Below, piece after piece: positions 1 to 47,816 of a stretch of DNA of 47,816 nt (the first letter of the stretch is position 1; each line of letters opens with the position of its first letter). The notes below the pieces were generated by a model, which was not told where the DNA came from, made no database searches, and saw only the letters and a program-made list of their open reading frames with translations. Source of the DNA: a virus. A program made the position numbers and the translations under genes. The stretch spans positions 1 to 47,816 of IMG/VR virus record IMGVR_UViG_3300043823_000287; one strand, written 5' to 3'.

Positions 1-107
1 ATTACGGATTCGACTAACCCGCCATCGGACGAGTGAGTTGCCGCAAGCGTTAGATTGGACTGTGCTTCGATGAGTTTAATGATGATATTGATTTGTTCGG
101 TTGTCAT
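1..107 (-). CDS. Small protein MTTEQ..., 3'-truncated by the window edge (copy 1)
   Basis: The ATG at 105-107 begins MTTEQINIIIKLIEAQSNLT and the frame stays open to base 1. The first 126 bases of the window are identical to 47157-47282, where the intact 51-residue copy lies. The protein is hydrophilic and mostly helical, with no motif that I recognise. Its start overlaps the stop of a nine-codon mini-ORF. The function is unknown. Everything past residue 35 of this copy lies outside the window. Confidence 0.6.
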   Translation of the reverse strand, partial: MTTEQINIIIKLIEAQSNLTLAATHSSDGGLVESV

Positions 108-133
108 AAGCATCGGGTCGTCGTGTCGTTCAT
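104..133 (-). CDS. Nine-codon leader mini-ORF MNDTTTRCL
   Basis: ATG at 131-133 reads MNDTTTRCL and stops at TGA 104-106. The stop overlaps the ATG of the next gene, and the start overlaps the stop of the preceding membrane peptide. The peptide is the first eight residues of the leader shared by many neighbours (MNDTTTRCP), cut short. A ten-codon counterpart, MNPNTTTRCL, sits before the second copy at 47260-47292. It may be a relic of recombination at the leader or a translational coupling device. Expression is not shown. Confidence 0.4.
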   Translation of the reverse strand: MNDTTTRCL

Positions 134-237
134 TTTCTAAAAAGGGCGTGGAGTGGAATAACGAGTGCGATAAGAAGCAAAACTCCCGAAGCACCGTTGA
201 TGGCCGAAACGATTGCCTGTGCGTCTTCGTGGCTCAT
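130..237 (-). CDS. 35-residue single-helix membrane peptide
   Basis: It begins MSHEDAQAIVSAINGASG, followed by a hydrophobic stretch (VLLLIALVIPLHALF) and a basic end (RK). It has one predicted transmembrane helix. The start overlaps the stop of the upstream gene (ATGA), and the stop overlaps the mini-ORF start. It is a paralogue of the 37-residue peptide at 1048-1161, which begins MNHEDAIQLIS. No function is recognised. The same position and design in both cases, and the shared (S/N)HEDA start, argue that it is translated. Confidence 0.6.
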   Translation of the reverse strand: MSHEDAQAIVSAINGASGVLLLIALVIPLHALFRK

Positions 238-551
238 TCCCCGTCCTCCCATTTTCCTAGAGCGCGGAGGAAAACCTCGGCACGTTGCGCGGCGGTTGCG
301 TTCCAGTAATCATGTTCTAGCTCGGCCAGATAGGTGCGATACACGGACGATTCAAACAAGCCGTTGGCGATTCCGTAATTGACCGCATCGTGCATGGCGT
401 TTAGGTCGCCGTGGTAGTTGTGCGGGAATGACCTGTAGATGCCTTTGTCGTTTGTCCAGCCCTTATTGATGCCCTCCATTGGCTTCCATCCGCATTCTTC
501 AAAAATGCGGCGGTTGATTTCTTGTGGTGTCATGGTGGTCGTGTCGTTCAT
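234..551 (-). CDS. Small phage protein with MNDTTT leader and ATAAQRAEVFL motif
   Basis: I chose the ATG at 549-551 because it begins with the family leader (MNDTTTMTPQEINRRIF) and overlaps the stop of the upstream gene. The body contains YHGDLNAMHDAV and ends NATAAQRAEVFLRALGKW, a pattern I know from short phage proteins related to the phage ABA-sandwich type of unknown function. It is about 105 residues, soluble, with no catalytic signature. The leader is the same as on the zinc-ribbon genes, so it has been joined to an unrelated body. Confidence 0.75.
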   Translation of the reverse strand: MNDTTTMTPQEINRRIFEECGWKPMEGINKGWTNDKGIYRSFPHNYHGDLNAMHDAVNYGIANGLFESSVYRTYLAELEHDYWNATAAQRAEVFLRALGKWEDGE

Positions 552-1051
552 TTGGTTTCGGGTAGGGTTGCGCGGATCGCGTCGAGTTCGGCTCGGAGGT
601 TGCGACTGGCAGGGCCAACTAATCCGCACTCAGCAATCTCGACGGCTCGGCGTAGTTTGCTTTTAAGCAATGCGACCTCGGCCTCTAGTTCGTCGATTCG
701 CTCATTTCGCTTGCGGACATTTAATTCGGAAACATTTAAAGATGCCTGAAGGGTGTTGGCATTCCATTCGGCTTTCTGGAGTTCGCGTTCTAGCTGACGG
801 GCGTAATCCAGAACTCTATCGCATCCCGAAACGATTGGGTTTCTTTTTAGCTCTTCAATCAAAGCATCCGTGCGTGGGGTCGTTGTGTCGCTCATGGCAT
901 TGATTTGATCCTGTCCTTTCTTGCAAAGATCAGATTGGTAGCCTTCATAAGATCCGCATTGGAACGGATACTTTGGAGGTATGGATGTCAGGATGTAATT
1001 AGCTCGGTCTGCACCGCAATGAGGGCATCGGGTCGTCGTGTTGGGGGTCAT
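548..1051 (-). CDS. Double-leader fusion: zinc ribbon + PRTDA coiled-coil protein
   Basis: The 167-residue frame holds two family modules in series. Residues 1-52 are MTPNTTTRCPHCGADRA plus further cysteines (C9, C12, C32, C43), a short zinc ribbon. At residue 53 (genome 895) a second leader starts, MSDTTTPRTDALIEEL, followed by an ARQLERELQKAE coiled coil, EAEVALLKSKLRRAVEIAE and the C-terminal RAELDAIRATLPETK shared with 1158-1433 and 46716-47111. Translation could start at 1051 or internally at 895. Both ends overlap neighbours by ATGA. Function unknown. Confidence 0.75.
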   Translation of the reverse strand: MTPNTTTRCPHCGADRANYILTSIPPKYPFQCGSYEGYQSDLCKKGQDQINAMSDTTTPRTDALIEELKRNPIVSGCDRVLDYARQLERELQKAEWNANTLQASLNVSELNVRKRNERIDELEAEVALLKSKLRRAVEIAECGLVGPASRNLRAELDAIRATLPETK

Positions 1052-1161
1052 TTGATTGAGCTAATGAGTGTGGCTGCGGCGTTGCCTGCGAGAATGATAA
1101 CCAATCCCATCCCTACATCGTGGATGGTGCTGATTAATTGAATTGCGTCTTCGTGGTTCAT
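1048..1161 (-). CDS. 37-residue single-helix membrane peptide
   Basis: It begins MNHEDAIQLISTIHDVG, then a hydrophobic run (MGLVIILAGNAAATLI) and ends SSIK. One transmembrane helix is predicted. It overlaps both neighbours by ATGA. It is a paralogue of the 130-237 peptide, with the same HEDA start and the same position between two leader-family genes. A role as a membrane micropeptide accessory to the neighbouring proteins is conceivable but unproven. Confidence 0.6.
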   Translation of the reverse strand: MNHEDAIQLISTIHDVGMGLVIILAGNAAATLISSIK

Positions 1162-1433
1162 TTTGTTTCGTTTAAGGTTGCCTTGATCGTGTTGAGTTCG
1201 GAGCGAAGTTTCGCCCGATCCACGGTTGAGCAGACTAAAAGACCCTCCGTAATCTCAACGGCTCGGCGTAGTTTGCTTTTAAGCCTCTCGACCTCGGCCT
1301 TGGCTTTCATAGCTCGCTTCTCCAATTCAAGCCCCACCACGAGGGGGATACATTCTCTCATCAGGGATAATCCGTAGAGAGCTTCAAAGCGGTTAGCTTC
1401 GCATACAGGGCAGTGGGTTGGTGTTTCGTTCAT
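1158..1433 (-). CDS. Leader-family protein: CPVCEANRFEAL zinc knuckle + coiled coil
   Basis: This 91-residue protein begins MNETPTHCPVCEANRFEAL, continues with MRECIPLVVG, an ELEKRAMKAKAEVERLKSKL coiled coil, and the shared tail LRRAVEITE and SELNTIKATLNETK. Its N-terminal half is clearly paralogous to 19120-19431 (CPVCEANRFEAL, CIPLKVG, ELEERAM), while its tail matches 548-1051. The protein is therefore a recombinant of modules seen elsewhere in the window. Biochemical function unknown. Confidence 0.75.
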   Translation of the reverse strand: MNETPTHCPVCEANRFEALYGLSLMRECIPLVVGLELEKRAMKAKAEVERLKSKLRRAVEITEGLLVCSTVDRAKLRSELNTIKATLNETK

Positions 1434-1783
1434 TTTGTGTGATTGATTTTGTGGTTTAGTTTTGCGGAAGCTATCGTCATTACATTGTCGCAGGCGCGAG
1501 TGTAGTTTCCGTCGTATGTGTTAGCGGCATGCCAGCATCCTTCTATTCCCGATTTGTACCATTCTACTAATTCGGTAAGCCGAGCGACCTCGGCCTCTGC
1601 TTTCTGCCGTGCCTCGCGCTCGAGGCAGAGGTCGGAGCGTCCATCCAGATCTGGAATGGCTTGGGAAACTGAGGTTCTGCATTTGTAAATGTAGGCTGGC
1701 TTTCCGCGAAACTCGTAAGTCTCTTTGCCCGCATTGTCAGCCCCGCAATGGGGGCACTTGTCGGTGGTCGTCGTGTCGTTCAT
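1430..1783 (-). CDS. Leader-family protein: CPHCGA ribbon + REARQKAEAEV coiled coil
   Basis: It is 117 residues, starting MNDTTTTDKCPHCGADNAGK. More cysteines follow (YKCRTS, SDLCLEREARQKAEAEVARL) and then a coiled coil. The segment LCLEREARQKAEAEVARL recurs almost unchanged in 18178-18630 and 46716-47111. The C-terminal part (from about residue 65) is unique. It ends with an ATGA overlap on the next gene. Likely a soluble zinc-binding oligomeric protein of unknown role. Confidence 0.75.
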   Translation of the reverse strand: MNDTTTTDKCPHCGADNAGKETYEFRGKPAYIYKCRTSVSQAIPDLDGRSDLCLEREARQKAEAEVARLTELVEWYKSGIEGCWHAANTYDGNYTRACDNVMTIASAKLNHKINHTK

Positions 1784-1790
1784 GGTTGGT

Positions 1791-2051
1791 TTAGTAGCGA
1801 GTATTCCAGTCTTTGATGGAGTTCTCTGGGGCGTAGTTAAGTGGGCCAGAAGTTCCGCAACGGGCGCATTGAACTACATAAGTCTTGTGTCCGTCCCCGT
1901 GGTTCCAAGTGTGGAGTGATAGGGATGGTTCTACAGATCCGTCCCAATCAAGTTCGGAATCTTCTTCTTTAGCACCACAGAAGGGGCATGGATTGAATTG
2001 AGTAGTTAAGGATTCCTTGACAACTGGGCATCGTGTCGTCGTGTCGTTCAT
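1791..2051 (-). CDS. Lar-like (restriction alleviation type) zinc ribbon with family leader
   Basis: After the leader MNDTTTRCPVV, residues 20-86 carry NPCPFCGAKEE, then VVQCARCGTSGP, and end SIKDWNTRY. Two CxxC pairs plus the terminal WNxRY are the hallmark of the Lar family (Rac prophage Lar eases EcoKI restriction). The usual Lar protein begins near the first CPFCG, so about 18 leader residues have been added in front. I infer a Lar-type fold. Anti-restriction activity is only suggested by family. Confidence 0.7.
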   Translation of the reverse strand: MNDTTTRCPVVKESLTTQFNPCPFCGAKEEDSELDWDGSVEPSLSLHTWNHGDGHKTYVVQCARCGTSGPLNYAPENSIKDWNTRY

Positions 2052-2119
2052 TCTTTGTTCACAAGGGCTACAAATGTTGCAACGCCTATGATTAGGCTAA
2101 GTGCGGCGAGGGCGATCAT
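2048..2119 (-). CDS. 23-residue membrane micropeptide
   Basis: ATG at 2117-2119 reads MIALAALSLIIGVATFVALV, then NKE and TGA. It is almost entirely one hydrophobic helix. It overlaps the stop of the upstream gene and the ATG of the Lar-like gene by ATGA. Those precise overlaps are the main evidence that it is translated. No homologue is recognised. Confidence 0.5.
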   Translation of the reverse strand: MIALAALSLIIGVATFVALVNKE

Positions 2120-2361
2120 TTGGTATATTTTTTTAGCTCTTCTTTCATGGATTCTAGTTCTTTGATATGAAGCGGGGTGATACACCCACAGCATTCCCCA
2201 ACTTCTTCAGCGATCTCAATAGCCTTGCGAAGATTCGCCTCTGCCTTCAATGCTCTTTCAGTCATTTCGCACAAGGGAGATTGGCACTCTTGTCCATGTG
2301 GACGATAGTAGGGCTTGCAATCAAGCTCCCTGCAATTAGGGCATTTTGTTTTTGCGCTCAT
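2116..2361 (-). CDS. Leader-family zinc-ribbon/coiled-coil protein, divergent leader
   Basis: It is 81 residues, starting MSAKTKCPNCRELDCKPYY, with two more cysteines at QECQSPLCEMTERAL, then AEANLRKAIEIAEEVG and a lysine-rich end. The order zinc ribbon, then ERALKAEANLRKAIEIAE, matches its paralogues (EKRAMKAKAEV..LRRAVEITE). The leader lacks NDTTT, so this is a more diverged member. Function unknown. Confidence 0.7.
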   Translation of the reverse strand: MSAKTKCPNCRELDCKPYYRPHGQECQSPLCEMTERALKAEANLRKAIEIAEEVGECCGCITPLHIKELESMKEELKKYTK

Positions 2362-2684
2362 TTGATTGAGTCCAGAATCTTTTCAGCCCTGCACAAGAGG
2401 CACTTGTCTTTGTCCTCCTCATCGTCCATTCCATGATTTAGTCCGTTCTCCTTGGCAATCACGGACAGCATAAGGTACATGTCTCCAAGCAACTGCCACA
2501 TATCGGGAGCCTTGGAGAATAGCTTTGCGAATTTGATTGACTCGGCAATGTCAATCGCATTGTCCATAGTTAAGACTACACGATCATTAGCGTCGAGGAC
2601 AGTATCCGCATCGGGACGCAGAGGGAACTGCATCGGGACTCGGATGTTGGTCTGGTCAATGCCAGCAGGGATAATAATACTCAT
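2358..2684 (-). CDS. Hypothetical protein, 108 residues
   Basis: It starts MSIIIPAGIDQTNIRVPMQF and reads LRPDADTVLDANDRVVLTM in the middle. It has a hydrophilic C-terminus with DDEEDKDKCLLCRAEKIL, where one CxxC could bind metal. No family is recognised. ATGA overlaps at both ends place it in the translationally coupled chain. The middle (SKAPDMWQLLGDMYLML) looks like an amphipathic helix. Confidence 0.65.
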   Translation of the reverse strand: MSIIIPAGIDQTNIRVPMQFPLRPDADTVLDANDRVVLTMDNAIDIAESIKFAKLFSKAPDMWQLLGDMYLMLSVIAKENGLNHGMDDEEDKDKCLLCRAEKILDSIK

Positions 2685-2977
2685 TGGTTTTCAGTGGTTG
2701 TTGGTTTTGTTGGTGTGGTTGTTAAACGCTCTTCTGGGAAGATGCGCTGGCGAGCCTGTGCTTCAGTAAAGCCTACTAGCTGGAGGCCTTCAAGCATAAT
2801 GTCATCTGGGATCTCTTCATAAGGAGTGTTTACATACCTATCAAGGTGATCCCACCTCTTTCCATTTAAGCGACCCCCAAAGAAGTCCCACCATATTATC
2901 TTGGCTATGGAGTTCCTTCTATGAACTGGTAGCATCTCAATCTGCTCCAGCCATTGTTCGGGTGTTCGCTTTCTCAT
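2681..2977 (-). CDS. Hypothetical protein, 98 residues
   Basis: It starts MRKRTPEQWLEQIEMLP, contains IIWWDFFGGRLNGKRWDHLD and ends with a Thr/Pro-rich tail. The composition is that of a compact soluble helical protein. I recognise no family. The stop overlaps the next gene's ATG (ATGA). Confidence 0.65.
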   Translation of the reverse strand: MRKRTPEQWLEQIEMLPVHRRNSIAKIIWWDFFGGRLNGKRWDHLDRYVNTPYEEIPDDIMLEGLQLVGFTEAQARQRIFPEERLTTTPTKPTTTENQ

Positions 2978-3171
2978 TCTTCGCCTCCCACGATGTCTAG
3001 CATTTTCCCATCTGGAATGGAGTATTGCACAGCCTTTAAGAATCGCTCAAAGGCACCAATAGCTTCGGGAAGGGTGGAGTTTTCGTCTATCTCAAAAGTG
3101 ATTCGCTCTCCAGAATCCCTGTATCGACTCACAAGGAAAGCGTGAGGTGCTGGTGGATTTTTATCTTCCAT
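2974..3171 (-). CDS. Hypothetical protein, 65 residues
   Basis: It begins MEDKNPPAPHAFLVSRYRDS and ends DGKMLDIVGGEE. It is soluble and acidic, with no motif that I can name. It overlaps the next gene by four bases and the previous small gene by 11. Length, spacing and composition fit the surrounding operon. Confidence 0.6.
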   Translation of the reverse strand: MEDKNPPAPHAFLVSRYRDSGERITFEIDENSTLPEAIGAFERFLKAVQYSIPDGKMLDIVGGEE

Positions 3172-3310
3172 AGTGCTTGAGGATAGTGTTTATCTCGTCG
3201 TAGATCTCCTTGCTCTTTCCCATAGAGAGCAACTTCTTTATGTCCTCTAGGGAGCGTAGCACCCCGTCAAGTTCTGCCTGTAGGTGCAGGATTTGATCTT
3301 CAGATTTCAT
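3161..3310 (-). CDS. Hypothetical coiled-coil protein, 49 residues
   Basis: The start at 3308-3310 gives MKSEDQILHLQAELDGVLRS followed by LEDIKKLLSMGKSKEIYDEI and a short basic end. Heptad-like hydrophobic spacing suggests a short coiled coil. The longer upstream frame is not used because it runs through the preceding gene. It overlaps the preceding gene by 11 bases. Unknown function. Confidence 0.55.
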   Translation of the reverse strand: MKSEDQILHLQAELDGVLRSLEDIKKLLSMGKSKEIYDEINTILKHYGR

Positions 3311-3512
3311 TTTGGGAATTGTGGATGTCCTTCTTGATGACCTTGATGGATAGATTATACATCCAAAGCTCAAAGTTCTCTTTATCATGCGCCCATTTAC
3401 GGGCGAGGAACTCAAGCATCTTTTGTTCGACATGGTGTTTGAATAGCCATAGTCCAAGGATATATACCCCAATGATTCCAATGGCTCCGAATGTGATAAC
3501 GAATGTGTTCAT
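3300..3512 (-). CDS. Small single-helix membrane protein, 70 residues
   Basis: It starts MNTFVITFGAIGIIGVYILG, a clear N-terminal transmembrane helix, followed by a charged cytoplasmic segment (KHHVEQKMLEFLARKWAHDK). ATGA overlap with the upstream gene. It resembles many phage membrane accessory proteins, but I recognise no family. Confidence 0.6.
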   Translation of the reverse strand: MNTFVITFGAIGIIGVYILGLWLFKHHVEQKMLEFLARKWAHDKENFELWMYNLSIKVIKKDIHNSQNEI

Positions 3513-3745
3513 TTGCTGTGGATGATGATGACGATAGGAGTTGGGCTGGGCTTAGGCTCAGACCATACAGAATCGTAGTAATGTTGCATGGCGGTTGAGT
3601 AGGCGGTTGGTATGGCTTGGTAGCGTGTCTCGCATGGTGGCGAGTATGGTTCGATGTAATGGTTGCCATGCATGTAGTCGGGCGTGACGAAATCCTGAGC
3701 TTGAGCAGTTCCAAGGATGGCGAGTAAGAGTGATAGCTTTTTCAT
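3509..3745 (-). CDS. Predicted secreted protein, 78 residues
   Basis: The N-terminus MKKLSLLLAILGTAQAQDF is a good Sec signal peptide with an AQA cleavage site around residues 14-16. The mature part is Tyr/Pro-rich (YIEPYSPPCETRYQAIP). No domain is recognised. It overlaps neighbours by ATGA. It may act in the periplasm or on the cell surface. Confidence 0.6.
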   Translation of the reverse strand: MKKLSLLLAILGTAQAQDFVTPDYMHGNHYIEPYSPPCETRYQAIPTAYSTAMQHYYDSVWSEPKPSPTPIVIIIHSK

Positions 3746-3966
3746 ACAGCGAAAATAGCGTCGAGGTGGCTGTAGTAGGAAGTCTTCTTTTTGTTAAGAT
3801 CTTCCATCTCCTTGTCGGCGGCATCAATGAGTAGGAGAATCTCCCTTGCCCTTGCCTTACTAATCTTGATCTCCTCAAGGCCGTGCCTGTTAGCTTGCTT
3901 GACGCAGACCTCAAAGAGAGGCTGGATGTTGTTCAGTAGTTGGATTGTATATTTCATGTCTTTCAT
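3742..3966 (-). CDS. Hypothetical helical protein, 74 residues
   Basis: It starts MKDMKYTIQLLNNIQPLFEV. The middle is charged and helical (EIKISKARAREILLLIDAAD) and the end is hydrophobic. The start is preceded by an A/C-rich tract (AACAACAACCA) rather than a Shine-Dalgarno motif. A start three codons later is also possible. No family recognised. Confidence 0.6.
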   Translation of the reverse strand: MKDMKYTIQLLNNIQPLFEVCVKQANRHGLEEIKISKARAREILLLIDAADKEMEDLNKKKTSYYSHLDAIFAV

Positions 3967-3983
3967 TGGTTGTTGTTGTTTTG

Positions 3984-4163
3984 TTATGCGAAGTTCACAC
4001 CCCGCTTGAAGTCATCGTCGATGTCTTCAAAGTCTATTTCATACCCGCACTTGGGGCATTCGCAAGTATCAATTTCTGCTTCCCCGTCCCTATCTGCACT
4101 CCAGTATTCCACGATGATATCGTGTTTGCATTCCTCGTTCTTGCATGTGTGGATCATTTTCAT
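3984..4163 (-). CDS. Zinc-ribbon protein, 59 residues; first gene after the promoter
   Basis: I chose the ATG at 4161-4163 because it follows AAAAACAAACACAC, the start context seen on other early genes. It begins MKMIHTCKNEECKHDIIVEY and later has DTCECPKCGYEIDF. The four cysteines (CxxxxC and CxCPxCG) form a probable zinc ribbon. The C-terminus is acidic. It lies directly downstream of a sigma70-like promoter and is the first gene of the leftward small-gene chain. Confidence 0.65.
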   Translation of the reverse strand: MKMIHTCKNEECKHDIIVEYWSADRDGEAEIDTCECPKCGYEIDFEDIDDDFKRGVNFA

Positions 4164-4203
4164 GTGTGTTTGTTTTTGCAGGGCTGGTTGCTTCCCTTGA
4201 GAC

Positions 4204-4232
4204 AAGTATTTCAAATTTTATCACGATGTCAA
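4204..4232 (-). promoter_or_regulatory. Sigma70-type promoter, leftward
   Basis: On the minus strand TTGACA (4227-4232) and ATACTT (4204-4209) are separated by exactly 17 bases that are A/T-rich. It lies just upstream of the zinc-ribbon gene at 3984-4163 and so would drive the leftmost small-gene operon. Confidence 0.6.
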
Positions 4233-4293
4233 AATTTATTTTTAATTATTTTTGATCGCATCTGGAGCCGCATAAACACTAGCTCTAAAAGGA

Positions 4294-4330
4294 GAAGCCC
4301 TCCGTGCGGAACCAATCGCAGGAGGGCTTC
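4294..4330 (-). terminator. Stem-loop between replication genes and left small-gene operon
   Basis: GAAGCCCTCC (4294-4303) pairs perfectly with GGAGGGCTTC (4321-4330), and the loop can extend the stem with GCG/CGC. On the minus strand it is followed by the weak T-run CTCCTTTTAG. A second hairpin, TTCGGAG/CTCCGAA, lies at 4373-4389. The position after the SSB-like gene and before the next promoter fits a terminator. Confidence 0.5.
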
Positions 4331-4403
4331 GAGGGGATTATCGGTGTTTCATAAGGCCACATGACAGCCCGTTTCGGAGTCTCTCCGAACACCATGCCGA
4401 TGA

Positions 4404-4673
4404 CTAGAAGGGAATATCTAGATCGTCTTTATCTTGAGGAGCGTATCCGTTCGCCTTGGACTTGTTGTGATCGTTGGGAGTGTAAGACTTCTTCTCACGG
4501 GGTTCGCCAACCTTGATGGAAAGGAATGGCTTCCCTGCCTTGCTCGTCTTCTCCCAGATGCTGATCTCAAAATCCTTTCCCTCTACATTGAGAGGGCCAG
4601 AATACTGAGGGGCTTTGGGGTTGGGGTTGTCCTTACGGAATGCGGCTCCGCTATTGGTGTTATCGTATTGCAT
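4404..4673 (-). CDS. SSB-like / DUF736-type protein
   Basis: From the ATG at 4671-4673 (preceded by AAAAACAAACACACA) the 89-residue product begins MQYDNTNSGAAFRKDNPN, continues NVEGKDFEISIWEKTSKAGK and PFLSIKVGEP, and ends DDLDIPF. The NTNxGAxF start and W-KTSKxGxxFxSIxV core fit the DUF736 type. The acidic terminus is like the SSB tail that recruits replication partners. An in-frame ATG at 4694 is possible and would overlap the helicase stop. I infer single-strand DNA binding in replication with the adjacent DnaB. Confidence 0.7.
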   Translation of the reverse strand: MQYDNTNSGAAFRKDNPNPKAPQYSGPLNVEGKDFEISIWEKTSKAGKPFLSIKVGEPREKKSYTPNDHNKSKANGYAPQDKDDLDIPF

Positions 4674-4686
4674 TGTGTGTTTGTTT

Positions 4687-5946
4687 TTAGTCATACCTTT
4701 CGTCGAACCGCAATAGGTGGCTCTTGAAGGTAAGAGGAATACTAGCCCTTGGGCATGCTCTGGCAAGTTTTATATTCAAGAACCAGTCTTCGGGAACTTT
4801 CTCATCCTGAGAGACTGTCAAGAATAAATCGGAATCGTGCTCGATTGCCCTTGACTCTCGACTCGCTCCATCGCTGTTGAGTTGCGTGAGAGCAAGGATC
4901 ACGATGCCGCATTCCTTCGCCAACATCTTCAAGGTGCGTGATGCCTCGGCAACCTGACGCTCTCTGGAGTCCGTCTTGTTGGTAGGTTCAAGTAGCTGGA
5001 TGTAGTCCACAACAATCATCTTGACATTGTGGACGGCAACCATCCTGCGAACCGCCGCACGAAGCTGGAGGCAATTGATGGAGCTTTCATCACGAATCCA
5101 CATCGGGAGATTCGCAACCTTGTTCGCTCCTGCATTGAGCTTCTGCATGAAGTCCTTTGTAAGACCATCCTCGCTTGTCAAGAGGGAAAGATCCACAGCG
5201 GCGACCGATGAGATGAGCCTGTCCATAAGTTCCCCCTTTGACATCTCAAGCGATATGATTCCTACGGGGTTCTGGGAGATACCAGCAGTACGCATTGCCA
5301 TGTTGAGAGCAATCGTTGTCTTACCTCCCTTGGTAGGCGCACCGATCACGACCAACTGACCATTGCGGAATCCCCCCGTGAGCTTATCCAGTCTGTCAAA
5401 CCCCGTGGAGATGCCCAGCAACTTCCCTTTGTTCTTGGTCATCTGGTCATACTCATCAAGTCGCTGAATTGCGATCTCCTTAACGCTTTCAATTCTGGAG
5501 GATGATTCAGCATCAGCGGCAACGGCAACCAGAGCCTTCTGCACCACCTCGGACAATTCGCCAGCCATAGCTGGGTTATTTGCAGATTCGATGATCCTCT
5601 CAGCGGCGGCAATAGCGAGTCTAGCTGTATGCTTATTTCGGAGGATCTCAAGATAGCTTTCCCAGTTGGATGTGACAGCGGGGGCTAAGAACGCATTGGT
5701 GAGGACAACAGCCCCCCCGATCATGTCGAGAGTTCCATTGTTGTTCATGTGATCCGTTAGGGTGACGAGATCACAATCTTTTCCCTCCTTCCAGAGATCC
5801 AAAGCGGCCTCAAAGATCCTGCGATGGTCTGGATGGAAGAATAGCTTGGGACTGGCGGTATCAGCGGCCTCGTTGAGAATGCTGATATTCTGGATCACGC
5901 ATGAAAGGAATGCTTTCTCAGCGTCTTCGGATGAAGGGATGCTCAT
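4687..5946 (-). CDS. dnaB: Replicative DNA helicase, DnaB family
   Basis: It is 419 residues. The N-terminal DnaB domain (about 5-110, with PSSEDAEKAFLSCVI and FFHPDHRRIF) is followed by a RecA-like core with Walker A GAPTKGGKT (202-210), SLEMSKGELMDRL (232-244) and Walker B MIVVDYIQLL (310-319). The linker has GISTGFDRLD, as in the family. It unwinds DNA ahead of a host polymerase, as the window has no phage polymerase. No separate primase was found. It overlaps the nuclease gene by ATGA. Confidence 0.95.
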   Translation of the reverse strand: MSIPSSEDAEKAFLSCVIQNISILNEAADTASPKLFFHPDHRRIFEAALDLWKEGKDCDLVTLTDHMNNNGTLDMIGGAVVLTNAFLAPAVTSNWESYLEILRNKHTARLAIAAAERIIESANNPAMAGELSEVVQKALVAVAADAESSSRIESVKEIAIQRLDEYDQMTKNKGKLLGISTGFDRLDKLTGGFRNGQLVVIGAPTKGGKTTIALNMAMRTAGISQNPVGIISLEMSKGELMDRLISSVAAVDLSLLTSEDGLTKDFMQKLNAGANKVANLPMWIRDESSINCLQLRAAVRRMVAVHNVKMIVVDYIQLLEPTNKTDSRERQVAEASRTLKMLAKECGIVILALTQLNSDGASRESRAIEHDSDLFLTVSQDEKVPEDWFLNIKLARACPRASIPLTFKSHLLRFDERYD

Positions 5947-6650
5947 TGCGCCTTCTTCCTGCCACGGGGCTTCTTAGGCTTTGCGGCTTTCTCGTCTTTG
6001 ATAGCCCAGTAGAGGGCTACTTGTTGGCGAAATGTATTGTTGGCGTGTGTAATCCTGTCCTCGTCATACCACTCAATTTGGAAGTCTCCTTCTTCCTCCT
6101 TTCCGATGCGAACAATAGACCATCTCTGAATCCTCTCCAGCCTGTTGACATTCCATAGATCCGTATATCCAGCGATCTGTCTGACATAACCATCGCTGAT
6201 GCGCTTGCTGGTCTTTAGATCAATGAGGCATAGCTTGTCCTCCTTGTCCTTCGCAACAAGGTCGATAGTTCCACCATAACGCATTCCTTCATGGACAAGT
6301 TGAGTCTCAGTTGCGACGACGGACAGACCCTCCGCTTCCCACCAATCTACGAACTTTGTGTAGCACACCAAAGCCCTGTCGATGTCCTCCTGTTTGTAGT
6401 CAGATAGGTCACAGACAAATCCGTTGAGAAATGCTTCGCACATGAAGTGTGCAATGGTTCCGATGTCTGCCGCTTTGTCCCTTTCCTTCCTGTAGTCTTT
6501 GCCTTCCGTTCCCAAATTCCATGCCCAATGGATGAGGGCTGAAGGGTCGTCGCCGATCTTGCAGATTGTCGATCCTCCGGGGACTTCTTCACCCGACGAT
6601 GTGATGTATTTTTGATGTGGTGCATCTTTGACTAGTTTTCGTGTTTGCAT
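5943..6650 (-). CDS. PD-(D/E)XK nuclease, RecB/Cas4-like
   Basis: I chose the ATG at 6648-6650, after AACCAAATAAAAAC. An upstream in-frame ATG at 6680 is also possible. The 235 residues contain GTIAH (64-68), GGTIDLVAKD (D130) and LIDLKTSK (D144, K146) followed by RQIAGY, which are the RecB-type nuclease motifs. The likely role is exonucleolytic processing of phage DNA for annealing, as a partner of the ERF protein. It precedes dnaB with an ATGA overlap. Confidence 0.85.
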   Translation of the reverse strand: MQTRKLVKDAPHQKYITSSGEEVPGGSTICKIGDDPSALIHWAWNLGTEGKDYRKERDKAADIGTIAHFMCEAFLNGFVCDLSDYKQEDIDRALVCYTKFVDWWEAEGLSVVATETQLVHEGMRYGGTIDLVAKDKEDKLCLIDLKTSKRISDGYVRQIAGYTDLWNVNRLERIQRWSIVRIGKEEEGDFQIEWYDEDRITHANNTFRQQVALYWAIKDEKAAKPKKPRGRKKAQ

Positions 6651-6680
6651 GTTTTTATTTGGTTGTTTTGCTATAGCCAA

Positions 6681-6877
6681 GATTCCGCTTGGTTGCTAAC
6701 GGACTAGCCGCCCGTGCCATTTGTCTCACCAGAGTTACTCATGCCATTTGCATGAGACATATCATCTTGGAATTGAACCAAGACTCCCTTCGTACCTACC
6801 CTCGGCAAACGAGTTGGAATCGAACCAACACTACCGCAAAGCACCTTGATGCGCTGGGGAAGGGTTGGGTTCATGCG
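6681..6877 (-). other. Structured intergenic region with two tRNA T-arm-like hairpins
   Basis: Between the large-terminase stop and the nuclease gene, the minus strand carries GTTGG-TTCGATT-CCAAC and, about 45 bases on, CTTGG-TTCAATT-CCAAG. Both have the exact form of a tRNA T-arm. A strong hairpin, CTCATGC-AAATG-GCATGAG, follows. I could not build a complete acceptor stem or anticodon arm around either, and the spacing is too short for tandem tRNAs. It could be a decayed tRNA cluster, an RNA processing signal or a small RNA. Confidence 0.4.
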
Positions 6878-8566
6878 CTACTGATACGATGCCTCTATCT
6901 CGTTGTCGAGAACATATTTTTCCCAATCTGCATCATTTTGAAATTGACTTGCTGTGGCGTTCCCTAGCCCATTTTGATTGACAAAAAGCTCGACAAGCAG
7001 GGAGAGCGCGTCAGCCCTGTCTGGGGAGTTCCCCTTCGTGCGCTTCTTCAGATCCTTCTTGGACTCCATCAATGTCTTCTCATTCTTGAGCGAGTAGATG
7101 CGAGCGCATAGCTCTCGTGCCGTCTGATCGTCCAGCCCCCTCATTCTTCCAGCCATCACGACAACCTTGATCTGGCTCCAGAGCTGGGTCACCCGATTGC
7201 TATAGACTTGCTTTGCAGGGCGAGGATCTTCAACGCTGATGGGAGCATCCGTAGCGGCTCCACCAAAGCTCACTCGCATAAATCCATTCTGCCATCTCTG
7301 GCTGATGATGTCGGCAATACCAGCCCCAGCACCAGTTGCATCCAGAGCGAAGTCCTCTGGCCTCACGCCTCGCTTCTCAAGCTCGTTGATGGTCTGATCT
7401 GCGACTTGGTAGAACAACGGATAGTTCGGGTCATCCATGAGATTAAGTCTTACGATGTCCGTAAGCTCAATCATCACTTGCTCGTCATCGGCTTTGCCAA
7501 CCTTGGCGAAACGGAGAATACAATCGTCACCATCGGTTGTGAATGCAGGGTCAAGTGCGGCAATGGTCTTTAGTCCACCCCCAGCCCAGATAACTTTCTC
7601 TCTGGCCTTGCCCTCAGAGATCATTGCGCTGTCAAGGATAGTATTCCTTGCCCCCGACTTGCTCCACATCCCACGGCAATAGCTGTTCCATTCCAGAGAT
7701 CCCTCTCCGAAGTTCTTTCGGATGATGTCAACATTGTCTTGCGAGAAGAGGTAGGGGTAGATGACCCGCCCCGCCTTGACATTCGGGGACTTCAATCCAT
7801 CAAACCTTACGCACACCCCAGACTTGGTTTCCCAATGCTCGTCGTCATCCCCAATGCTTCCCCACCCCATGCGAGGCTCGCAGAATAGACCATGCGGATC
7901 GAACATGGAGGAGGCGTTAGCGATGGCGATAAAGTGATAGAAGTCCGTACCAACTTCCAAGTTAGCCCTAGCTGAGAACACGGCAGGATTGGTCTGTGCC
8001 GCTTCGTCAACCATGATTACCATGCGGGGAAGGTGAACACCCTGTAGCTTACCAACGGCTTGTTCTACCGCCCCAGAATCAACGGCAAGGGCTATGATAG
8101 AACTTCTATCATCTCCTTTGTTGAATTGGATCTTGGTCTGGGAGTCGACCACATTCAGACCAAACAGAGGGACGGCAGGACGAACGAACCTCATCATTTC
8201 CGACCAGATGCGACCTCGCAGGGAGGGAACAGTAGTGGAAGTGAGAGCCACACGGGTTCCCATAGGGCGAGCCAGATACTCAACCAGAGATAAGAGGGTG
8301 AATGTGAATGTCTTACCAGCCGCCGCACACCCCGTAACCCCGATCTCCCTGTAGCTAGTCCATGCCCACAAGGCTAGTTCATTCCAATCATTCCATGACT
8401 TAATCACATCGGGCCATAGCATCGCTATGACGTGCTTGATGTGCTGTCCCCTGCTCACTCCGCTGATGCGGGATGGATCGGCATCAGCCACCATCAGCAA
8501 CTCTATTTCAAGTTGCGTGATGGAGGGATGCTGACTGAAGTCTAGTCCGTAGGTCTGTAGCTTCAA
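6878..8566 (-). CDS. terL: Terminase large subunit
   Basis: It is 562 residues. The ATPase part has a deviant Walker A, GCAAAGKT (79-86), and Walker B VIMVDEAA (about 183-190). The RNase H-like nuclease part has ALDPAF, ALDATGAGAG and SPDRADALSLL, which supply the acidic metal ligands. It packages DNA into the prohead together with the portal. It overlaps the scaffold-like gene by ATGA. The last residues read EIEASYQ. Confidence 0.93.
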   Translation of the reverse strand: MKLQTYGLDFSQHPSITQLEIELLMVADADPSRISGVSRGQHIKHVIAMLWPDVIKSWNDWNELALWAWTSYREIGVTGCAAAGKTFTFTLLSLVEYLARPMGTRVALTSTTVPSLRGRIWSEMMRFVRPAVPLFGLNVVDSQTKIQFNKGDDRSSIIALAVDSGAVEQAVGKLQGVHLPRMVIMVDEAAQTNPAVFSARANLEVGTDFYHFIAIANASSMFDPHGLFCEPRMGWGSIGDDDEHWETKSGVCVRFDGLKSPNVKAGRVIYPYLFSQDNVDIIRKNFGEGSLEWNSYCRGMWSKSGARNTILDSAMISEGKAREKVIWAGGGLKTIAALDPAFTTDGDDCILRFAKVGKADDEQVMIELTDIVRLNLMDDPNYPLFYQVADQTINELEKRGVRPEDFALDATGAGAGIADIISQRWQNGFMRVSFGGAATDAPISVEDPRPAKQVYSNRVTQLWSQIKVVVMAGRMRGLDDQTARELCARIYSLKNEKTLMESKKDLKKRTKGNSPDRADALSLLVELFVNQNGLGNATASQFQNDADWEKYVLDNEIEASYQ

Positions 8567-9792
8567 CGAAGCTGGGAGCGGATAGCCTCAAGTGCTGACT
8601 TGGGCTTTCCACGGGTTTCGCCATCCGTATCGGAGGCGATGCTCTTGGTAATCCTAGGCTGAACCTTGGAGTCCTGAGCCGCCCTGTTCTTATACTTGGC
8701 AAGCTCTGCTTTGATTTTCTCGTTCTCGGCAACAACCTCCCTAGCTAGAACAGCAAGGAACGGAACGACAGTCATCTCATTCGGGCTTGCATTTCCATGA
8801 ATGATATTGCGAGCCGCTTCAATGCGCTCGTTGACTCGCTTGTCGTGTTCCTCATCTCCCGTCAAACGGAAGAACTCGCTCTTCTGAGCCAAGTGTCCCT
8901 TCACCCGATCAAAGTTTTTGTTGATCGTTTCGAGGGTTTGGGTCTGCTGTTGCTGTTCGGCAACTGCGAGTTGATTCGCAGTAGTTCGATAATCTGTGAG
9001 AGCCGTTTCCAGATTTCCTCGTTTAGCATCGGCATCGTTAATAAGTTGGAGGAATGCAGCCGAAGCAGCACCGCCCCCGAACGACTCGTCGATGAAGTTA
9101 ATCCGTTCACGCCCCTTAAGCGATAGAGCTTTCTCTGCAATGCTCTCATCTTCGCCAATCTCTTTTGCGAATTCCCCAGCCTTGCTAATAGCATCTTGGT
9201 ATGGTTTTTCATAAGTCTCCTTGAATTTCGGGGAACGCTCAAAAGCAGTGCGCTCAAGCTCCCCCTCTAGTTTCTCTAGTTTTGCACGATACTCGGCAAC
9301 CTCGCTGTCCTTGGCCTTGAGGGACTCCTCATAAGCCTCGGCTTTTTTGCGAAGCTCTGCGATATTGTCCTCCTTGGATTTCTTGCCCTTGGGCTTCTCC
9401 TCTGGTATCGGATCGGGATCTTTGGAAAGATCAATGTCAGAGAAGTCAAGGTCATTAGTTGCCTTGGTTTCTTCTTTGGCCTCGGCCTTTTTGGTTTCCT
9501 TGACGGGCTCATCCTCAACTGGCCCTGAGTCTTTATTGTCGAGGTTGTTAAGGAATGACTGAATATCAACATCCTTAACTTCGTCAAACCCTGCGGGAGT
9601 CCTCACTGCATCTGGAGCCTCCGTAACGAGGTTGTCGGGAAGCGCATCAAGGCTCTTAATGTCCATCTTAGGGACATTGGGACGCTTGAGTTGCTTTGTC
9701 AGTACGCTCTCAAAGTTTTCTTCTACTGGAGCGTGTTGGGTAGTGGCGATGATTGGATCGGCACTAACTGTCGTGGTGGTGGGGTCTGTCAT
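8563..9792 (-). CDS. Scaffold-like head assembly protein
   Basis: It is 409 residues, highly charged and largely alpha-helical. A low-complexity acidic/lysine segment (about 90-150) is followed by coiled coils (AELRKKAEAYEESLKAKDSE, then EVAEYRAKLEKLEGELE) and a basic end (EAIRSQLR). No enzyme motif is present. Composition, length and position between terminase and portal fit an internal scaffold. The assignment is from context rather than sequence identity. Confidence 0.6.
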   Translation of the reverse strand: MTDPTTTTVSADPIIATTQHAPVEENFESVLTKQLKRPNVPKMDIKSLDALPDNLVTEAPDAVRTPAGFDEVKDVDIQSFLNNLDNKDSGPVEDEPVKETKKAEAKEETKATNDLDFSDIDLSKDPDPIPEEKPKGKKSKEDNIAELRKKAEAYEESLKAKDSEVAEYRAKLEKLEGELERTAFERSPKFKETYEKPYQDAISKAGEFAKEIGEDESIAEKALSLKGRERINFIDESFGGGAASAAFLQLINDADAKRGNLETALTDYRTTANQLAVAEQQQQTQTLETINKNFDRVKGHLAQKSEFFRLTGDEEHDKRVNERIEAARNIIHGNASPNEMTVVPFLAVLAREVVAENEKIKAELAKYKNRAAQDSKVQPRITKSIASDTDGETRGKPKSALEAIRSQLR

Positions 9793-9795
9793 AAA

Positions 9796-10074
9796 TTAAA
9801 ACTCTGTGGTGTAGGATGGTTGAATCTCTTCGATCTCTTCATGAGCAATAGTAAGATCATTAAGGTCACGAATCACGGATGCTCGACCAGCATCAAATCC
9901 AAAAAGGACTGATGCATTGCCAGCATGGGTGGTGATAGCCGTTGTGTTGCCAAGCACTTTAGCGGCAGTCATGTCGTTCACAACAGACAATGCCTGTTGG
10001 ATGATAGGGAGGCTTAACGCCTCCTTCAGCTTAGGAGCGAGAGCTGTGTCTCGCTTCCAATCTTCGTATGTCAT
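9796..10074 (-). CDS. Hypothetical head-module protein, 92 residues
   Basis: It starts MTYEDWKRDTALAPKLKEAL and contains VLGNTTAITTHAGNASVLFG before an acidic end. It has no recognised family. It lies between the ATP-grasp gene (ATGA overlap) and the scaffold-like gene, so it is probably a small assembly or minor virion protein. Confidence 0.65.
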   Translation of the reverse strand: MTYEDWKRDTALAPKLKEALSLPIIQQALSVVNDMTAAKVLGNTTAITTHAGNASVLFGFDAGRASVIRDLNDLTIAHEEIEEIQPSYTTEF

Positions 10075-11351
10075 AGTAGGTCTTTTTGCGTAGGCATTTC
10101 ATCGTCGCTGAAAATGATGTCATTTTCCTCGGCGTTGTGAATTTCGTTAAGAGCTTCAATAACTGCATCGGTGTTGACATGCAAGCCAAATCCTTTCACT
10201 CCTTCTGCGTGTTCTTGGCAAGCCTCAATAGCCTCTTCGATAGTGTCTCCGATGCCAATAACATCTCCGATCTCGCACATGCGGACACCCTCGGTAGGGA
10301 TGATGTATCCCTGCCCTTCGATCTCGGCATAGTTCCTCCACTTGACCCACTGGCGAACCTTTGGATCAACGGACACAGGACACCATCTCTCCTCGGCAAA
10401 GGATGAATGGATGATAGCCAAGGCTCCATATTTAGCCCTCCATACAGGCTCGACAAGGAATCCATTGGCTCCAGCCTCTACAATCTCCCCGACATTCTCA
10501 ATCATCTCCCAATACAGGGCAGATGGAGGGGCAGGGCAACGGGTGGTTAAGTCGATAAGATAAGGAACTCCATCTTCCGTAACTCGGATCTCAGTCGAGA
10601 AGAACTGGCAATATCCAGCTTCTTTCATGAAGGGGGCTAGTTTCTCATTAACGATCTTAACAGGCTCGGAGAGCTTCTTGTAGTCACGCACGGCTCCAAG
10701 GTAGCCCTTGTCCTTCACTTCAACTCCAGTCAAGCAAGTCTCAGGGAACTCTCCGTTGATGCAATAGCCATCATATCCTGCCTCCACAACGGAATCCACC
10801 TTATGCTCAATAACGAAGGGAAACACCTCCGATGCCCCGCCAAGCTCAAGCTCAAGCTCCGCTAATCTAGGGGCAACCAAATCGTATGTATCAGCGGGAA
10901 AAGTTTCCGCTACTCCTCGGAAGCCACTAATCTTGATGTAGGTTCCTTCGTTATTACGAATGTATTCACGCAGGGCCGTCATTCCAGTAACCAGTTGGCA
11001 CTTGCCTACGGGAAGGCCAAGCTCTCGCATGGTTTCCTTCGCCCTCCAACGCTGAACCTCCAGCTTCTCTCCAAGTCCAGCACCCCAGACTTTATAGCCA
11101 TGAGAACGAAGCCACTCAGCCAAAAACATGAACCCCACATCGGGGAAAACCACAAAATCCACAGAGTCAATATAAGTTTCCCAATTATTAACTCTCTCAA
11201 CATTTTTAAGCCCCTCTCCAAGCATTGCTGGGCCGTGCTTAGGGAAGCTCCTGTCAGCAAAAGGAACAAAGTATTTTACATCATGATCCTCTGCAAGCCT
11301 CTCAGCGAACGATGTGAATAGCCCGTGATCTATTATTAAGCAACTTGACAT
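10071..11351 (-). CDS. ATP-grasp enzyme, PurD/carboxylate-amine ligase-like
   Basis: It is 426 residues. Residues 94-117 (GEKLEVQRWRAKETM and LGLPVGK) match the ATP-grasp entry helix. TYIKISGFRG (137-146) supplies a nucleotide-contacting lysine. FSTEIRVTEDGVPYLIDLTT (251-270), then RCPAPPSAL, supplies the acidic metal ligands. The end (IGDVIGIGDTIEEAIE) is PurD-like. Such enzymes join a carboxylate to an amine using ATP. The substrate is unknown. The N-terminal third lacks the usual PurD glycine-rich start. It lies inside the head-assembly operon, so it may modify a virion or host component. Confidence 0.75.
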   Translation of the reverse strand: MSSCLIIDHGLFTSFAERLAEDHDVKYFVPFADRSFPKHGPAMLGEGLKNVERVNNWETYIDSVDFVVFPDVGFMFLAEWLRSHGYKVWGAGLGEKLEVQRWRAKETMRELGLPVGKCQLVTGMTALREYIRNNEGTYIKISGFRGVAETFPADTYDLVAPRLAELELELGGASEVFPFVIEHKVDSVVEAGYDGYCINGEFPETCLTGVEVKDKGYLGAVRDYKKLSEPVKIVNEKLAPFMKEAGYCQFFSTEIRVTEDGVPYLIDLTTRCPAPPSALYWEMIENVGEIVEAGANGFLVEPVWRAKYGALAIIHSSFAEERWCPVSVDPKVRQWVKWRNYAEIEGQGYIIPTEGVRMCEIGDVIGIGDTIEEAIEACQEHAEGVKGFGLHVNTDAVIEALNEIHNAEENDIIFSDDEMPTQKDLL

Positions 11352-11905
11352 AAAAAACCTCTCCTTTTTGCCTCTGATATAATTTCATTGTCGGAGAATT
11401 TATGTATAGATGACATCTTTCTCCTGTTTTTCATTTGTTCTGATCTTGTAGCCCATCTTACATTTGATGGCTCATAATCTCCATCATTATTTATTCTGTC
11501 AAGAGAATGATTTGAAGATGGCCTTTCTCCTACATCTGCAATGAAACGCTCCAGTCCATCATGGCCAAGCCAACCGCTCCATATTTTTATCCCTCTATCG
11601 TAATAATCCATTCTCTTATCACTGGACTTAGAGCATCTATCAATCATGGAAATCCATGTGCGATATATCTGAGTCCTTGATTTTCCGTGCTGTGTTCTCT
11701 TTTTGCAAAGTTCTTTATATCTGCATTTCTTGCACATCGCAGTGCGAGCCTGTCTTAATCCCCTAAGTGTAGAGTAATGTCTTTCACCGCAATCGCAAAT
11801 ACAAGACCAAACAACTGACTTGGACTTTCTAAGTATAGTTGGATGTAGAACCATCAATCTTCCATATCTTAATCCAGTAACATCTTTTATAGAACACTTA
11901 CTCAT
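11336..11905 (-). CDS. HNH homing-type endonuclease with N-terminal zinc site
   Basis: It is 189 residues. Cysteines C35, C37, C39 with C58/C61 form a probable zinc site. The catalytic core is HSLDRINNDGDYEPSNVRWA (from 133), then TRSEQMKNRR, the form seen in many phage free-standing HNH nucleases. It overlaps the ATP-grasp gene by 16 bases and the upstream gene by 8 (ATGAGTAA). It is probably a selfish element settled between head genes without disrupting them. Confidence 0.85.
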   Translation of the reverse strand: MSKCSIKDVTGLRYGRLMVLHPTILRKSKSVVWSCICDCGERHYSTLRGLRQARTAMCKKCRYKELCKKRTQHGKSRTQIYRTWISMIDRCSKSSDKRMDYYDRGIKIWSGWLGHDGLERFIADVGERPSSNHSLDRINNDGDYEPSNVRWATRSEQMKNRRKMSSIHKFSDNEIISEAKRRGFLCQVA

Positions 11906-12086
11906 GCTCTGTCTCCATTTGTTCTGCCTGTAAATCCCTAATGGTTTGGATTAGATGTTTGTGCGATAACGCCAGTTCAGAATCCTTCCCGTGGAAGGTT
12001 CTGTGATATAGATACCTATCGTAGATGAGGCTAACGATTAGCTCGGTAGCCTCTAGTTTACCCGCATCGAAGGGGTTTGTTTCCAT
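11898..12086 (-). CDS. Hypothetical protein, 62 residues
   Basis: It starts METNPFDAGKLEATELIVSL, has an amphipathic middle (DRYLYHRTFHGKDSELAL), and ends QTIRDLQAEQMETEHE. The start follows AACCCAAAAACACA, the A/C-rich context. It is soluble and helical, and I recognise no family. It lies between the portal and the HNH nuclease. Confidence 0.65.
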   Translation of the reverse strand: METNPFDAGKLEATELIVSLIYDRYLYHRTFHGKDSELALSHKHLIQTIRDLQAEQMETEHE

Positions 12087-12098
12087 TGTGTTTTTGGG

Positions 12099-14327
12099 TT
12101 ATGGTTGTATCGAACTATACTTAGAAGCAACCTTGATCTTATCCACCATCAGCCGTTGTGCAGTCTTCTGATCCTGCAACTGCATCTGGTGCATAGCCTT
12201 TGCGGCCTTAATCTGAGCATCGTTTTGAAACTTCATGCGGTCAAGCTGAATTTTGTTCATGGCAACCATAGCCTTCGGGTCTTGCATTCCTGCCTGAGCC
12301 TGTTGCTGTTGAGCCGCTTGCTCCTGCTCGTTGACTTGTTCAGCGAACTTTGCAACTTGATCTGCGATCTTGAGAAGCTCGGAAAGTTGCTGGTTATGCT
12401 CCTCGTACTGCTCCTTACGGGTCGGATCTTCCTCAAGATACTTGAGGTGGGTGAGGATGTGCGGAAGGAGGGACTTGAGAGCCTTGTCTCCCATGCGGGG
12501 ATCAAGCTGTCTCTCCTTAATCTGCTCAATGATCTGACTAGCAAACTGCATGTGGACATCCAGATGGGTGAGGTGGTTCTGGTCGGGATCAATAATGACC
12601 TGACCTCCCTGCTGGAGAGCATTGTTCTCAAGGGACGCAATCGACAAATCGCTTCCCTCTGGCTTTGTCTCTTCTGGGATACCAAAAGTCTCCACCCCAG
12701 TTTGTCCAGCAATCGCGGCAATGTTAGCGTTGATAACCCGCTTGCGGTTTGATTCTGGCAACTGGGGCAGATATTCACTGATAAGCTCCATAGCTTGCAT
12801 ACGAGCGGCAGAGCTTCCCTGCCCGATGGATCTAGTCGCCTTCACGCTTTCAATGTCTAGCAATGCGGCGGCTGGAACTCCACGATCCAAGCAAGCCTTC
12901 TGGAAGCGGAGAGCCTCTGGGCCTCCGTGATCCTCTTCGATAAGGTTAGGGTTAGCCGCACGACGATAGACTTCAGCGTAGTGAACATCTAGGGTCTGGA
13001 GGTAGATCTCAGCAAGGACATTGGTAAGGCGGCTCTTCTCGCCAATCTCAAACTCAACTTCCTTGTTTCCCTTCTTGCGTCCTCCACCACCAGCAACACT
13101 AGGGCCGAATCGACCAGTATTGTCGCTCTCCTGCCCTTGGAAGAAGGAGGCGGTCTGCATGGCGGCAGAGAGGTTTGGGGTGACATTCTGCTGAACAAGG
13201 TTGAGACCCGGAGGAAGAATGCGATAAGGCCCAATCTGGACAGTCTTCAGCTTCTCTGCATCGGCGGCAGTCTGCGGCTGGAACATCGTGCAGGATGATA
13301 GGATAACACCCTCCATGAGAGCGTTAAGCATCCTGTTGTTAGCCTCTCCATAGGCAAATGCCTCCTGACCTAGCCCTCTGACTCCATGATAAAAACCATT
13401 ACCAACGCCGTTAAGAAATACAGTAAAAGCATTTGAGAACTTGGCATATCGAGACGGCTTGGCGCAGAGCCATTCAGTAGGATTGAGACGATCAAAAATG
13501 TAATGGGAAATGCGGCCATCATACTCTTTAAGATACATATGAGCCACTTTGATGATCTTGGACTTAGCATAGCTGTAGTATAATGCGTTATTCTTCAGTT
13601 CCTTCTGATACCATTCCCAAGGACGACGTTGATCCTGCTCGTCCACACGGGCATTCATAATAGCCTCCCGACACTCCTCTACATCCCATCCTCCACGCTC
13701 TGCGGCTTCCTCGTCTTCGATATACGAGTATAGCTGTTCACAATACATTTCATCCAGAACGAAGCAGAACTCCCAGTTATTCCAATCAACCTTAGTTCCC
13801 TTGGGGACAACGAAGGCCCAAGGCTCAAGGGATTTAGCCCTCCAGTCAACGCCATCTGGGAAATACATCGGGCCTTGACCATGAATAACCAACTGCTTCT
13901 GACAGACTTGGTGCTGGGCTAGGAAGTTAGGGTTATCACGCTCTAGGAGCTTATGGAACTCATCAGAGATGATCCTGCTCCATTCCTCACGCTTGCCCAT
14001 ATCCTTGCCATACTGCGTCTTAATGGTGGCGTAGGTGGGAACTGAGGTGAGGATGTCAAAGTAGGGGATAACTGCATTCTCAATCTTCGCCCTAGCATGA
14101 CCCCAATTAACATTGATGCGGTCTGCTTGACCAGCCTCACGAAGCTGTTGGTCGTTATACGGAGGGTTGCCATCAATCATCCCTTGGATCTGCGCCCTGC
14201 GATAAGAGGCGATCTGATCGTCATCAATCAACTCATAGAGCATAGACCGAGCGGCACTAGCAGATTCAATCCTCGTTTTAGGAGGATTCTCGTCAATACT
14301 AGGGTCATCAAGGCCGAATGTAATCAT
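12099..14327 (-). CDS. Portal protein
   Basis: It is 742 residues. The N-terminal clip/wing region has INVNWGHARAKIENAVIPYF, DILTSVPTYATI and EEWSRIISDEFHKLLE. The middle contains the crown-like helical part. The C-terminal 100 residues are Gln/Ala-rich coiled coil (QEQAAQQQQAQAGMQ). Size and layout match portals of short-tailed phages in which the terminase is downstream. It forms the dodecameric DNA gateway. The start overlaps the preceding gene by ATGA. Confidence 0.85.
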   Translation of the reverse strand: MITFGLDDPSIDENPPKTRIESASAARSMLYELIDDDQIASYRRAQIQGMIDGNPPYNDQQLREAGQADRINVNWGHARAKIENAVIPYFDILTSVPTYATIKTQYGKDMGKREEWSRIISDEFHKLLERDNPNFLAQHQVCQKQLVIHGQGPMYFPDGVDWRAKSLEPWAFVVPKGTKVDWNNWEFCFVLDEMYCEQLYSYIEDEEAAERGGWDVEECREAIMNARVDEQDQRRPWEWYQKELKNNALYYSYAKSKIIKVAHMYLKEYDGRISHYIFDRLNPTEWLCAKPSRYAKFSNAFTVFLNGVGNGFYHGVRGLGQEAFAYGEANNRMLNALMEGVILSSCTMFQPQTAADAEKLKTVQIGPYRILPPGLNLVQQNVTPNLSAAMQTASFFQGQESDNTGRFGPSVAGGGGRKKGNKEVEFEIGEKSRLTNVLAEIYLQTLDVHYAEVYRRAANPNLIEEDHGGPEALRFQKACLDRGVPAAALLDIESVKATRSIGQGSSAARMQAMELISEYLPQLPESNRKRVINANIAAIAGQTGVETFGIPEETKPEGSDLSIASLENNALQQGGQVIIDPDQNHLTHLDVHMQFASQIIEQIKERQLDPRMGDKALKSLLPHILTHLKYLEEDPTRKEQYEEHNQQLSELLKIADQVAKFAEQVNEQEQAAQQQQAQAGMQDPKAMVAMNKIQLDRMKFQNDAQIKAAKAMHQMQLQDQKTAQRLMVDKIKVASKYSSIQP

Positions 14328-14983
14328 ATATGAAGATTGGATTGTGCCGTGTTAAGGTCTGGGTTTTTTACCCAGCACCAATTTGGGCGACTCTCTGTTG
14401 TCTCTGATTTCTCGCCAGAAAGCAAGATATTTCTCTTGACATGGACAATAGCCTCATTTCGGCATCCACAGATACCGCAGTTATGCAATCTGTTGTCTAG
14501 GTTGGTTTTACGTGTTCCTTTAACCTTGGCTACCAGTTCAGTAACCTTTCTCATAGCCCCGCACCCCATGCAGAAGTTAGATGGTTTATTCTGATAGCAC
14601 CTAGCACAGATAGCCGCTCTCTGCTCTGCCTCATCCTGAGAAACGAACACATCCTGCCCCTTTAGAGTCTCTATAGCCATCGTGTAGAGGGAGGTGATGC
14701 CCTTAACGATATTCTCCGCTGTAATGATGTTCTCAGGGTTTTGAGGAACTCCATCCACATAGGTACACCATCCTTCGGGAAGCTGTTTGCACATCTGATC
14801 CTCCACCCTGTCTTTCCAGTCATCGGGAAGGGGGATGTTGTTATCCTTGTAGTGTTGCTGGATTTTTCGATACAGGCCATCAATCGTATGCTCATTAGCG
14901 ATGCGATACCCTGTTTCGGGCACAGTAAAGCGATAAGTTCCGGGGGGAACACTATCGCCTCTAATGAGTTTTTGCCTAATCAT
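14324..14983 (-). CDS. Zinc-binding protein of unknown function, upstream of the portal
   Basis: It is 219 residues. N-terminal TYRFTVPETGYRI, with TIDGLYRKIQQHY and EDQMCKQLPEGWC, leads to a cysteine cluster: RAAICARCYQNKP, NFCMGCGAMRK and HNCGICGCRNEA, enough for two zinc ribbons. I do not recognise an enzyme. Its fixed place immediately before the portal suggests a head-assembly or DNA-linked role, which is inference. Confidence 0.75.
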   Translation of the reverse strand: MIRQKLIRGDSVPPGTYRFTVPETGYRIANEHTIDGLYRKIQQHYKDNNIPLPDDWKDRVEDQMCKQLPEGWCTYVDGVPQNPENIITAENIVKGITSLYTMAIETLKGQDVFVSQDEAEQRAAICARCYQNKPSNFCMGCGAMRKVTELVAKVKGTRKTNLDNRLHNCGICGCRNEAIVHVKRNILLSGEKSETTESRPNWCWVKNPDLNTAQSNLHI

Positions 14984-15158
14984 TGTCCTTAATGATTTCC
15001 AATGCTTGCTTCATTCCTTCATGGAATCCATCTAGGAATGCCGCCGCTAGGTACTCCCTGTGGCCTTCTGCGCTCCCGTGGTTACTTGAGTATGTACGAA
15101 CCCCCTTGGTATCGAACCACTCGTTAAAGATGTCTACTGCTGATTTGATAGGTTTCAT
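14976..15158 (-). CDS. Hypothetical protein, 60 residues
   Basis: I chose the ATG at 15156-15158: MKPIKSAVDIFNEWFDTKG, then EYLAAAFLDGFHEGMKQALE. The reading frame upstream has only a TTG start. The end overlaps the next gene by ATGATTAG. It is a small soluble helical protein with no family recognised. Confidence 0.6.
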   Translation of the reverse strand: MKPIKSAVDIFNEWFDTKGVRTYSSNHGSAEGHREYLAAAFLDGFHEGMKQALEIIKDND

Positions 15159-15203
15159 TTTAGTTCTTCTGGTTGTTCTTCGTGCCAAGGCGATTCTTCC
15201 TCA

Positions 15204-15518
15204 TTATCGTCCGGCAATAAGTTTAGAGGATGAAGTTCCACTACTATACTTAAATTCTTTGACTGCTGTTCCAATAGCTTCTCCAATTCCGTCAACAAAT
15301 CCTTCTTTCCAGTGGGGAAAGAAGGCATGGAGCAACTCATGGGAGACAACATCTGCGAGGTGGCATTTATGGTTTCTGTTGACAATAATTTTGCGATTTT
15401 CGTAATCACATATTCCTTCATTTGGCTTTCCATTTGTTTTGCCAGCATCTCCCCAGCCATAACGCCAAGTTCTTCCAGAGATTTGAAGCTTGCCAACATA
15501 TTCCCAATCCTTTTTCAT
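15204..15518 (-). CDS. Small HExxH metallopeptidase-like protein
   Basis: The start at 15516-15518 (MKKDWEYVGKLQISGRTWRY) overlaps the stop of the upstream 26-residue membrane peptide by ATGA, which favours it over the in-frame ATG at 15575. Residues 56-64 read DVVSHELLH, a zincin HExxH motif (H60, E61, H64), followed by WKEGFVDGIGE with possible third ligands E72 or E80. It resembles small SprT/WSS-like or phage metallopeptidases. Substrate unknown. At 104 residues it is unusually compact. Confidence 0.7.
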   Translation of the reverse strand: MKKDWEYVGKLQISGRTWRYGWGDAGKTNGKPNEGICDYENRKIIVNRNHKCHLADVVSHELLHAFFPHWKEGFVDGIGEAIGTAVKEFKYSSGTSSSKLIAGR

Positions 15519-15595
15519 GTCTTTGGAAAAGTAAAGAGTATTGTGAATGTTACTAAGGTTAATGCCAGAAGGCATATTTCATTTTCCCATGTCAT
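15515..15595 (-). CDS. 26-residue membrane micropeptide
   Basis: ATG at 15593-15595 reads MTWENEICLLALTLVTFTIL, then FTFPKT and TGA. The start overlaps the stop of the gene at 15592-15801, and the stop overlaps the ATG of the metallopeptidase gene, both by ATGA. It is one hydrophobic helix. The two exact overlaps are the evidence for translation. Confidence 0.5.
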   Translation of the reverse strand: MTWENEICLLALTLVTFTILFTFPKT

Positions 15596-15801
15596 GTTGT
15601 GCGCTTTGGTAGGATCATGCCCTTGCGTTCAATGTAATCGTTGTCCTTAACTTGAAGGATTCTCCAAGGAATCCCCCCACGATTAAGGTCATCAATAACC
15701 CGTTGCTTGTATAGATTGTCCTTTTTGTTGCCATAGGCGTATGGCCCTGCAAGGACGGCATAATCTTCTTCGATATAGTATTCGGCTGGTAGTTTCTTCA
15801 T
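15592..15801 (-). CDS. Hypothetical protein, 69 residues
   Basis: It starts MKKLPAEYYIEEDYAVLAGP and has KQRVIDDLNRGGIPWRILQV and KGMILPKRTT. Short beta/alpha pattern, soluble and basic at its end. No family is recognised. It overlaps the winged-helix gene upstream by ATGA. Confidence 0.65.
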   Translation of the reverse strand: MKKLPAEYYIEEDYAVLAGPYAYGNKKDNLYKQRVIDDLNRGGIPWRILQVKDNDYIERKGMILPKRTT

Positions 15802-16043
15802 TTTTTCTTCTTGATTAGTTTGTAGTGAATCTCTGGATAAAGACCTCGCCCTGTGGCTATGTAGAATTTTTTACTCTCGACTAGCCCAGATTTTGCCAAG
15901 AGGCGAATCTTTTTTGACACATTGGACTGAGTAAGGCCAATGAGATCTCGTACTTGATCTGCCGTGTGCCATCCAGCGGGGACTTTATCAGCCTTCTTCT
16001 GGACTGCATTAGCTATGGCTTCAGCCCATTCGTTAGCACTCAT
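15798..16043 (-). CDS. Winged helix-turn-helix DNA-binding protein
   Basis: The start at 16041-16043 (MSANEWAEAIANAVQKKADK) overlaps the stop of the phosphoesterase gene. Residues 30-75 read GWHTADQVRDLIGLTQSNVS, KKIRLLAKSGLVESK, then a basic wing ending KLIKKKK. This is a MarR/ArsR-like winged helix in which DLIGLTQSNVSKKIRLL would be the recognition region. It is probably a transcriptional regulator of the phage. The target is unknown, and the TGACAA palindrome near 44.7 kb is one candidate. Confidence 0.75.
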   Translation of the reverse strand: MSANEWAEAIANAVQKKADKVPAGWHTADQVRDLIGLTQSNVSKKIRLLAKSGLVESKKFYIATGRGLYPEIHYKLIKKKK

Positions 16044-16807
16044 AGTGGCAACCTCCAGTCTTGGGAGAACTCGCTTCTGGTAAGGAGCCATACTGCGGAG
16101 TCTTTAGGCCCAATCTCTCCATAGACGATGCCTTGTCGCCATCCAAGCGTTGCTCGGCGGCACTTCGCATAGTCCATCTCGCCTCTGCGAGTAAGCGTGC
16201 CCACGCAGTATCCCGTGCTTTCCTTGATTGTGCGTCCCTCGCCAACTTGCGCTCGGTGAGTGTGAGCAAAGATGACATTGCCCCCATAAATTTCTGCCAT
16301 GTCCCTAGCACTATTCTCATTATAAATCGTACCGTGGGTGAAGGTGACATTTCCTATTGAGAGCCTTTGGAAAACCCCGTCATACGGAATGCGGCGACAG
16401 CCAATCTTCTTAAACGACTCATCAATGAAGTTGGTTGCTTGCTGGGCGGCATATGCGACAAGAGCGTTACGGTGGGATAACATACAGGGGATTCGATCCT
16501 CATGGTTTCCGTCCAGCACATGAGTTGGTCGATACTTTCGCAGGAAAGCAATTCCTCCATCAATGTCTGGAGCAACTGGTTCTGACTCGTCAGAACTTCC
16601 AACAGCCCCACTTCGCCATGCTGTAGTATCACACCAATCTCCCAAGTGAACCACAATGGATGGCTTCCATTTATCACGCATGGATAAGACGGCTTCAGTC
16701 GCCGAATTGTCAGCATATTTTCCATGACTGCACCCAACGGCAAGAAATCTCTCATATTTTGTAGCGATATGGGGGGCTTTCGCCCCCCTCGTTTTGGCCT
16801 TACTCAT
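16040..16807 (-). CDS. Calcineurin-like metallophosphoesterase
   Basis: It is 255 residues with the ordered metal ligands GCSHGK (25-30), VVHLGDWCD (52-60), LDGNHEDR (98-105), FTHGT (156-160) and FAHTHR (180-185). The first motif is GxSHG rather than GDxHG, so one usual metal ligand is altered. It overlaps the ERF gene by 8 bases, suggesting a DNA-repair nuclease or phosphatase partner. The substrate cannot be told from sequence. Confidence 0.88.
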   Translation of the reverse strand: MSKAKTRGAKAPHIATKYERFLAVGCSHGKYADNSATEAVLSMRDKWKPSIVVHLGDWCDTTAWRSGAVGSSDESEPVAPDIDGGIAFLRKYRPTHVLDGNHEDRIPCMLSHRNALVAYAAQQATNFIDESFKKIGCRRIPYDGVFQRLSIGNVTFTHGTIYNENSARDMAEIYGGNVIFAHTHRAQVGEGRTIKESTGYCVGTLTRRGEMDYAKCRRATLGWRQGIVYGEIGPKDSAVWLLTRSEFSQDWRLPL

Positions 16808-17534
16808 TGGGAGTGATGGTTACGATCTCCCACTTGGAGGGATCTTTCTTGCTGGGGCAGACCCCAGCATCAACGATGGTTCCGTTCTTCCCAAGTTCAG
16901 TAGCTAGGTTATACAGCTTCTCATCGAATGTCATAGTCTCCAAGACCTTCCCCTTGTCATTGAACTCAATGGCATAGAGAACCCACTTCTTAGAGCTACC
17001 CTCTGGACTCTTTGCGGCGATCTTGGTATTGGTGGGGAGAACCCCAGACCAAGTATTCGTAACATTACCAGCAGGGCGAACGGATGGATTTCGATCCATG
17101 ATCTTAGCAAGAGCAGGGCGAGGCTCCTCCTTCTTGGCTAGGCCAGAGGACACATTGCCGTCATCATCCTCCTCCGTTGCCAGACCGCACACAGCGGCTA
17201 GGGAGTAACGACGAGCATAGGTGATGGCAGATCCAACTCCCTGCGGGGACTGATCCTTGAGAGGGAGCAGAAGCTCAGACTCCTCGTAGTGACCAGCCTT
17301 GTGCTTGATGATGGTCTTAACGCCAGCGCATCCATCACGATATACGGGTGTTTGCTGGATAGCCAGACCATGCTTTGCAAGCACGGGTCGGGTTGCGTCT
17401 ACGATTGCATCCAACGGAGCATACTTAGATTTGAAGTACGGGTTGTTTGCTGTTTTGGGAACATTGGTGAGTTCCCCGATAGCGGCTACGAGAGCCTGTG
17501 CGTATTCCTGCTGTGGTGTGGTTTCTGTTTTCAT
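16800..17534 (-). CDS. erf: ERF-family single-strand annealing protein
   Basis: It is 244 residues. The N-terminal ERF domain reads NNPYFKSKYAPLDAIVDATR (30-49), then HGLAIQQTP and GVGSAITYARRYSLAAVCGL (99-118), followed by EEDDDGN. These are the core ERF motifs. The C-terminal half is variable. It anneals complementary single strands for recombination and genome circularisation. The start follows AATAAAACAACACA. It works with the phosphoesterase, the PD-(D/E)XK nuclease and the SSB-like protein. Confidence 0.93.
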   Translation of the reverse strand: MKTETTPQQEYAQALVAAIGELTNVPKTANNPYFKSKYAPLDAIVDATRPVLAKHGLAIQQTPVYRDGCAGVKTIIKHKAGHYEESELLLPLKDQSPQGVGSAITYARRYSLAAVCGLATEEDDDGNVSSGLAKKEEPRPALAKIMDRNPSVRPAGNVTNTWSGVLPTNTKIAAKSPEGSSKKWVLYAIEFNDKGKVLETMTFDEKLYNLATELGKNGTIVDAGVCPSKKDPSKWEIVTITPNE

Positions 17535-17546
17535 TGTGTTGTTTTA

Positions 17547-17681
17547 TTACCCTCTCTCGTCGGCCTCAATCATTGAGTCGTCGATAAAGGAAATTGCTTC
17601 GTCCAAGGTGTCTCTCAGATCACGAAGGGAGTCGAGAAGAATCTCAACTTTTTCTTCGGGCGTGAGTGGAGAATTTTCCAT
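17547..17681 (-). CDS. Acidic 44-residue helical protein
   Basis: ATG at 17679-17681 reads MENSPLTPEEKVEILLDSLR, then DLRDTLDEAISFIDDSMIEA and DERG, TAA. The start shares its A with the stop of the upstream gene (TAATG). It is acidic and amphipathic throughout. No family recognised. Confidence 0.6.
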   Translation of the reverse strand: MENSPLTPEEKVEILLDSLRDLRDTLDEAISFIDDSMIEADERG

Positions 17682-17920
17682 TAGTGCTTGACAATAAATA
17701 CGGAGAAGAACGCAACGACTGCAAGGGCCGCTGTAAAGGTAGAGAGCCAGAACAGAATGTTGAGTCGTTCCGCAAGAGTTTCGACATTCTCTGAGATAGC
17801 GTCGATGTCGATGCGGTTGTGGCTGTTTTGCAGTTGGAGTGCGGCGAGTCGGATTGAGGTTTCATCCTGCTTGCTGATTTTGGTTTTTGCTTTTGGCTTG
17901 GTAGTTTTTGTTGTTGTCAT
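17681..17920 (-). CDS. Coiled-coil protein with C-terminal membrane anchor
   Basis: It is 79 residues: a lysine/threonine-rich start (MTTTKTTKPKAKTKISKQDE), a helical middle (NRIDIDAISENVETLAERLN), then a hydrophobic tail (ILFWLSTFTAALAVVAFFSV). A tail-anchored inner-membrane protein is likely. No named family. Confidence 0.65.
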   Translation of the reverse strand: MTTTKTTKPKAKTKISKQDETSIRLAALQLQNSHNRIDIDAISENVETLAERLNILFWLSTFTAALAVVAFFSVFIVKH

Positions 17921-17962
17921 AACGATGGGTGTTGTAGGGGAGGGTGGATGATATGTCGAGAA

Positions 17963-18181
17963 TTATTTTCTAAATTTTTTCCTGCGCTCAATCTCTCGGT
18001 TGATGAACCAAGCCGCCTTCTCAAGCTCTTGGATTTCGTCATCCTTGAGGCCGCATCGCCAAATATATTTGACTGCCGCCCCTAGGTTGAATGGAAAATG
18101 TTCAATGATGTCGATTGCCTCCACTCCAGATGGGTGAGAGGTGTAGTGTTTTGGGTGGTTGATGGTGTCGTGGGTTTTCAT
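17963..18181 (-). CDS. DUF3310 family protein
   Basis: It is 72 residues, starting MKTHDTINHPKHYTSHPSGV, then EAIDIIEHFPFNLGAAVKYI and WRCGLKDDEIQELEKAAWFI. HPKHYxxHPSGxEaIdI and NLGxAvKYiWRxGxKd are the DUF3310 signature, common in phage replication neighbourhoods and sometimes called a nucleotide kinase-like protein. The biochemical role is unproven. It is the last gene of the middle tiny-gene block. Confidence 0.88.
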   Translation of the reverse strand: MKTHDTINHPKHYTSHPSGVEAIDIIEHFPFNLGAAVKYIWRCGLKDDEIQELEKAAWFINREIERRKKFRK

Positions 18182-18630
18182 TTTAGTGTTGCCTTGATTG
18201 CTGAACTTGCTATGTGGCGATAGTATTCTGTTGAGTCGTGGGTGGTTGTTCCATGAGCAATGAATGACAGGGCTTCACGAAGCAGAGCGACCTCGGCCTC
18301 TGCTTTCTGCCGTGCAGAGCGTTCAATGCACAAAGGCGATATTTTCGCGGGTTTCGTTTTGTAAATCTCTGTTCCACATTCAAACACATTCCAGTATTGA
18401 ATGCCTCTTTCAGCCCCGCAATGTGGGCATCGGGTCGTGTCGTTGATCTCCTGTTCCTCGTAATAATCGGGATTACATACCTCACAATCAAATCCTCCGT
18501 AGCAGGAGCATTTAGGCTTTTTTACCACATTGATATTTTTCCCACAGGCGGTGCATTGCGTGGTGATTTTGTCTCCTTGTTCAAGCTGAACAATAGAATG
18601 ATGCGGGCATCGGGTCGTCGTGTCTTTCAT
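18178..18630 (-). CDS. Double-leader zinc-ribbon fusion, leader family
   Basis: It is 150 residues. The first leader, MKDTTTRCPHHSIVQLEQGD, precedes cysteine pairs (QCTACGKN, KCSCYGGFDCEVC). A second leader in frame, INDTTRCPHCGAERG, begins near residue 63 with ATC in place of ATG, and is followed by LCIERSARQKAEAEVALLRE and the tail IASSAIKATLK. Two family members have fused and the internal start codon has been lost. Zinc binding is likely and the function is unknown. Confidence 0.75.
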   Translation of the reverse strand: MKDTTTRCPHHSIVQLEQGDKITTQCTACGKNINVVKKPKCSCYGGFDCEVCNPDYYEEQEINDTTRCPHCGAERGIQYWNVFECGTEIYKTKPAKISPLCIERSARQKAEAEVALLREALSFIAHGTTTHDSTEYYRHIASSAIKATLK

Positions 18631-19127
18631 TTTGAGTAAAGTTCGATGTATTTCCTTCGGAGTTCAGCGGTCGTGCAGTTACAACCGAGATCCCATTTTT
18701 TTGGGTCTTCTGTTGAAATGTTGCAGTCCCCGTCATGTAGGCCACCGATGTCCACACAGTCGTAAAACTCGGTAAGCAGTGATCGCGTCTCAAAGAGTAA
18801 TTCTCCTAGCCGAGCGACCTCGGCCTCGGCCTCGGCTTTTTCTTTGAGTTGTTGATTCTGCTTTTTGATAATTGCATTCAAGGCATTAACCTTTTTATTG
18901 AGACTTCGTATCTCATTCTTTGACTGTGAGGTTGCTGAAACTTGGAGCTTCAAAAGGTGCTTGTATGCGGTTGTTTTATTCTTTTCTTTTTCAAGAAGGG
19001 ATTCGAGACGAAAGGCAAATTCTGAAGGAACTGGAAGACCTCGGTTTTGATAGCCCCCATACAACCTCCTCAATTCTTGGTTCGTTCTGGGAAATGCACT
19101 TAAGAAGTGGGTCGTCTTCTCAATCAT
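18627..19127 (-). CDS. Leader-block coiled-coil protein
   Basis: I chose the ATG at 19125-19127 (MIEKTTHFLSAFPRTNQELR), as it overlaps the previous stop (ATGATTGA). The middle is a long coiled coil (NEIRSLNKKVNALNAIIKKQ, then KEKAEAEAEVARLGELLFE), and the end carries cysteines (DIGGLHDGDCNI, DLGCNCTTAELRRKY). It has the family AEAEVARL segment but not the leader. Function unknown. Confidence 0.7.
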   Translation of the reverse strand: MIEKTTHFLSAFPRTNQELRRLYGGYQNRGLPVPSEFAFRLESLLEKEKNKTTAYKHLLKLQVSATSQSKNEIRSLNKKVNALNAIIKKQNQQLKEKAEAEAEVARLGELLFETRSLLTEFYDCVDIGGLHDGDCNISTEDPKKWDLGCNCTTAELRRKYIELYSK

Positions 19128-19431
19128 GATTGGTTTCGGGTTTAGAGAATCCTTCAAGGATTCCAGCGTAGTGATGGAGTTGCTTGATGATCGCTTCAGC
19201 TTTATCTACTCGTTCGATAAGGAATGCGGAGCGTTCATCGCTTTTCTTTGCACATTCCATCACCATGTTTTTAAGCCGTGCGACCTCGGCCTCGGATTGC
19301 ATAGCCCGTTCTTCCAGTTCATATCCAACCTTCAGTGGAATGCAGTCCTTTCGGAGTGCGCAACCTCGGAGAGCCTCAAAGCGGTTGGCTTCACAAACGG
19401 GGCATTGGGTCGTCGTGTCGTTGGTGGTCAT
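19120..19431 (-). CDS. Leader-family CPVCEANRFEAL protein, paralogue of 1158-1433
   Basis: It is 103 residues, starting MTTNDTTTQCPVCEANRFEA, then RKDCIPLKVGYELEERAMQS and EAEVARLKNMVMECAKKSDE. The N-terminal 55 residues align with 1158-1433, while the C-terminus (DKAEAIIKQLHHYAGILEGF) is unrelated. This shows module exchange at the coiled coil. It overlaps neighbours by ATGA and ATGATTGA. Confidence 0.75.
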   Translation of the reverse strand: MTTNDTTTQCPVCEANRFEALRGCALRKDCIPLKVGYELEERAMQSEAEVARLKNMVMECAKKSDERSAFLIERVDKAEAIIKQLHHYAGILEGFSKPETNHD

Positions 19432-19817
19432 TTGAATTCTTCTTCAATTCGTTTAAGGATTTCATCCAAGAAACAGACGCAACGAATGTTTAGAGGATCG
19501 CAGGTTTTTTCATCGTGGTTCAAATACGGAACGGCATCTCTTATTAGTTGTTTAAGCCGTGCGGCCTCGGCCTCTGCTTTTTCTAACTTCTGCTCGGCTT
19601 CCATTTGCTTGTCGAAACGGCTCCATAGTTCCTTTCGTTCTGTCTCGGATTCGTTGAGTTCGCGTTCTAGCTGACGGGCTAGACTAATCATATCCATTCT
19701 GTCGCCATCACTAGGCTTTCGCAGTTCGACTATTAAAGCATTTACTCGCGGAGAATCTGAAAAGTAGTTGCCTTCAGATTCAGCATCCGTTCGTGGGGTC
19801 GTCGTGTCGTTGTCCAT
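19428..19817 (-). CDS. PRTDA-type leader-family coiled-coil protein
   Basis: It is 129 residues: MDNDTTTPRTDAESEGNYFS, then RVNALIVELRKPSDGDRMDM, SLARQLERELNESETERKEL, EKAEAEAARLKQLI, and a C-terminal cysteine group (CDPLNIRCVCFLDEI). The NDTTTPRTDA start and the ARQLERELN motif match 548-1051. It is the first gene of the middle tiny-gene block. No function is assigned. Confidence 0.75.
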   Translation of the reverse strand: MDNDTTTPRTDAESEGNYFSDSPRVNALIVELRKPSDGDRMDMISLARQLERELNESETERKELWSRFDKQMEAEQKLEKAEAEAARLKQLIRDAVPYLNHDEKTCDPLNIRCVCFLDEILKRIEEEFK

Positions 19818-20423
19818 GCGGCGAATATGGAGGCTATTCTCCGCAGATCAAGAAAAAAATAAAAAATCTTTTTGCTTGACACTGCTTCCAAATTTTATGG
19901 AAAATCCGAGCAGAGCGAGGCCAGATACGACATCACCGCAATAGCCCTCCGCAGGAGGTTGTTTTTACTTTTCCTTGACATTTATTCATAAATGCATAGT
20001 GTTTGTAACGGAGCCTAAGGGATACCGTGGCTCCTCAAAGGTTCCTTCTGACTGATAAAAACCCAACAGGTTTTCCGAAAGGCAGGCTGGAAGGTCAACA
20101 TCCCCGTGCCGCAAGTCGGCTTGATATGGTTCGCCCAGCGGGGATTCATTTTTTTCTTGCCAGTTATCAAATAATCTTGGATAACTGAATCATCGCCCCA
20201 CTCCCTCTCCGTGATCGAAAGGTTGCGTGATGGCCAAGGCGTGAGGATGCCGGAGCCTCGGGACCAAAGGACGCTTTGGATCGGCACATGATCTTTCACA
20301 TTTTGGCAGTCGCAGATCCGACGCAAAGGATCGTCCGATTGAACGGGTGACTAGGTTGCTCTATCGCGCAATATCAACCGCTGTTCAAGGAGGGTCGAAA
20401 GACCAGCCCTGCCGAACAATCTA

Positions 20424-20498
20424 TGTAGGGTGGACAAATGGTAAGTCGCCAGTCTCATAAGCTGGAGATTGCAGGTTCGATTCCTGCCCCTGCTACCA
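20424..20498 (+). tRNA. tRNA-Met (anticodon CAT)
   Basis: A full cloverleaf can be drawn: acceptor TGTAGGG/CCCTGCT (first pair T-T mismatched, one G-T pair), D-arm GAC...GTC with GG in the loop, anticodon stem CCAGT/GCTGG with loop CTCATAA, variable loop AGATT, and T-arm GCAGG-TTCGATT-CCTGC. The CCA end is encoded. The anticodon CAT is at 20456-20458. CAT could also be a lysidine-modified Ile tRNA. Confidence 0.9.
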
Positions 20499-20817
20499 AT
20501 TTCAGAAGTCCATGAAACATCTCGACTCCATTGGATGTGCAAGTTAAAAGGAAGTCGTAAAACACTTGCATGGCACTCTTCTCCAGATGGTTTCGACCTA
20601 CTGGATGCTCTGATCGAATCGGTTGGAGCTTAAATCGGGGGAGGCATTGAGGGCTATGCAACGGACGATTCCAACGCATAGAGCGACCTGATCCTCTTCC
20701 GACCATTTTCTAGTAAACATGGGGGGCTTCCCAAATGAACAGCTATCTCACCCCATGTCTTCTTTCTTGAAAGAAGATTCCACTTAACGCACCAGAAAAG
20801 GCGAGTTATGTAACAAA

Positions 20818-20845
20818 AAGCCAGTTAAGACCCCATATCTGGCGA
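20818..20845 (+). repeat. 28-bp hairpin direct repeat, copy 1
   Basis: AAGCCAGTTAAGACC then CCATATCTGGCGA matches 21711-21738 at 26 of 28 bases. Each copy contains an inverted pair (CCAG...CTGG, extended to GCCAG/CTGGC). The copies lie before and after the glycosyltransferase gene at 20903-21664. Confidence 0.75.
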
Positions 20846-20902
20846 GTTGGAATAATTAACAGAGTTGCCTGTTATTCCATCCTGTGATACACCATCAGCC
20901 TT

Positions 20903-21664
20903 ATGTCAACAGATTTCCGAACTTGCTACCGATCTCCGATCCAAGGACGCCTCCTTGAAGCTGTAATCGTCTGTGTTAACTACGCTGACTTCCTTGCAGA
21001 AACCCTACCCAAGAACAAATCGTACTTTGATCACATCGTAGTAGTCACCAGTTTTGATGACGAAGAAACGCAGAAGGTGTGTAGGTACAATAGCGTGGAA
21101 TGCGTCAAGACGAACAGCTTCTACGAGGACGGGGCGGCATTTAACAAGGCTAACGGAATTAACCTTGGCATCGCCCACCTAAAATTTAACGACTGGATTC
21201 TCCACCTAGATGCCGATGTCCTACTTCCGAATGACTTCCGCAACCTTGTATTTGCGTATCCGATCCAGAAAGACACCCTGTATGGTGCTGACAGGATGAA
21301 CATTGTTGGATACCCTGCCTATCAAGATTTGATTGCCTCCAATGATTTCCACCACCAATACAAGCACAAATTCCTTTCGGAAGTCCCACAACCATCCCAT
21401 AGGGGTGCTAGGTTGATTCATAAGGAGTTTGGTTACTGCCCTATAGGGTTTTTCCAGTTATTCAACTCCTACTGGATTCGGACTCATGATCTCCGTTATC
21501 CCAACAATCAAAAGAATGCAGAGAGAAGTGATGTGTTGTTCTCCTTGCAATGGCCTAGAGATAAAAGGCAACTTCTTCCAACGGCAACTGTATTCCATCT
21601 GGAGAGCGAACCCAATAAGCAGGGGGTGAACTGGCATGGTAGGGTTTCTGCTCCATTTAAGTAA
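20903..21664 (+). CDS. GT-A type glycosyltransferase
   Basis: It is 253 residues on the plus strand, opposite to its neighbours. It begins MSTDFRTCYRSPIQGRLLEA, then VIVCVNYADFLAETLP, FDHIVVVTSFDDEETQKVC, and the metal/nucleotide-sugar motif WILHLDADVLLP (DAD at 103-105). It is a cytoplasmic GT-A fold enzyme without a membrane segment. Donor and acceptor unknown. Repeat copies on both sides and the neighbouring nuclease suggest that it came in as a cassette. Confidence 0.75.
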   Translation: MSTDFRTCYRSPIQGRLLEAVIVCVNYADFLAETLPKNKSYFDHIVVVTSFDDEETQKVCRYNSVECVKTNSFYEDGAAFNKANGINLGIAHLKFNDWILHLDADVLLPNDFRNLVFAYPIQKDTLYGADRMNIVGYPAYQDLIASNDFHHQYKHKFLSEVPQPSHRGARLIHKEFGYCPIGFFQLFNSYWIRTHDLRYPNNQKNAERSDVLFSLQWPRDKRQLLPTATVFHLESEPNKQGVNWHGRVSAPFK

Positions 21665-21710
21665 TAGTTTTGTTACTGATTGGCGGTCGCCTTGCGTGGA
21701 TTCTGACGGA

Positions 21711-21738
21711 AAGCCAGTTAAGACGCCACATCTGGCGA
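21711..21738 (+). repeat. 28-bp hairpin direct repeat, copy 2
   Basis: AAGCCAGTTAAGACG then CCACATCTGGCGA is the partner of 20818-20845, differing at two positions. It sits between the glycosyltransferase and endonuclease genes. Confidence 0.75.
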
Positions 21739-21792
21739 TGTTGTCTTGAAAGAAAAAGTTGCAATAATTCTTTCTTGGGGTATATTGTTGTG

Positions 21793-22287
21793 ATGATCGA
21801 ATCAAAACTTAAAATTTTAGGAAAATCAACGCACAATTTCCCTCAAAAATTCAAACATGGCGACAGAAACGATCTTAATCAAAGATTTGTTCAATATCAC
21901 AAAAATGGTTCACAATACTGGGTTAGCGAAAAACACTGGCAAAAGATAACCAAAAGGAAAAGAGAAAATTCCAAAAAACATTATTATTCAAACCCTCAAG
22001 TCAAAGAAAAAAAACTTCAATATGCAAAATCGGACAAGGCTTTTGATGCTAGACTGCGAAGGGATTTTGGCATTGGTGTAGAAGATTACAATACAATGTT
22101 TCGCAACCAAAACGGAGTTTGTGCAATTTGTAAACTTTCTTGCAGTACGGGAAAAAGGCTGTCTGTCGATCATTGTCACGACACAGGAAAGGTCAGAGGA
22201 TTGTTATGCACTAATTGCAATAATGGCATAGGACATCTTATGGACTCTATAGAGTTGCTTGCAGAAGCAATTAGATACCTTTCTTAA
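21793..22287 (+). CDS. Recombination endonuclease VII-like (HNH fold)
   Basis: From ATG 21793 the product is 164 residues: MIESKLKILGKSTHNFPQKF, a basic middle, then NGVCAICKLSCS (C110, C113), LSVDHCHDTGKVRGLLCTNC (D126-H127, C139, C142) and NGIGHLMDSIELL. This is the zinc-stabilised His-Me core of T4 endonuclease VII relatives. It may resolve DNA junctions or act as a homing nuclease for the island. An upstream frame to 21670 lacks support. Confidence 0.88.
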   Translation: MIESKLKILGKSTHNFPQKFKHGDRNDLNQRFVQYHKNGSQYWVSEKHWQKITKRKRENSKKHYYSNPQVKEKKLQYAKSDKAFDARLRRDFGIGVEDYNTMFRNQNGVCAICKLSCSTGKRLSVDHCHDTGKVRGLLCTNCNNGIGHLMDSIELLAEAIRYLS

Positions 22288-22556
22288 AACACTATTTCCT
22301 TCAAGATTATTATTCAAAAGTAATATAACTCATTTATAATCATAAGGTAATACGCATCCAATAGTATTCAGTGGTTCGTATTCAATAATAATGTAGTTCA
22401 TACCAGACATATCTCTGGGTTGTGTAGCGTAAAGCTGACAGATCATTTATAGCGATATTTGGGAGTTTATCCCCTTTAGGGTATAACCATTACCGAACCG
22501 AAATTGTTTAGATCATGTTCTCAAAATGAACTCATGATTCACTTTCAGCACCTATT
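22288..22556. other. Convergent intergenic region
   Basis: It lies between the ends of the plus-strand endonuclease gene and the minus-strand endolysin gene. It is A/T-rich, with no open frame of note. An imperfect hairpin (ATCATGTTC at 22512-22520 with GAACTCATGAT at 22528-22538) could end transcription, but it lacks a clear T-run. Confidence 0.5.
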
Positions 22557-23015
22557 CTAAACAACTTGCTTCCTCAAGTCCTCTGCCCTGTTAATCCATC
22601 CCCTCACAAACTTCTCTAGTCTGGGATGGTCTTGACCAATCTGGCGGTACTTTTCCTCACGAAGGTCAAGGAACTTACCAAGGTTGCCATTAGATTGCTT
22701 CAAGAACTCATTGGCTCTTCCTATGCCTAGATTCTGTGCGGTGTCAAAGAACACCCATCCCGTGTTTTGTGAGAGGTGATCGCACCCCATTCTCAGCCAG
22801 TCGCTCCAGTAGATGTCTCCAGCAGAATCAGCCGTTAGGTTTTTGATGTCTATATTCGGGTGTGATCTGGCATCTATTCCGTACTTTGTTCCACGATAGT
22901 ACTGATTGGCTCCCTTTGGTGGGGTGTTGCCGGGATCATCTGGATCGTCCTCATACGAAGTACCCTCCCAGAGAAATAAAAAAGGCAAAACTTTATTGCG
23001 GAAGAACGCTGTCAT
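22557..23015 (-). CDS. Endolysin, GH108-like N-acetylmuramidase
   Basis: It is 152 residues. FLFLWEGTSYEDDPDDPGNT (12-31) carries the catalytic glutamate (E17) in the WEG/EGG position, and DDPDDPG is typical of GH108. It then reads GTKYGIDAR, DIYWSDWLRMGCDHL and FFDTAQNLG. It hydrolyses peptidoglycan at the end of infection. No signal peptide, so release should depend on a holin. It overlaps the holin-like gene by 23 bases. Confidence 0.88.
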   Translation of the reverse strand: MTAFFRNKVLPFLFLWEGTSYEDDPDDPGNTPPKGANQYYRGTKYGIDARSHPNIDIKNLTADSAGDIYWSDWLRMGCDHLSQNTGWVFFDTAQNLGIGRANEFLKQSNGNLGKFLDLREEKYRQIGQDHPRLEKFVRGWINRAEDLRKQVV

Positions 23016-23370
23016 TGTCGTACCAACGGGCTTTATATGGTCGCTGATTCACCTCTATATCGGGAGCCTGCTCATTGGAGTCGATCTTTTCGTCTTCATC
23101 CATGTGGGAGAGAACGGAAACCGCCTTCCAATCCATTACGGCTGTGCCTGTGATAAGAGTGGTCACAACCGCACCAAAGAACATCACGACCAAGTTTGCG
23201 AGTTCCACGATCTCCTTCGCCGCCTCCGCATGGGTCAGGATTAGGAATGCAGATCCAGCAAAAACAAGAAGAACACACGCCGATCCGAAAATCGCATAAA
23301 GACACTTTTTCGACTCCAGAGGTTTCTGCTCTAGTTTCGATTGTATTACAGATGAACGAGAGCGGCCCAT
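22993..23370 (-). CDS. Holin-like two-helix membrane protein
   Basis: It is 125 residues. A basic start (MGRSRSSVIQSKLEQK) is followed by helix 1 (LYAIFGSACVLLVFAGSAFL, about 24-43) and helix 2 (ELANLVVMFFGAVVTTLITG, about 56-75), then a long hydrophilic tail. Placed directly before the endolysin, it is the best holin candidate, though no holin family is clear. Confidence 0.6.
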   Translation of the reverse strand: MGRSRSSVIQSKLEQKPLESKKCLYAIFGSACVLLVFAGSAFLILTHAEAAKEIVELANLVVMFFGAVVTTLITGTAVMDWKAVSVLSHMDEDEKIDSNEQAPDIEVNQRPYKARWYDNDSVLPQ

Positions 23371-23786
23371 ACAGATCCAAAGGTTATAGCACCGACAGCA
23401 ATGCTAATCAGTATGGAAAAAGGAAGCGCGGGGGGGTAAATTCTAGTGATGATGATAGTCGAGAACTGGAAGAAAACCAGTCCCGCAATAATTCCAGCCG
23501 TCAAGGACAAAGCGAAGAGCAACCGCTCCGCTACTCGCTTCCAGTAATCCCTGCTTGCGGAAATTGATTTGATCTGTTGCGCTTGCTTTGAGATCTCTGC
23601 GTCTTTTGAATCCAATGTTGCTTGAATAGCAACAAGCTCTTCTTTGGCTTGCTTGGCGGCATCTTCAGCTTGATGAGCTAGCTTGCGCTCATGCTCAATC
23701 GTCTGAATTATGTCTTGCTTTGAAATGGTGGAAGCCACCATTGCTGGGGTGGTGAGAAGCATGACAAGGAGGAGTAGTTTTTTCAT
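23346..23786 (-). CDS. Rz-like membrane coiled-coil protein with extra C-terminal helices
   Basis: I prefer the ATG at 23784-23786 (MKKLLLLVMLLTTPAMVAST), an N-terminal signal or anchor. An in-frame ATG six codons upstream also exists. A coiled coil follows (KLAHQAEDAAKQAKEELVAI), then two strong hydrophobic helices (LLFALSLTAGIIAGLVFFQF and ILISIAVGAITFGSVWAALV). The first part looks like an inner-membrane spanin, but the two C-terminal helices are not typical of Rz. It overlaps the lipoprotein gene by ATGA. Confidence 0.6.
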   Translation of the reverse strand: MKKLLLLVMLLTTPAMVASTISKQDIIQTIEHERKLAHQAEDAAKQAKEELVAIQATLDSKDAEISKQAQQIKSISASRDYWKRVAERLLFALSLTAGIIAGLVFFQFSTIIITRIYPPALPFSILISIAVGAITFGSVWAALVHL

Positions 23787-23968
23787 TTGTGGCTTTTGAT
23801 CCATTCTTCGATTACAACTGATTTTGCGTCCACATCCGATAGATTGCCCTGTATCGTGGAAATGTTATCCGATGCGGATTGAATTTGAGAATTGCTCTTT
23901 GATGTGTGGGCGCATCCCACTACACAAAAGATTGCAACTACAGCAAGGAAATGTAGAGTGCTTTTCAT
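23783..23968 (-). CDS. Small lipoprotein, candidate outer-membrane spanin
   Basis: From ATG 23966-23968: MKSTLHFLAVVAIFCVVGCA has a hydrophobic leader and a lipobox ending VVGC, with the acylated cysteine at about residue 19. The mature part is short and polar (SKSNSQIQSASDNISTIQGN). Size and position in the lysis cluster fit an o-spanin, which implies a Gram-negative-type envelope in the host. Confidence 0.65.
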   Translation of the reverse strand: MKSTLHFLAVVAIFCVVGCAHTSKSNSQIQSASDNISTIQGNLSDVDAKSVVIEEWIKSHK

Positions 23969-24162
23969 TTTGTACGATTGTGGTGGTCTGCCCACAGGTC
24001 GTAAATGAGTTTCGCTAGGGATGCCAGACCAACAAGGATGCCAATAACCATAGATGCCACACGAAGCTCAAGATCCATCGTGGGGTCAAGACTCACGACA
24101 GCGGCGGCTATAGGGGCAGTAGTCCCTATAGCTCCAGTAGCGGCTGTGTCGAGGTGATGCAT
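23965..24162 (-). CDS. Small membrane protein in lysis cluster
   Basis: It is 65 residues. The N-terminus (MHHLDTAATGAIGTTAPIAA) is small-residue rich and weakly hydrophobic, and the C-terminus has a clear helix (VASMVIGILVGLASLAKLIY) followed by a charged end. It could be a second holin or antiholin. It overlaps the lipoprotein start by ATGA. Confidence 0.6.
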   Translation of the reverse strand: MHHLDTAATGAIGTTAPIAAAVVSLDPTMDLELRVASMVIGILVGLASLAKLIYDLWADHHNRTK

Positions 24163-24608
24163 TACGAGGCAGGGGTTGAGCTAGGTGCTGGTGTTGCTAC
24201 AGGGGCAGGGGAGGGAGTTGCTACGGGCGTTGCCACGGGGGGATTGGTGGTGGTGCTAACGCTCGCAACAACAGGATTGGGGACAGCCTTCTTGGGGGCC
24301 GAGGGATGGGGGTAAAGGGAAAGAATAGCCGACTGAATAGCCGCAACTCCTTGGCTCACATTCAACAGATCGGACAAGCGAGCATCGGTATCGGAATCCG
24401 TAAAGTTACCAGCAGAGGAATACGCAGGGGTGCTTGAGGCATTCCAGAGAACGATTTTTGCTCCCATCGGCTTGATGATTGCCACAGCAGTTTGCTGTGA
24501 ATCATCGTAGTAAACCGAGTAATCAATGTTCGTAAGCGTAAAGGAAGGTATAACCTTTCCGTTTACTGGAGGAGGGGTGATTGTGACTGGGGTAGTTAGA
24601 GCGATCAT
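24162..24608 (-). CDS. Hypothetical virion-associated protein with Pro/Ala/Thr tail
   Basis: It is 148 residues: MIALTTPVTITPPPVNGKVI, FTLTNIDYSVYYDDSQQTAV, then a beta-rich core, and a C-terminal low-complexity region (from about 110) of P-V-A-T-P-S repeats. No family is recognised. It lies between the LamG fibre gene and the lysis genes, so a fibre accessory role is likely. Confidence 0.6.
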   Translation of the reverse strand: MIALTTPVTITPPPVNGKVIPSFTLTNIDYSVYYDDSQQTAVAIIKPMGAKIVLWNASSTPAYSSAGNFTDSDTDARLSDLLNVSQGVAAIQSAILSLYPHPSAPKKAVPNPVVASVSTTTNPPVATPVATPSPAPVATPAPSSTPAS

Positions 24609-24613
24609 AATTT

Positions 24614-26302
24614 TTAGAACTTAATAAACCAAGGGAGATTAAGCAATCGGGAAATGAACCCACCGCCACCGCCTCCAGAGGAGGCCGCTTGAATAGGAAC
24701 ACCAATGGTATTTGTGCTGTATTCTCCACCATCAATATATGCTCCAGAATCAATGGTCATGGTTCCACCATAAAGTGAAGATTCCTGCATATTGCAAGAA
24801 CCATTAAACTCTGTGTTCCCATAAATTGTGCATCCATAAACTACAGATGCATTGATAAGCATTGGAGAGAAAATAGTCATAACTCCAATAGAGCTTCCGA
24901 CATCGAGAGTAAGCTGGTTGGTCGTTATACTTCCGTATCCAAGAGAGCCGCCATTAAGAATTTCTACAGACTGAACGGCAATTCCTGTGGTATTTGAATA
25001 TGCGTTAGTAGCAATGTAGCAAACAGTTCCAGCATCGGGAAGGGCTTGTGTGCCGACAGAGTTTAGGGGTCGTGTGGTAAATGAAGAATCTGCCCACCAG
25101 TTTGCGAGGTTTGTCCAACTCTGATCGTTTCCTCCACCAGAAACAGTATCGTTGAAATACTGCGGTGATTTTGATGGCCATCCAATATAGGTCACAGTTC
25201 CATCTACCAATCCTCCAATGGGGTAGGTTCCATTTCCTCCATCGTAATAGACATATGCATTGCCTTGGATCGTTCCAAGGTTGTAGCTGGAATCACGCAG
25301 GGTTGCATCTCCTTCGACAACAGCAGTCGTATCAAAGTACGACGAGTCGTGAATGGATGCGCTATCTGTGCAAGTGCCTTGGAAAACCGATGTTCCAAAT
25401 ATGTTTACAAGGCCAGAGGTACTCAAAGTTACGGCAGATCCGAATGTGGAATTGTGAAATTCAGCAGAATAACAAGCGCAAACATTAGATGCGGCGGTGT
25501 TTTGCGTGATATTGCCGTAAATCAATACAGGAATAGTTGCATCGGGAAGCGAAGTAGCTGGAATAGTAAAGCCAGAATCCTGCCACCAATTAGCAAGATT
25601 TCCCCAATCTCCATCAGATGCGGCGTTGTTGTAATAAAGTTCGATAAATGGATAGGTTAATCCTGCGCCGTTGTTGTAAAGCTCCGTTACTTCGGCTTGA
25701 GACAATACACGGCTCCAGATGCCTATTTCGTCTAAATTTCCTTCCAGAACAAAAGAACCAATTCCCCCTGTTTGGTCATTGGCCAAACCAAGATATACAT
25801 TGTTTAATCCTCCTGTATAACCAACAGAAATAGGGGATGTTGCCGACCCGTTAATATAGTAAGTTAGGTTCCCGCTATTTGAGTCAGCAACAATAGCAAT
25901 ATGATTCCATTGACCAAAATTTATGCTTGCTCCCAAGGAAGCTTCACTACCATTAAACAACCAAGTGCAAGTGCCGTCTGGGTTGATAATAATAGCAATT
26001 CTATTGGGACTCTCATTGCCTAAACAAACTGGTACATAAAATGATTGATCCGAAAAAGACGATGGATTTACCCAAAATGAAATAGAGGCATCACCACTAA
26101 TAGCTACAGAATCATTCTCAAGCCAAGGACTACTAGAAAATGGTGTGGGCCATTGCGCTCCGTTTCCAATAATTCCAGCCCCTAACGAAACTCCATTGTT
26201 GGTCAGCGTGTTGCCGTTCCCAGTCGAATCAACAAGACTTACATTTCCAGAACCATCGTTGTTAAGGTTCCAGTAGGCTAGGATGTTATCGGTAAGAGCC
26301 AT
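24614..26302 (-). CDS. LamG-domain tail fibre or receptor-binding protein
   Basis: It is 562 residues. Residues 5-215 form a LamG/concanavalin-like domain (ILAYWNLNNDGSGNVSLVDS, WNHIAIVADSNSGNLTYYIN, LDEIGIWSRVLSQAEVTELY). Two related segments follow, each with NLANWW.DS.FT near its start, then short beta repeats (DSASIHDSSYFDTTAVVEGD) like a beta-solenoid. This is a carbohydrate-binding adhesin layout. No chaperone or depolymerase active site is visible. Confidence 0.8.
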   Translation of the reverse strand: MALTDNILAYWNLNNDGSGNVSLVDSTGNGNTLTNNGVSLGAGIIGNGAQWPTPFSSSPWLENDSVAISGDASISFWVNPSSFSDQSFYVPVCLGNESPNRIAIIINPDGTCTWLFNGSEASLGASINFGQWNHIAIVADSNSGNLTYYINGSATSPISVGYTGGLNNVYLGLANDQTGGIGSFVLEGNLDEIGIWSRVLSQAEVTELYNNGAGLTYPFIELYYNNAASDGDWGNLANWWQDSGFTIPATSLPDATIPVLIYGNITQNTAASNVCACYSAEFHNSTFGSAVTLSTSGLVNIFGTSVFQGTCTDSASIHDSSYFDTTAVVEGDATLRDSSYNLGTIQGNAYVYYDGGNGTYPIGGLVDGTVTYIGWPSKSPQYFNDTVSGGGNDQSWTNLANWWADSSFTTRPLNSVGTQALPDAGTVCYIATNAYSNTTGIAVQSVEILNGGSLGYGSITTNQLTLDVGSSIGVMTIFSPMLINASVVYGCTIYGNTEFNGSCNMQESSLYGGTMTIDSGAYIDGGEYSTNTIGVPIQAASSGGGGGGFISRLLNLPWFIKF

Positions 26303-26535
26303 TACGAGCGAACGACTGAAGTGAGGTTATTGGAGCCGTCGTAGGAGAGGGTTAGGGTGGAAATAGTATTCCCATTCGTGTCGGAAATCACAATAGTCCC
26401 CGGCTTGTCAGCGGTGGCGTAATTGGAAAGTGCGTAGTTGTATGCAGTCCCGCTAACCGCCTCAAGAATGCGGCATAGCGTAATATCTTCCCCATCGTGG
26501 GTGCTGGATGATACTGGGTCAAAGGTGCGGCTCAT
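26302..26535 (-). CDS. Small beta-rich structural protein, 77 residues
   Basis: It reads MSRTFDPVSSSTHDGEDITL, then SGTAYNYALSNYATADKPGT and DTNGNTISTLTLSYDGSNNL. The pattern is beta-rich and acidic, with no family named. It overlaps the LamG fibre start by one base (TAATG). It may be a head decoration or fibre-attachment protein. Confidence 0.6.
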   Translation of the reverse strand: MSRTFDPVSSSTHDGEDITLCRILEAVSGTAYNYALSNYATADKPGTIVISDTNGNTISTLTLSYDGSNNLTSVVRS

Positions 26536-26537
26536 AA

Positions 26538-26825
26538 TTATTCTTGCTCCTCCTGTTCTGTGCCAGTGTCTTCCATGCTGGCAGTTCCTTTTTTGTCCTC
26601 AAGGGACTTAAGCTGTTCTTTCATTGCGGCCTTGGCTCCCTTGGGTTTGCCTTCTTCTTCCTTCTGGGCATGGCGATTAAGGATAGGGGTTTTGTCCTGA
26701 CCAACGGAGAGGAGCATCATCTCTTTGCCATCGAACTTAAATGTTGCGATGTCCGAGAACTCCTGTCCCTCTTTAACGCCATCTGGTGCAGAATAATCTT
26801 CGGGAATAGTAAATGAGAGAGCCAT
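26538..26825 (-). CDS. Hypothetical structural protein, 95 residues
   Basis: It starts MALSFTIPEDYSAPDGVKEG, then a beta-strand core (FKFDGKEMMLLSVGQDKTPI) and a charged, disordered C-terminus (KKGTASMEDTGTEQEEQE). It follows the capsid gene and its terminator. Function unknown. A minor capsid or decoration protein is possible. Confidence 0.6.
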   Translation of the reverse strand: MALSFTIPEDYSAPDGVKEGQEFSDIATFKFDGKEMMLLSVGQDKTPILNRHAQKEEEGKPKGAKAAMKEQLKSLEDKKGTASMEDTGTEQEEQE

Positions 26826-26866
26826 AATGTTTAGTTTCTAGTTGGTACTTATTACTTGGTCAAGGG

Positions 26867-26901
26867 GGAAAAGAAAAGAGCCACCCATTTCTGGATGGCT
26901 C
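26867..26901 (-). terminator. Rho-independent terminator after the capsid gene
   Basis: On the minus strand GAGCCATCC pairs with GGGTGGCTC across a six-base loop (stem bases 26878-26886 and 26893-26901, one wobble) and is followed by TTTTCTTTT. It lies 24 bases past the capsid stop. Abundant capsid mRNA would end here. Confidence 0.85.
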
Positions 26902-26924
26902 TCTCTTGAATTACCGATCAGCTA

Positions 26925-28211
26925 TTAGCTGTTCACGCAAGCCGACACAACGTAATCGTTAGCGCAACGCTTGTGGATGATCGTGCGTCCGAGGTACGGA
27001 GCGATGGGGCGGGTTCCGTTCTGGAACACTGCGAGCCAGCGACCGATCTTGCCGAGCGGATTCGTCACGGCATCACGGATGTTGAGCCAGAAGAACTGAC
27101 CGCTGTAGTAGTAGGGATAATCATCAAATGCCGCACCGGGGATATTGGGGCCGACCTGTTGGACGGCTTCCTCATACACATCGGGGTGGAAGATGAAAGC
27201 CGCCTCGTAAGGGGCAACATCGTAGGCAGGGTTGTGATCCCAGCGCACACCCTTGTTCGTGGTTGTGGCCACGAAGGGGTAGATCTGAGTCCATCCACCA
27301 GACTGAAGAACTCCAGAGGAGTTATAGCTGGGGGTGCTGTAGGTGAAGCGGGGAATCTCCATATCAATGAGGTGATAGTAGCCTTGGAAGCTACGATCCA
27401 CACCGAGGGGAGCGATAAGCTCGCTAGGCGTAGCATAACGGAGATCCTGACGGAGATCCGAGTTGTTACGAAGGAGCTGACGGCTGGTCTCAGGGCTGGT
27501 GATGAGTCCGAGGACGGGCGCACCATTCTCCTTGCCGAGCGAGTTGTGTCCAGCACCATCACGGATGAGGACAACACGAAGCTCATCAAGCTGATCCTGC
27601 GAGAGCTGGTAGGTAGGGGCGGGGAGACCGACCGAAGTACCATTGACGCAGTAGTTCAGATCTCCACCACTTGCCGTGGAAGGGATGCTGGAGTTGCTGT
27701 TGAAACCATACTCCGTGTTGTAGCCAGCTTGGATCTTATTGGTGATCTGGAGGTAGGCAGAACGGCGGCGGTTATCAAGAACAGTCTTGGTAAGCTGGGT
27801 AAGCTGTTCGACAGTCTTGGCGATCTGGGACTCAATCTGGAAGGAGGTCTTCAGATCGTCCAAGCAGATGCAAGGGGTCTGGTAGCTCTGGGTCTGGAGG
27901 TTCCAAGTACGATAGGTCTGACCAAAGGACAGATTCGTAGGGGCAGGAACGCAACCATTGGAGACATTGCCATCAGAGATGCCATCGCCAGAGGTTCCAA
28001 CGGAAGCCCAGCTGTTTTCAAAACTGCCAGAGAGAACACGCTCAACCGTGATTTCAGTCAAGGTCGTGCCCATTCCCTGCGGGAATTTGCCAACACGGGT
28101 AAGGCGACCCCAAGGGCCGTCAACGGAGTAACGCTCGTGAACATCGACTGAGAATCTGTTCGTTTCACGACTAAACAGGTCATTAACTGTACTGCATGAA
28201 ATAGAAGCCAT
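26925..28211 (-). CDS. Major capsid protein (candidate, HK97-like)
   Basis: It is 428 residues, starting MASISCSTVNDLFSRETNRF. The spread of features suits a capsid subunit: LTQLTKTVLDNRRRSAYLQI, the P-domain-like QLSQDQLDELRVVLIRDGAG, LGLITSPETSRQLLRNNSDL, and the C-terminal DYPYYYSGQFFWLNIRDAVT. It has its own promoter region and strong terminator, as expected for the most abundant virion protein. I see no protease gene nearby. The fold is inferred from length and context. Confidence 0.75.
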   Translation of the reverse strand: MASISCSTVNDLFSRETNRFSVDVHERYSVDGPWGRLTRVGKFPQGMGTTLTEITVERVLSGSFENSWASVGTSGDGISDGNVSNGCVPAPTNLSFGQTYRTWNLQTQSYQTPCICLDDLKTSFQIESQIAKTVEQLTQLTKTVLDNRRRSAYLQITNKIQAGYNTEYGFNSNSSIPSTASGGDLNYCVNGTSVGLPAPTYQLSQDQLDELRVVLIRDGAGHNSLGKENGAPVLGLITSPETSRQLLRNNSDLRQDLRYATPSELIAPLGVDRSFQGYYHLIDMEIPRFTYSTPSYNSSGVLQSGGWTQIYPFVATTTNKGVRWDHNPAYDVAPYEAAFIFHPDVYEEAVQQVGPNIPGAAFDDYPYYYSGQFFWLNIRDAVTNPLGKIGRWLAVFQNGTRPIAPYLGRTIIHKRCANDYVVSACVNS

Positions 28212-28367
28212 ATAATATAAATTTTGTTGTTATTGGTGGAGTGTAACAATGCCTTACAGCAAATTACACGAATTGGGTTTGGATCGGGCTAGTCTCCATT
28301 TTTAATGCCCAATTTTGGAGTGGTCGCTACCCTCTCCACCAGTAAGACTGGGTTCAGCTAAAGTGCC

Positions 28368-28396
28368 TTCTAGCACTTAATGCCACAAAATGTCAA
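28368..28396 (-). promoter_or_regulatory. Candidate promoter for the capsid gene
   Basis: On the minus strand TTGACA (28391-28396) is followed after 17 bases by CTAGAA (28368-28373, moderate -10 match). It overlaps the stop codon of the nuclease gene. The 180-base leader down to the capsid ATG carries a hairpin AAGTGC/GCACTT (28361-28378). Confidence 0.45.
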
Positions 28397-28818
28397 CTGG
28401 TTTTATATGCTTTTCCCTCAATATACCCCTTAATCCGCTTGCAAGCATCCAAAGTGATCTGGCTTCCCACCAATCGGAAGATTGTCCAGCCCTCAAAGAT
28501 AGCCTCGTTATACTTCTCCGCATCCTTGGAATAGCCAGCACCTCTGGTATGCCTTCCACCAGACCATACACCTCCCTCAATCTCAATACCTACCTTGTTC
28601 TCAAGATTGGCGAAGTCTATGCGCCACTTGCGAACAGGATGGAATCGATGCTCTTCAACTAGCTCCTGCCCCTGTATTGACTTCCACAGGGTTGCGAACT
28701 TTATTTCTAGTGCGCTTGACTTTCTTGGCTTTGGGAGCTTTGAGGATTCCTGCTTCAATGAGCTTGGCAAGGACTTCCTTTTTGTTTTTGGTGCTTTGTT
28801 TTGCATATTGGATAACAT
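28393..28818 (-). CDS. Vsr/DUF559-like PD-(D/E)XK endonuclease
   Basis: It is 141 residues with a Lys/Pro-rich start (MLSNMQNKAPKTKRKSLPSS). Core: SALEIKFATLWKS (E38), WRIDFANLENKVGIEIEGG (D68, E79, E81), then RHTRGAGYSKDAEKYNEAIF and GWTIFRLVG. The acidic residues and the RH...G...D..KYN motif match very-short-patch-repair-type nucleases found in phages. The first 55 codons overlap the end of the upstream glycosyltransferase-like gene in another frame. Confidence 0.82.
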   Translation of the reverse strand: MLSNMQNKAPKTKRKSLPSSLKQESSKLPKPRKSSALEIKFATLWKSIQGQELVEEHRFHPVRKWRIDFANLENKVGIEIEGGVWSGGRHTRGAGYSKDAEKYNEAIFEGWTIFRLVGSQITLDACKRIKGYIEGKAYKTS

Positions 28819-29629
28819 TGTCTAGGTGGGCATAGTTGTCATAGTGCCCCTTTAGCATTTCTGCCGTCTCTTTATACAGATTCGGCTTATCCTTTGTTTC
28901 ATGAGGATCTCGCTCAACCAAGGCGACACCCGTTGCAGGATCTCCCTGCACACCATTCGGAGATAAACCATCATTAAAGAGAACACCTAGCTTGTCTGGA
29001 TGGTATATAACAGCCCCTTCTTTTACGCAAGAGGCATCTACCTTATCCCTGCGCCATTGCTTCGTGGGAACCCAATCATGCTGGATGAGATTCGTCCTAG
29101 CCATCTGACGAGTCACTTGATTTCCAGAGGCAATGTCCCAAGCAATAGTGTCGTTGTTAAAGATTGAGGGAGCTAGGCGAGGAAGGTCAGGAGGATACAC
29201 AGCAACCCCGCTCATGTGATTCACTCCGTTAGGCATGATGCCAGCAATCTCCACAAAGTCTCCCATGAAGGGGCGACCAAGGGACTTGTATTCAGCCTCA
29301 ATATCATTCAGCCATCCACGCTGGATCGGGACTGCGTCTGGCTCCATCCAGAGGAAGGGAACCTTGTATTTCTGGAAAGCCGCCCAAGCCATCGTCTCAA
29401 ATGCCTTGTTGCAGGAGACAGGCCACCCCATTTCAGTATGGAAGCACTTCTCCACATACACATGGCTGAAACTCCCAGACAGGATAGATACGATCTTTTC
29501 CGTTGCCACTCCATGAACAGGAAGCAGGACAATCTGATGATTGATATAGGGGCCAAGTTTAACAACATGGTTAGCCCAGCGAGTCATGAGGGGAAGATCC
29601 CCTTGGTGGTAGGATATTGCGATTATCAT
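28655..29629 (-). CDS. Glycosyltransferase-like protein (GT-A type)
   Basis: It is 324 residues, starting MIIAISYHQGDLPLMTRWAN and VVKLGPYINHQIVLLPVHG, with KYKVPFLWMEPDAVPIQRGW (88-107) as the likely DxD-type motif (EPD). It then reads GDFVEIAGIMPNGVNHMSGV and NDTIAWDIASG. The end is a basic tail (KAPKAKKVKRTRNKVRNPVE). It is probably a sugar transferase acting on virion or envelope parts. Its last 164 bases overlap the nuclease gene. Confidence 0.6.
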   Translation of the reverse strand: MIIAISYHQGDLPLMTRWANHVVKLGPYINHQIVLLPVHGVATEKIVSILSGSFSHVYVEKCFHTEMGWPVSCNKAFETMAWAAFQKYKVPFLWMEPDAVPIQRGWLNDIEAEYKSLGRPFMGDFVEIAGIMPNGVNHMSGVAVYPPDLPRLAPSIFNNDTIAWDIASGNQVTRQMARTNLIQHDWVPTKQWRRDKVDASCVKEGAVIYHPDKLGVLFNDGLSPNGVQGDPATGVALVERDPHETKDKPNLYKETAEMLKGHYDNYAHLDNVIQYAKQSTKNKKEVLAKLIEAGILKAPKAKKVKRTRNKVRNPVEVNTGAGAS

Positions 29630-29678
29630 AATTTCAATAGGTATGGTTTACAGAATTAATTGTTGTGTTGTCAACTGA

Positions 29679-30674
29679 TTAAAGTGGAATGAATGGTTGT
29701 TTCCTAACCCTTAAATGCCCCCTGCATTCTCCTTCAGTCTCGTGATATGCGCGATAATGGACAATGCTATCCTTCTCTTTCTTAATGTGATCGCAAGCAA
29801 CATGGGGCACACACGCTATCTTTATCCCGTTGGGATGCCATCTACTCCAGCAGAGGAACAGATCCTGAGTCCCCTTTCCTTCGTATCCATTAAAGTCTGC
29901 ATGAGCCAATGCCTTCTTGGACATCATGGTGCATCCAAGTCCGCACCAGTCCGAGGGAACAATAGATCCAAGACCGATGCCGGGATATGCAAAGTCCATC
30001 CAACCTCTGCGCCTGTATCCCTTGGCATTCATCTCAAACACATTTCCTTGAGGCGGGTATTTCTTAACCCTTTCCCGAAGCCTACCCATCCTTTTTGCTT
30101 CTTTCTCGCATGGATTGGACTTCATTCTTTCTTCACACCTTTCGAGCAATATCTCCATACGCTTCGGTAGCTTTCTTTCTCTTGGTAGGAAGTCTTCGTT
30201 GATTTGATGCTGATATGATCCGAAGCCACCAAGGAACAGTCCATTGGGATAGGTGCAGGCCGCAACATCATAATATGGAGATCCATCTGCTGTAGGCATG
30301 GATAACACCCATTCCATAGTCCTTACAGCATTCGCCGGGAGAATGGTATCACTCTCAACCGAAAGCAAGCAGTCGGCCCTGAGCCTTCTCGCAAGGGAAA
30401 AACCCGCCCCTTGTAGTTTCGCTATTCTGATCTGCGCCTCTTGCTTGTAGTCCTTGGGGTCATCCTTAAAGGGGAATTTCAACACACTAATCTTCCATCC
30501 TTCGGGTAGAATCCTTTTGGACAACTCTGCCGCCGCTTCCCCCTCCTTGCTTTCATCTGTGCTAAATATGAAGTGAGCTTCATCCCAGTGGGCGCATGAT
30601 GCCGTTATCCCATTAAGGCATTCCTTCCAAGCATGGAGATAGCCTTTGGTTGCGGAAACGGTAATTGCAAGCAT
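29679..30674 (-). CDS. Glycosyltransferase (GT-A type)
   Basis: It is 331 residues: MLAITVSATKGYLHAWKECL, EAHFIFSTDESKEGEAAAEL, ARRLRADCLLSVESDTILPA (ESD at 107-109), CTYPNGLFLGGFGSYQHQI, and DWCGLGCTMMSKKALAHADF with DLFLCWSRWHPNGIKI. The ESDT motif and the later W/H residues are those of GT2-like enzymes. It lies directly downstream of the Ser/Thr-rich protein gene, a plausible acceptor. Confidence 0.7.
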   Translation of the reverse strand: MLAITVSATKGYLHAWKECLNGITASCAHWDEAHFIFSTDESKEGEAAAELSKRILPEGWKISVLKFPFKDDPKDYKQEAQIRIAKLQGAGFSLARRLRADCLLSVESDTILPANAVRTMEWVLSMPTADGSPYYDVAACTYPNGLFLGGFGSYQHQINEDFLPRERKLPKRMEILLERCEERMKSNPCEKEAKRMGRLRERVKKYPPQGNVFEMNAKGYRRRGWMDFAYPGIGLGSIVPSDWCGLGCTMMSKKALAHADFNGYEGKGTQDLFLCWSRWHPNGIKIACVPHVACDHIKKEKDSIVHYRAYHETEGECRGHLRVRKQPFIPL

Positions 30675-30702
30675 GGGATCGTTATCGGATGTGCCCTGTC
30701 AA

Positions 30703-32178
30703 TCAGGGTGTAGTGCTGGTCGGTGCCCAGAAGATTTGAGCATAAGTTTGCGTGTTCCAATAATAGGGAAGAGCCGAAAAAAACAGATTCGCCCCATCGG
30801 GAACAACGATTTGCGTGGAGGAAACGCCCCCCGAACTTTGATTGCTGAAAAAAGAGCCATCGACAATTCCAGAGGTGGAACCGCTGGACGAAGTGGTGAT
30901 CCCTTCAGGGAAGCTCATTCCTGACGATGACCATGAAGAGGAGGTTGTATCGTAACTCGTGTTCGTGGTGTTGAATCCGGTGTAACTTGTCGTTACTGAA
31001 ACCCAGACTACGGCGTAATAACTATCTGTATCAGATATGCCTCCGTCGCTTTCAGCTTCTGAATCAGTATAAGAAATCAAACTAATTGTTTGTTGTAGAG
31101 AGGTGCCAGAAAACGTCGTGGTTCCGTTTGAAAAGTAAGAAATAAAAGAGCAGGAATCGGAACTTGATCCATCCGTTCCATTCATCGTCCATTCATAAAA
31201 ACCGACTCCAAAAGTCACATCATAGGTTCCTGCCCCAGCTCGATTTGTTTGTGGAAAAGTTGTAAAGTCATCTCCTTCTAATACTGAATATGCCCCCCAA
31301 TTTCCCGAAAACGTGCTGCTGCTGGCTGGGAAGGTGTATGTGACTTGATAAGAGCTTATTGTTGTCCCGTAGGAAGTAATCGTTGAGCCGGAGGATTCAA
31401 CCGTTGTGGATGTCATCAACACGAAATTCGTGGAATCGCTTTGGGAAAGCGATCCTGACGCATAGCTCGACGAGGTGGAAACATTCGTATCCGTCCATGA
31501 GGTCTCGGTGACAGAGGAATACGAAGGATAGGAGATTGGGGCGTAGACGTTCGGATGGATTTCCGCGACATCATACTGCGGATTCATGTTTTCCCCGTAA
31601 ACCGAATTGACCGCAAAAATTCCGATGGCCGGATAAGTGCTACCCGTCACATAAGCGATCCCATAATTGCATGAAGTGACATAGGTGCCGTCTACAAGTC
31701 CTGAAAACGATTCTGAAGATGATTCGGACGATGTAAATGAAGCCCAAGTATTTATTGTTCTAGTATCTGGAGTAACTGCAATTTCTGTTTCCCCACTGGC
31801 TTGCAACGTATAACTAGACCAACTTGACGAAAGTATTTCTGGCACAAAAGAAATCGACGATACAATATCAGTCGTTTCAAAAGTCGTAAATTCTCCGGAC
31901 TCAACGCTGACAAAACAGCCAGAATAAGAATAACTGGGCGACGCGGTTAAACTTCCATTGGCGTCAGTAGGTTGAGATCCGGTACTTGATGAGTAAGTGA
32001 TCGGCAGCGACGAAGAATCACTGGAGCTACTGGTTGTGTAACTGGTCGAAAAAGAAGAATAGGTGTTACTTTGGTCGTCCTCCCATGAAAACGAATACAA
32101 ATCCCACGTGGCAAACGTCACATCCACCTCTTGTGTCGTTGAGGTCGTCGCGCAGGGAGTCGGCAACGCGTAGCTCAT
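30703..32178 (-). CDS. Ser/Thr/Tyr-rich surface protein (candidate tail spike/fibre)
   Basis: It is 491 residues, very rich in Ser and Thr with many Tyr (runs such as TTSSSSDSSSLPITYSSSTG). Beta-strand pattern throughout, few charged residues, no signal peptide. The end, PDGANLFFSALPYYWNTQTY, resembles fibre tips. Bases at roughly 31.4-32.5 kb look more GC-rich than the flanks, suggesting a recent exchange. No family is recognised. Its neighbours are two tail genes upstream and two glycosyltransferase-like genes downstream. Confidence 0.7.
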   Translation of the reverse strand: MSYALPTPCATTSTTQEVDVTFATWDLYSFSWEDDQSNTYSSFSTSYTTSSSSDSSSLPITYSSSTGSQPTDANGSLTASPSYSYSGCFVSVESGEFTTFETTDIVSSISFVPEILSSSWSSYTLQASGETEIAVTPDTRTINTWASFTSSESSSESFSGLVDGTYVTSCNYGIAYVTGSTYPAIGIFAVNSVYGENMNPQYDVAEIHPNVYAPISYPSYSSVTETSWTDTNVSTSSSYASGSLSQSDSTNFVLMTSTTVESSGSTITSYGTTISSYQVTYTFPASSSTFSGNWGAYSVLEGDDFTTFPQTNRAGAGTYDVTFGVGFYEWTMNGTDGSSSDSCSFISYFSNGTTTFSGTSLQQTISLISYTDSEAESDGGISDTDSYYAVVWVSVTTSYTGFNTTNTSYDTTSSSWSSSGMSFPEGITTSSSGSTSGIVDGSFFSNQSSGGVSSTQIVVPDGANLFFSALPYYWNTQTYAQIFWAPTSTTP

Positions 32179-32181
32179 GTG

Positions 32182-32703
32182 TTAGGAAACGGCCCAATAG
32201 CCGAGGTTGAATGTCTGCGTGGCCGTCAAGGTGACGTTTTTGCCGACGATATTGTAGGCCATTGATGCCTTGTAGAGACCGACGAGCACATCAAATCCCG
32301 TGGGCAGTTCCCCATCCGCTGATTTCTGGACATCGGGCGTGTCGGTATCGACGTTGAGGGTTACTCCGGTAACGCTGCTGCCGTCGGAATCCACGGTGGC
32401 CTTGATGTACCAGAGGGAAGTCGCATCCACGGTGAACGTGGAAAACATATTTGCCGGCATGACGCCGTTAATAAGTCCGGGCCAGATTTGGATTTGAGGG
32501 CTAGAAGAGCTGGACGATGAAATAACGTCCCAAGGGCTATAAGAAACAGCAGAGGAAATAGTAGATGGAACAAATGGTGCTGGCATTTTAGGATCAGTCG
32601 TCCAAATTGGCGCAAAGCTACCGCCCATCCCAATGCCTTGAGAGAAGGTGGGTTTTGGTGATGATATTGGCCCAAATCCTGCAAATGATATTTCGTTAGC
32701 CAT
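32182..32703 (-). CDS. Tail-associated structural protein, 173 residues
   Basis: It starts MANEISFAGFGPISSPKPTF and contains VISSSSSSSPQIQIWPGLIN and VDSDGSSVTGVTLNVDTDTP, ending TLTATQTFNLGYWAVS. Beta-rich, with a Ser run. Gene order suggests a fibre-base or connector between the 463-residue tail protein and the Ser/Thr-rich protein. The 5' half looks like its upstream neighbours in base use, and the 3' half is GC-richer. Confidence 0.65.
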   Translation of the reverse strand: MANEISFAGFGPISSPKPTFSQGIGMGGSFAPIWTTDPKMPAPFVPSTISSAVSYSPWDVISSSSSSSPQIQIWPGLINGVMPANMFSTFTVDATSLWYIKATVDSDGSSVTGVTLNVDTDTPDVQKSADGELPTGFDVLVGLYKASMAYNIVGKNVTLTATQTFNLGYWAVS

Positions 32704-32704
32704 T

Positions 32705-34078
32705 TTATTTAAGCAGAACCCATTGCTCGCTTATTCTGTAAATGTTTGCCTTCCAATACTCAACCTCATACGCAATCATTTGGAATGTTCCTACATATGC
32801 AATGTATTGCGTCGCTGTTGTAGATGTAGGCTGTATTTCAAGCGTATCGCTGATATATCCATAAGTAGGATTATTCGGCAAAGTGGTGATTGTTAATGGC
32901 CCGAAGCTATCCGTTAGGGCATCTGGTATGTTTATCTGAAACAACAGTCCATCAACATAAACATTAACAGCGAGGGGATCAAATAGTGCGTAGCTCGGAT
33001 CGCCAGATGGAGGGCCGTACTGATAAGATGTTACATACTTGAAAACTGTTTGATAGCTTCTTTTCGCCCTCATCACTGGCTGAACCTTTACAATTGTTTC
33101 TGCATTGGATGTGTTGATGAGGCTTACATTGTAATCGGTAATAAGATTAGGGCTTGAATATGCTCCAGTTTTGTATTCCGTTCTATTTGCAGGAAGTGAT
33201 GCTATCGTTGACTGAATGCGTATGGTTTTCCAAACATCTACGGGTTCATCTCTGGAGGATATTAGCCCATTGATGGGAGTCAGACTGGTTCCCGGTGATA
33301 CAATCTGCTTGGTGTTGGTAACAACTAGATTCAAGTCTGGATCATACTGATAACCAGTTAGGGTGGAAATAGATGAGTAATCAGCTTCCGTGAGTTCAGA
33401 TTTAACACTATCAACAGGATTGATTTCCAGTTTTACAGTAGATAGGGTTGGGGCTGGAAGGGATGTTCCAGCAGCTACAACCTGCTTCTTTAGATTGATA
33501 TATCCAAACTCTCCAATTCCTTGTCCATCTATTTCCGGGCCGGGGATACTCTCGTACACCCGCTGCACCACCACATAACGAGAGCGTAAAGGATTATCGT
33601 CTGGAAGTTCCACCATCTTCTGCTGAGAGATGATTTGGGTTCCTCCAAACACGGGGTCAGTTGACCCCAGAGAAGCGGCAGAGTAGGAAGAGCGAGGAGT
33701 GATGTATGTGCGGCTAGTGATTGGATACGAAGGATTATTTGCGCTGTAATCCAATCCATAATTCCAAGGATCTTGCGATGAAAGAGTCCTGTCGTTTGCG
33801 TAGGTGTTATATACAAACTGACCATCCTCAGAGGGTCGCTGATGGACTAAATAAAGGGTTGACGGGAACTTGTTTGCATCACGACCAGTGTATGTGATAC
33901 TGCCATCTAGGGGTTGCGGATTGTAAGTTCCTTTTTCTACGCTCTCCTTAACAACCAGAATAATGTGACCACTCTTAGTATAAAAGTCGGGTACTAGAGG
34001 CGTTGGATACTGAGGTACTCCAACCTCTAGGGGAGGATGCGGGAACGGAGGTTGTTTTGGAGTTTTTGAAGTAGCCAT
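32705..34078 (-). CDS. Tail structural protein, about 457 residues
   Basis: I chose the ATG at 34076-34078 (MATSKTPKQPPFPHPPLEVG) after AAATAAT. Six extra codons are possible. It reads YTGRDANKFPSTLYLVHQRP, RYVVVQRVYESIPGPE, YRTVF-like segments and a beta-rich C-terminus. The YVVVQRVYE and LPDDNPLRSRY parts repeat the style of phage virion proteins. No enzymatic motif. Tail or baseplate-like role by context. Confidence 0.65.
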   Translation of the reverse strand: MATSKTPKQPPFPHPPLEVGVPQYPTPLVPDFYTKSGHIILVVKESVEKGTYNPQPLDGSITYTGRDANKFPSTLYLVHQRPSEDGQFVYNTYANDRTLSSQDPWNYGLDYSANNPSYPITSRTYITPRSSYSAASLGSTDPVFGGTQIISQQKMVELPDDNPLRSRYVVVQRVYESIPGPEIDGQGIGEFGYINLKKQVVAAGTSLPAPTLSTVKLEINPVDSVKSELTEADYSSISTLTGYQYDPDLNLVVTNTKQIVSPGTSLTPINGLISSRDEPVDVWKTIRIQSTIASLPANRTEYKTGAYSSPNLITDYNVSLINTSNAETIVKVQPVMRAKRSYQTVFKYVTSYQYGPPSGDPSYALFDPLAVNVYVDGLLFQINIPDALTDSFGPLTITTLPNNPTYGYISDTLEIQPTSTTATQYIAYVGTFQMIAYEVEYWKANIYRISEQWVLLK

Positions 34079-34079
34079 A

Positions 34080-36149
34080 TTATTTCTGCGGGACATCTCC
34101 TCTTCCTATTCCACCGACAGTCGGGATAGAGAGTTCCAAGGCTTGCCAGAAGGATTCTGGGGAGCGAGGAGTAGGTTTGGGAGCAACCAGAGTGCTGATC
34201 TTATCTTGCCATTCCTGTTGGTCAATGGGTTGTTCAAGGTCTGTCATATCCGCAACATATTGCAATGCCGCTGGGATATACGGGCGAGCATAGATTTCAG
34301 CGAATGTCTGAGGGATACGATCACGGGCATGGGCAATCTTCTCAAAGTCGAACATGGAATGGACGAACGGAGCTTCTTCAATAAGCCCAAGGGAGGTTTT
34401 AATTGCTCCGCTGGCGATGACTTGAAGCTGTTCAGCGGGAGTATCTGCATCCTGCATATGGTTCTCCCAGAACCTAGCCATCGTTGATCCAATCTGGAGG
34501 CAAGCAAAGAGGGGGTTCTCAAGGAGGTTGCGAGGGATAGGGCCAACTGTGCCGTAGTCTTTCTCCCCCTTGTCTTCGCCAGTCAGATACAACCCTCCGA
34601 TCTGATCCTTCATCAAAGCACCCGCCGCAAGCATTAGAAGCCCCGCAGATCCGTTTTTAAGCTGACGCATGATAACATCAGCTTCTTCTGGTGAAAGTTT
34701 GTCTATGCCCGTCCTGAGTGCCTTAAGGACTCCGACAGTGCCCTGTCCTGTTCCCAGCGCATACTCAAAGGTCTGCATAAGGATATTGGTGGGGATCTTG
34801 ACGATGGGAAGGGTCTGCTCCAGAGCAAAGCCAACAGTCTTACCCAACGCTCCTCCACGCTTCAAGCTCTGTACGGCATTGTTGTATTGCTGGACGATGA
34901 AGTTATCCTCCTTGAAGATGGATCTATTGGCATACTTAAATGCTTCTGCCTCTGCTTGATTGATAACGGCTGGATCTCTGGCATCCATTCCATTCCTCTC
35001 TGCCCATCGAAGATAACGCTCTACACCCACCTCATAGTTTGCTAGGCGAGTTGGGTTTTTGATCGCCTCATGGAATCTTCCAAACCATCCCAGCCAGTTC
35101 TGAGGAACTCCAGACTCACGACCAAACTTCTTCTCAAGGAAGGAAGCATCCTTACCAGATAGAATTCCTTGGAACTCTTTTGCTCCCTTAATGAACCCCC
35201 TATAATAAGAATTCAGCCCCTCTGCCATTCCACGGGCATCCGATCCCTCAATCGGAGCCTTGTTTGCAATGGCATCAAGGATGGGGATGGTGCGAAGAGC
35301 AAGTCCAGCAGACTCCGTAAACCCTCTAGTCAATGCCACTTCAGTAGATGCGGCGGCTAGTTTGGCAATAGACTTGGGACTAGAAAGGATGGAGAACCGC
35401 TTGAACGCATTAAGGAAATCCAAAGACTTCTGAAGCGGGGTTCTGTTCTCGTATTCGATACGCTCCAGCTTTTTGTCAATCTCATTGCGGAGCTTATTGA
35501 CCAAATCCTGCTTCGCTAGAATCTCTGGAGTCTGAATCTCCTCACGCACCTGACGTTTCGGAGCGAGATCATTCTCTGCAAGCCTTCTTTGCAATTCAGC
35601 GGTCTGTCTGTCAAGACGGGTTGCCTTATTGCGGATAGCGGCTTCTTTGAGTTGTGCTAACTTCCAAGGAGTGCCTTTAAGTTGCTTTTGCAACTCGGCC
35701 TTCTGCTCACGAAGTTTTGTAATTTTTTCAGACTCAACTATTGACCTCTTGGGCTTTTCTGGAGGGGCTTCTTCTGATTTCAGCTTCTTATCCAGTTCGG
35801 CAATGTCCTTGTTGAGTTGAACTTGCTTTTTGTTCTCCTCATGCAAGGTCTTCAACCCATTATGCTCTTGGATCTGGGAATCTATCTGCTTGAGCTTGGC
35901 ACGGGATGCCTTGATGTAATTGTTGGTGACGGCATCACGATCCTTTTCAGTCTTGTTCTGCCTAAACAAAGCCTCATCCTGCAAGGATTTTAGCTTCTCC
36001 ATCTCATGATTCTTTCTGATGTTCAAGCCACGAGTTGCCACAGCTATTTTTGCACCAGCATCCAAGGAACCGCTCTTGAGATCTTTTTGGATCTTGGCGA
36101 TCTCTTCCTTGTCTTTTGCCGCTAGATCATTCGCACGATAGCAATTCAT
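34080..36149 (-). CDS. Internal virion-type protein with large polyvalent-protein region, 689 residues
   Basis: The N-terminal 240 residues are charged coiled coil (KTLHEENKKQVQLNKDIAEL, RKQ-rich). A mostly helical region follows with PLQKSLDFLNAFKRFSILSS, AAASTEVALTRGFTESAGLA, NPTRLANYEVGVERYLRWAE and GGALGKTVGFALEQTLPIVK, recalling the large polyvalent-protein-associated regions injected with phage DNA. It contains hydrophobic patches (GLLMLAAGALM). It probably resides in the head and enters the host with the genome. It overlaps the 1248-residue gene by 23 bases. Confidence 0.65.
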   Translation of the reverse strand: MNCYRANDLAAKDKEEIAKIQKDLKSGSLDAGAKIAVATRGLNIRKNHEMEKLKSLQDEALFRQNKTEKDRDAVTNNYIKASRAKLKQIDSQIQEHNGLKTLHEENKKQVQLNKDIAELDKKLKSEEAPPEKPKRSIVESEKITKLREQKAELQKQLKGTPWKLAQLKEAAIRNKATRLDRQTAELQRRLAENDLAPKRQVREEIQTPEILAKQDLVNKLRNEIDKKLERIEYENRTPLQKSLDFLNAFKRFSILSSPKSIAKLAAASTEVALTRGFTESAGLALRTIPILDAIANKAPIEGSDARGMAEGLNSYYRGFIKGAKEFQGILSGKDASFLEKKFGRESGVPQNWLGWFGRFHEAIKNPTRLANYEVGVERYLRWAERNGMDARDPAVINQAEAEAFKYANRSIFKEDNFIVQQYNNAVQSLKRGGALGKTVGFALEQTLPIVKIPTNILMQTFEYALGTGQGTVGVLKALRTGIDKLSPEEADVIMRQLKNGSAGLLMLAAGALMKDQIGGLYLTGEDKGEKDYGTVGPIPRNLLENPLFACLQIGSTMARFWENHMQDADTPAEQLQVIASGAIKTSLGLIEEAPFVHSMFDFEKIAHARDRIPQTFAEIYARPYIPAALQYVADMTDLEQPIDQQEWQDKISTLVAPKPTPRSPESFWQALELSIPTVGGIGRGDVPQK

Positions 36150-39100
36150 TTTCGAGTTCTCCTAGTAGTTCGCCCATGTCAGCGGCGACATCATTAAAGT
36201 GGGTTTCCATTTGGGATTCCAGGGACTTTACTTCAAGTTCTAACTTGCTTGCAAGCCTAGACACAGCCTTTTCCCTAGCCGCTGGGCTGAAATCCTTGGT
36301 TCGAGCAATCTCCTCCTCAAGCATCCTTCTGGCATCGGCGGTACGCTTAATGGATTCTTGAAATGATTCCTTGGACTCCTGCCTAAACGCACCATACCCA
36401 TTCAGAGCATCCATCGTCTGTTGCATCGTCCAATCGCTTCCAAGGATCTTCTGAACCCTATCATGGACTTCTTCTGCGATTTGCTTGGGTGGCTTTCCCT
36501 CAAGAAGTTCTGAAAGATTTCTAGCCATTCCACGAATAGAAAGACCAGTTGTGAGTGGGTTTTCTATGGAGTGTTTGAGCAGGGATGAGTAGCGATTAAC
36601 CTCCTGCTTTGGAGATGCCAGCCTTTCTCCAGACACAGCCTCGGATAGCTTGCGATGTGTATCAATCAGATCGGCAAATCCAGACAATGCCCTCTCTGCC
36701 TTTTGTTTATCAAAGGACGAGTTGGAATCCTCAAATGCTTTTTGTAGTTTGTCAGCCAAGGCTAAGAGTTCTTTGGAGTCGGAGTCGGACAAGTCTCCTC
36801 CCTTTCCAGCCTTGCGTAGTGCCGACCTTCCCTTCTTTACCACAGCAACGGGTGAGTAGTTGTTCTTAAATACTGCTCTTCCGAACTGCAATGCGCTTCC
36901 AGATGCGCTTCTGGTATTAAGGAATAGATTGGTCTTCTCAAGGAAATCACGCTCTGCTTCAAATGCCTCTTGCTGTTTTTGAGCAAGCAGGGGAGAGCCT
37001 TGCTTTTCGCTGATCTCAGTGTTGATGAGGTCGTTCATTGCCGCATCACGCTTGACCATAGACTCGGTGACTGAGTGAATGAGAACTGCTTGATCCACGG
37101 GGTCGAGAACACGCATATTATATTTCAATCCAGCAACCAGAGTCCTTTGATACTGGCTATCGTTGTTCATGCGGTCTGCGGCTTCTTCCCAAACTTGCTT
37201 GTTCCTCTTGATCTCATCCTTGAGCATGGGGTCATATCCACGCACCTCAAGCTCCTTGTTAAGGGATTCAATGTTGGTGCGGATGTCTTCGGTTCTACGG
37301 AACTTGGCGGCCTCACGAATCTCGTCAACTGTCTTGCCTTTCCAGAAGTCTTGCTGACGAATGGAGTCCTTGATCGGGCGTTCAAAGTATGCGCTATGTG
37401 CGGCGGCTTTCTCCGAATCCATGTAGAGGTTACGAAGCCTGTCCTCGCTATACTTGGAATAGATTTTATTCTTGCCAACAAATTGTTCCTTCCATTGCTC
37501 GTAGGATAGATTGCCCTTGGAGTGGATGTTTGCTCCATTGGTCAGATCAGTTTCGTGCTGAAGCTCTGCGGAGTTCTGCGCTCCGGGGCCTTGCGGCAGT
37601 TCCTTGAAATCATCCATCAAGACATGATTGCTATGCATCTTGTATCCAGATGCCTTGTCTTTCTCAAACTCAGCAGTCTTCAACTGACCACTCTTGCGAG
37701 CCAGAGCCTCGGCTTGATCCCTTGTGATAAATTCGTCCTTGTCGGTTCTATATCCAAATTCAACTCCCTCCCTCATGTTGGGCTGGTTGAACTTTTGAAC
37801 CTCGCTGTAGGGCACTCCTGCGTCCAGCATTGCGGTCTGGTGATTCGATCCGTATCCAATCTTGCCCTTGTTGGGGCCAGAGTTGATGCGATATGCGGCT
37901 GAAAGGATGCGAGTACCCTGCGGGGCATCCTTGGCGATCTTCTCAGATAGCTTTGCCTTGGGCTTGCCTTGTTCCTTGCCTACTTGCTCCAGCTTGGCTT
38001 TGTGTGCCTCAACTCGCTTCTGGATAGCGGCAGGGTCAACTGCTCTCTTGGTGAGGGCTTGTTTAGCCCAAGCATCTGCTTCATCGGGGGTTTTGGCGTA
38101 CTCCAGACGGCGAGGAGCTTTTACTTCTTCTTTTTTACCTTCACCTTCCCGCTGTGGAGTTCCTTTTTGAGCTTCGACTGTTGCTGGCTCGACAGGGGCG
38201 ACCCCTTCGACAGGAGATACCCCACTTGTTTCTTTGACTTCTGTTACTGTTTCACTTGGTTGTTCTGGTTGTGCCTCGGCAGTAGCCTCGGCGGGTTTTT
38301 CTAAAGTTGCTTTGTCCTTGAGAGCGTTATCCAGCTTCCTTTGGGCAATCTGCCTCCTTTTCTTATTGGCTGGGGTGTCTTTCGTGGACTCAAGAACTGC
38401 TTGAGCCTCGCTGATTCGCTTCTCAACATCCTCTGGCTTGATCGTGATCTCGGCTTTCTCCTTCTCTTTGCGGAGGCGAACATCATAACGACCAGCCACT
38501 TCCTCTACGGAGGGGATATTACGAAGGAATCCAAGCTCTTCTGATTCTGAATCGGATAATGCTCCCTCTTTCTTGAGTTGTGCCTCTAATTCAGTCCTGC
38601 GATCATTGGCGAGTTTCTCCAATCCCTTTGCAGTAACATACTTTGCCTGTTGTTTAGGAGCTTCAGTAGCCTCAATGCCAGCATCAGTCTTGGTAACTCC
38701 AGCCACTTTTGCCGTCTCAGGAAGTCCAGCGGCGGCAATCTCGTCAACTCCTTGCTTCGTCTTGATTGCTTCGTTCTTTGCGGCGTTATAAAGCCTTTCT
38801 TCTGCCGTTTCAAAGCCAACTCCACCAAGAACTGCGCCAGTCAAGGCTGATCGTCCAAGAGATTCTCCCGTGATTGGTGCAGGAGCCTCATCGCTAATGC
38901 CAGTTGCTTGCTCTCCAGCCTCAACAGCATAGCGAACAGGCTCAAATGCGGCTCCACCAACTGCTCCCAAAGCCGCTCTGGAGCCAATAGCTTTAGCCGC
39001 TTCCTTTACAGCTTCCCCTTCAGCGGCTTTTTCTGCTGCTTCTTTACCAGCTTTGTAGAATCCTTTAAGGGATTTGATGCCGAATGGGAGCATGGAGGCA

Positions 39101-39873
39101 ACATCCCCCGCTTCAGCGGCTTTAGGTGCGGCTTGTTTCGCCTCCTTAATGCCTTTCTTGATCCCGAGAATGGACTCAACTGGCTTGATGAGGGCTTTGT
39201 CAGCTAATTCGGAACCGCCTTCAAAGGCGAACATCCCTACTGCTGGTGCGGCAACCAATCCAAGCCCACCAGTTGCAATTTCCTCTGGTATAAGAGCCGC
39301 TTCAGCGAGAGTTGCGGCAACTGTACCCACTCCAGCTTTAACCAGTCCCTCAATTCCAGATGCAGTAGCGGCTTTCTGCCCCTCCGCTGTCTGGAGTTGC
39401 CCTGCTAATGTGGGAGCGGGGGTTGGAACCCCGCTCGTCCCTACTTCCGCTTCGTTCCCCTGAGTGCCTTCTGGTCGTATTGCTTGCCGACCTTCTTCCC
39501 CTTGGGTTCGTTGGCCTTTTGCTTGGGCATTTTCTTCATTCGTCTCACCTCTTTCCGCTAGTATTTGATCGAATATGTCGCCTTTTAGCGGCGGTTTTTG
39601 GGGATGTGACTGACGGGCGTTGACTTGCCCGACAGACTCTTGCCCGTTCCGTGGACTGGATTGATCGACGGCCTGTGACCCGCCGCCAGCGGAAGGCTGG
39701 TTTTGTTGGTAGGCTCCTCGTTCCGCATTGCTTTGCGGGTTGGCTTGTGACTGATCTTGTTCATTGTTTTTTTCACCTCCTTGTGTTTGTCTTTCAGATA
39801 ATACTTCATCAAAAATGTCCCTCTTGGGGGCATCTTTTTTAATTCCTAGAATCTCATCGAAAATATCAGCCAT
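36127..39873 (-). CDS. Giant internal/polyvalent protein, 1248 residues, with DIFDEIL repeats
   Basis: The N-terminus has three short repeats: DIFDEIL (3-9), DIFDEVL (19-25) and DIFDQIL (99-105), in a Gln/Asn-rich region. Gly/Ala-rich, membrane-prone segments follow (GLGLVAAPAVGMFAFEGG at about 203-220, and around 300-355). At about 655-731 lies a domain with AAYRINSGPNKGKIGYGSNH, then GYRTDKDEFITRDQAEALAR and KSGQL, as in phage polyvalent proteins. The C-terminal third is coiled coil. It is probably a DNA-ejection protein. Confidence 0.7.
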   Translation of the reverse strand: MADIFDEILGIKKDAPKRDIFDEVLSERQTQGGEKNNEQDQSQANPQSNAERGAYQQNQPSAGGGSQAVDQSSPRNGQESVGQVNARQSHPQKPPLKGDIFDQILAERGETNEENAQAKGQRTQGEEGRQAIRPEGTQGNEAEVGTSGVPTPAPTLAGQLQTAEGQKAATASGIEGLVKAGVGTVAATLAEAALIPEEIATGGLGLVAAPAVGMFAFEGGSELADKALIKPVESILGIKKGIKEAKQAAPKAAEAGDVASMLPFGIKSLKGFYKAGKEAAEKAAEGEAVKEAAKAIGSRAALGAVGGAAFEPVRYAVEAGEQATGISDEAPAPITGESLGRSALTGAVLGGVGFETAEERLYNAAKNEAIKTKQGVDEIAAAGLPETAKVAGVTKTDAGIEATEAPKQQAKYVTAKGLEKLANDRRTELEAQLKKEGALSDSESEELGFLRNIPSVEEVAGRYDVRLRKEKEKAEITIKPEDVEKRISEAQAVLESTKDTPANKKRRQIAQRKLDNALKDKATLEKPAEATAEAQPEQPSETVTEVKETSGVSPVEGVAPVEPATVEAQKGTPQREGEGKKEEVKAPRRLEYAKTPDEADAWAKQALTKRAVDPAAIQKRVEAHKAKLEQVGKEQGKPKAKLSEKIAKDAPQGTRILSAAYRINSGPNKGKIGYGSNHQTAMLDAGVPYSEVQKFNQPNMREGVEFGYRTDKDEFITRDQAEALARKSGQLKTAEFEKDKASGYKMHSNHVLMDDFKELPQGPGAQNSAELQHETDLTNGANIHSKGNLSYEQWKEQFVGKNKIYSKYSEDRLRNLYMDSEKAAAHSAYFERPIKDSIRQQDFWKGKTVDEIREAAKFRRTEDIRTNIESLNKELEVRGYDPMLKDEIKRNKQVWEEAADRMNNDSQYQRTLVAGLKYNMRVLDPVDQAVLIHSVTESMVKRDAAMNDLINTEISEKQGSPLLAQKQQEAFEAERDFLEKTNLFLNTRSASGSALQFGRAVFKNNYSPVAVVKKGRSALRKAGKGGDLSDSDSKELLALADKLQKAFEDSNSSFDKQKAERALSGFADLIDTHRKLSEAVSGERLASPKQEVNRYSSLLKHSIENPLTTGLSIRGMARNLSELLEGKPPKQIAEEVHDRVQKILGSDWTMQQTMDALNGYGAFRQESKESFQESIKRTADARRMLEEEIARTKDFSPAAREKAVSRLASKLELEVKSLESQMETHFNDVAADMGELLGELENELLSCE

Positions 39874-39879
39874 GACGGG

Positions 39880-40725
39880 CTAGTAGGTATAGCCACTCTT
39901 CTTTGCCAAGTCCATCAGAAGTTTTTTCTGTTGTTCGTGAGGCAAGTTGGGATCAATGTTGCGTTTAAGGCCCCGCAACACAGTTAGTTGTTCCTCAATA
40001 GGGAGGGAGTTAAGTGGTATTGCCTTTGGCCTTGCCCCCTTCTCGTACTTGTATTTCATCTCTCCTTCGGGAGACAGTTCACCAGCCACAAGGCCAGACT
40101 TAAATGCAGTCTCACGCTCTTGAATTTTTTTCTGCATGGCTTGTTGGGCTTGAAGTTGATCCCTTTGCTGTTGGGCTGGCTTAAATACTTTTTCAACTGA
40201 TAAATCCCAGTTGACCGATCCATCTTTATTTCGAGGAAGCGTCCTAGGATCTCCGCTCCAACCATATCCAGCCCCTATTTTATTCCAAGAATCCAAATAG
40301 TCGGCATGAGACGCCTTTGCTTCTTGGAGCATGGAATCAATCGCCTGTCTTCCACCAGTTGTTGCCCTTGCTTTGTGAATATCTGGATCTCCCATGATTT
40401 TTTCATATCTCTCTTGAAATCCCATATCAGCGGGGTTTCCTAGAGTAGATGAAATTTTTTCTTGGGCAGATTCAAGGGCCTCTTGCTGATCCATCATGCG
40501 AAGCTCCTTGCGGTCTCTGATATCCTGCATTCTTTCTTGCCTTAACGATCTTGCGTTTTCAAGATCAAAACTTTTTTGTTCTCTTTGTTCTCTGGCTAAA
40601 GCAAGGGCATCTTGAAATTGCGCCTGTTTTTCTTCAGTTTCGGGACTAAGATAATGCTCAAGGTATGGTGAACCCATTCCGCTGGGGCGAGAGCTAAAGA
40701 TGTAAGCGGGGCCTTGTGTTGCCAT
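39880..40725 (-). CDS. Hypothetical virion protein, 281 residues
   Basis: It starts MATQGPAYIFSSRPSGMGSP and then has a long charged helix (LALAREQREQKSFDLENARS, LRQERMQDIRDRKELRMM). It contains GYGWSGDPRTLPRNKDGSVN and a glutamine-rich helix (QQQRDQLQAQQAMQKKIQE). No family. Position before the giant protein suggests a structural or ejection partner. The start follows AAATAAT. Confidence 0.65.
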   Translation of the reverse strand: MATQGPAYIFSSRPSGMGSPYLEHYLSPETEEKQAQFQDALALAREQREQKSFDLENARSLRQERMQDIRDRKELRMMDQQEALESAQEKISSTLGNPADMGFQERYEKIMGDPDIHKARATTGGRQAIDSMLQEAKASHADYLDSWNKIGAGYGWSGDPRTLPRNKDGSVNWDLSVEKVFKPAQQQRDQLQAQQAMQKKIQERETAFKSGLVAGELSPEGEMKYKYEKGARPKAIPLNSLPIEEQLTVLRGLKRNIDPNLPHEQQKKLLMDLAKKSGYTY

Positions 40726-40726
40726 A

Positions 40727-41518
40727 TTATTTATAGGGGTTGCCTGTTATTGAATCATCAAATCCATATCCAACGCCAGATTGTCCAGATTTTTGCGCCT
40801 TAAACCTTTTAGCTGCCATAGAAACGGCATCTTGCATCTCCGAAGATGCTTGAAGGGGGCGCAGAGATGAAAAATCACTTAATGCCCCCATTCCGCTTTC
40901 AATTCCCCTGTGCTCTTGGGGGGAAACATCCACTACTGTGTAGGGGCGACCATGAACATCTGACTTCACTCTAATGTCTTCAGACCCAGCAATCCCCCTG
41001 CCAGCGTAAGGCTTGTAGGCTTCTTGAATTGCTTTGAACGCTTCTGATATGTTTGAGTAGTCACCAGACTGCATTTTATGGATATCTTGAAGATCCTGCA
41101 TCTGTTTATCGCTGGACTCCTTAGAAAACTGCGCTGTGTTTTGGGCACTTTGATTTGCCAAGGGGGAAGTTGATGCACTTTTTAAGTCCGACAAATCAAA
41201 AGGAGACCCCTTGCCAGCAAGGAACGAGTCAGCAAATTCGCTCGGCCTGTTTTCAAATGGAGTTGGCATAGGCTGGCCTCCCCCCATTTCCTTGAAATAA
41301 TTCCCCCAGTCCATGTTATATGGATTTTCTTTTTGAGGTAATTGATAAAAACCACCGCCTTTCCTAGGATAATAACCAGTAGGTGTTGGAAGGTTTTTGG
41401 GGTCTTGAACACCTCCTTGCCCCATAACCGCCCCCTCGATCCCACTATAAATGGAATCAAGCCATGCTCCCGGGGCAAACCAGTTGTAGTTGGGGTCTGG
41501 GGGGGTAACTCTGGCCAT
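40727..41518 (-). CDS. Hypothetical virion protein, 263 residues
   Basis: It reads MARVTPPDPNYNWFAPGAWL, a Pro/Gly-rich first third (PTPTGYYPRKGGGFYQLPQK), then a helical part (NISEAFKAIQEAYKPYAGRG) and SDVHGRPYTVVDVSPQEHRG. No enzyme motif is visible. The gene is one base from its downstream neighbour and uses the AAT-ATGGC start context of virion genes. Confidence 0.65.
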   Translation of the reverse strand: MARVTPPDPNYNWFAPGAWLDSIYSGIEGAVMGQGGVQDPKNLPTPTGYYPRKGGGFYQLPQKENPYNMDWGNYFKEMGGGQPMPTPFENRPSEFADSFLAGKGSPFDLSDLKSASTSPLANQSAQNTAQFSKESSDKQMQDLQDIHKMQSGDYSNISEAFKAIQEAYKPYAGRGIAGSEDIRVKSDVHGRPYTVVDVSPQEHRGIESGMGALSDFSSLRPLQASSEMQDAVSMAAKRFKAQKSGQSGVGYGFDDSITGNPYK

Positions 41519-41519
41519 A

Positions 41520-42248
41520 TTAAATTAGGTTTTGAATGAGGCTAGGGGCGAATGCTTTCATTTGAATCTCAACTTGATCTGAGCTTCCATCCTCAAAGGC
41601 AATGCTCTCATCATTCAGTGACTTGTACGCCAGATCCCAATAGACTTGCGCCCTCTCTAACTCGTTGATATTTTCGTAGTTATATGCCTGACAACCATAT
41701 CGGTAGGCATTGATGTTAGAGGGGATGAGAACATCGGTGTCATTCACCAAGGGGACATACCCCCTGCGAACCAAGCACATCATCGTCCTAGTCTCAGGAA
41801 TCTTCCCAATAACCCGATAACGCTGGGTGTCGGAGGTGAAATTACCAGCCCCATCTCCAGAGGGAAGCGGGAAAACAGGCGTGTTGCCAAGGCGAAGGAT
41901 CTGCGTATCCCCAACATATGTGGGGGACATATAACCAATCCCATTCTCATTCCAAGGATACCAATCAGTCATGACATCAGCAATCTCTCCAGTCATGTAG
42001 GTGGGATCAAGGGCAATAACCCTCAACACCGACTCAATGCCGGGGATGGTATCGAAATAATAGTTCCCAGCAGAGTCCTGAGAAACGCTGAAGTTGTAGG
42101 CAAACCGATTTCCCCGCCATTGCCCAGAGGAGATAAACCTCTCGTTGCAGAAGTTAATCGCAGAACCCACCACAGCATCGCTCGCACCTTGACTGGTAAT
42201 GAAGGGAGCAAAAAGAGTTTTGGCCTGTGAGAAAGTGAGGGACGGCAT
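41520..42248 (-). CDS. Head-to-tail adaptor / tail tubular-like protein
   Basis: It is 242 residues: MPSLTFSQAKTLFAPFITSQ, SAINFCNERFISSGQWRGNR, YYFDTIPGIESVLRVIALDP, IGKIPETRTMMCLVRRGYVP and INELERAQVYWDLAYKSLND. An alpha-helical start, a beta middle and a helical end with ERAQxxWxxA are typical of adaptor proteins that sit under the portal in short-tailed phages. This is inference from pattern and size. Confidence 0.65.
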   Translation of the reverse strand: MPSLTFSQAKTLFAPFITSQGASDAVVGSAINFCNERFISSGQWRGNRFAYNFSVSQDSAGNYYFDTIPGIESVLRVIALDPTYMTGEIADVMTDWYPWNENGIGYMSPTYVGDTQILRLGNTPVFPLPSGDGAGNFTSDTQRYRVIGKIPETRTMMCLVRRGYVPLVNDTDVLIPSNINAYRYGCQAYNYENINELERAQVYWDLAYKSLNDESIAFEDGSSDQVEIQMKAFAPSLIQNLI

Positions 42249-42294
42249 GAGTATCCTACTGATTACTAACCTTCTTGCGCTAGGTCAAGGAGGT

Positions 42295-42543
42295 TTAATC
42301 ATCATTTAACCATTCCGTGTCTTCGTCAATCTCCTCAAACTCGCCATCCATGTAAGCCTCAGTCAGCCCCTTGATGGCAAATTGGTTGCCAACAGCAGTG
42401 TGGTAATACTCAGTTTTCCCATTCTCCTCCCTGCTTAACAGGATCAAAGCCACCTCAAAATGCTCTCCAGCGATAGCTCTAAGCTGTCTAATAACGAACA
42501 CATCTTCATCACTGGGCTCTTCTTTGGATGATGCGGCTGACAT
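42295..42543 (-). CDS. Hypothetical acidic protein, 82 residues
   Basis: It starts MSAASSKEEPSDEDVFVIRQ, then LRAIAGEHFEVALILLSREE, and ends with the acidic FEEIDEDTEWLNDD. Small alpha/beta protein of unknown role between the adaptor and the glycosyltransferase genes. Confidence 0.6.
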   Translation of the reverse strand: MSAASSKEEPSDEDVFVIRQLRAIAGEHFEVALILLSREENGKTEYYHTAVGNQFAIKGLTEAYMDGEFEEIDEDTEWLNDD

Positions 42544-42552
42544 CCCTGCTTA

Positions 42553-43251
42553 TTAGATCACAGGGTTCTCATTTGCAAGGATCTTATCAATCTCTCCCCG
42601 ATGTTTCTCCACCCCTCCATAACTCCAATACTGAAGCAGATAGGTGGGAAAATCAGATGGGTGCTTCCATTCAAACAGATCATGCCTAAAACGATCACAC
42701 CAAGCCCCAAACACATTGAACTCAGAGAACTCATGCCTTGGTTGCCCAGCAATATATTCCTTCAACTCCATATCATGCTTCTTCTTCATCCATGCCCTAA
42801 ACTCAGGATATAGCACCCTCGGAAACACAAAAGGATGCCTCCGCATATAATCCTTCCCGCTATCCCATCCCAATGCTTTCCCCATAATCGGAGGCCAAGG
42901 CGATTCTACGCCATCCTCGACGAGATAAACGGGCTTCCCGTAAACAATCAAATCCCGCACATCAAGAGGAACATTAAAGATGCAATCTGAATCCACATGA
43001 CAGATAAAATCAGCATCGCAATACTCATCGGCATGGAGCTTGGTAATCTGCTGTGCCATGTATCCTGTACAGGAATCATGGACTAAGTGCACCTCCGATG
43101 CGCCCACATCTGGAAGACGGGGATAGTCATTCGCAGGGACAGCAATGTGAATCTGATTATATCCAGTGACATTCTTCTTGATTGACTTGTAGCAAAGCTC
43201 AAGCCAACCAGCATCAGCGGCATATGTCCTAATAAACAGATCAACACTCAT
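42553..43251 (-). CDS. Glycosyltransferase-like protein (DUF6492 / GT-A type)
   Basis: It is about 232 residues from the ATG at 43249-43251 (MSVDLFIRTYAADAGWLELC). An in-frame ATG at 43260 adds three codons. It continues YKSIKKNVTGYNQIHIAVPA, then DADFICHVDSDCIFNVPLDV (DSD motif), PFVFPRVLYPEFRAWMKKKH and EFNVFGAWCDRF. The FIRTY start, DSD motif and late FNVxG are those of DUF6492-like transferases. It is the first gene of the leftward virion operon. Confidence 0.72.
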   Translation of the reverse strand: MSVDLFIRTYAADAGWLELCYKSIKKNVTGYNQIHIAVPANDYPRLPDVGASEVHLVHDSCTGYMAQQITKLHADEYCDADFICHVDSDCIFNVPLDVRDLIVYGKPVYLVEDGVESPWPPIMGKALGWDSGKDYMRRHPFVFPRVLYPEFRAWMKKKHDMELKEYIAGQPRHEFSEFNVFGAWCDRFRHDLFEWKHPSDFPTYLLQYWSYGGVEKHRGEIDKILANENPVI

Positions 43252-43260
43252 TACCACCAT

Positions 43261-43721
43261 CTACTTGCCCTATACAAACAATTTTGTCCACGAGGAAGAT
43301 TCATCGCTTGACACATCTCGGGACTCATCATAGATTCACCCCAATCTCCTCACAGGATGAGGAAAGGAGTGTAGCCACAGCAATAGTTCCGAACAGGGTT
43401 GCTCTGGTGAAGGTATCAGAAGGGGTCGCTGAAGAACATCCGCGCCTTTCTTAAACTTGATGAGTTGTATCTTGGGTTTCGTCCCCTGCCAACCGCTTGT
43501 TTGTTTCAATCCACTTTAGAGATAAGGCTACATAGGACATTGATAGGCCGAGGAAACAAGCAATCCCAACCCTACCCTAAGAAAGTAGGCTCTGGGGAGT
43601 CATTATGTTCAGATCAAATCTACCTTCACTTCCAAGTCTTGAATATCAAGTATAGAAATTATCATTTCCTTTATACGTCAATTCCTACATACATAAAAAA
43701 CTATACTTTCTATACACTTCT
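43261..43721. other. 461-bp regulatory gap between the virion operon and the right control region
   Basis: It holds a plus-strand promoter candidate at 43308-43336. There is also a small hairpin (TCCTCA-CAGGA-TGAGGA around 43348-43364) and two A/T-rich boxes with TATAGAAA/TTTCTATA near 43658-43710. The one long plus-strand frame here (43465-43725) looks non-coding in composition and has no family support. Confidence 0.5.
43308..43336 (+). promoter_or_regulatory. Sigma70-type promoter, rightward
   Basis: TTGACA (43308-43313), 17 bases, then TAGATT (43331-43336). It faces away from the virion operon and would serve the 76-residue gene at 43722 and beyond. Confidence 0.5.
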
Positions 43722-43952
43722 ATGATGAACCAATCCTCCTCCCTCTCCTTCCAATCCTACCTACACGCTACCAAACTAGCCGCTCAGGGCGAGGAATTCT
43801 CCCATCTAGTCTCCCTCATGGAACCAGATCATGCCCTTCGCCTCAAAATCTTCATCCAAGACCTCCCAGAATCCATCGCTCTAAAAACCATCTACGGACG
43901 TTGCCACTGGAAACAACAGAGCGAGGCTCGCCAACGAAGAAAACGGGACTAG
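43722..43952 (+). CDS. Hypothetical protein, 76 residues
   Basis: It reads MMNQSSSLSFQSYLHATKLA, AQGEEFSHLVSLMEPDHALR, LKIFIQDLPESIALKTIYGR, and a basic end (SEARQRRKRD). Soluble and helical, with no family recognised. The start follows TATACACTTCT and carries two adjacent ATGs. A CTTTTTT run follows about 20 bases after the stop and may end the transcript. Confidence 0.55.
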   Translation: MMNQSSSLSFQSYLHATKLAAQGEEFSHLVSLMEPDHALRLKIFIQDLPESIALKTIYGRCHWKQQSEARQRRKRD

Positions 43953-44022
43953 CAAAAGTGTCACTAGGCTTTTTTAGGAAAAATTGTGGAGGGGTTATTA
44001 TCGCAAATCGGCGGGCAACTTC

Positions 44023-44708
44023 GTAAGACAAGGGGTGGTGCCCGTCATGGCTTGTCCTGAAATAATAGATTCCTTACAAAAGGGGACGAGGACAGACGAG
44101 GTAAGACAAGCAGAGACGGGAACGCAAGACAATAACGGACATCACCACGACACGCCGGCTGCCTTACAATCTCTTGCTTCGTCTGTGTAAGACAAGCTAT
44201 TACGCCGGCTTCACGATAGAGAGAGCGTCCAGACCAAGCTGTAGGACGTTCACTGACAGCATCGCTCCCTCCTTCTCCTGTCCTATCCCAAATATCGTCT
44301 TACCTGCGTTCGCAAGGTCTACCATCTTCCTCGATGCTTCCAACGCAGAGAGTCCGTCCAACTCTGTAAGACATGAGGCCGCTTTGGTCAGTCCGATCCC
44401 CATTGCTGAGTGAAAAGCCTTTCCATTCTCTTCTAGTGATCGTGACAACGCATCGGAAGAGTGACAAACAGGCACAGCATCATAATGCCCCTTTTCTCTT
44501 TTAATCTCTTGAATCTCCCTTGCCTTGTTCACTAGCTTTTGAGCATTGGTGGATGTTTCCCAGAAATCCCTTTTCGCCCATTGTCTGACCGTTGCTTCTT
44601 TCACTCCGTGAAGACGAGCCGCCTCTTTTAATGACCCAGTTGCAAGGTAGGTTGCCCTGACCTCCTCTCGATTGATTGCTAGTTTGCTTCCCATGATGTA
44701 AGACAATG
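44023..44708. repeat. Cluster of GTAAGACA motifs around the HTH/TerS-like gene
   Basis: GTAAGACA occurs at 44023, 44101, 44187, 44366 and 44698 here and again at 46226 and 46253. Five of the seven lie outside genes, three followed by AG. The nearby ACGCCGGCT is also duplicated (about 44152 and 44202). They could be binding sites for the adjacent HTH protein or packaging (pac) sites. Confidence 0.5.
44200..44694 (-). CDS. HTH protein, candidate small terminase subunit or regulator
   Basis: From ATG 44692-44694: MGSKLAINREEVRATYLATG, then a helix-turn-helix, SLKEAARLHGVKEATVRQWA (21-40), KRDFW, a charged helix (NKAREIQEIKREKGHYDAVP) and a helical C-terminal part. HTH followed by W-A-K-R-x-x-W is common in phage small terminases (TerS), but a repressor is also possible. 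A second Met four codons upstream exists. It is flanked by GTAAGACA motifs. Confidence 0.6.
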   Translation of the reverse strand: MGSKLAINREEVRATYLATGSLKEAARLHGVKEATVRQWAKRDFWETSTNAQKLVNKAREIQEIKREKGHYDAVPVCHSSDALSRSLEENGKAFHSAMGIGLTKAASCLTELDGLSALEASRKMVDLANAGKTIFGIGQEKEGAMLSVNVLQLGLDALSIVKPA

Positions 44709-44709
44709 A

Positions 44710-44738
44710 ATTTGAGAGCGTGACAAGTTATTTGTCAA
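44710..44738 (-). promoter_or_regulatory. Leftward promoter with overlapping palindromic operator
   Basis: On the minus strand TTGACA (44733-44738), 17 bases, then TCAAAT (44710-44715). The palindrome TGACAA-GTTAT-TTGTCA occupies 44721-44737, covering the spacer and -35. A further TGACA half site is at 44751. A bound regulator would block the HTH gene and perhaps the opposite promoter. Confidence 0.6.
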
Positions 44739-44780
44739 TAAAATAATTTGTGACAGGGAAAACTTTTTTCCTTTTATTTT

Positions 44781-44809
44781 TTGACATAGGGAAGGGGAAA
44801 GGGTAACTT
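44781..44809 (+). promoter_or_regulatory. Rightward sigma70-type promoter
   Basis: TTGACA (44781-44786), 17 bases, then TAACTT (44804-44809). It lies 49 bases before the ATG at 44858. The leader holds a hairpin GTCGAG/CTCGAC (44817-44838). It drives the plus-strand small-gene operon. Confidence 0.65.
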
Positions 44810-44857
44810 TTAAGAAGTCGAGGGAATCAACTCTCGACGGAACCAAAAGAAGAAAAC

Positions 44858-44944
44858 ATGAAAAACGCAATCCTTCACACACTGGCATTTATCTTCTGTT
44901 CTGCCTTTGTAGCCTTCACCATCTATTGTTTCATTTCAGAATGA
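44858..44944 (+). CDS. 28-residue membrane micropeptide
   Basis: MKNAILHTLAFIFCSAFVAF, then TIYCFISE, TGA. One hydrophobic helix after a basic start. The ATG follows AAAAGAAGAAAAC, and the stop overlaps the next ATG (ATGA). It is the first gene of the plus-strand operon. Confidence 0.55.
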   Translation: MKNAILHTLAFIFCSAFVAFTIYCFISE

Positions 44945-45123
44945 ACATTATTGAATCACTTCTTAACGGCAATATCTCCGACGCAAAACGCAAAGCTCGA
45001 AGCCGCTCCTTCATGTGGCTCGTCCAACAAGGGGATCAAATGGGGTTTGACGCAATGGAAAGATGGAAAATTGCTGCCTTTCTGAAGGGAATGATTAATT
45101 GGGAAGAATACACACAAAAATAA
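44941..45123 (+). CDS. Hypothetical protein, 60 residues
   Basis: The ATG at 44941 (MNIIESLLNGNISDAKRKAR) is favoured by its ATGA overlap with the micropeptide stop. It reads SFMWLVQQGDQMGFDAMERW, then KIAAFLKGMINWEEYTQK. Basic and helical. Similar short proteins occur in many phages, but I know no function. Confidence 0.65.
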   Translation: MNIIESLLNGNISDAKRKARSRSFMWLVQQGDQMGFDAMERWKIAAFLKGMINWEEYTQK

Positions 45124-45149
45124 AACATTAAATAAAACAATATAACATC

Positions 45150-45491
45150 ATGAAAAACGACAACGAAAAACAAGAACAAATCGCAAGGCTCAAGGAATGG
45201 ATGCCAGAAGGGACGACGGTTTACACAATCCTTCGCAATGTCTCATCATCGGGAATGACTCGGCACATATCCCTAGTAATTCCTTGGAAAGATGAAATTA
45301 CAGGGAAATTAGGTTTTATCCACCCTAACTATGCGGCAGGAAAGGCCCTTGGCTGGAAGATCACGACTAAAAACGGTTCAGACTGCATCAAAGTAGGAGG
45401 GTGCGGAATGGATATGGGATATCACCTTGTGCATTCCCTTTCTTATGCCCTCTATGGCAACGGATACGCACTCAACCATGAATGGCTCTAA
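45150..45491 (+). CDS. Conserved phage protein with SSSGMTRHISL and GGCGMDMG motifs, 113 residues
   Basis: It contains TVYTILRNVSSSGMTRHISL, then KVGGCGMDMGYHLVHSLSYA, ending GYALNHEWL. The combination of LRxVSxSGMxRxI and KVGGCGMDMGxHLVxxLS is widespread in phage genomes as an uncharacterised family. The role is unknown. The start follows AACATC in an A-rich tract. Confidence 0.8.
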   Translation: MKNDNEKQEQIARLKEWMPEGTTVYTILRNVSSSGMTRHISLVIPWKDEITGKLGFIHPNYAAGKALGWKITTKNGSDCIKVGGCGMDMGYHLVHSLSYALYGNGYALNHEWL

Positions 45492-45610
45492 TGGAAACCC
45501 TCCTCGCCTTCGCTCGTTTCTCCGTCCTTGCAACACTCGCCGCAATGCCTGTGTGCTTTGTGTGGTGCTGCCTAACTTGTGCATATAAAGACAACAGAAA
45601 AGACAAATAA
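45491..45610 (+). CDS. 39-residue membrane micropeptide
   Basis: The ATG at 45491 shares its A with the previous stop (TAATG). It reads METLLAFARFSVLATLAAMP, then VCFVWCCLTCAYKDNRKDK. One helix with four cysteines at its end and a basic tail. No family known. Confidence 0.55.
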   Translation: METLLAFARFSVLATLAAMPVCFVWCCLTCAYKDNRKDK

Positions 45611-45625
45611 AAAGCAAAATAAAAC

Positions 45626-45835
45626 ATGAAAGATAAATTCAGAAATAAGAACGGCGACCTTTCCGCTTATTCTTTTGCCTGTGGGTATGTGCAAGAGAAG
45701 CAGACAAATAACGGAAAGGTGGAACTATACAAAGACGGAAACTGGCATGTTCGCATTTTTGACGATCAACCGCATGGACGCTGGGTTTCCTTTGACACTT
45801 TAGGAGAAGCAAGGAAAGCATTCCGAAAAGCATAG
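45626..45835 (+). CDS. Hypothetical protein, 69 residues
   Basis: MKDKFRNKNGDLSAYSFACG, YVQEKQTNNGKVELYKDGNW, HVRIFDDQPHGRWVSFDTLG, then a basic helix. The ADYxFxCGYVxxxxxxxxxVxLyxdGxxyHVR pattern is common in small phage proteins of unknown role. The start follows GCAAAATAAAAC. Confidence 0.7.
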   Translation: MKDKFRNKNGDLSAYSFACGYVQEKQTNNGKVELYKDGNWHVRIFDDQPHGRWVSFDTLGEARKAFRKA

Positions 45836-45850
45836 AAAAAAAAATAAAAC

Positions 45851-46033
45851 ATGAAAAAGATTGATTGCAGACTAAAGTTCCCGGAAAGTGAATTTTATGA
45901 GCCTTTATCTCGATTCACTGCCGCAAAGGTACTCAAAGCAGCCAGAAAAAGGGGGAGGAGTAATGTTTCCTTTAATGCTTGCGGGTTCTCAATCAAAGAT
46001 CATGGACTGAAGATTATATATTCCATCATATAG
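45851..46033 (+). CDS. Hypothetical protein, 60 residues
   Basis: MKKIDCRLKFPESEFYEPLS, RFTAAKVLKAARKRGRSNVS, FNACGFSIKDHGLKIIYSII. Basic alpha/beta protein, no family recognised. It is the last gene before the plus-strand terminator. The start follows AAAAAAAATAAAAC. Confidence 0.6.
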   Translation: MKKIDCRLKFPESEFYEPLSRFTAAKVLKAARKRGRSNVSFNACGFSIKDHGLKIIYSII

Positions 46034-46046
46034 AACCAGAAAGCAA

Positions 46047-46080
46047 GCCCCTTGCCCTTATCGGCAGGGGGCTTTTTCTT
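46047..46080 (+). terminator. Rho-independent terminator of the plus-strand small-gene operon
   Basis: GCCCCTTGCC (46047-46056) pairs with GGCAGGGGGC (46063-46072) over ten pairs with one T-G wobble and a six-base loop, followed by TTTTTCTT. It lies 13 bases after the last plus-strand gene. Confidence 0.9.
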
Positions 46081-46120
46081 TGCCTTTATTGCCCCCCCCT
46101 TGCTTCCCCTTTTTCGTTCC

Positions 46121-46148
46121 CCTGTCCTTTATCCTGTCCTTTATCCTG
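46121..46148 (+). repeat. 12-bp tandem repeat
   Basis: CCTGTCCTTTAT occurs twice head to tail (46121-46132, 46133-46144) followed by CCTG. It lies in a pyrimidine-rich stretch past the terminator, with no gene on it. Confidence 0.8.
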
Positions 46149-46261
46149 CCCCCTACAATATAAAGCCTTTTATTGTTTTCTTTTTATGCGACATTCCAGA
46201 CAGCTAATTTTTTAATTTAACATCTGTAAGACATTCACTTACTTTGAAAGCTGTAAGACAA

Positions 46262-46486
46262 TCACGCACAATCACTTACTTTGACTTGCATCGACATTTC
46301 CCTCCGCATTCCCGTCCCGTCGGGCATTTTTCGTCGGGCTTTTTTAGCCGTCGGGCATTTTTCGTCGGGCTTTTTTAGCCGTCGGGCATTTCTAAAGATG
46401 CGTTCATAGTTCTCCAGATATGCTTTTGAGTTGCAGGAGCGAGGAGTGTCTCCCTTTCCCGCCTTGTAATAAGGAACTCCCTTCAT
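46262..46486 (-). CDS. Small phage protein with GDTPRSCNSKAY motif and repeat-derived C-terminus
   Basis: The N-terminal half, MKGVPYYKAGKGDTPRSCNS then KAYLENYERIFRN, fits a known small phage type (KGDxPRxxxxxxYxENYxxIF). From about residue 37 the sequence is lysine-rich (KKPDEKCPTAKKARRKMPDG) and encoded by a 31-bp tandem repeat. Since 31 is not a multiple of three, each unit is read in a different frame. The natural C-terminus has probably been replaced. Confidence 0.6.
   Translation of the reverse strand: MKGVPYYKAGKGDTPRSCNSKAYLENYERIFRNARRLKKPDEKCPTAKKARRKMPDGTGMRREMSMQVKVSDCA
46317..46391 (+). repeat. 31-bp tandem repeat, about 2.4 copies
   Basis: CCGTCGGGCATTTTTCGTCG then GGCTTTTTTAG is repeated exactly at 46317-46347 and 46348-46378, with a partial third copy (46379-46391). 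It lies inside the gene at 46262-46486. Internally the unit itself holds two CGTCGGGC(A)TTTTT halves. Confidence 0.9.
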
Positions 46487-46710
46487 AGCTTTAGCATCCT
46501 GTTGGCCTGTGCGATCAGGCTCTGCATCATGTCATCATTATCAACCTCTATGCGGTCGATTATTAGCCGCAGGATAGCCCTTAAACTGCTTATCGTTGTC
46601 TCTAGGTCATACCTCTGCCCCTCCATCCATTGAAGCTGTTTCTGGAGGCATTTAATGCGGAACATGGGGTCTGGTTCCATGTCCCGCTCTTGGTGGATCT
46701 CGTCGATCAT
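46483..46710 (-). CDS. Hypothetical helical protein, 75 residues
   Basis: I chose the ATG at 46708-46710 (MIDEIHQERDMEPDPMFRIK), as the longer frame runs into the preceding gene. It contains QLQWMEGQRYDLETTISSLR and LIIDRIEVDNDDMMQSLIAQ. Amphipathic helices, probably coiled coil. ATGA overlap with the next gene. Unknown function. Confidence 0.6.
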   Translation of the reverse strand: MIDEIHQERDMEPDPMFRIKCLQKQLQWMEGQRYDLETTISSLRAILRLIIDRIEVDNDDMMQSLIAQANRMLKL

Positions 46711-46715
46711 TAGGA

Positions 46716-47111
46716 TTATGGGTTGAGGGTTGCCTTGATATCGTCGAGTTCTTTTCGGAGTGCATTCCATGGCGTTCCATCGTGTTCGTAAAAAGCATCC
46801 GCAATCTCGACGGCTCGTCGAAGGTCTTTCTGCGTGGCTTCTAGCGTTGTCTCTGACATGGTTGCTCGTTGCTTCCAGCCGACCAGCAAGCGGTTAAGCT
46901 CTTCTATTTCTAACTGCATTTCAAACTGCTGGCGGATGTAGTTTGCTTTAATCTCCTCGACCTCGGCCTCTAGTTTCTGCCGCGCCTCGCGTTCGCGGCA
47001 GAGGTCTCCACGCCTTGTCAGCCTGTAATCAGTTCCACAAATGAAGTTCGTGTAATCAAGAGGGCCGCAGACGCAGAATCGGCAATGGGTTGGTATCGGC
47101 GTGTCGCTCAT
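46716..47111 (-). CDS. Leader-family zinc/coiled-coil protein, right block
   Basis: It is 131 residues: MSDTPIPTHCRFCVCGPLDY, GDLCREREARQKLEAEVEEI, a long coiled coil, then KDLRRAVEIADAFYEHDGTP and ALRKELDDIKATLNP. REARQKLEAEV pairs it with 1430-1783, and the LRRAVEIA...ELDDIKATLNP tail pairs it with 548-1051 and 1158-1433. It is a third-block member built from the same modules. Function unknown. Confidence 0.75.
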   Translation of the reverse strand: MSDTPIPTHCRFCVCGPLDYTNFICGTDYRLTRRGDLCREREARQKLEAEVEEIKANYIRQQFEMQLEIEELNRLLVGWKQRATMSETTLEATQKDLRRAVEIADAFYEHDGTPWNALRKELDDIKATLNP

Positions 47112-47263
47112 TTGTCTTCAGCAGTTGCGAGGAGTTCTTCCTCTAGTCGTCGCACGATTACGGATTCGACTAACCCGCCATCGGACGAGTGAGTTGCCGC
47201 AAGCGTTAGATTGGACTGTGCTTCGATGAGTTTAATGATGATATTGATTTGTTCGGTTGTCAT
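47108..47263 (-). CDS. Small protein MTTEQ..., complete copy (copy 2), 51 residues
   Basis: It starts MTTEQINIIIKLIEAQSNLT, then LAATHSSDGGLVESVIVRRL and EEELLATAEDK. The DNA from 47157 is identical to 1-126. The start overlaps the ten-codon mini-ORF stop, and the end overlaps the next ATG (ATGA). It is short and helical, possibly a coiled-coil partner for the neighbouring leader-family proteins. Function unknown. Confidence 0.65.
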   Translation of the reverse strand: MTTEQINIIIKLIEAQSNLTLAATHSSDGGLVESVIVRRLEEELLATAEDK

Positions 47264-47282
47264 AAGCATCGGGTCGTCGTGT
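47157..47282. repeat. 126-bp exact direct repeat of window bases 1-126
   Basis: All 126 bases match, then the sequences diverge (C at 127 against T at 47283). It covers most of the MTTEQ gene and the mini-ORF. Copy 1 begins at the very first base of the window. This points to an assembly break at a repeat or a true recent duplication. Confidence 0.95.
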
Positions 47283-47292
47283 TGGGGTTCAT
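47260..47292 (-). CDS. Ten-codon leader mini-ORF MNPNTTTRCL
   Basis: ATG at 47290-47292 reads MNPNTTTRCL and stops at TGA 47260-47262. Start and stop overlap neighbours by ATGA, exactly as in the 104-133 copy, although the first codons differ. Expression unproven. Confidence 0.4.
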   Translation of the reverse strand: MNPNTTTRCL

Positions 47293-47492
47293 TTTGTTTC
47301 GGGTAGGGTTTTCTCGTAAGTGATTTCTTCGACCAGCTTGCACTTCCTGCCGCTTCCCTGAATCAGAGAGCGGGTGTGTTTGACCCCGGCAATAGCAGTC
47401 TTCTTGTCGGTGATCGGGCCACCGTGATACCACCAATCGCTGTCACCGGGTCACTTGGTTTTGATCTGATAGACGCGGGAGATCTCTTTCAT
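47289..47492 (-). pseudogene. Small gene interrupted by in-frame TGA
   Basis: From ATG 47490-47492 the frame reads MKEISRVYQIKTK, then TGA (47451-47453), then continues in frame PGDSDWWYHGGPITDKKTAI, AGVKHTRSLIQGSGRKCKLV, EEITYEKTLPETK and TGA. Both ends overlap neighbours by ATGA, so the full 67-codon gene is the natural unit. TGA stands one base from TGG (Trp), giving KTKWPGDSDWW. It is a nonsense mutation, a sequencing error or a readthrough site. Function unknown. Confidence 0.7.
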
Positions 47493-47692
47493 TTCAGCCT
47501 CCTCCCCGTGTAGTAGTGATAGACGCAGCGAAGCGACTTCAGCATCGCCTCCTTCTCTTCCGGCCAATCATAGGTGCCGTGCTTGTTGGCAACGATGTCC
47601 TCGTAAGTTTGTTTGAGAGAGACCGCGACGATTTGATCTTCCTGATAGCCGTCGATTTCAAAGGTAAGTGCTAAAGGTTTCTTGGGTTTCAT
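47489..47692 (-). CDS. Hypothetical protein, 67 residues
   Basis: MKPKKPLALTFEIDGYQEDQ, IVAVSLKQTYEDIVANKHGT, YDWPEEKEAMLKSLRCVYHY, YTGRRLK. The end (KSLRCVYHYYTG) matches a short phage protein style that I have seen without known function. ATGA overlaps on both sides keep it in the coupled chain. Confidence 0.65.
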   Translation of the reverse strand: MKPKKPLALTFEIDGYQEDQIVAVSLKQTYEDIVANKHGTYDWPEEKEAMLKSLRCVYHYYTGRRLK

Positions 47693-47816
47693 TTGTTAAG
47701 GAGTTTAATTTTGAGTTGATATTGTGCTTCCTCGAAGCGTTCACGGGTTAGCCATGCCTCACGACCTCTCATGTAGGCCCAGAAGATGCGGCCATCGGGT
47801 CCGACATCCCCCCGCC
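47689..47816 (-). CDS. Partial gene running off the right edge
   Basis: The last 42 codons are visible: GGDVGPDGRIFWAYMRGREA, then WLTRERFEEAQYQLKIKLLN and K, TGA. The start lies beyond base 47816. GDVxPDGRxFWxYxRGxExWxxxExFE resembles small phage proteins with a zinc-less HNH-like or unknown fold, but no family is certain. It overlaps the next ATG by ATGA. Confidence 0.6.
   Translation of the reverse strand, partial: RGDVGPDGRIFWAYMRGREAWLTRERFEEAQYQLKIKLLNK

Follow-up and report, generated by a model that had tools for sequence, protein, structure and literature searches.

Small leader-bearing genes in the phage window

We analyzed the phage record IMGVR_UViG_3300043823_000287, whose positions 1-47,816 (the whole stretch, hereafter the window) encode a family of small genes (Table 1). 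The leader DNA GACACGACGACC occurs ten times in the window with at most one mismatch, always on the minus strand, and ATGAACGACACGACNAC occurs seven times with at most two mismatches against 0.01 expected. Seven of the ten leader copies open an ORF (234-551, 548-1051, 1430-1783, 1791-2051, 18178-18630, 19120-19431, and 19428-19817), one is internal to 548-1051 as a second leader in frame, and two head aborted ORFs of 9-10 codons. Diverged leaders are found in 1158-1433, 2116-2361, and 46716-47111. The sequence-only reading of this DNA had counted at least ten genes with a near-identical start; there are ten near-identical DNA copies, and with seven of them opening an ORF and three genes diverged the gene count was somewhat generous. 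The family is clustered, as that reading held, though probably in two blocks rather than three. In an all-against-all DNA comparison within the window, positions 1-126 are identical to 47157-47282, and the first and third blocks are therefore probably neighbours in a genome that is circular or permuted.

Table 1. Family genes, hinge words and the annealing protein gene in the window
Coordinates	Strand	Feature	Basis
104-133	-	Aborted leader ORF MNDTTTRCL*; ATGA overlap with the next gene (MTTEQINIII..., off the contig start)	Sequence; leader word 116-127
234-551	-	Gene: leader MNDTTT, unrelated 105-aa body	Sequence; no Pfam family
548-1051	-	Gene: leader MTPNTTTRCPHCGA plus an in-frame internal leader MSDTTTPRTDA, then ARQLEREL, coil, tail LRRAVEIAE	Sequence, self-comparison
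665-682	-	Hinge GCCGAGGTCGCATTGCTT	Sequence
1158-1433	-	Chimeric gene: head of 19120-19431, tail of 548-1051	All-against-all DNA comparison
1281-1298	-	Hinge GCCGAGGTCGAGAGGCTT, commonest form in other phages	Sequence comparison
1430-1783	-	Gene: leader, zinc ribbon, hinge, tail ANTYDGNYTRACDNV common to G002 and other phages	Sequence comparison
1577-1594	-	Hinge GCCGAGGTCGCTCGGCTT	Sequence
1791-2051	-	Gene: leader, Lar-like (restriction alleviation) body	PHROG_599, NCBIfam anti_R_Lar
2116-2361	-	Diverged member: CPNC head, RKAIEIAEE tail, no hinge word	Sequence
16800-17534	-	ERF single-strand annealing protein, candidate agent of exchange	phrog_2324, 7.1e-44
18178-18630	-	Gene: two leaders (MKDTTTRCPH and INDTTRCPHCGA), zinc ribbons, hinge	Sequence, self-comparison
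18280-18297	-	Hinge GCCGAGGTCGCTCTGCTT	Sequence
18627-19157	-	Coil gene with hinge, no leader	Sequence
18807-18824	-	Hinge GCCGAGGTCGCTCGGCTA	Sequence
19120-19431	-	Gene: leader DTTTQCPVCEANRFEAL, hinge, tail MVMECAKKSDERS with related genes in G011 and G012	Sequence comparison
19273-19290	-	Hinge GCCGAGGTCGCACGGCTT	Sequence
19428-19817	-	Gene: leader DTTTPRTDA, ARQLERELN, ELWSRFDKQMEAE, hinge	Sequence comparison
19554-19571	-	Hinge GCCGAGGCCGCACGGCTT	Sequence
46716-47111	-	Gene: diverged leader MSDTPIPTHCRFC, zinc ribbon, hinge, tail LRRAVEIAD	Sequence, self-comparison
46950-46967	-	Hinge GCCGAGGTCGAGGAGATT	Sequence
47260-47292	-	Second aborted leader ORF MNPNTTTRCL*	Leader word 47272-47283; 47157-47282 identical to 1-126

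For the body of 234-551, once described as ABA-like, Pfam gives no support. The Lar-like body proposed for 1791-2051 matches PHROG_599 (4.6e-7) and NCBIfam anti_R_Lar (2.4e-8), where its 34.1 bits narrowly miss the cutoff of 39.6. These matches support the assignment; the gene also lies just below the Pfam cutoff. Its homologue in another phage (L172:6989-7285) has the leader and a Lar body that is above the Pfam cutoff. Both genes resemble the Lar family (Pfam PF14354) in their body and differ from it in the family leader fused in front; they are the only Lar-like ones among the members scanned. Beyond Lar and a sub-cutoff zinc ribbon, defence-system and NCBIfam scans of the members returned only weak coil-type matches. 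Two family members had no match among 50,697 phage records, and a related-locus search with 1430-1783 as the query found no relative.

The chimeric nature suggested for 1158-1433 was borne out by the DNA comparison. Positions 1274-1430 match 19266-19422 (70% over 157 bp) and 1153-1300 match 543-684 (73% over 148 bp), and the two matches overlap on the hinge at 1281-1298, so both halves meet at coil DNA. Matches of 36 bp at 97% and 49 bp at 90% are present in the window. In its predicted model, 1158-1433 is a single long helix (31-90) running through the hinge. Predicted models of family members are mainly long helices.

A leader kept as peptide and a hinge kept as DNA

The leader pattern is present in at least 120 viral-contig stretches compared with one for a permuted control, while the 18 matches in 257 Gb of cellular genomes included no family member. 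A leader frequency so far above chance does not fit a short convergent sequence. Across phages the leader is kept mainly as the peptide DTPRTDA, with fairly varied codons. The exact 18-base leader of the window has only two matches in viral contigs, both at unrelated-looking loci, and the DTTTRCP pattern matches in one contig. The DTTT form is therefore local to the window phage, DTPRTDA being the general one, and DTTT was rejected as a general leader. A literature search for DTPRTDA retrieved no paper.

The hinge is the segment conserved at the DNA level across phages, in contigs of 41-62% GC. The coil DNA GCCGAGG(T/C)CG is common to eight window genes. At every GC level the hinge codons GCC GAG GTC GAG AGG are 79-97% fixed compared with 8-53% elsewhere in the same genes, and the Arg codon AGG is used in 82-87% of cases at the hinge versus 8-12% elsewhere in those genes. 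This conservation spans only about 15-20 bp, with a steep drop on either side; LEREL is kept as protein with little codon conservation, unlike AEVER. As a family-specific tag the hinge 17-mer was rejected, as it encodes AEVERL in coils of unrelated phage proteins too; a synonymous control 17-mer was found in 57 contigs, as single matches only.

Such sharp edges would be expected if the hinge word were a dedicated site for a sequence-specific nuclease or recombinase, in which case the family would be a true cassette system and not a product of ordinary homologous exchange. Between unrelated genes the exact run through the hinge has a median of 12 bp and reaches at least 23 bp in 145 of 4410 pairs, and the identity at most joins is thus too short for efficient homologous recombination, which also favors a dedicated site. 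However, the core word is in frame as AEV within ORFs in 155 of 160 cases, whereas a free-standing site should be found elsewhere too, and its last bases vary (GAG AGG, GCA AGG, GCT CGG). Besides ERF, no integrase or recombinase was named among the 20 larger window proteins scanned, most of which lack a named family. A dedicated site seems improbable to us.

Module exchange between otherwise unrelated phages

Relatives found through ERF encode tandem arrays of the same kind, with the leader MxTTDTPRTDA and mostly linked by ATGA stop/start overlaps. In the ERF-fetched genomes and the window, 16 of 24 genes have an ATGA overlap on an open upstream frame. Modules were delimited by hand-made motif masks and clustered after masking the hinge, as without the mask residual hinge sequence merged all heads and tails. 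Fifty shared modules were found among 145 genes; 29 of them are followed by two or more different modules, and 21 are preceded by two or more. Module order in the arrays also differs among relatives. Different module orders behind one leader in many related phages had been set beforehand as the test of shuffling, and this is what we found; gene content of the relatives is not stably inherited.

Stretches of 85-100% DNA similarity end at the coil hinge with a higher frequency than they do at randomly chosen positions. Right breakpoints are at the hinge in 75 of 96 cases compared with 45.7 at random, and are enriched under either definition of the hinge. With LEREL included, 63 of 81 left breakpoints are at the hinge compared with 38.8 at random; with AEVERL alone as the hinge there are 40 compared with 46.3, no enrichment, so the left half of the test depends on how the hinge is defined. 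A head of 144-156 bp that is 95-97% identical between L099 and L160 and between L135 and L160, contigs otherwise without similarity, terminates exactly in the hinge.

These breakpoints bear on a role of the hinge DNA in mRNA or translation, for example a pause at purine-rich GAGG repeats that aids coil assembly, with the swaps as separate, ordinary mosaicism. The three GAGG units in GAGGCCGAGGTCGAGAGG resemble Shine-Dalgarno cores, and the conservation is codon-phased and within ORFs, as such a role would have it. Yet a pause does not predict that similarity breaks at the hinge, and the alanine variant GTC GCA AGG is common despite having one GAGG fewer. We regard this role as very improbable.

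Plain tandem duplication with paralogue divergence and vertical descent, the shared words being remnants of ancestry, is highly improbable as the whole explanation. Whole-gene duplicates do exist in G003 (97% over 301 bp) and G011 (84% over 267 bp). However, heads and tails have different partners, near-identical heads sit in otherwise unrelated contigs of 44% and 61% GC, and codons are conserved in AEVER but little in LEREL though the LEREL protein is conserved. The module partners contradict vertical descent, and tandem duplication survives only as a contributing process.

As every relative is a metagenome contig, and the 126-bp overlap at the window end is typical of an assembly-graph branch, we also considered whether the swaps are assembly chimeras. 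Most joins share only 12-20 bp, shorter than the usual assembler k-mers, and many shared modules are only 70-95% identical, too diverged for a k-mer join. One pairing of head and tail is found again in a separate metagenome (L099 and L116). We hold this origin to be extremely unlikely.

A probable recombining accessory gene family

Taken with the gene architecture, these exchanges probably reflect a family of accessory genes in uncultured phages that is mobile and modular and recombines at leader and hinge. The in-frame joining at a stretch where bases and not only amino acids are conserved indicates that phages exchanged protein halves. A typical gene starts with an ATGA overlap on the previous stop, followed by the leader (DTPRTDA; DTTT here), a variable N-module (a zinc ribbon or short helical piece), the coiled-coil hinge (LEREL...AEVERL), and a variable C-module. 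Because ATGA links the genes head to tail, a leader-leader crossover would gain, lose, or replace one entire gene. A crossover at the hinge would replace the C-module alone and keep the frame, as the hinge is a DNA word that hardly varies, is read in a single frame, and lies within a predicted long helix.

Exchange may proceed by homologous recombination or by single-strand annealing, carried out by phage enzymes of which the window ERF is an example. The window phage encodes this annealase, and it is plausible that ERF drives the exchange; an ERF homologue was found in only four of the 120 leader loci, within the stretches examined. Rad52-like enzymes, Erf among them, recombine phage DNAs that have diverged, giving mosaics at short or diverged homology, with the requirement of Red-beta quoted as 23-27 bp (PMC3945230, a study that used the D3 Erf). 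The homologies studied there are longer, whereas here the word is 15-20 bp inside a coding coil. The window matches of 36 and 49 bp at 97% and 90% are longer than the Red-beta value, but the median exact hinge run of 12 bp in the larger set is below it. The hinge word may persist because a module lacking it could not be spliced into a new gene.

Sharing of fragments between otherwise unrelated phage proteins was described by Smug et al. 2023, who expected functionally uncharacterized accessory proteins to show more of it; their clear examples come from receptor-binding proteins, endolysins, and replication proteins (PMC10684548). Like those, the present family has fragments with different partners and high DNA identity between otherwise dissimilar genomes. 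It differs in its tiny accessory genes, fixed leader, and one recurrent join word. The lambda Ea22 and Ea22-like early proteins are likewise encoded by an early accessory gene near recombination genes, and have a short N-terminal part, a central coiled coil, and a phage-variable C-terminal domain; they form a tetramer and favor lysogeny (PMC10834534). Our family matches them in architecture only, with no sequence match of members to Ea22-like families in Pfam, PHROGs, or NCBIfam, and is distinguished by many-gene arrays, a conserved leader peptide, zinc ribbons, and a DNA-conserved hinge.

As a tentative guess, the products could be early host-takeover or anti-defence proteins in which the coil oligomerises and the end modules bind changing host targets. 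A bolder reading, which we hold to be unlikely, is that the hinge word GCCGAGGTCGAGAGG has been retained as an in-phase splice point: phages would share a pool of half-genes, which a phage-encoded enzyme would join at this word. Such joining would be analogous, at the DNA level, to exon shuffling and would supply ever-new coiled-coil adaptors against host targets.

Shuffling of phage protein fragments was already known, with the route by which short unrelated pieces are joined in frame mostly unclear. In this family the join point can be read from the sequence: it is one codon-conserved coding word of 15-20 bp, within a helix that should tolerate a swap with little damage. Should the products target host defences, the module pool would supply new counter-defence proteins that are absent from current databases.

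Leader, coil and tail DNA within the window

Leader, coil and tail DNA is combined differently among the minus-strand genes of 1-2400, 18178-19817 and 46716-47300 of the 47,816-bp virus record, as the sequence-only reading had claimed. The leader word, from the conserved gene start, is present in 10 copies at no more than 1 mismatch, and its longer 17-base form in 7 copies versus 0.01 expected. Eight window genes carry the coil word GCCGAGG(T/C)CG. Given the codon usage of the window, the chance per copy is 0.02 for encoding EAEV as GAG GCC GAG GTC and 0.004 for encoding DTTT as GAC ACG ACG ACC. The gene at 1158-1433, already picked out as a chimera, is a clean one: its 5' part shares 70% DNA identity with 19120-19431, its 3' part 73% with 548-1051, and the two matches meet at the coil word. 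Genes 548-1051 and 18178-18630 each contain two in-frame leaders, and look as if one cassette had been inserted into another.

The two aborted leader ORFs (see table) suggest leader DNA moved even where a family protein is no longer encoded. Alternatively, leader DNA may be kept there for a role in translation start. The repeat at the window ends, read as an assembly overlap, points to a circular genome of about 47.16 kb with a second haplotype differing upstream of the leader, a variant branch that begins within it.

Features of the window by position
Feature	Positions	Strand	Remarks
Aborted leader ORF, 9-10 codons	104-133	-	Ends in ATGA overlap with another gene
Aborted leader ORF, 9-10 codons	47260-47292	-	Ends in ATGA overlap with another gene
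Exact 126-bp repeat	1-126 and 47157-47282		Begins at base 1; identity ends within leader
Frame continuing past one internal stop	47295-47500	-	Possibly a broken gene or contig-end sequencing error
Repeat GTAAGACA	44023-46260	+	7 copies here, 9 in window versus 0.8 expected; perhaps an operator or other putative binding repeat
31-bp unit CCGTCGGGCATTTTTCGTCGGGCTTTTTTAG	46317-46391		2.4 perfect copies; resembles stacked terminators
Imperfect 68-bp palindrome	22501-22567		Flanked by convergent genes

Distribution of the family

The pattern ATGA-N(2-14)-DTPRTDA matched at least 120 stretches of viral contigs, and a permuted-residue control matched 1. Cellular genomes (257 Gb) gave 18 pattern matches, none a family gene on reading. 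Two family members had no match among 50,697 phage records. GC content of the leader contigs spans 41-62% and, among the matches listed, only 37 of 120 encode a homologue of any of 15 other window proteins; the family thus spans different phages. Most large proteins of 6878-14327 and 24614-43260 lack a PHROG family match, which places the window's lineage at a great distance from known phages; a protein of 1248 aa had no match in phage records.

Searching with ERF, the single-strand annealing protein of the window, returned 36 loci. The closer records carry arrays of the same kind. In one of them, G011, several genes in tandem begin with TTDTPRTDA, and different heads have tails like HDGWKKARKAHLETCKNAQAEIDKLHTENVCLQELIQEFYEW in common; related arrays with other modules occur in G002, G003, G012 and G013. 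Several of the relatives had no match to either of two query family proteins. Among the genomes fetched through ERF, window included, 16 of 24 family genes have an ATGA start on an open upstream frame. G003 also holds an entire family gene twice (23535-23835 and 25357-25657, 97% identity within one phage record), a very recent duplication.

Module exchange at a hinge conserved as DNA

Masking leader and hinge in 145 genes gave 309 segments. Fifty modules were seen more than once, 29 with more than one follower and 21 with more than one predecessor. We compared the ends of DNA similarity of at least 85% with random positions (1000 draws), taking LEREL...AEVERL as the hinge. Right ends fell at the hinge in 75 of 96 cases (random mean 45.7, maximum 61) and left ends in 63 of 81 (mean 38.8, maximum 52); under the narrower definition AEVERL only right ends are enriched. 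The varied neighbours and hinge breakpoints support the earlier proposal of shuffling and sharpen it. Viral locus L160 shares the head DAIEFRHCPPQPKELLKKHQDAYAL at 95-97% DNA identity with L099 and with L135, and has no other similarity to either. For L135 and L160 identity spans the leader to GAGGTCG and ends there.

Conservation of the hinge extends to its DNA. Across 4463 pairs whose flanks are unrelated, and which are not independent, identical residues of A-E-V-E-R use the same codon at frequencies of 0.77, 0.92, 0.77, 0.86 and 0.72, versus 0.28, 0.50, 0.28, 0.50 and 0.19 expected; at the L that comes next, codon identity falls to 0.23, against an expected 0.18. A few residues upstream, the codons of AR.LEREL, likewise conserved as protein, agree between records scarcely more often than expected (0.37 versus 0.32); the leader is intermediate (0.51 versus 0.33). 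Split by contig GC, Arg is encoded by AGG in 82-87% of cases at the hinge versus 8-12% in the rest of these genes, and Val by GTC in 85-89% versus 24-31%, the effect appearing in all three GC classes. Such codon fixation may instead reflect an mRNA-level role of the word. The core word is in frame in 155 of 160 cases in a sample chosen via leader or ERF. The word is not confined to this family, since scanning with it alone also picked it out in the coils of unrelated phage proteins. ENARLKAEVERLTKAGD surrounds the same word in further small phage genes (L245, L260, L272, L295 and others), a second group that may likewise be a shuffled family.

Exchange mechanism and function

Rad52-like annealases including Erf recombine diverged phage DNA, and Red-beta requires about 23-27 bp of identity (PMC3945230). 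Within the window, shared stretches at the hinge extend to 36 bp (97% identity) and 49 bp (90%), apparently enough for such annealases; between unrelated genes of the larger set, exact runs across the hinge have a median of 12 bp. We favor an account in which rare annealing across evolutionary time would join modules at the hinge word, and survivors would retain it because only word-carriers could be exchanged again. A dedicated enzyme may act at the word instead. Predicted models have a single long helix through the hinge, or a small strand pair then helices, so a swap there need not disrupt a folded domain.

Apart from the Lar-like bodies, no scanned family member has a known function. The family's genome region includes ERF, exonuclease and DnaB genes, and in gene position, linked starts, zinc ribbons and coils the window family fits early accessory proteins such as Ea22 (PMC10834534). 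A role of the products in host takeover or anti-defence is possible, if doubtful. Phage protein mosaicism is a known kind of phenomenon; new here are the fixed peptide leader, the arrays linked by ATGA and the joining of modules at an in-frame hinge with fixed codons.
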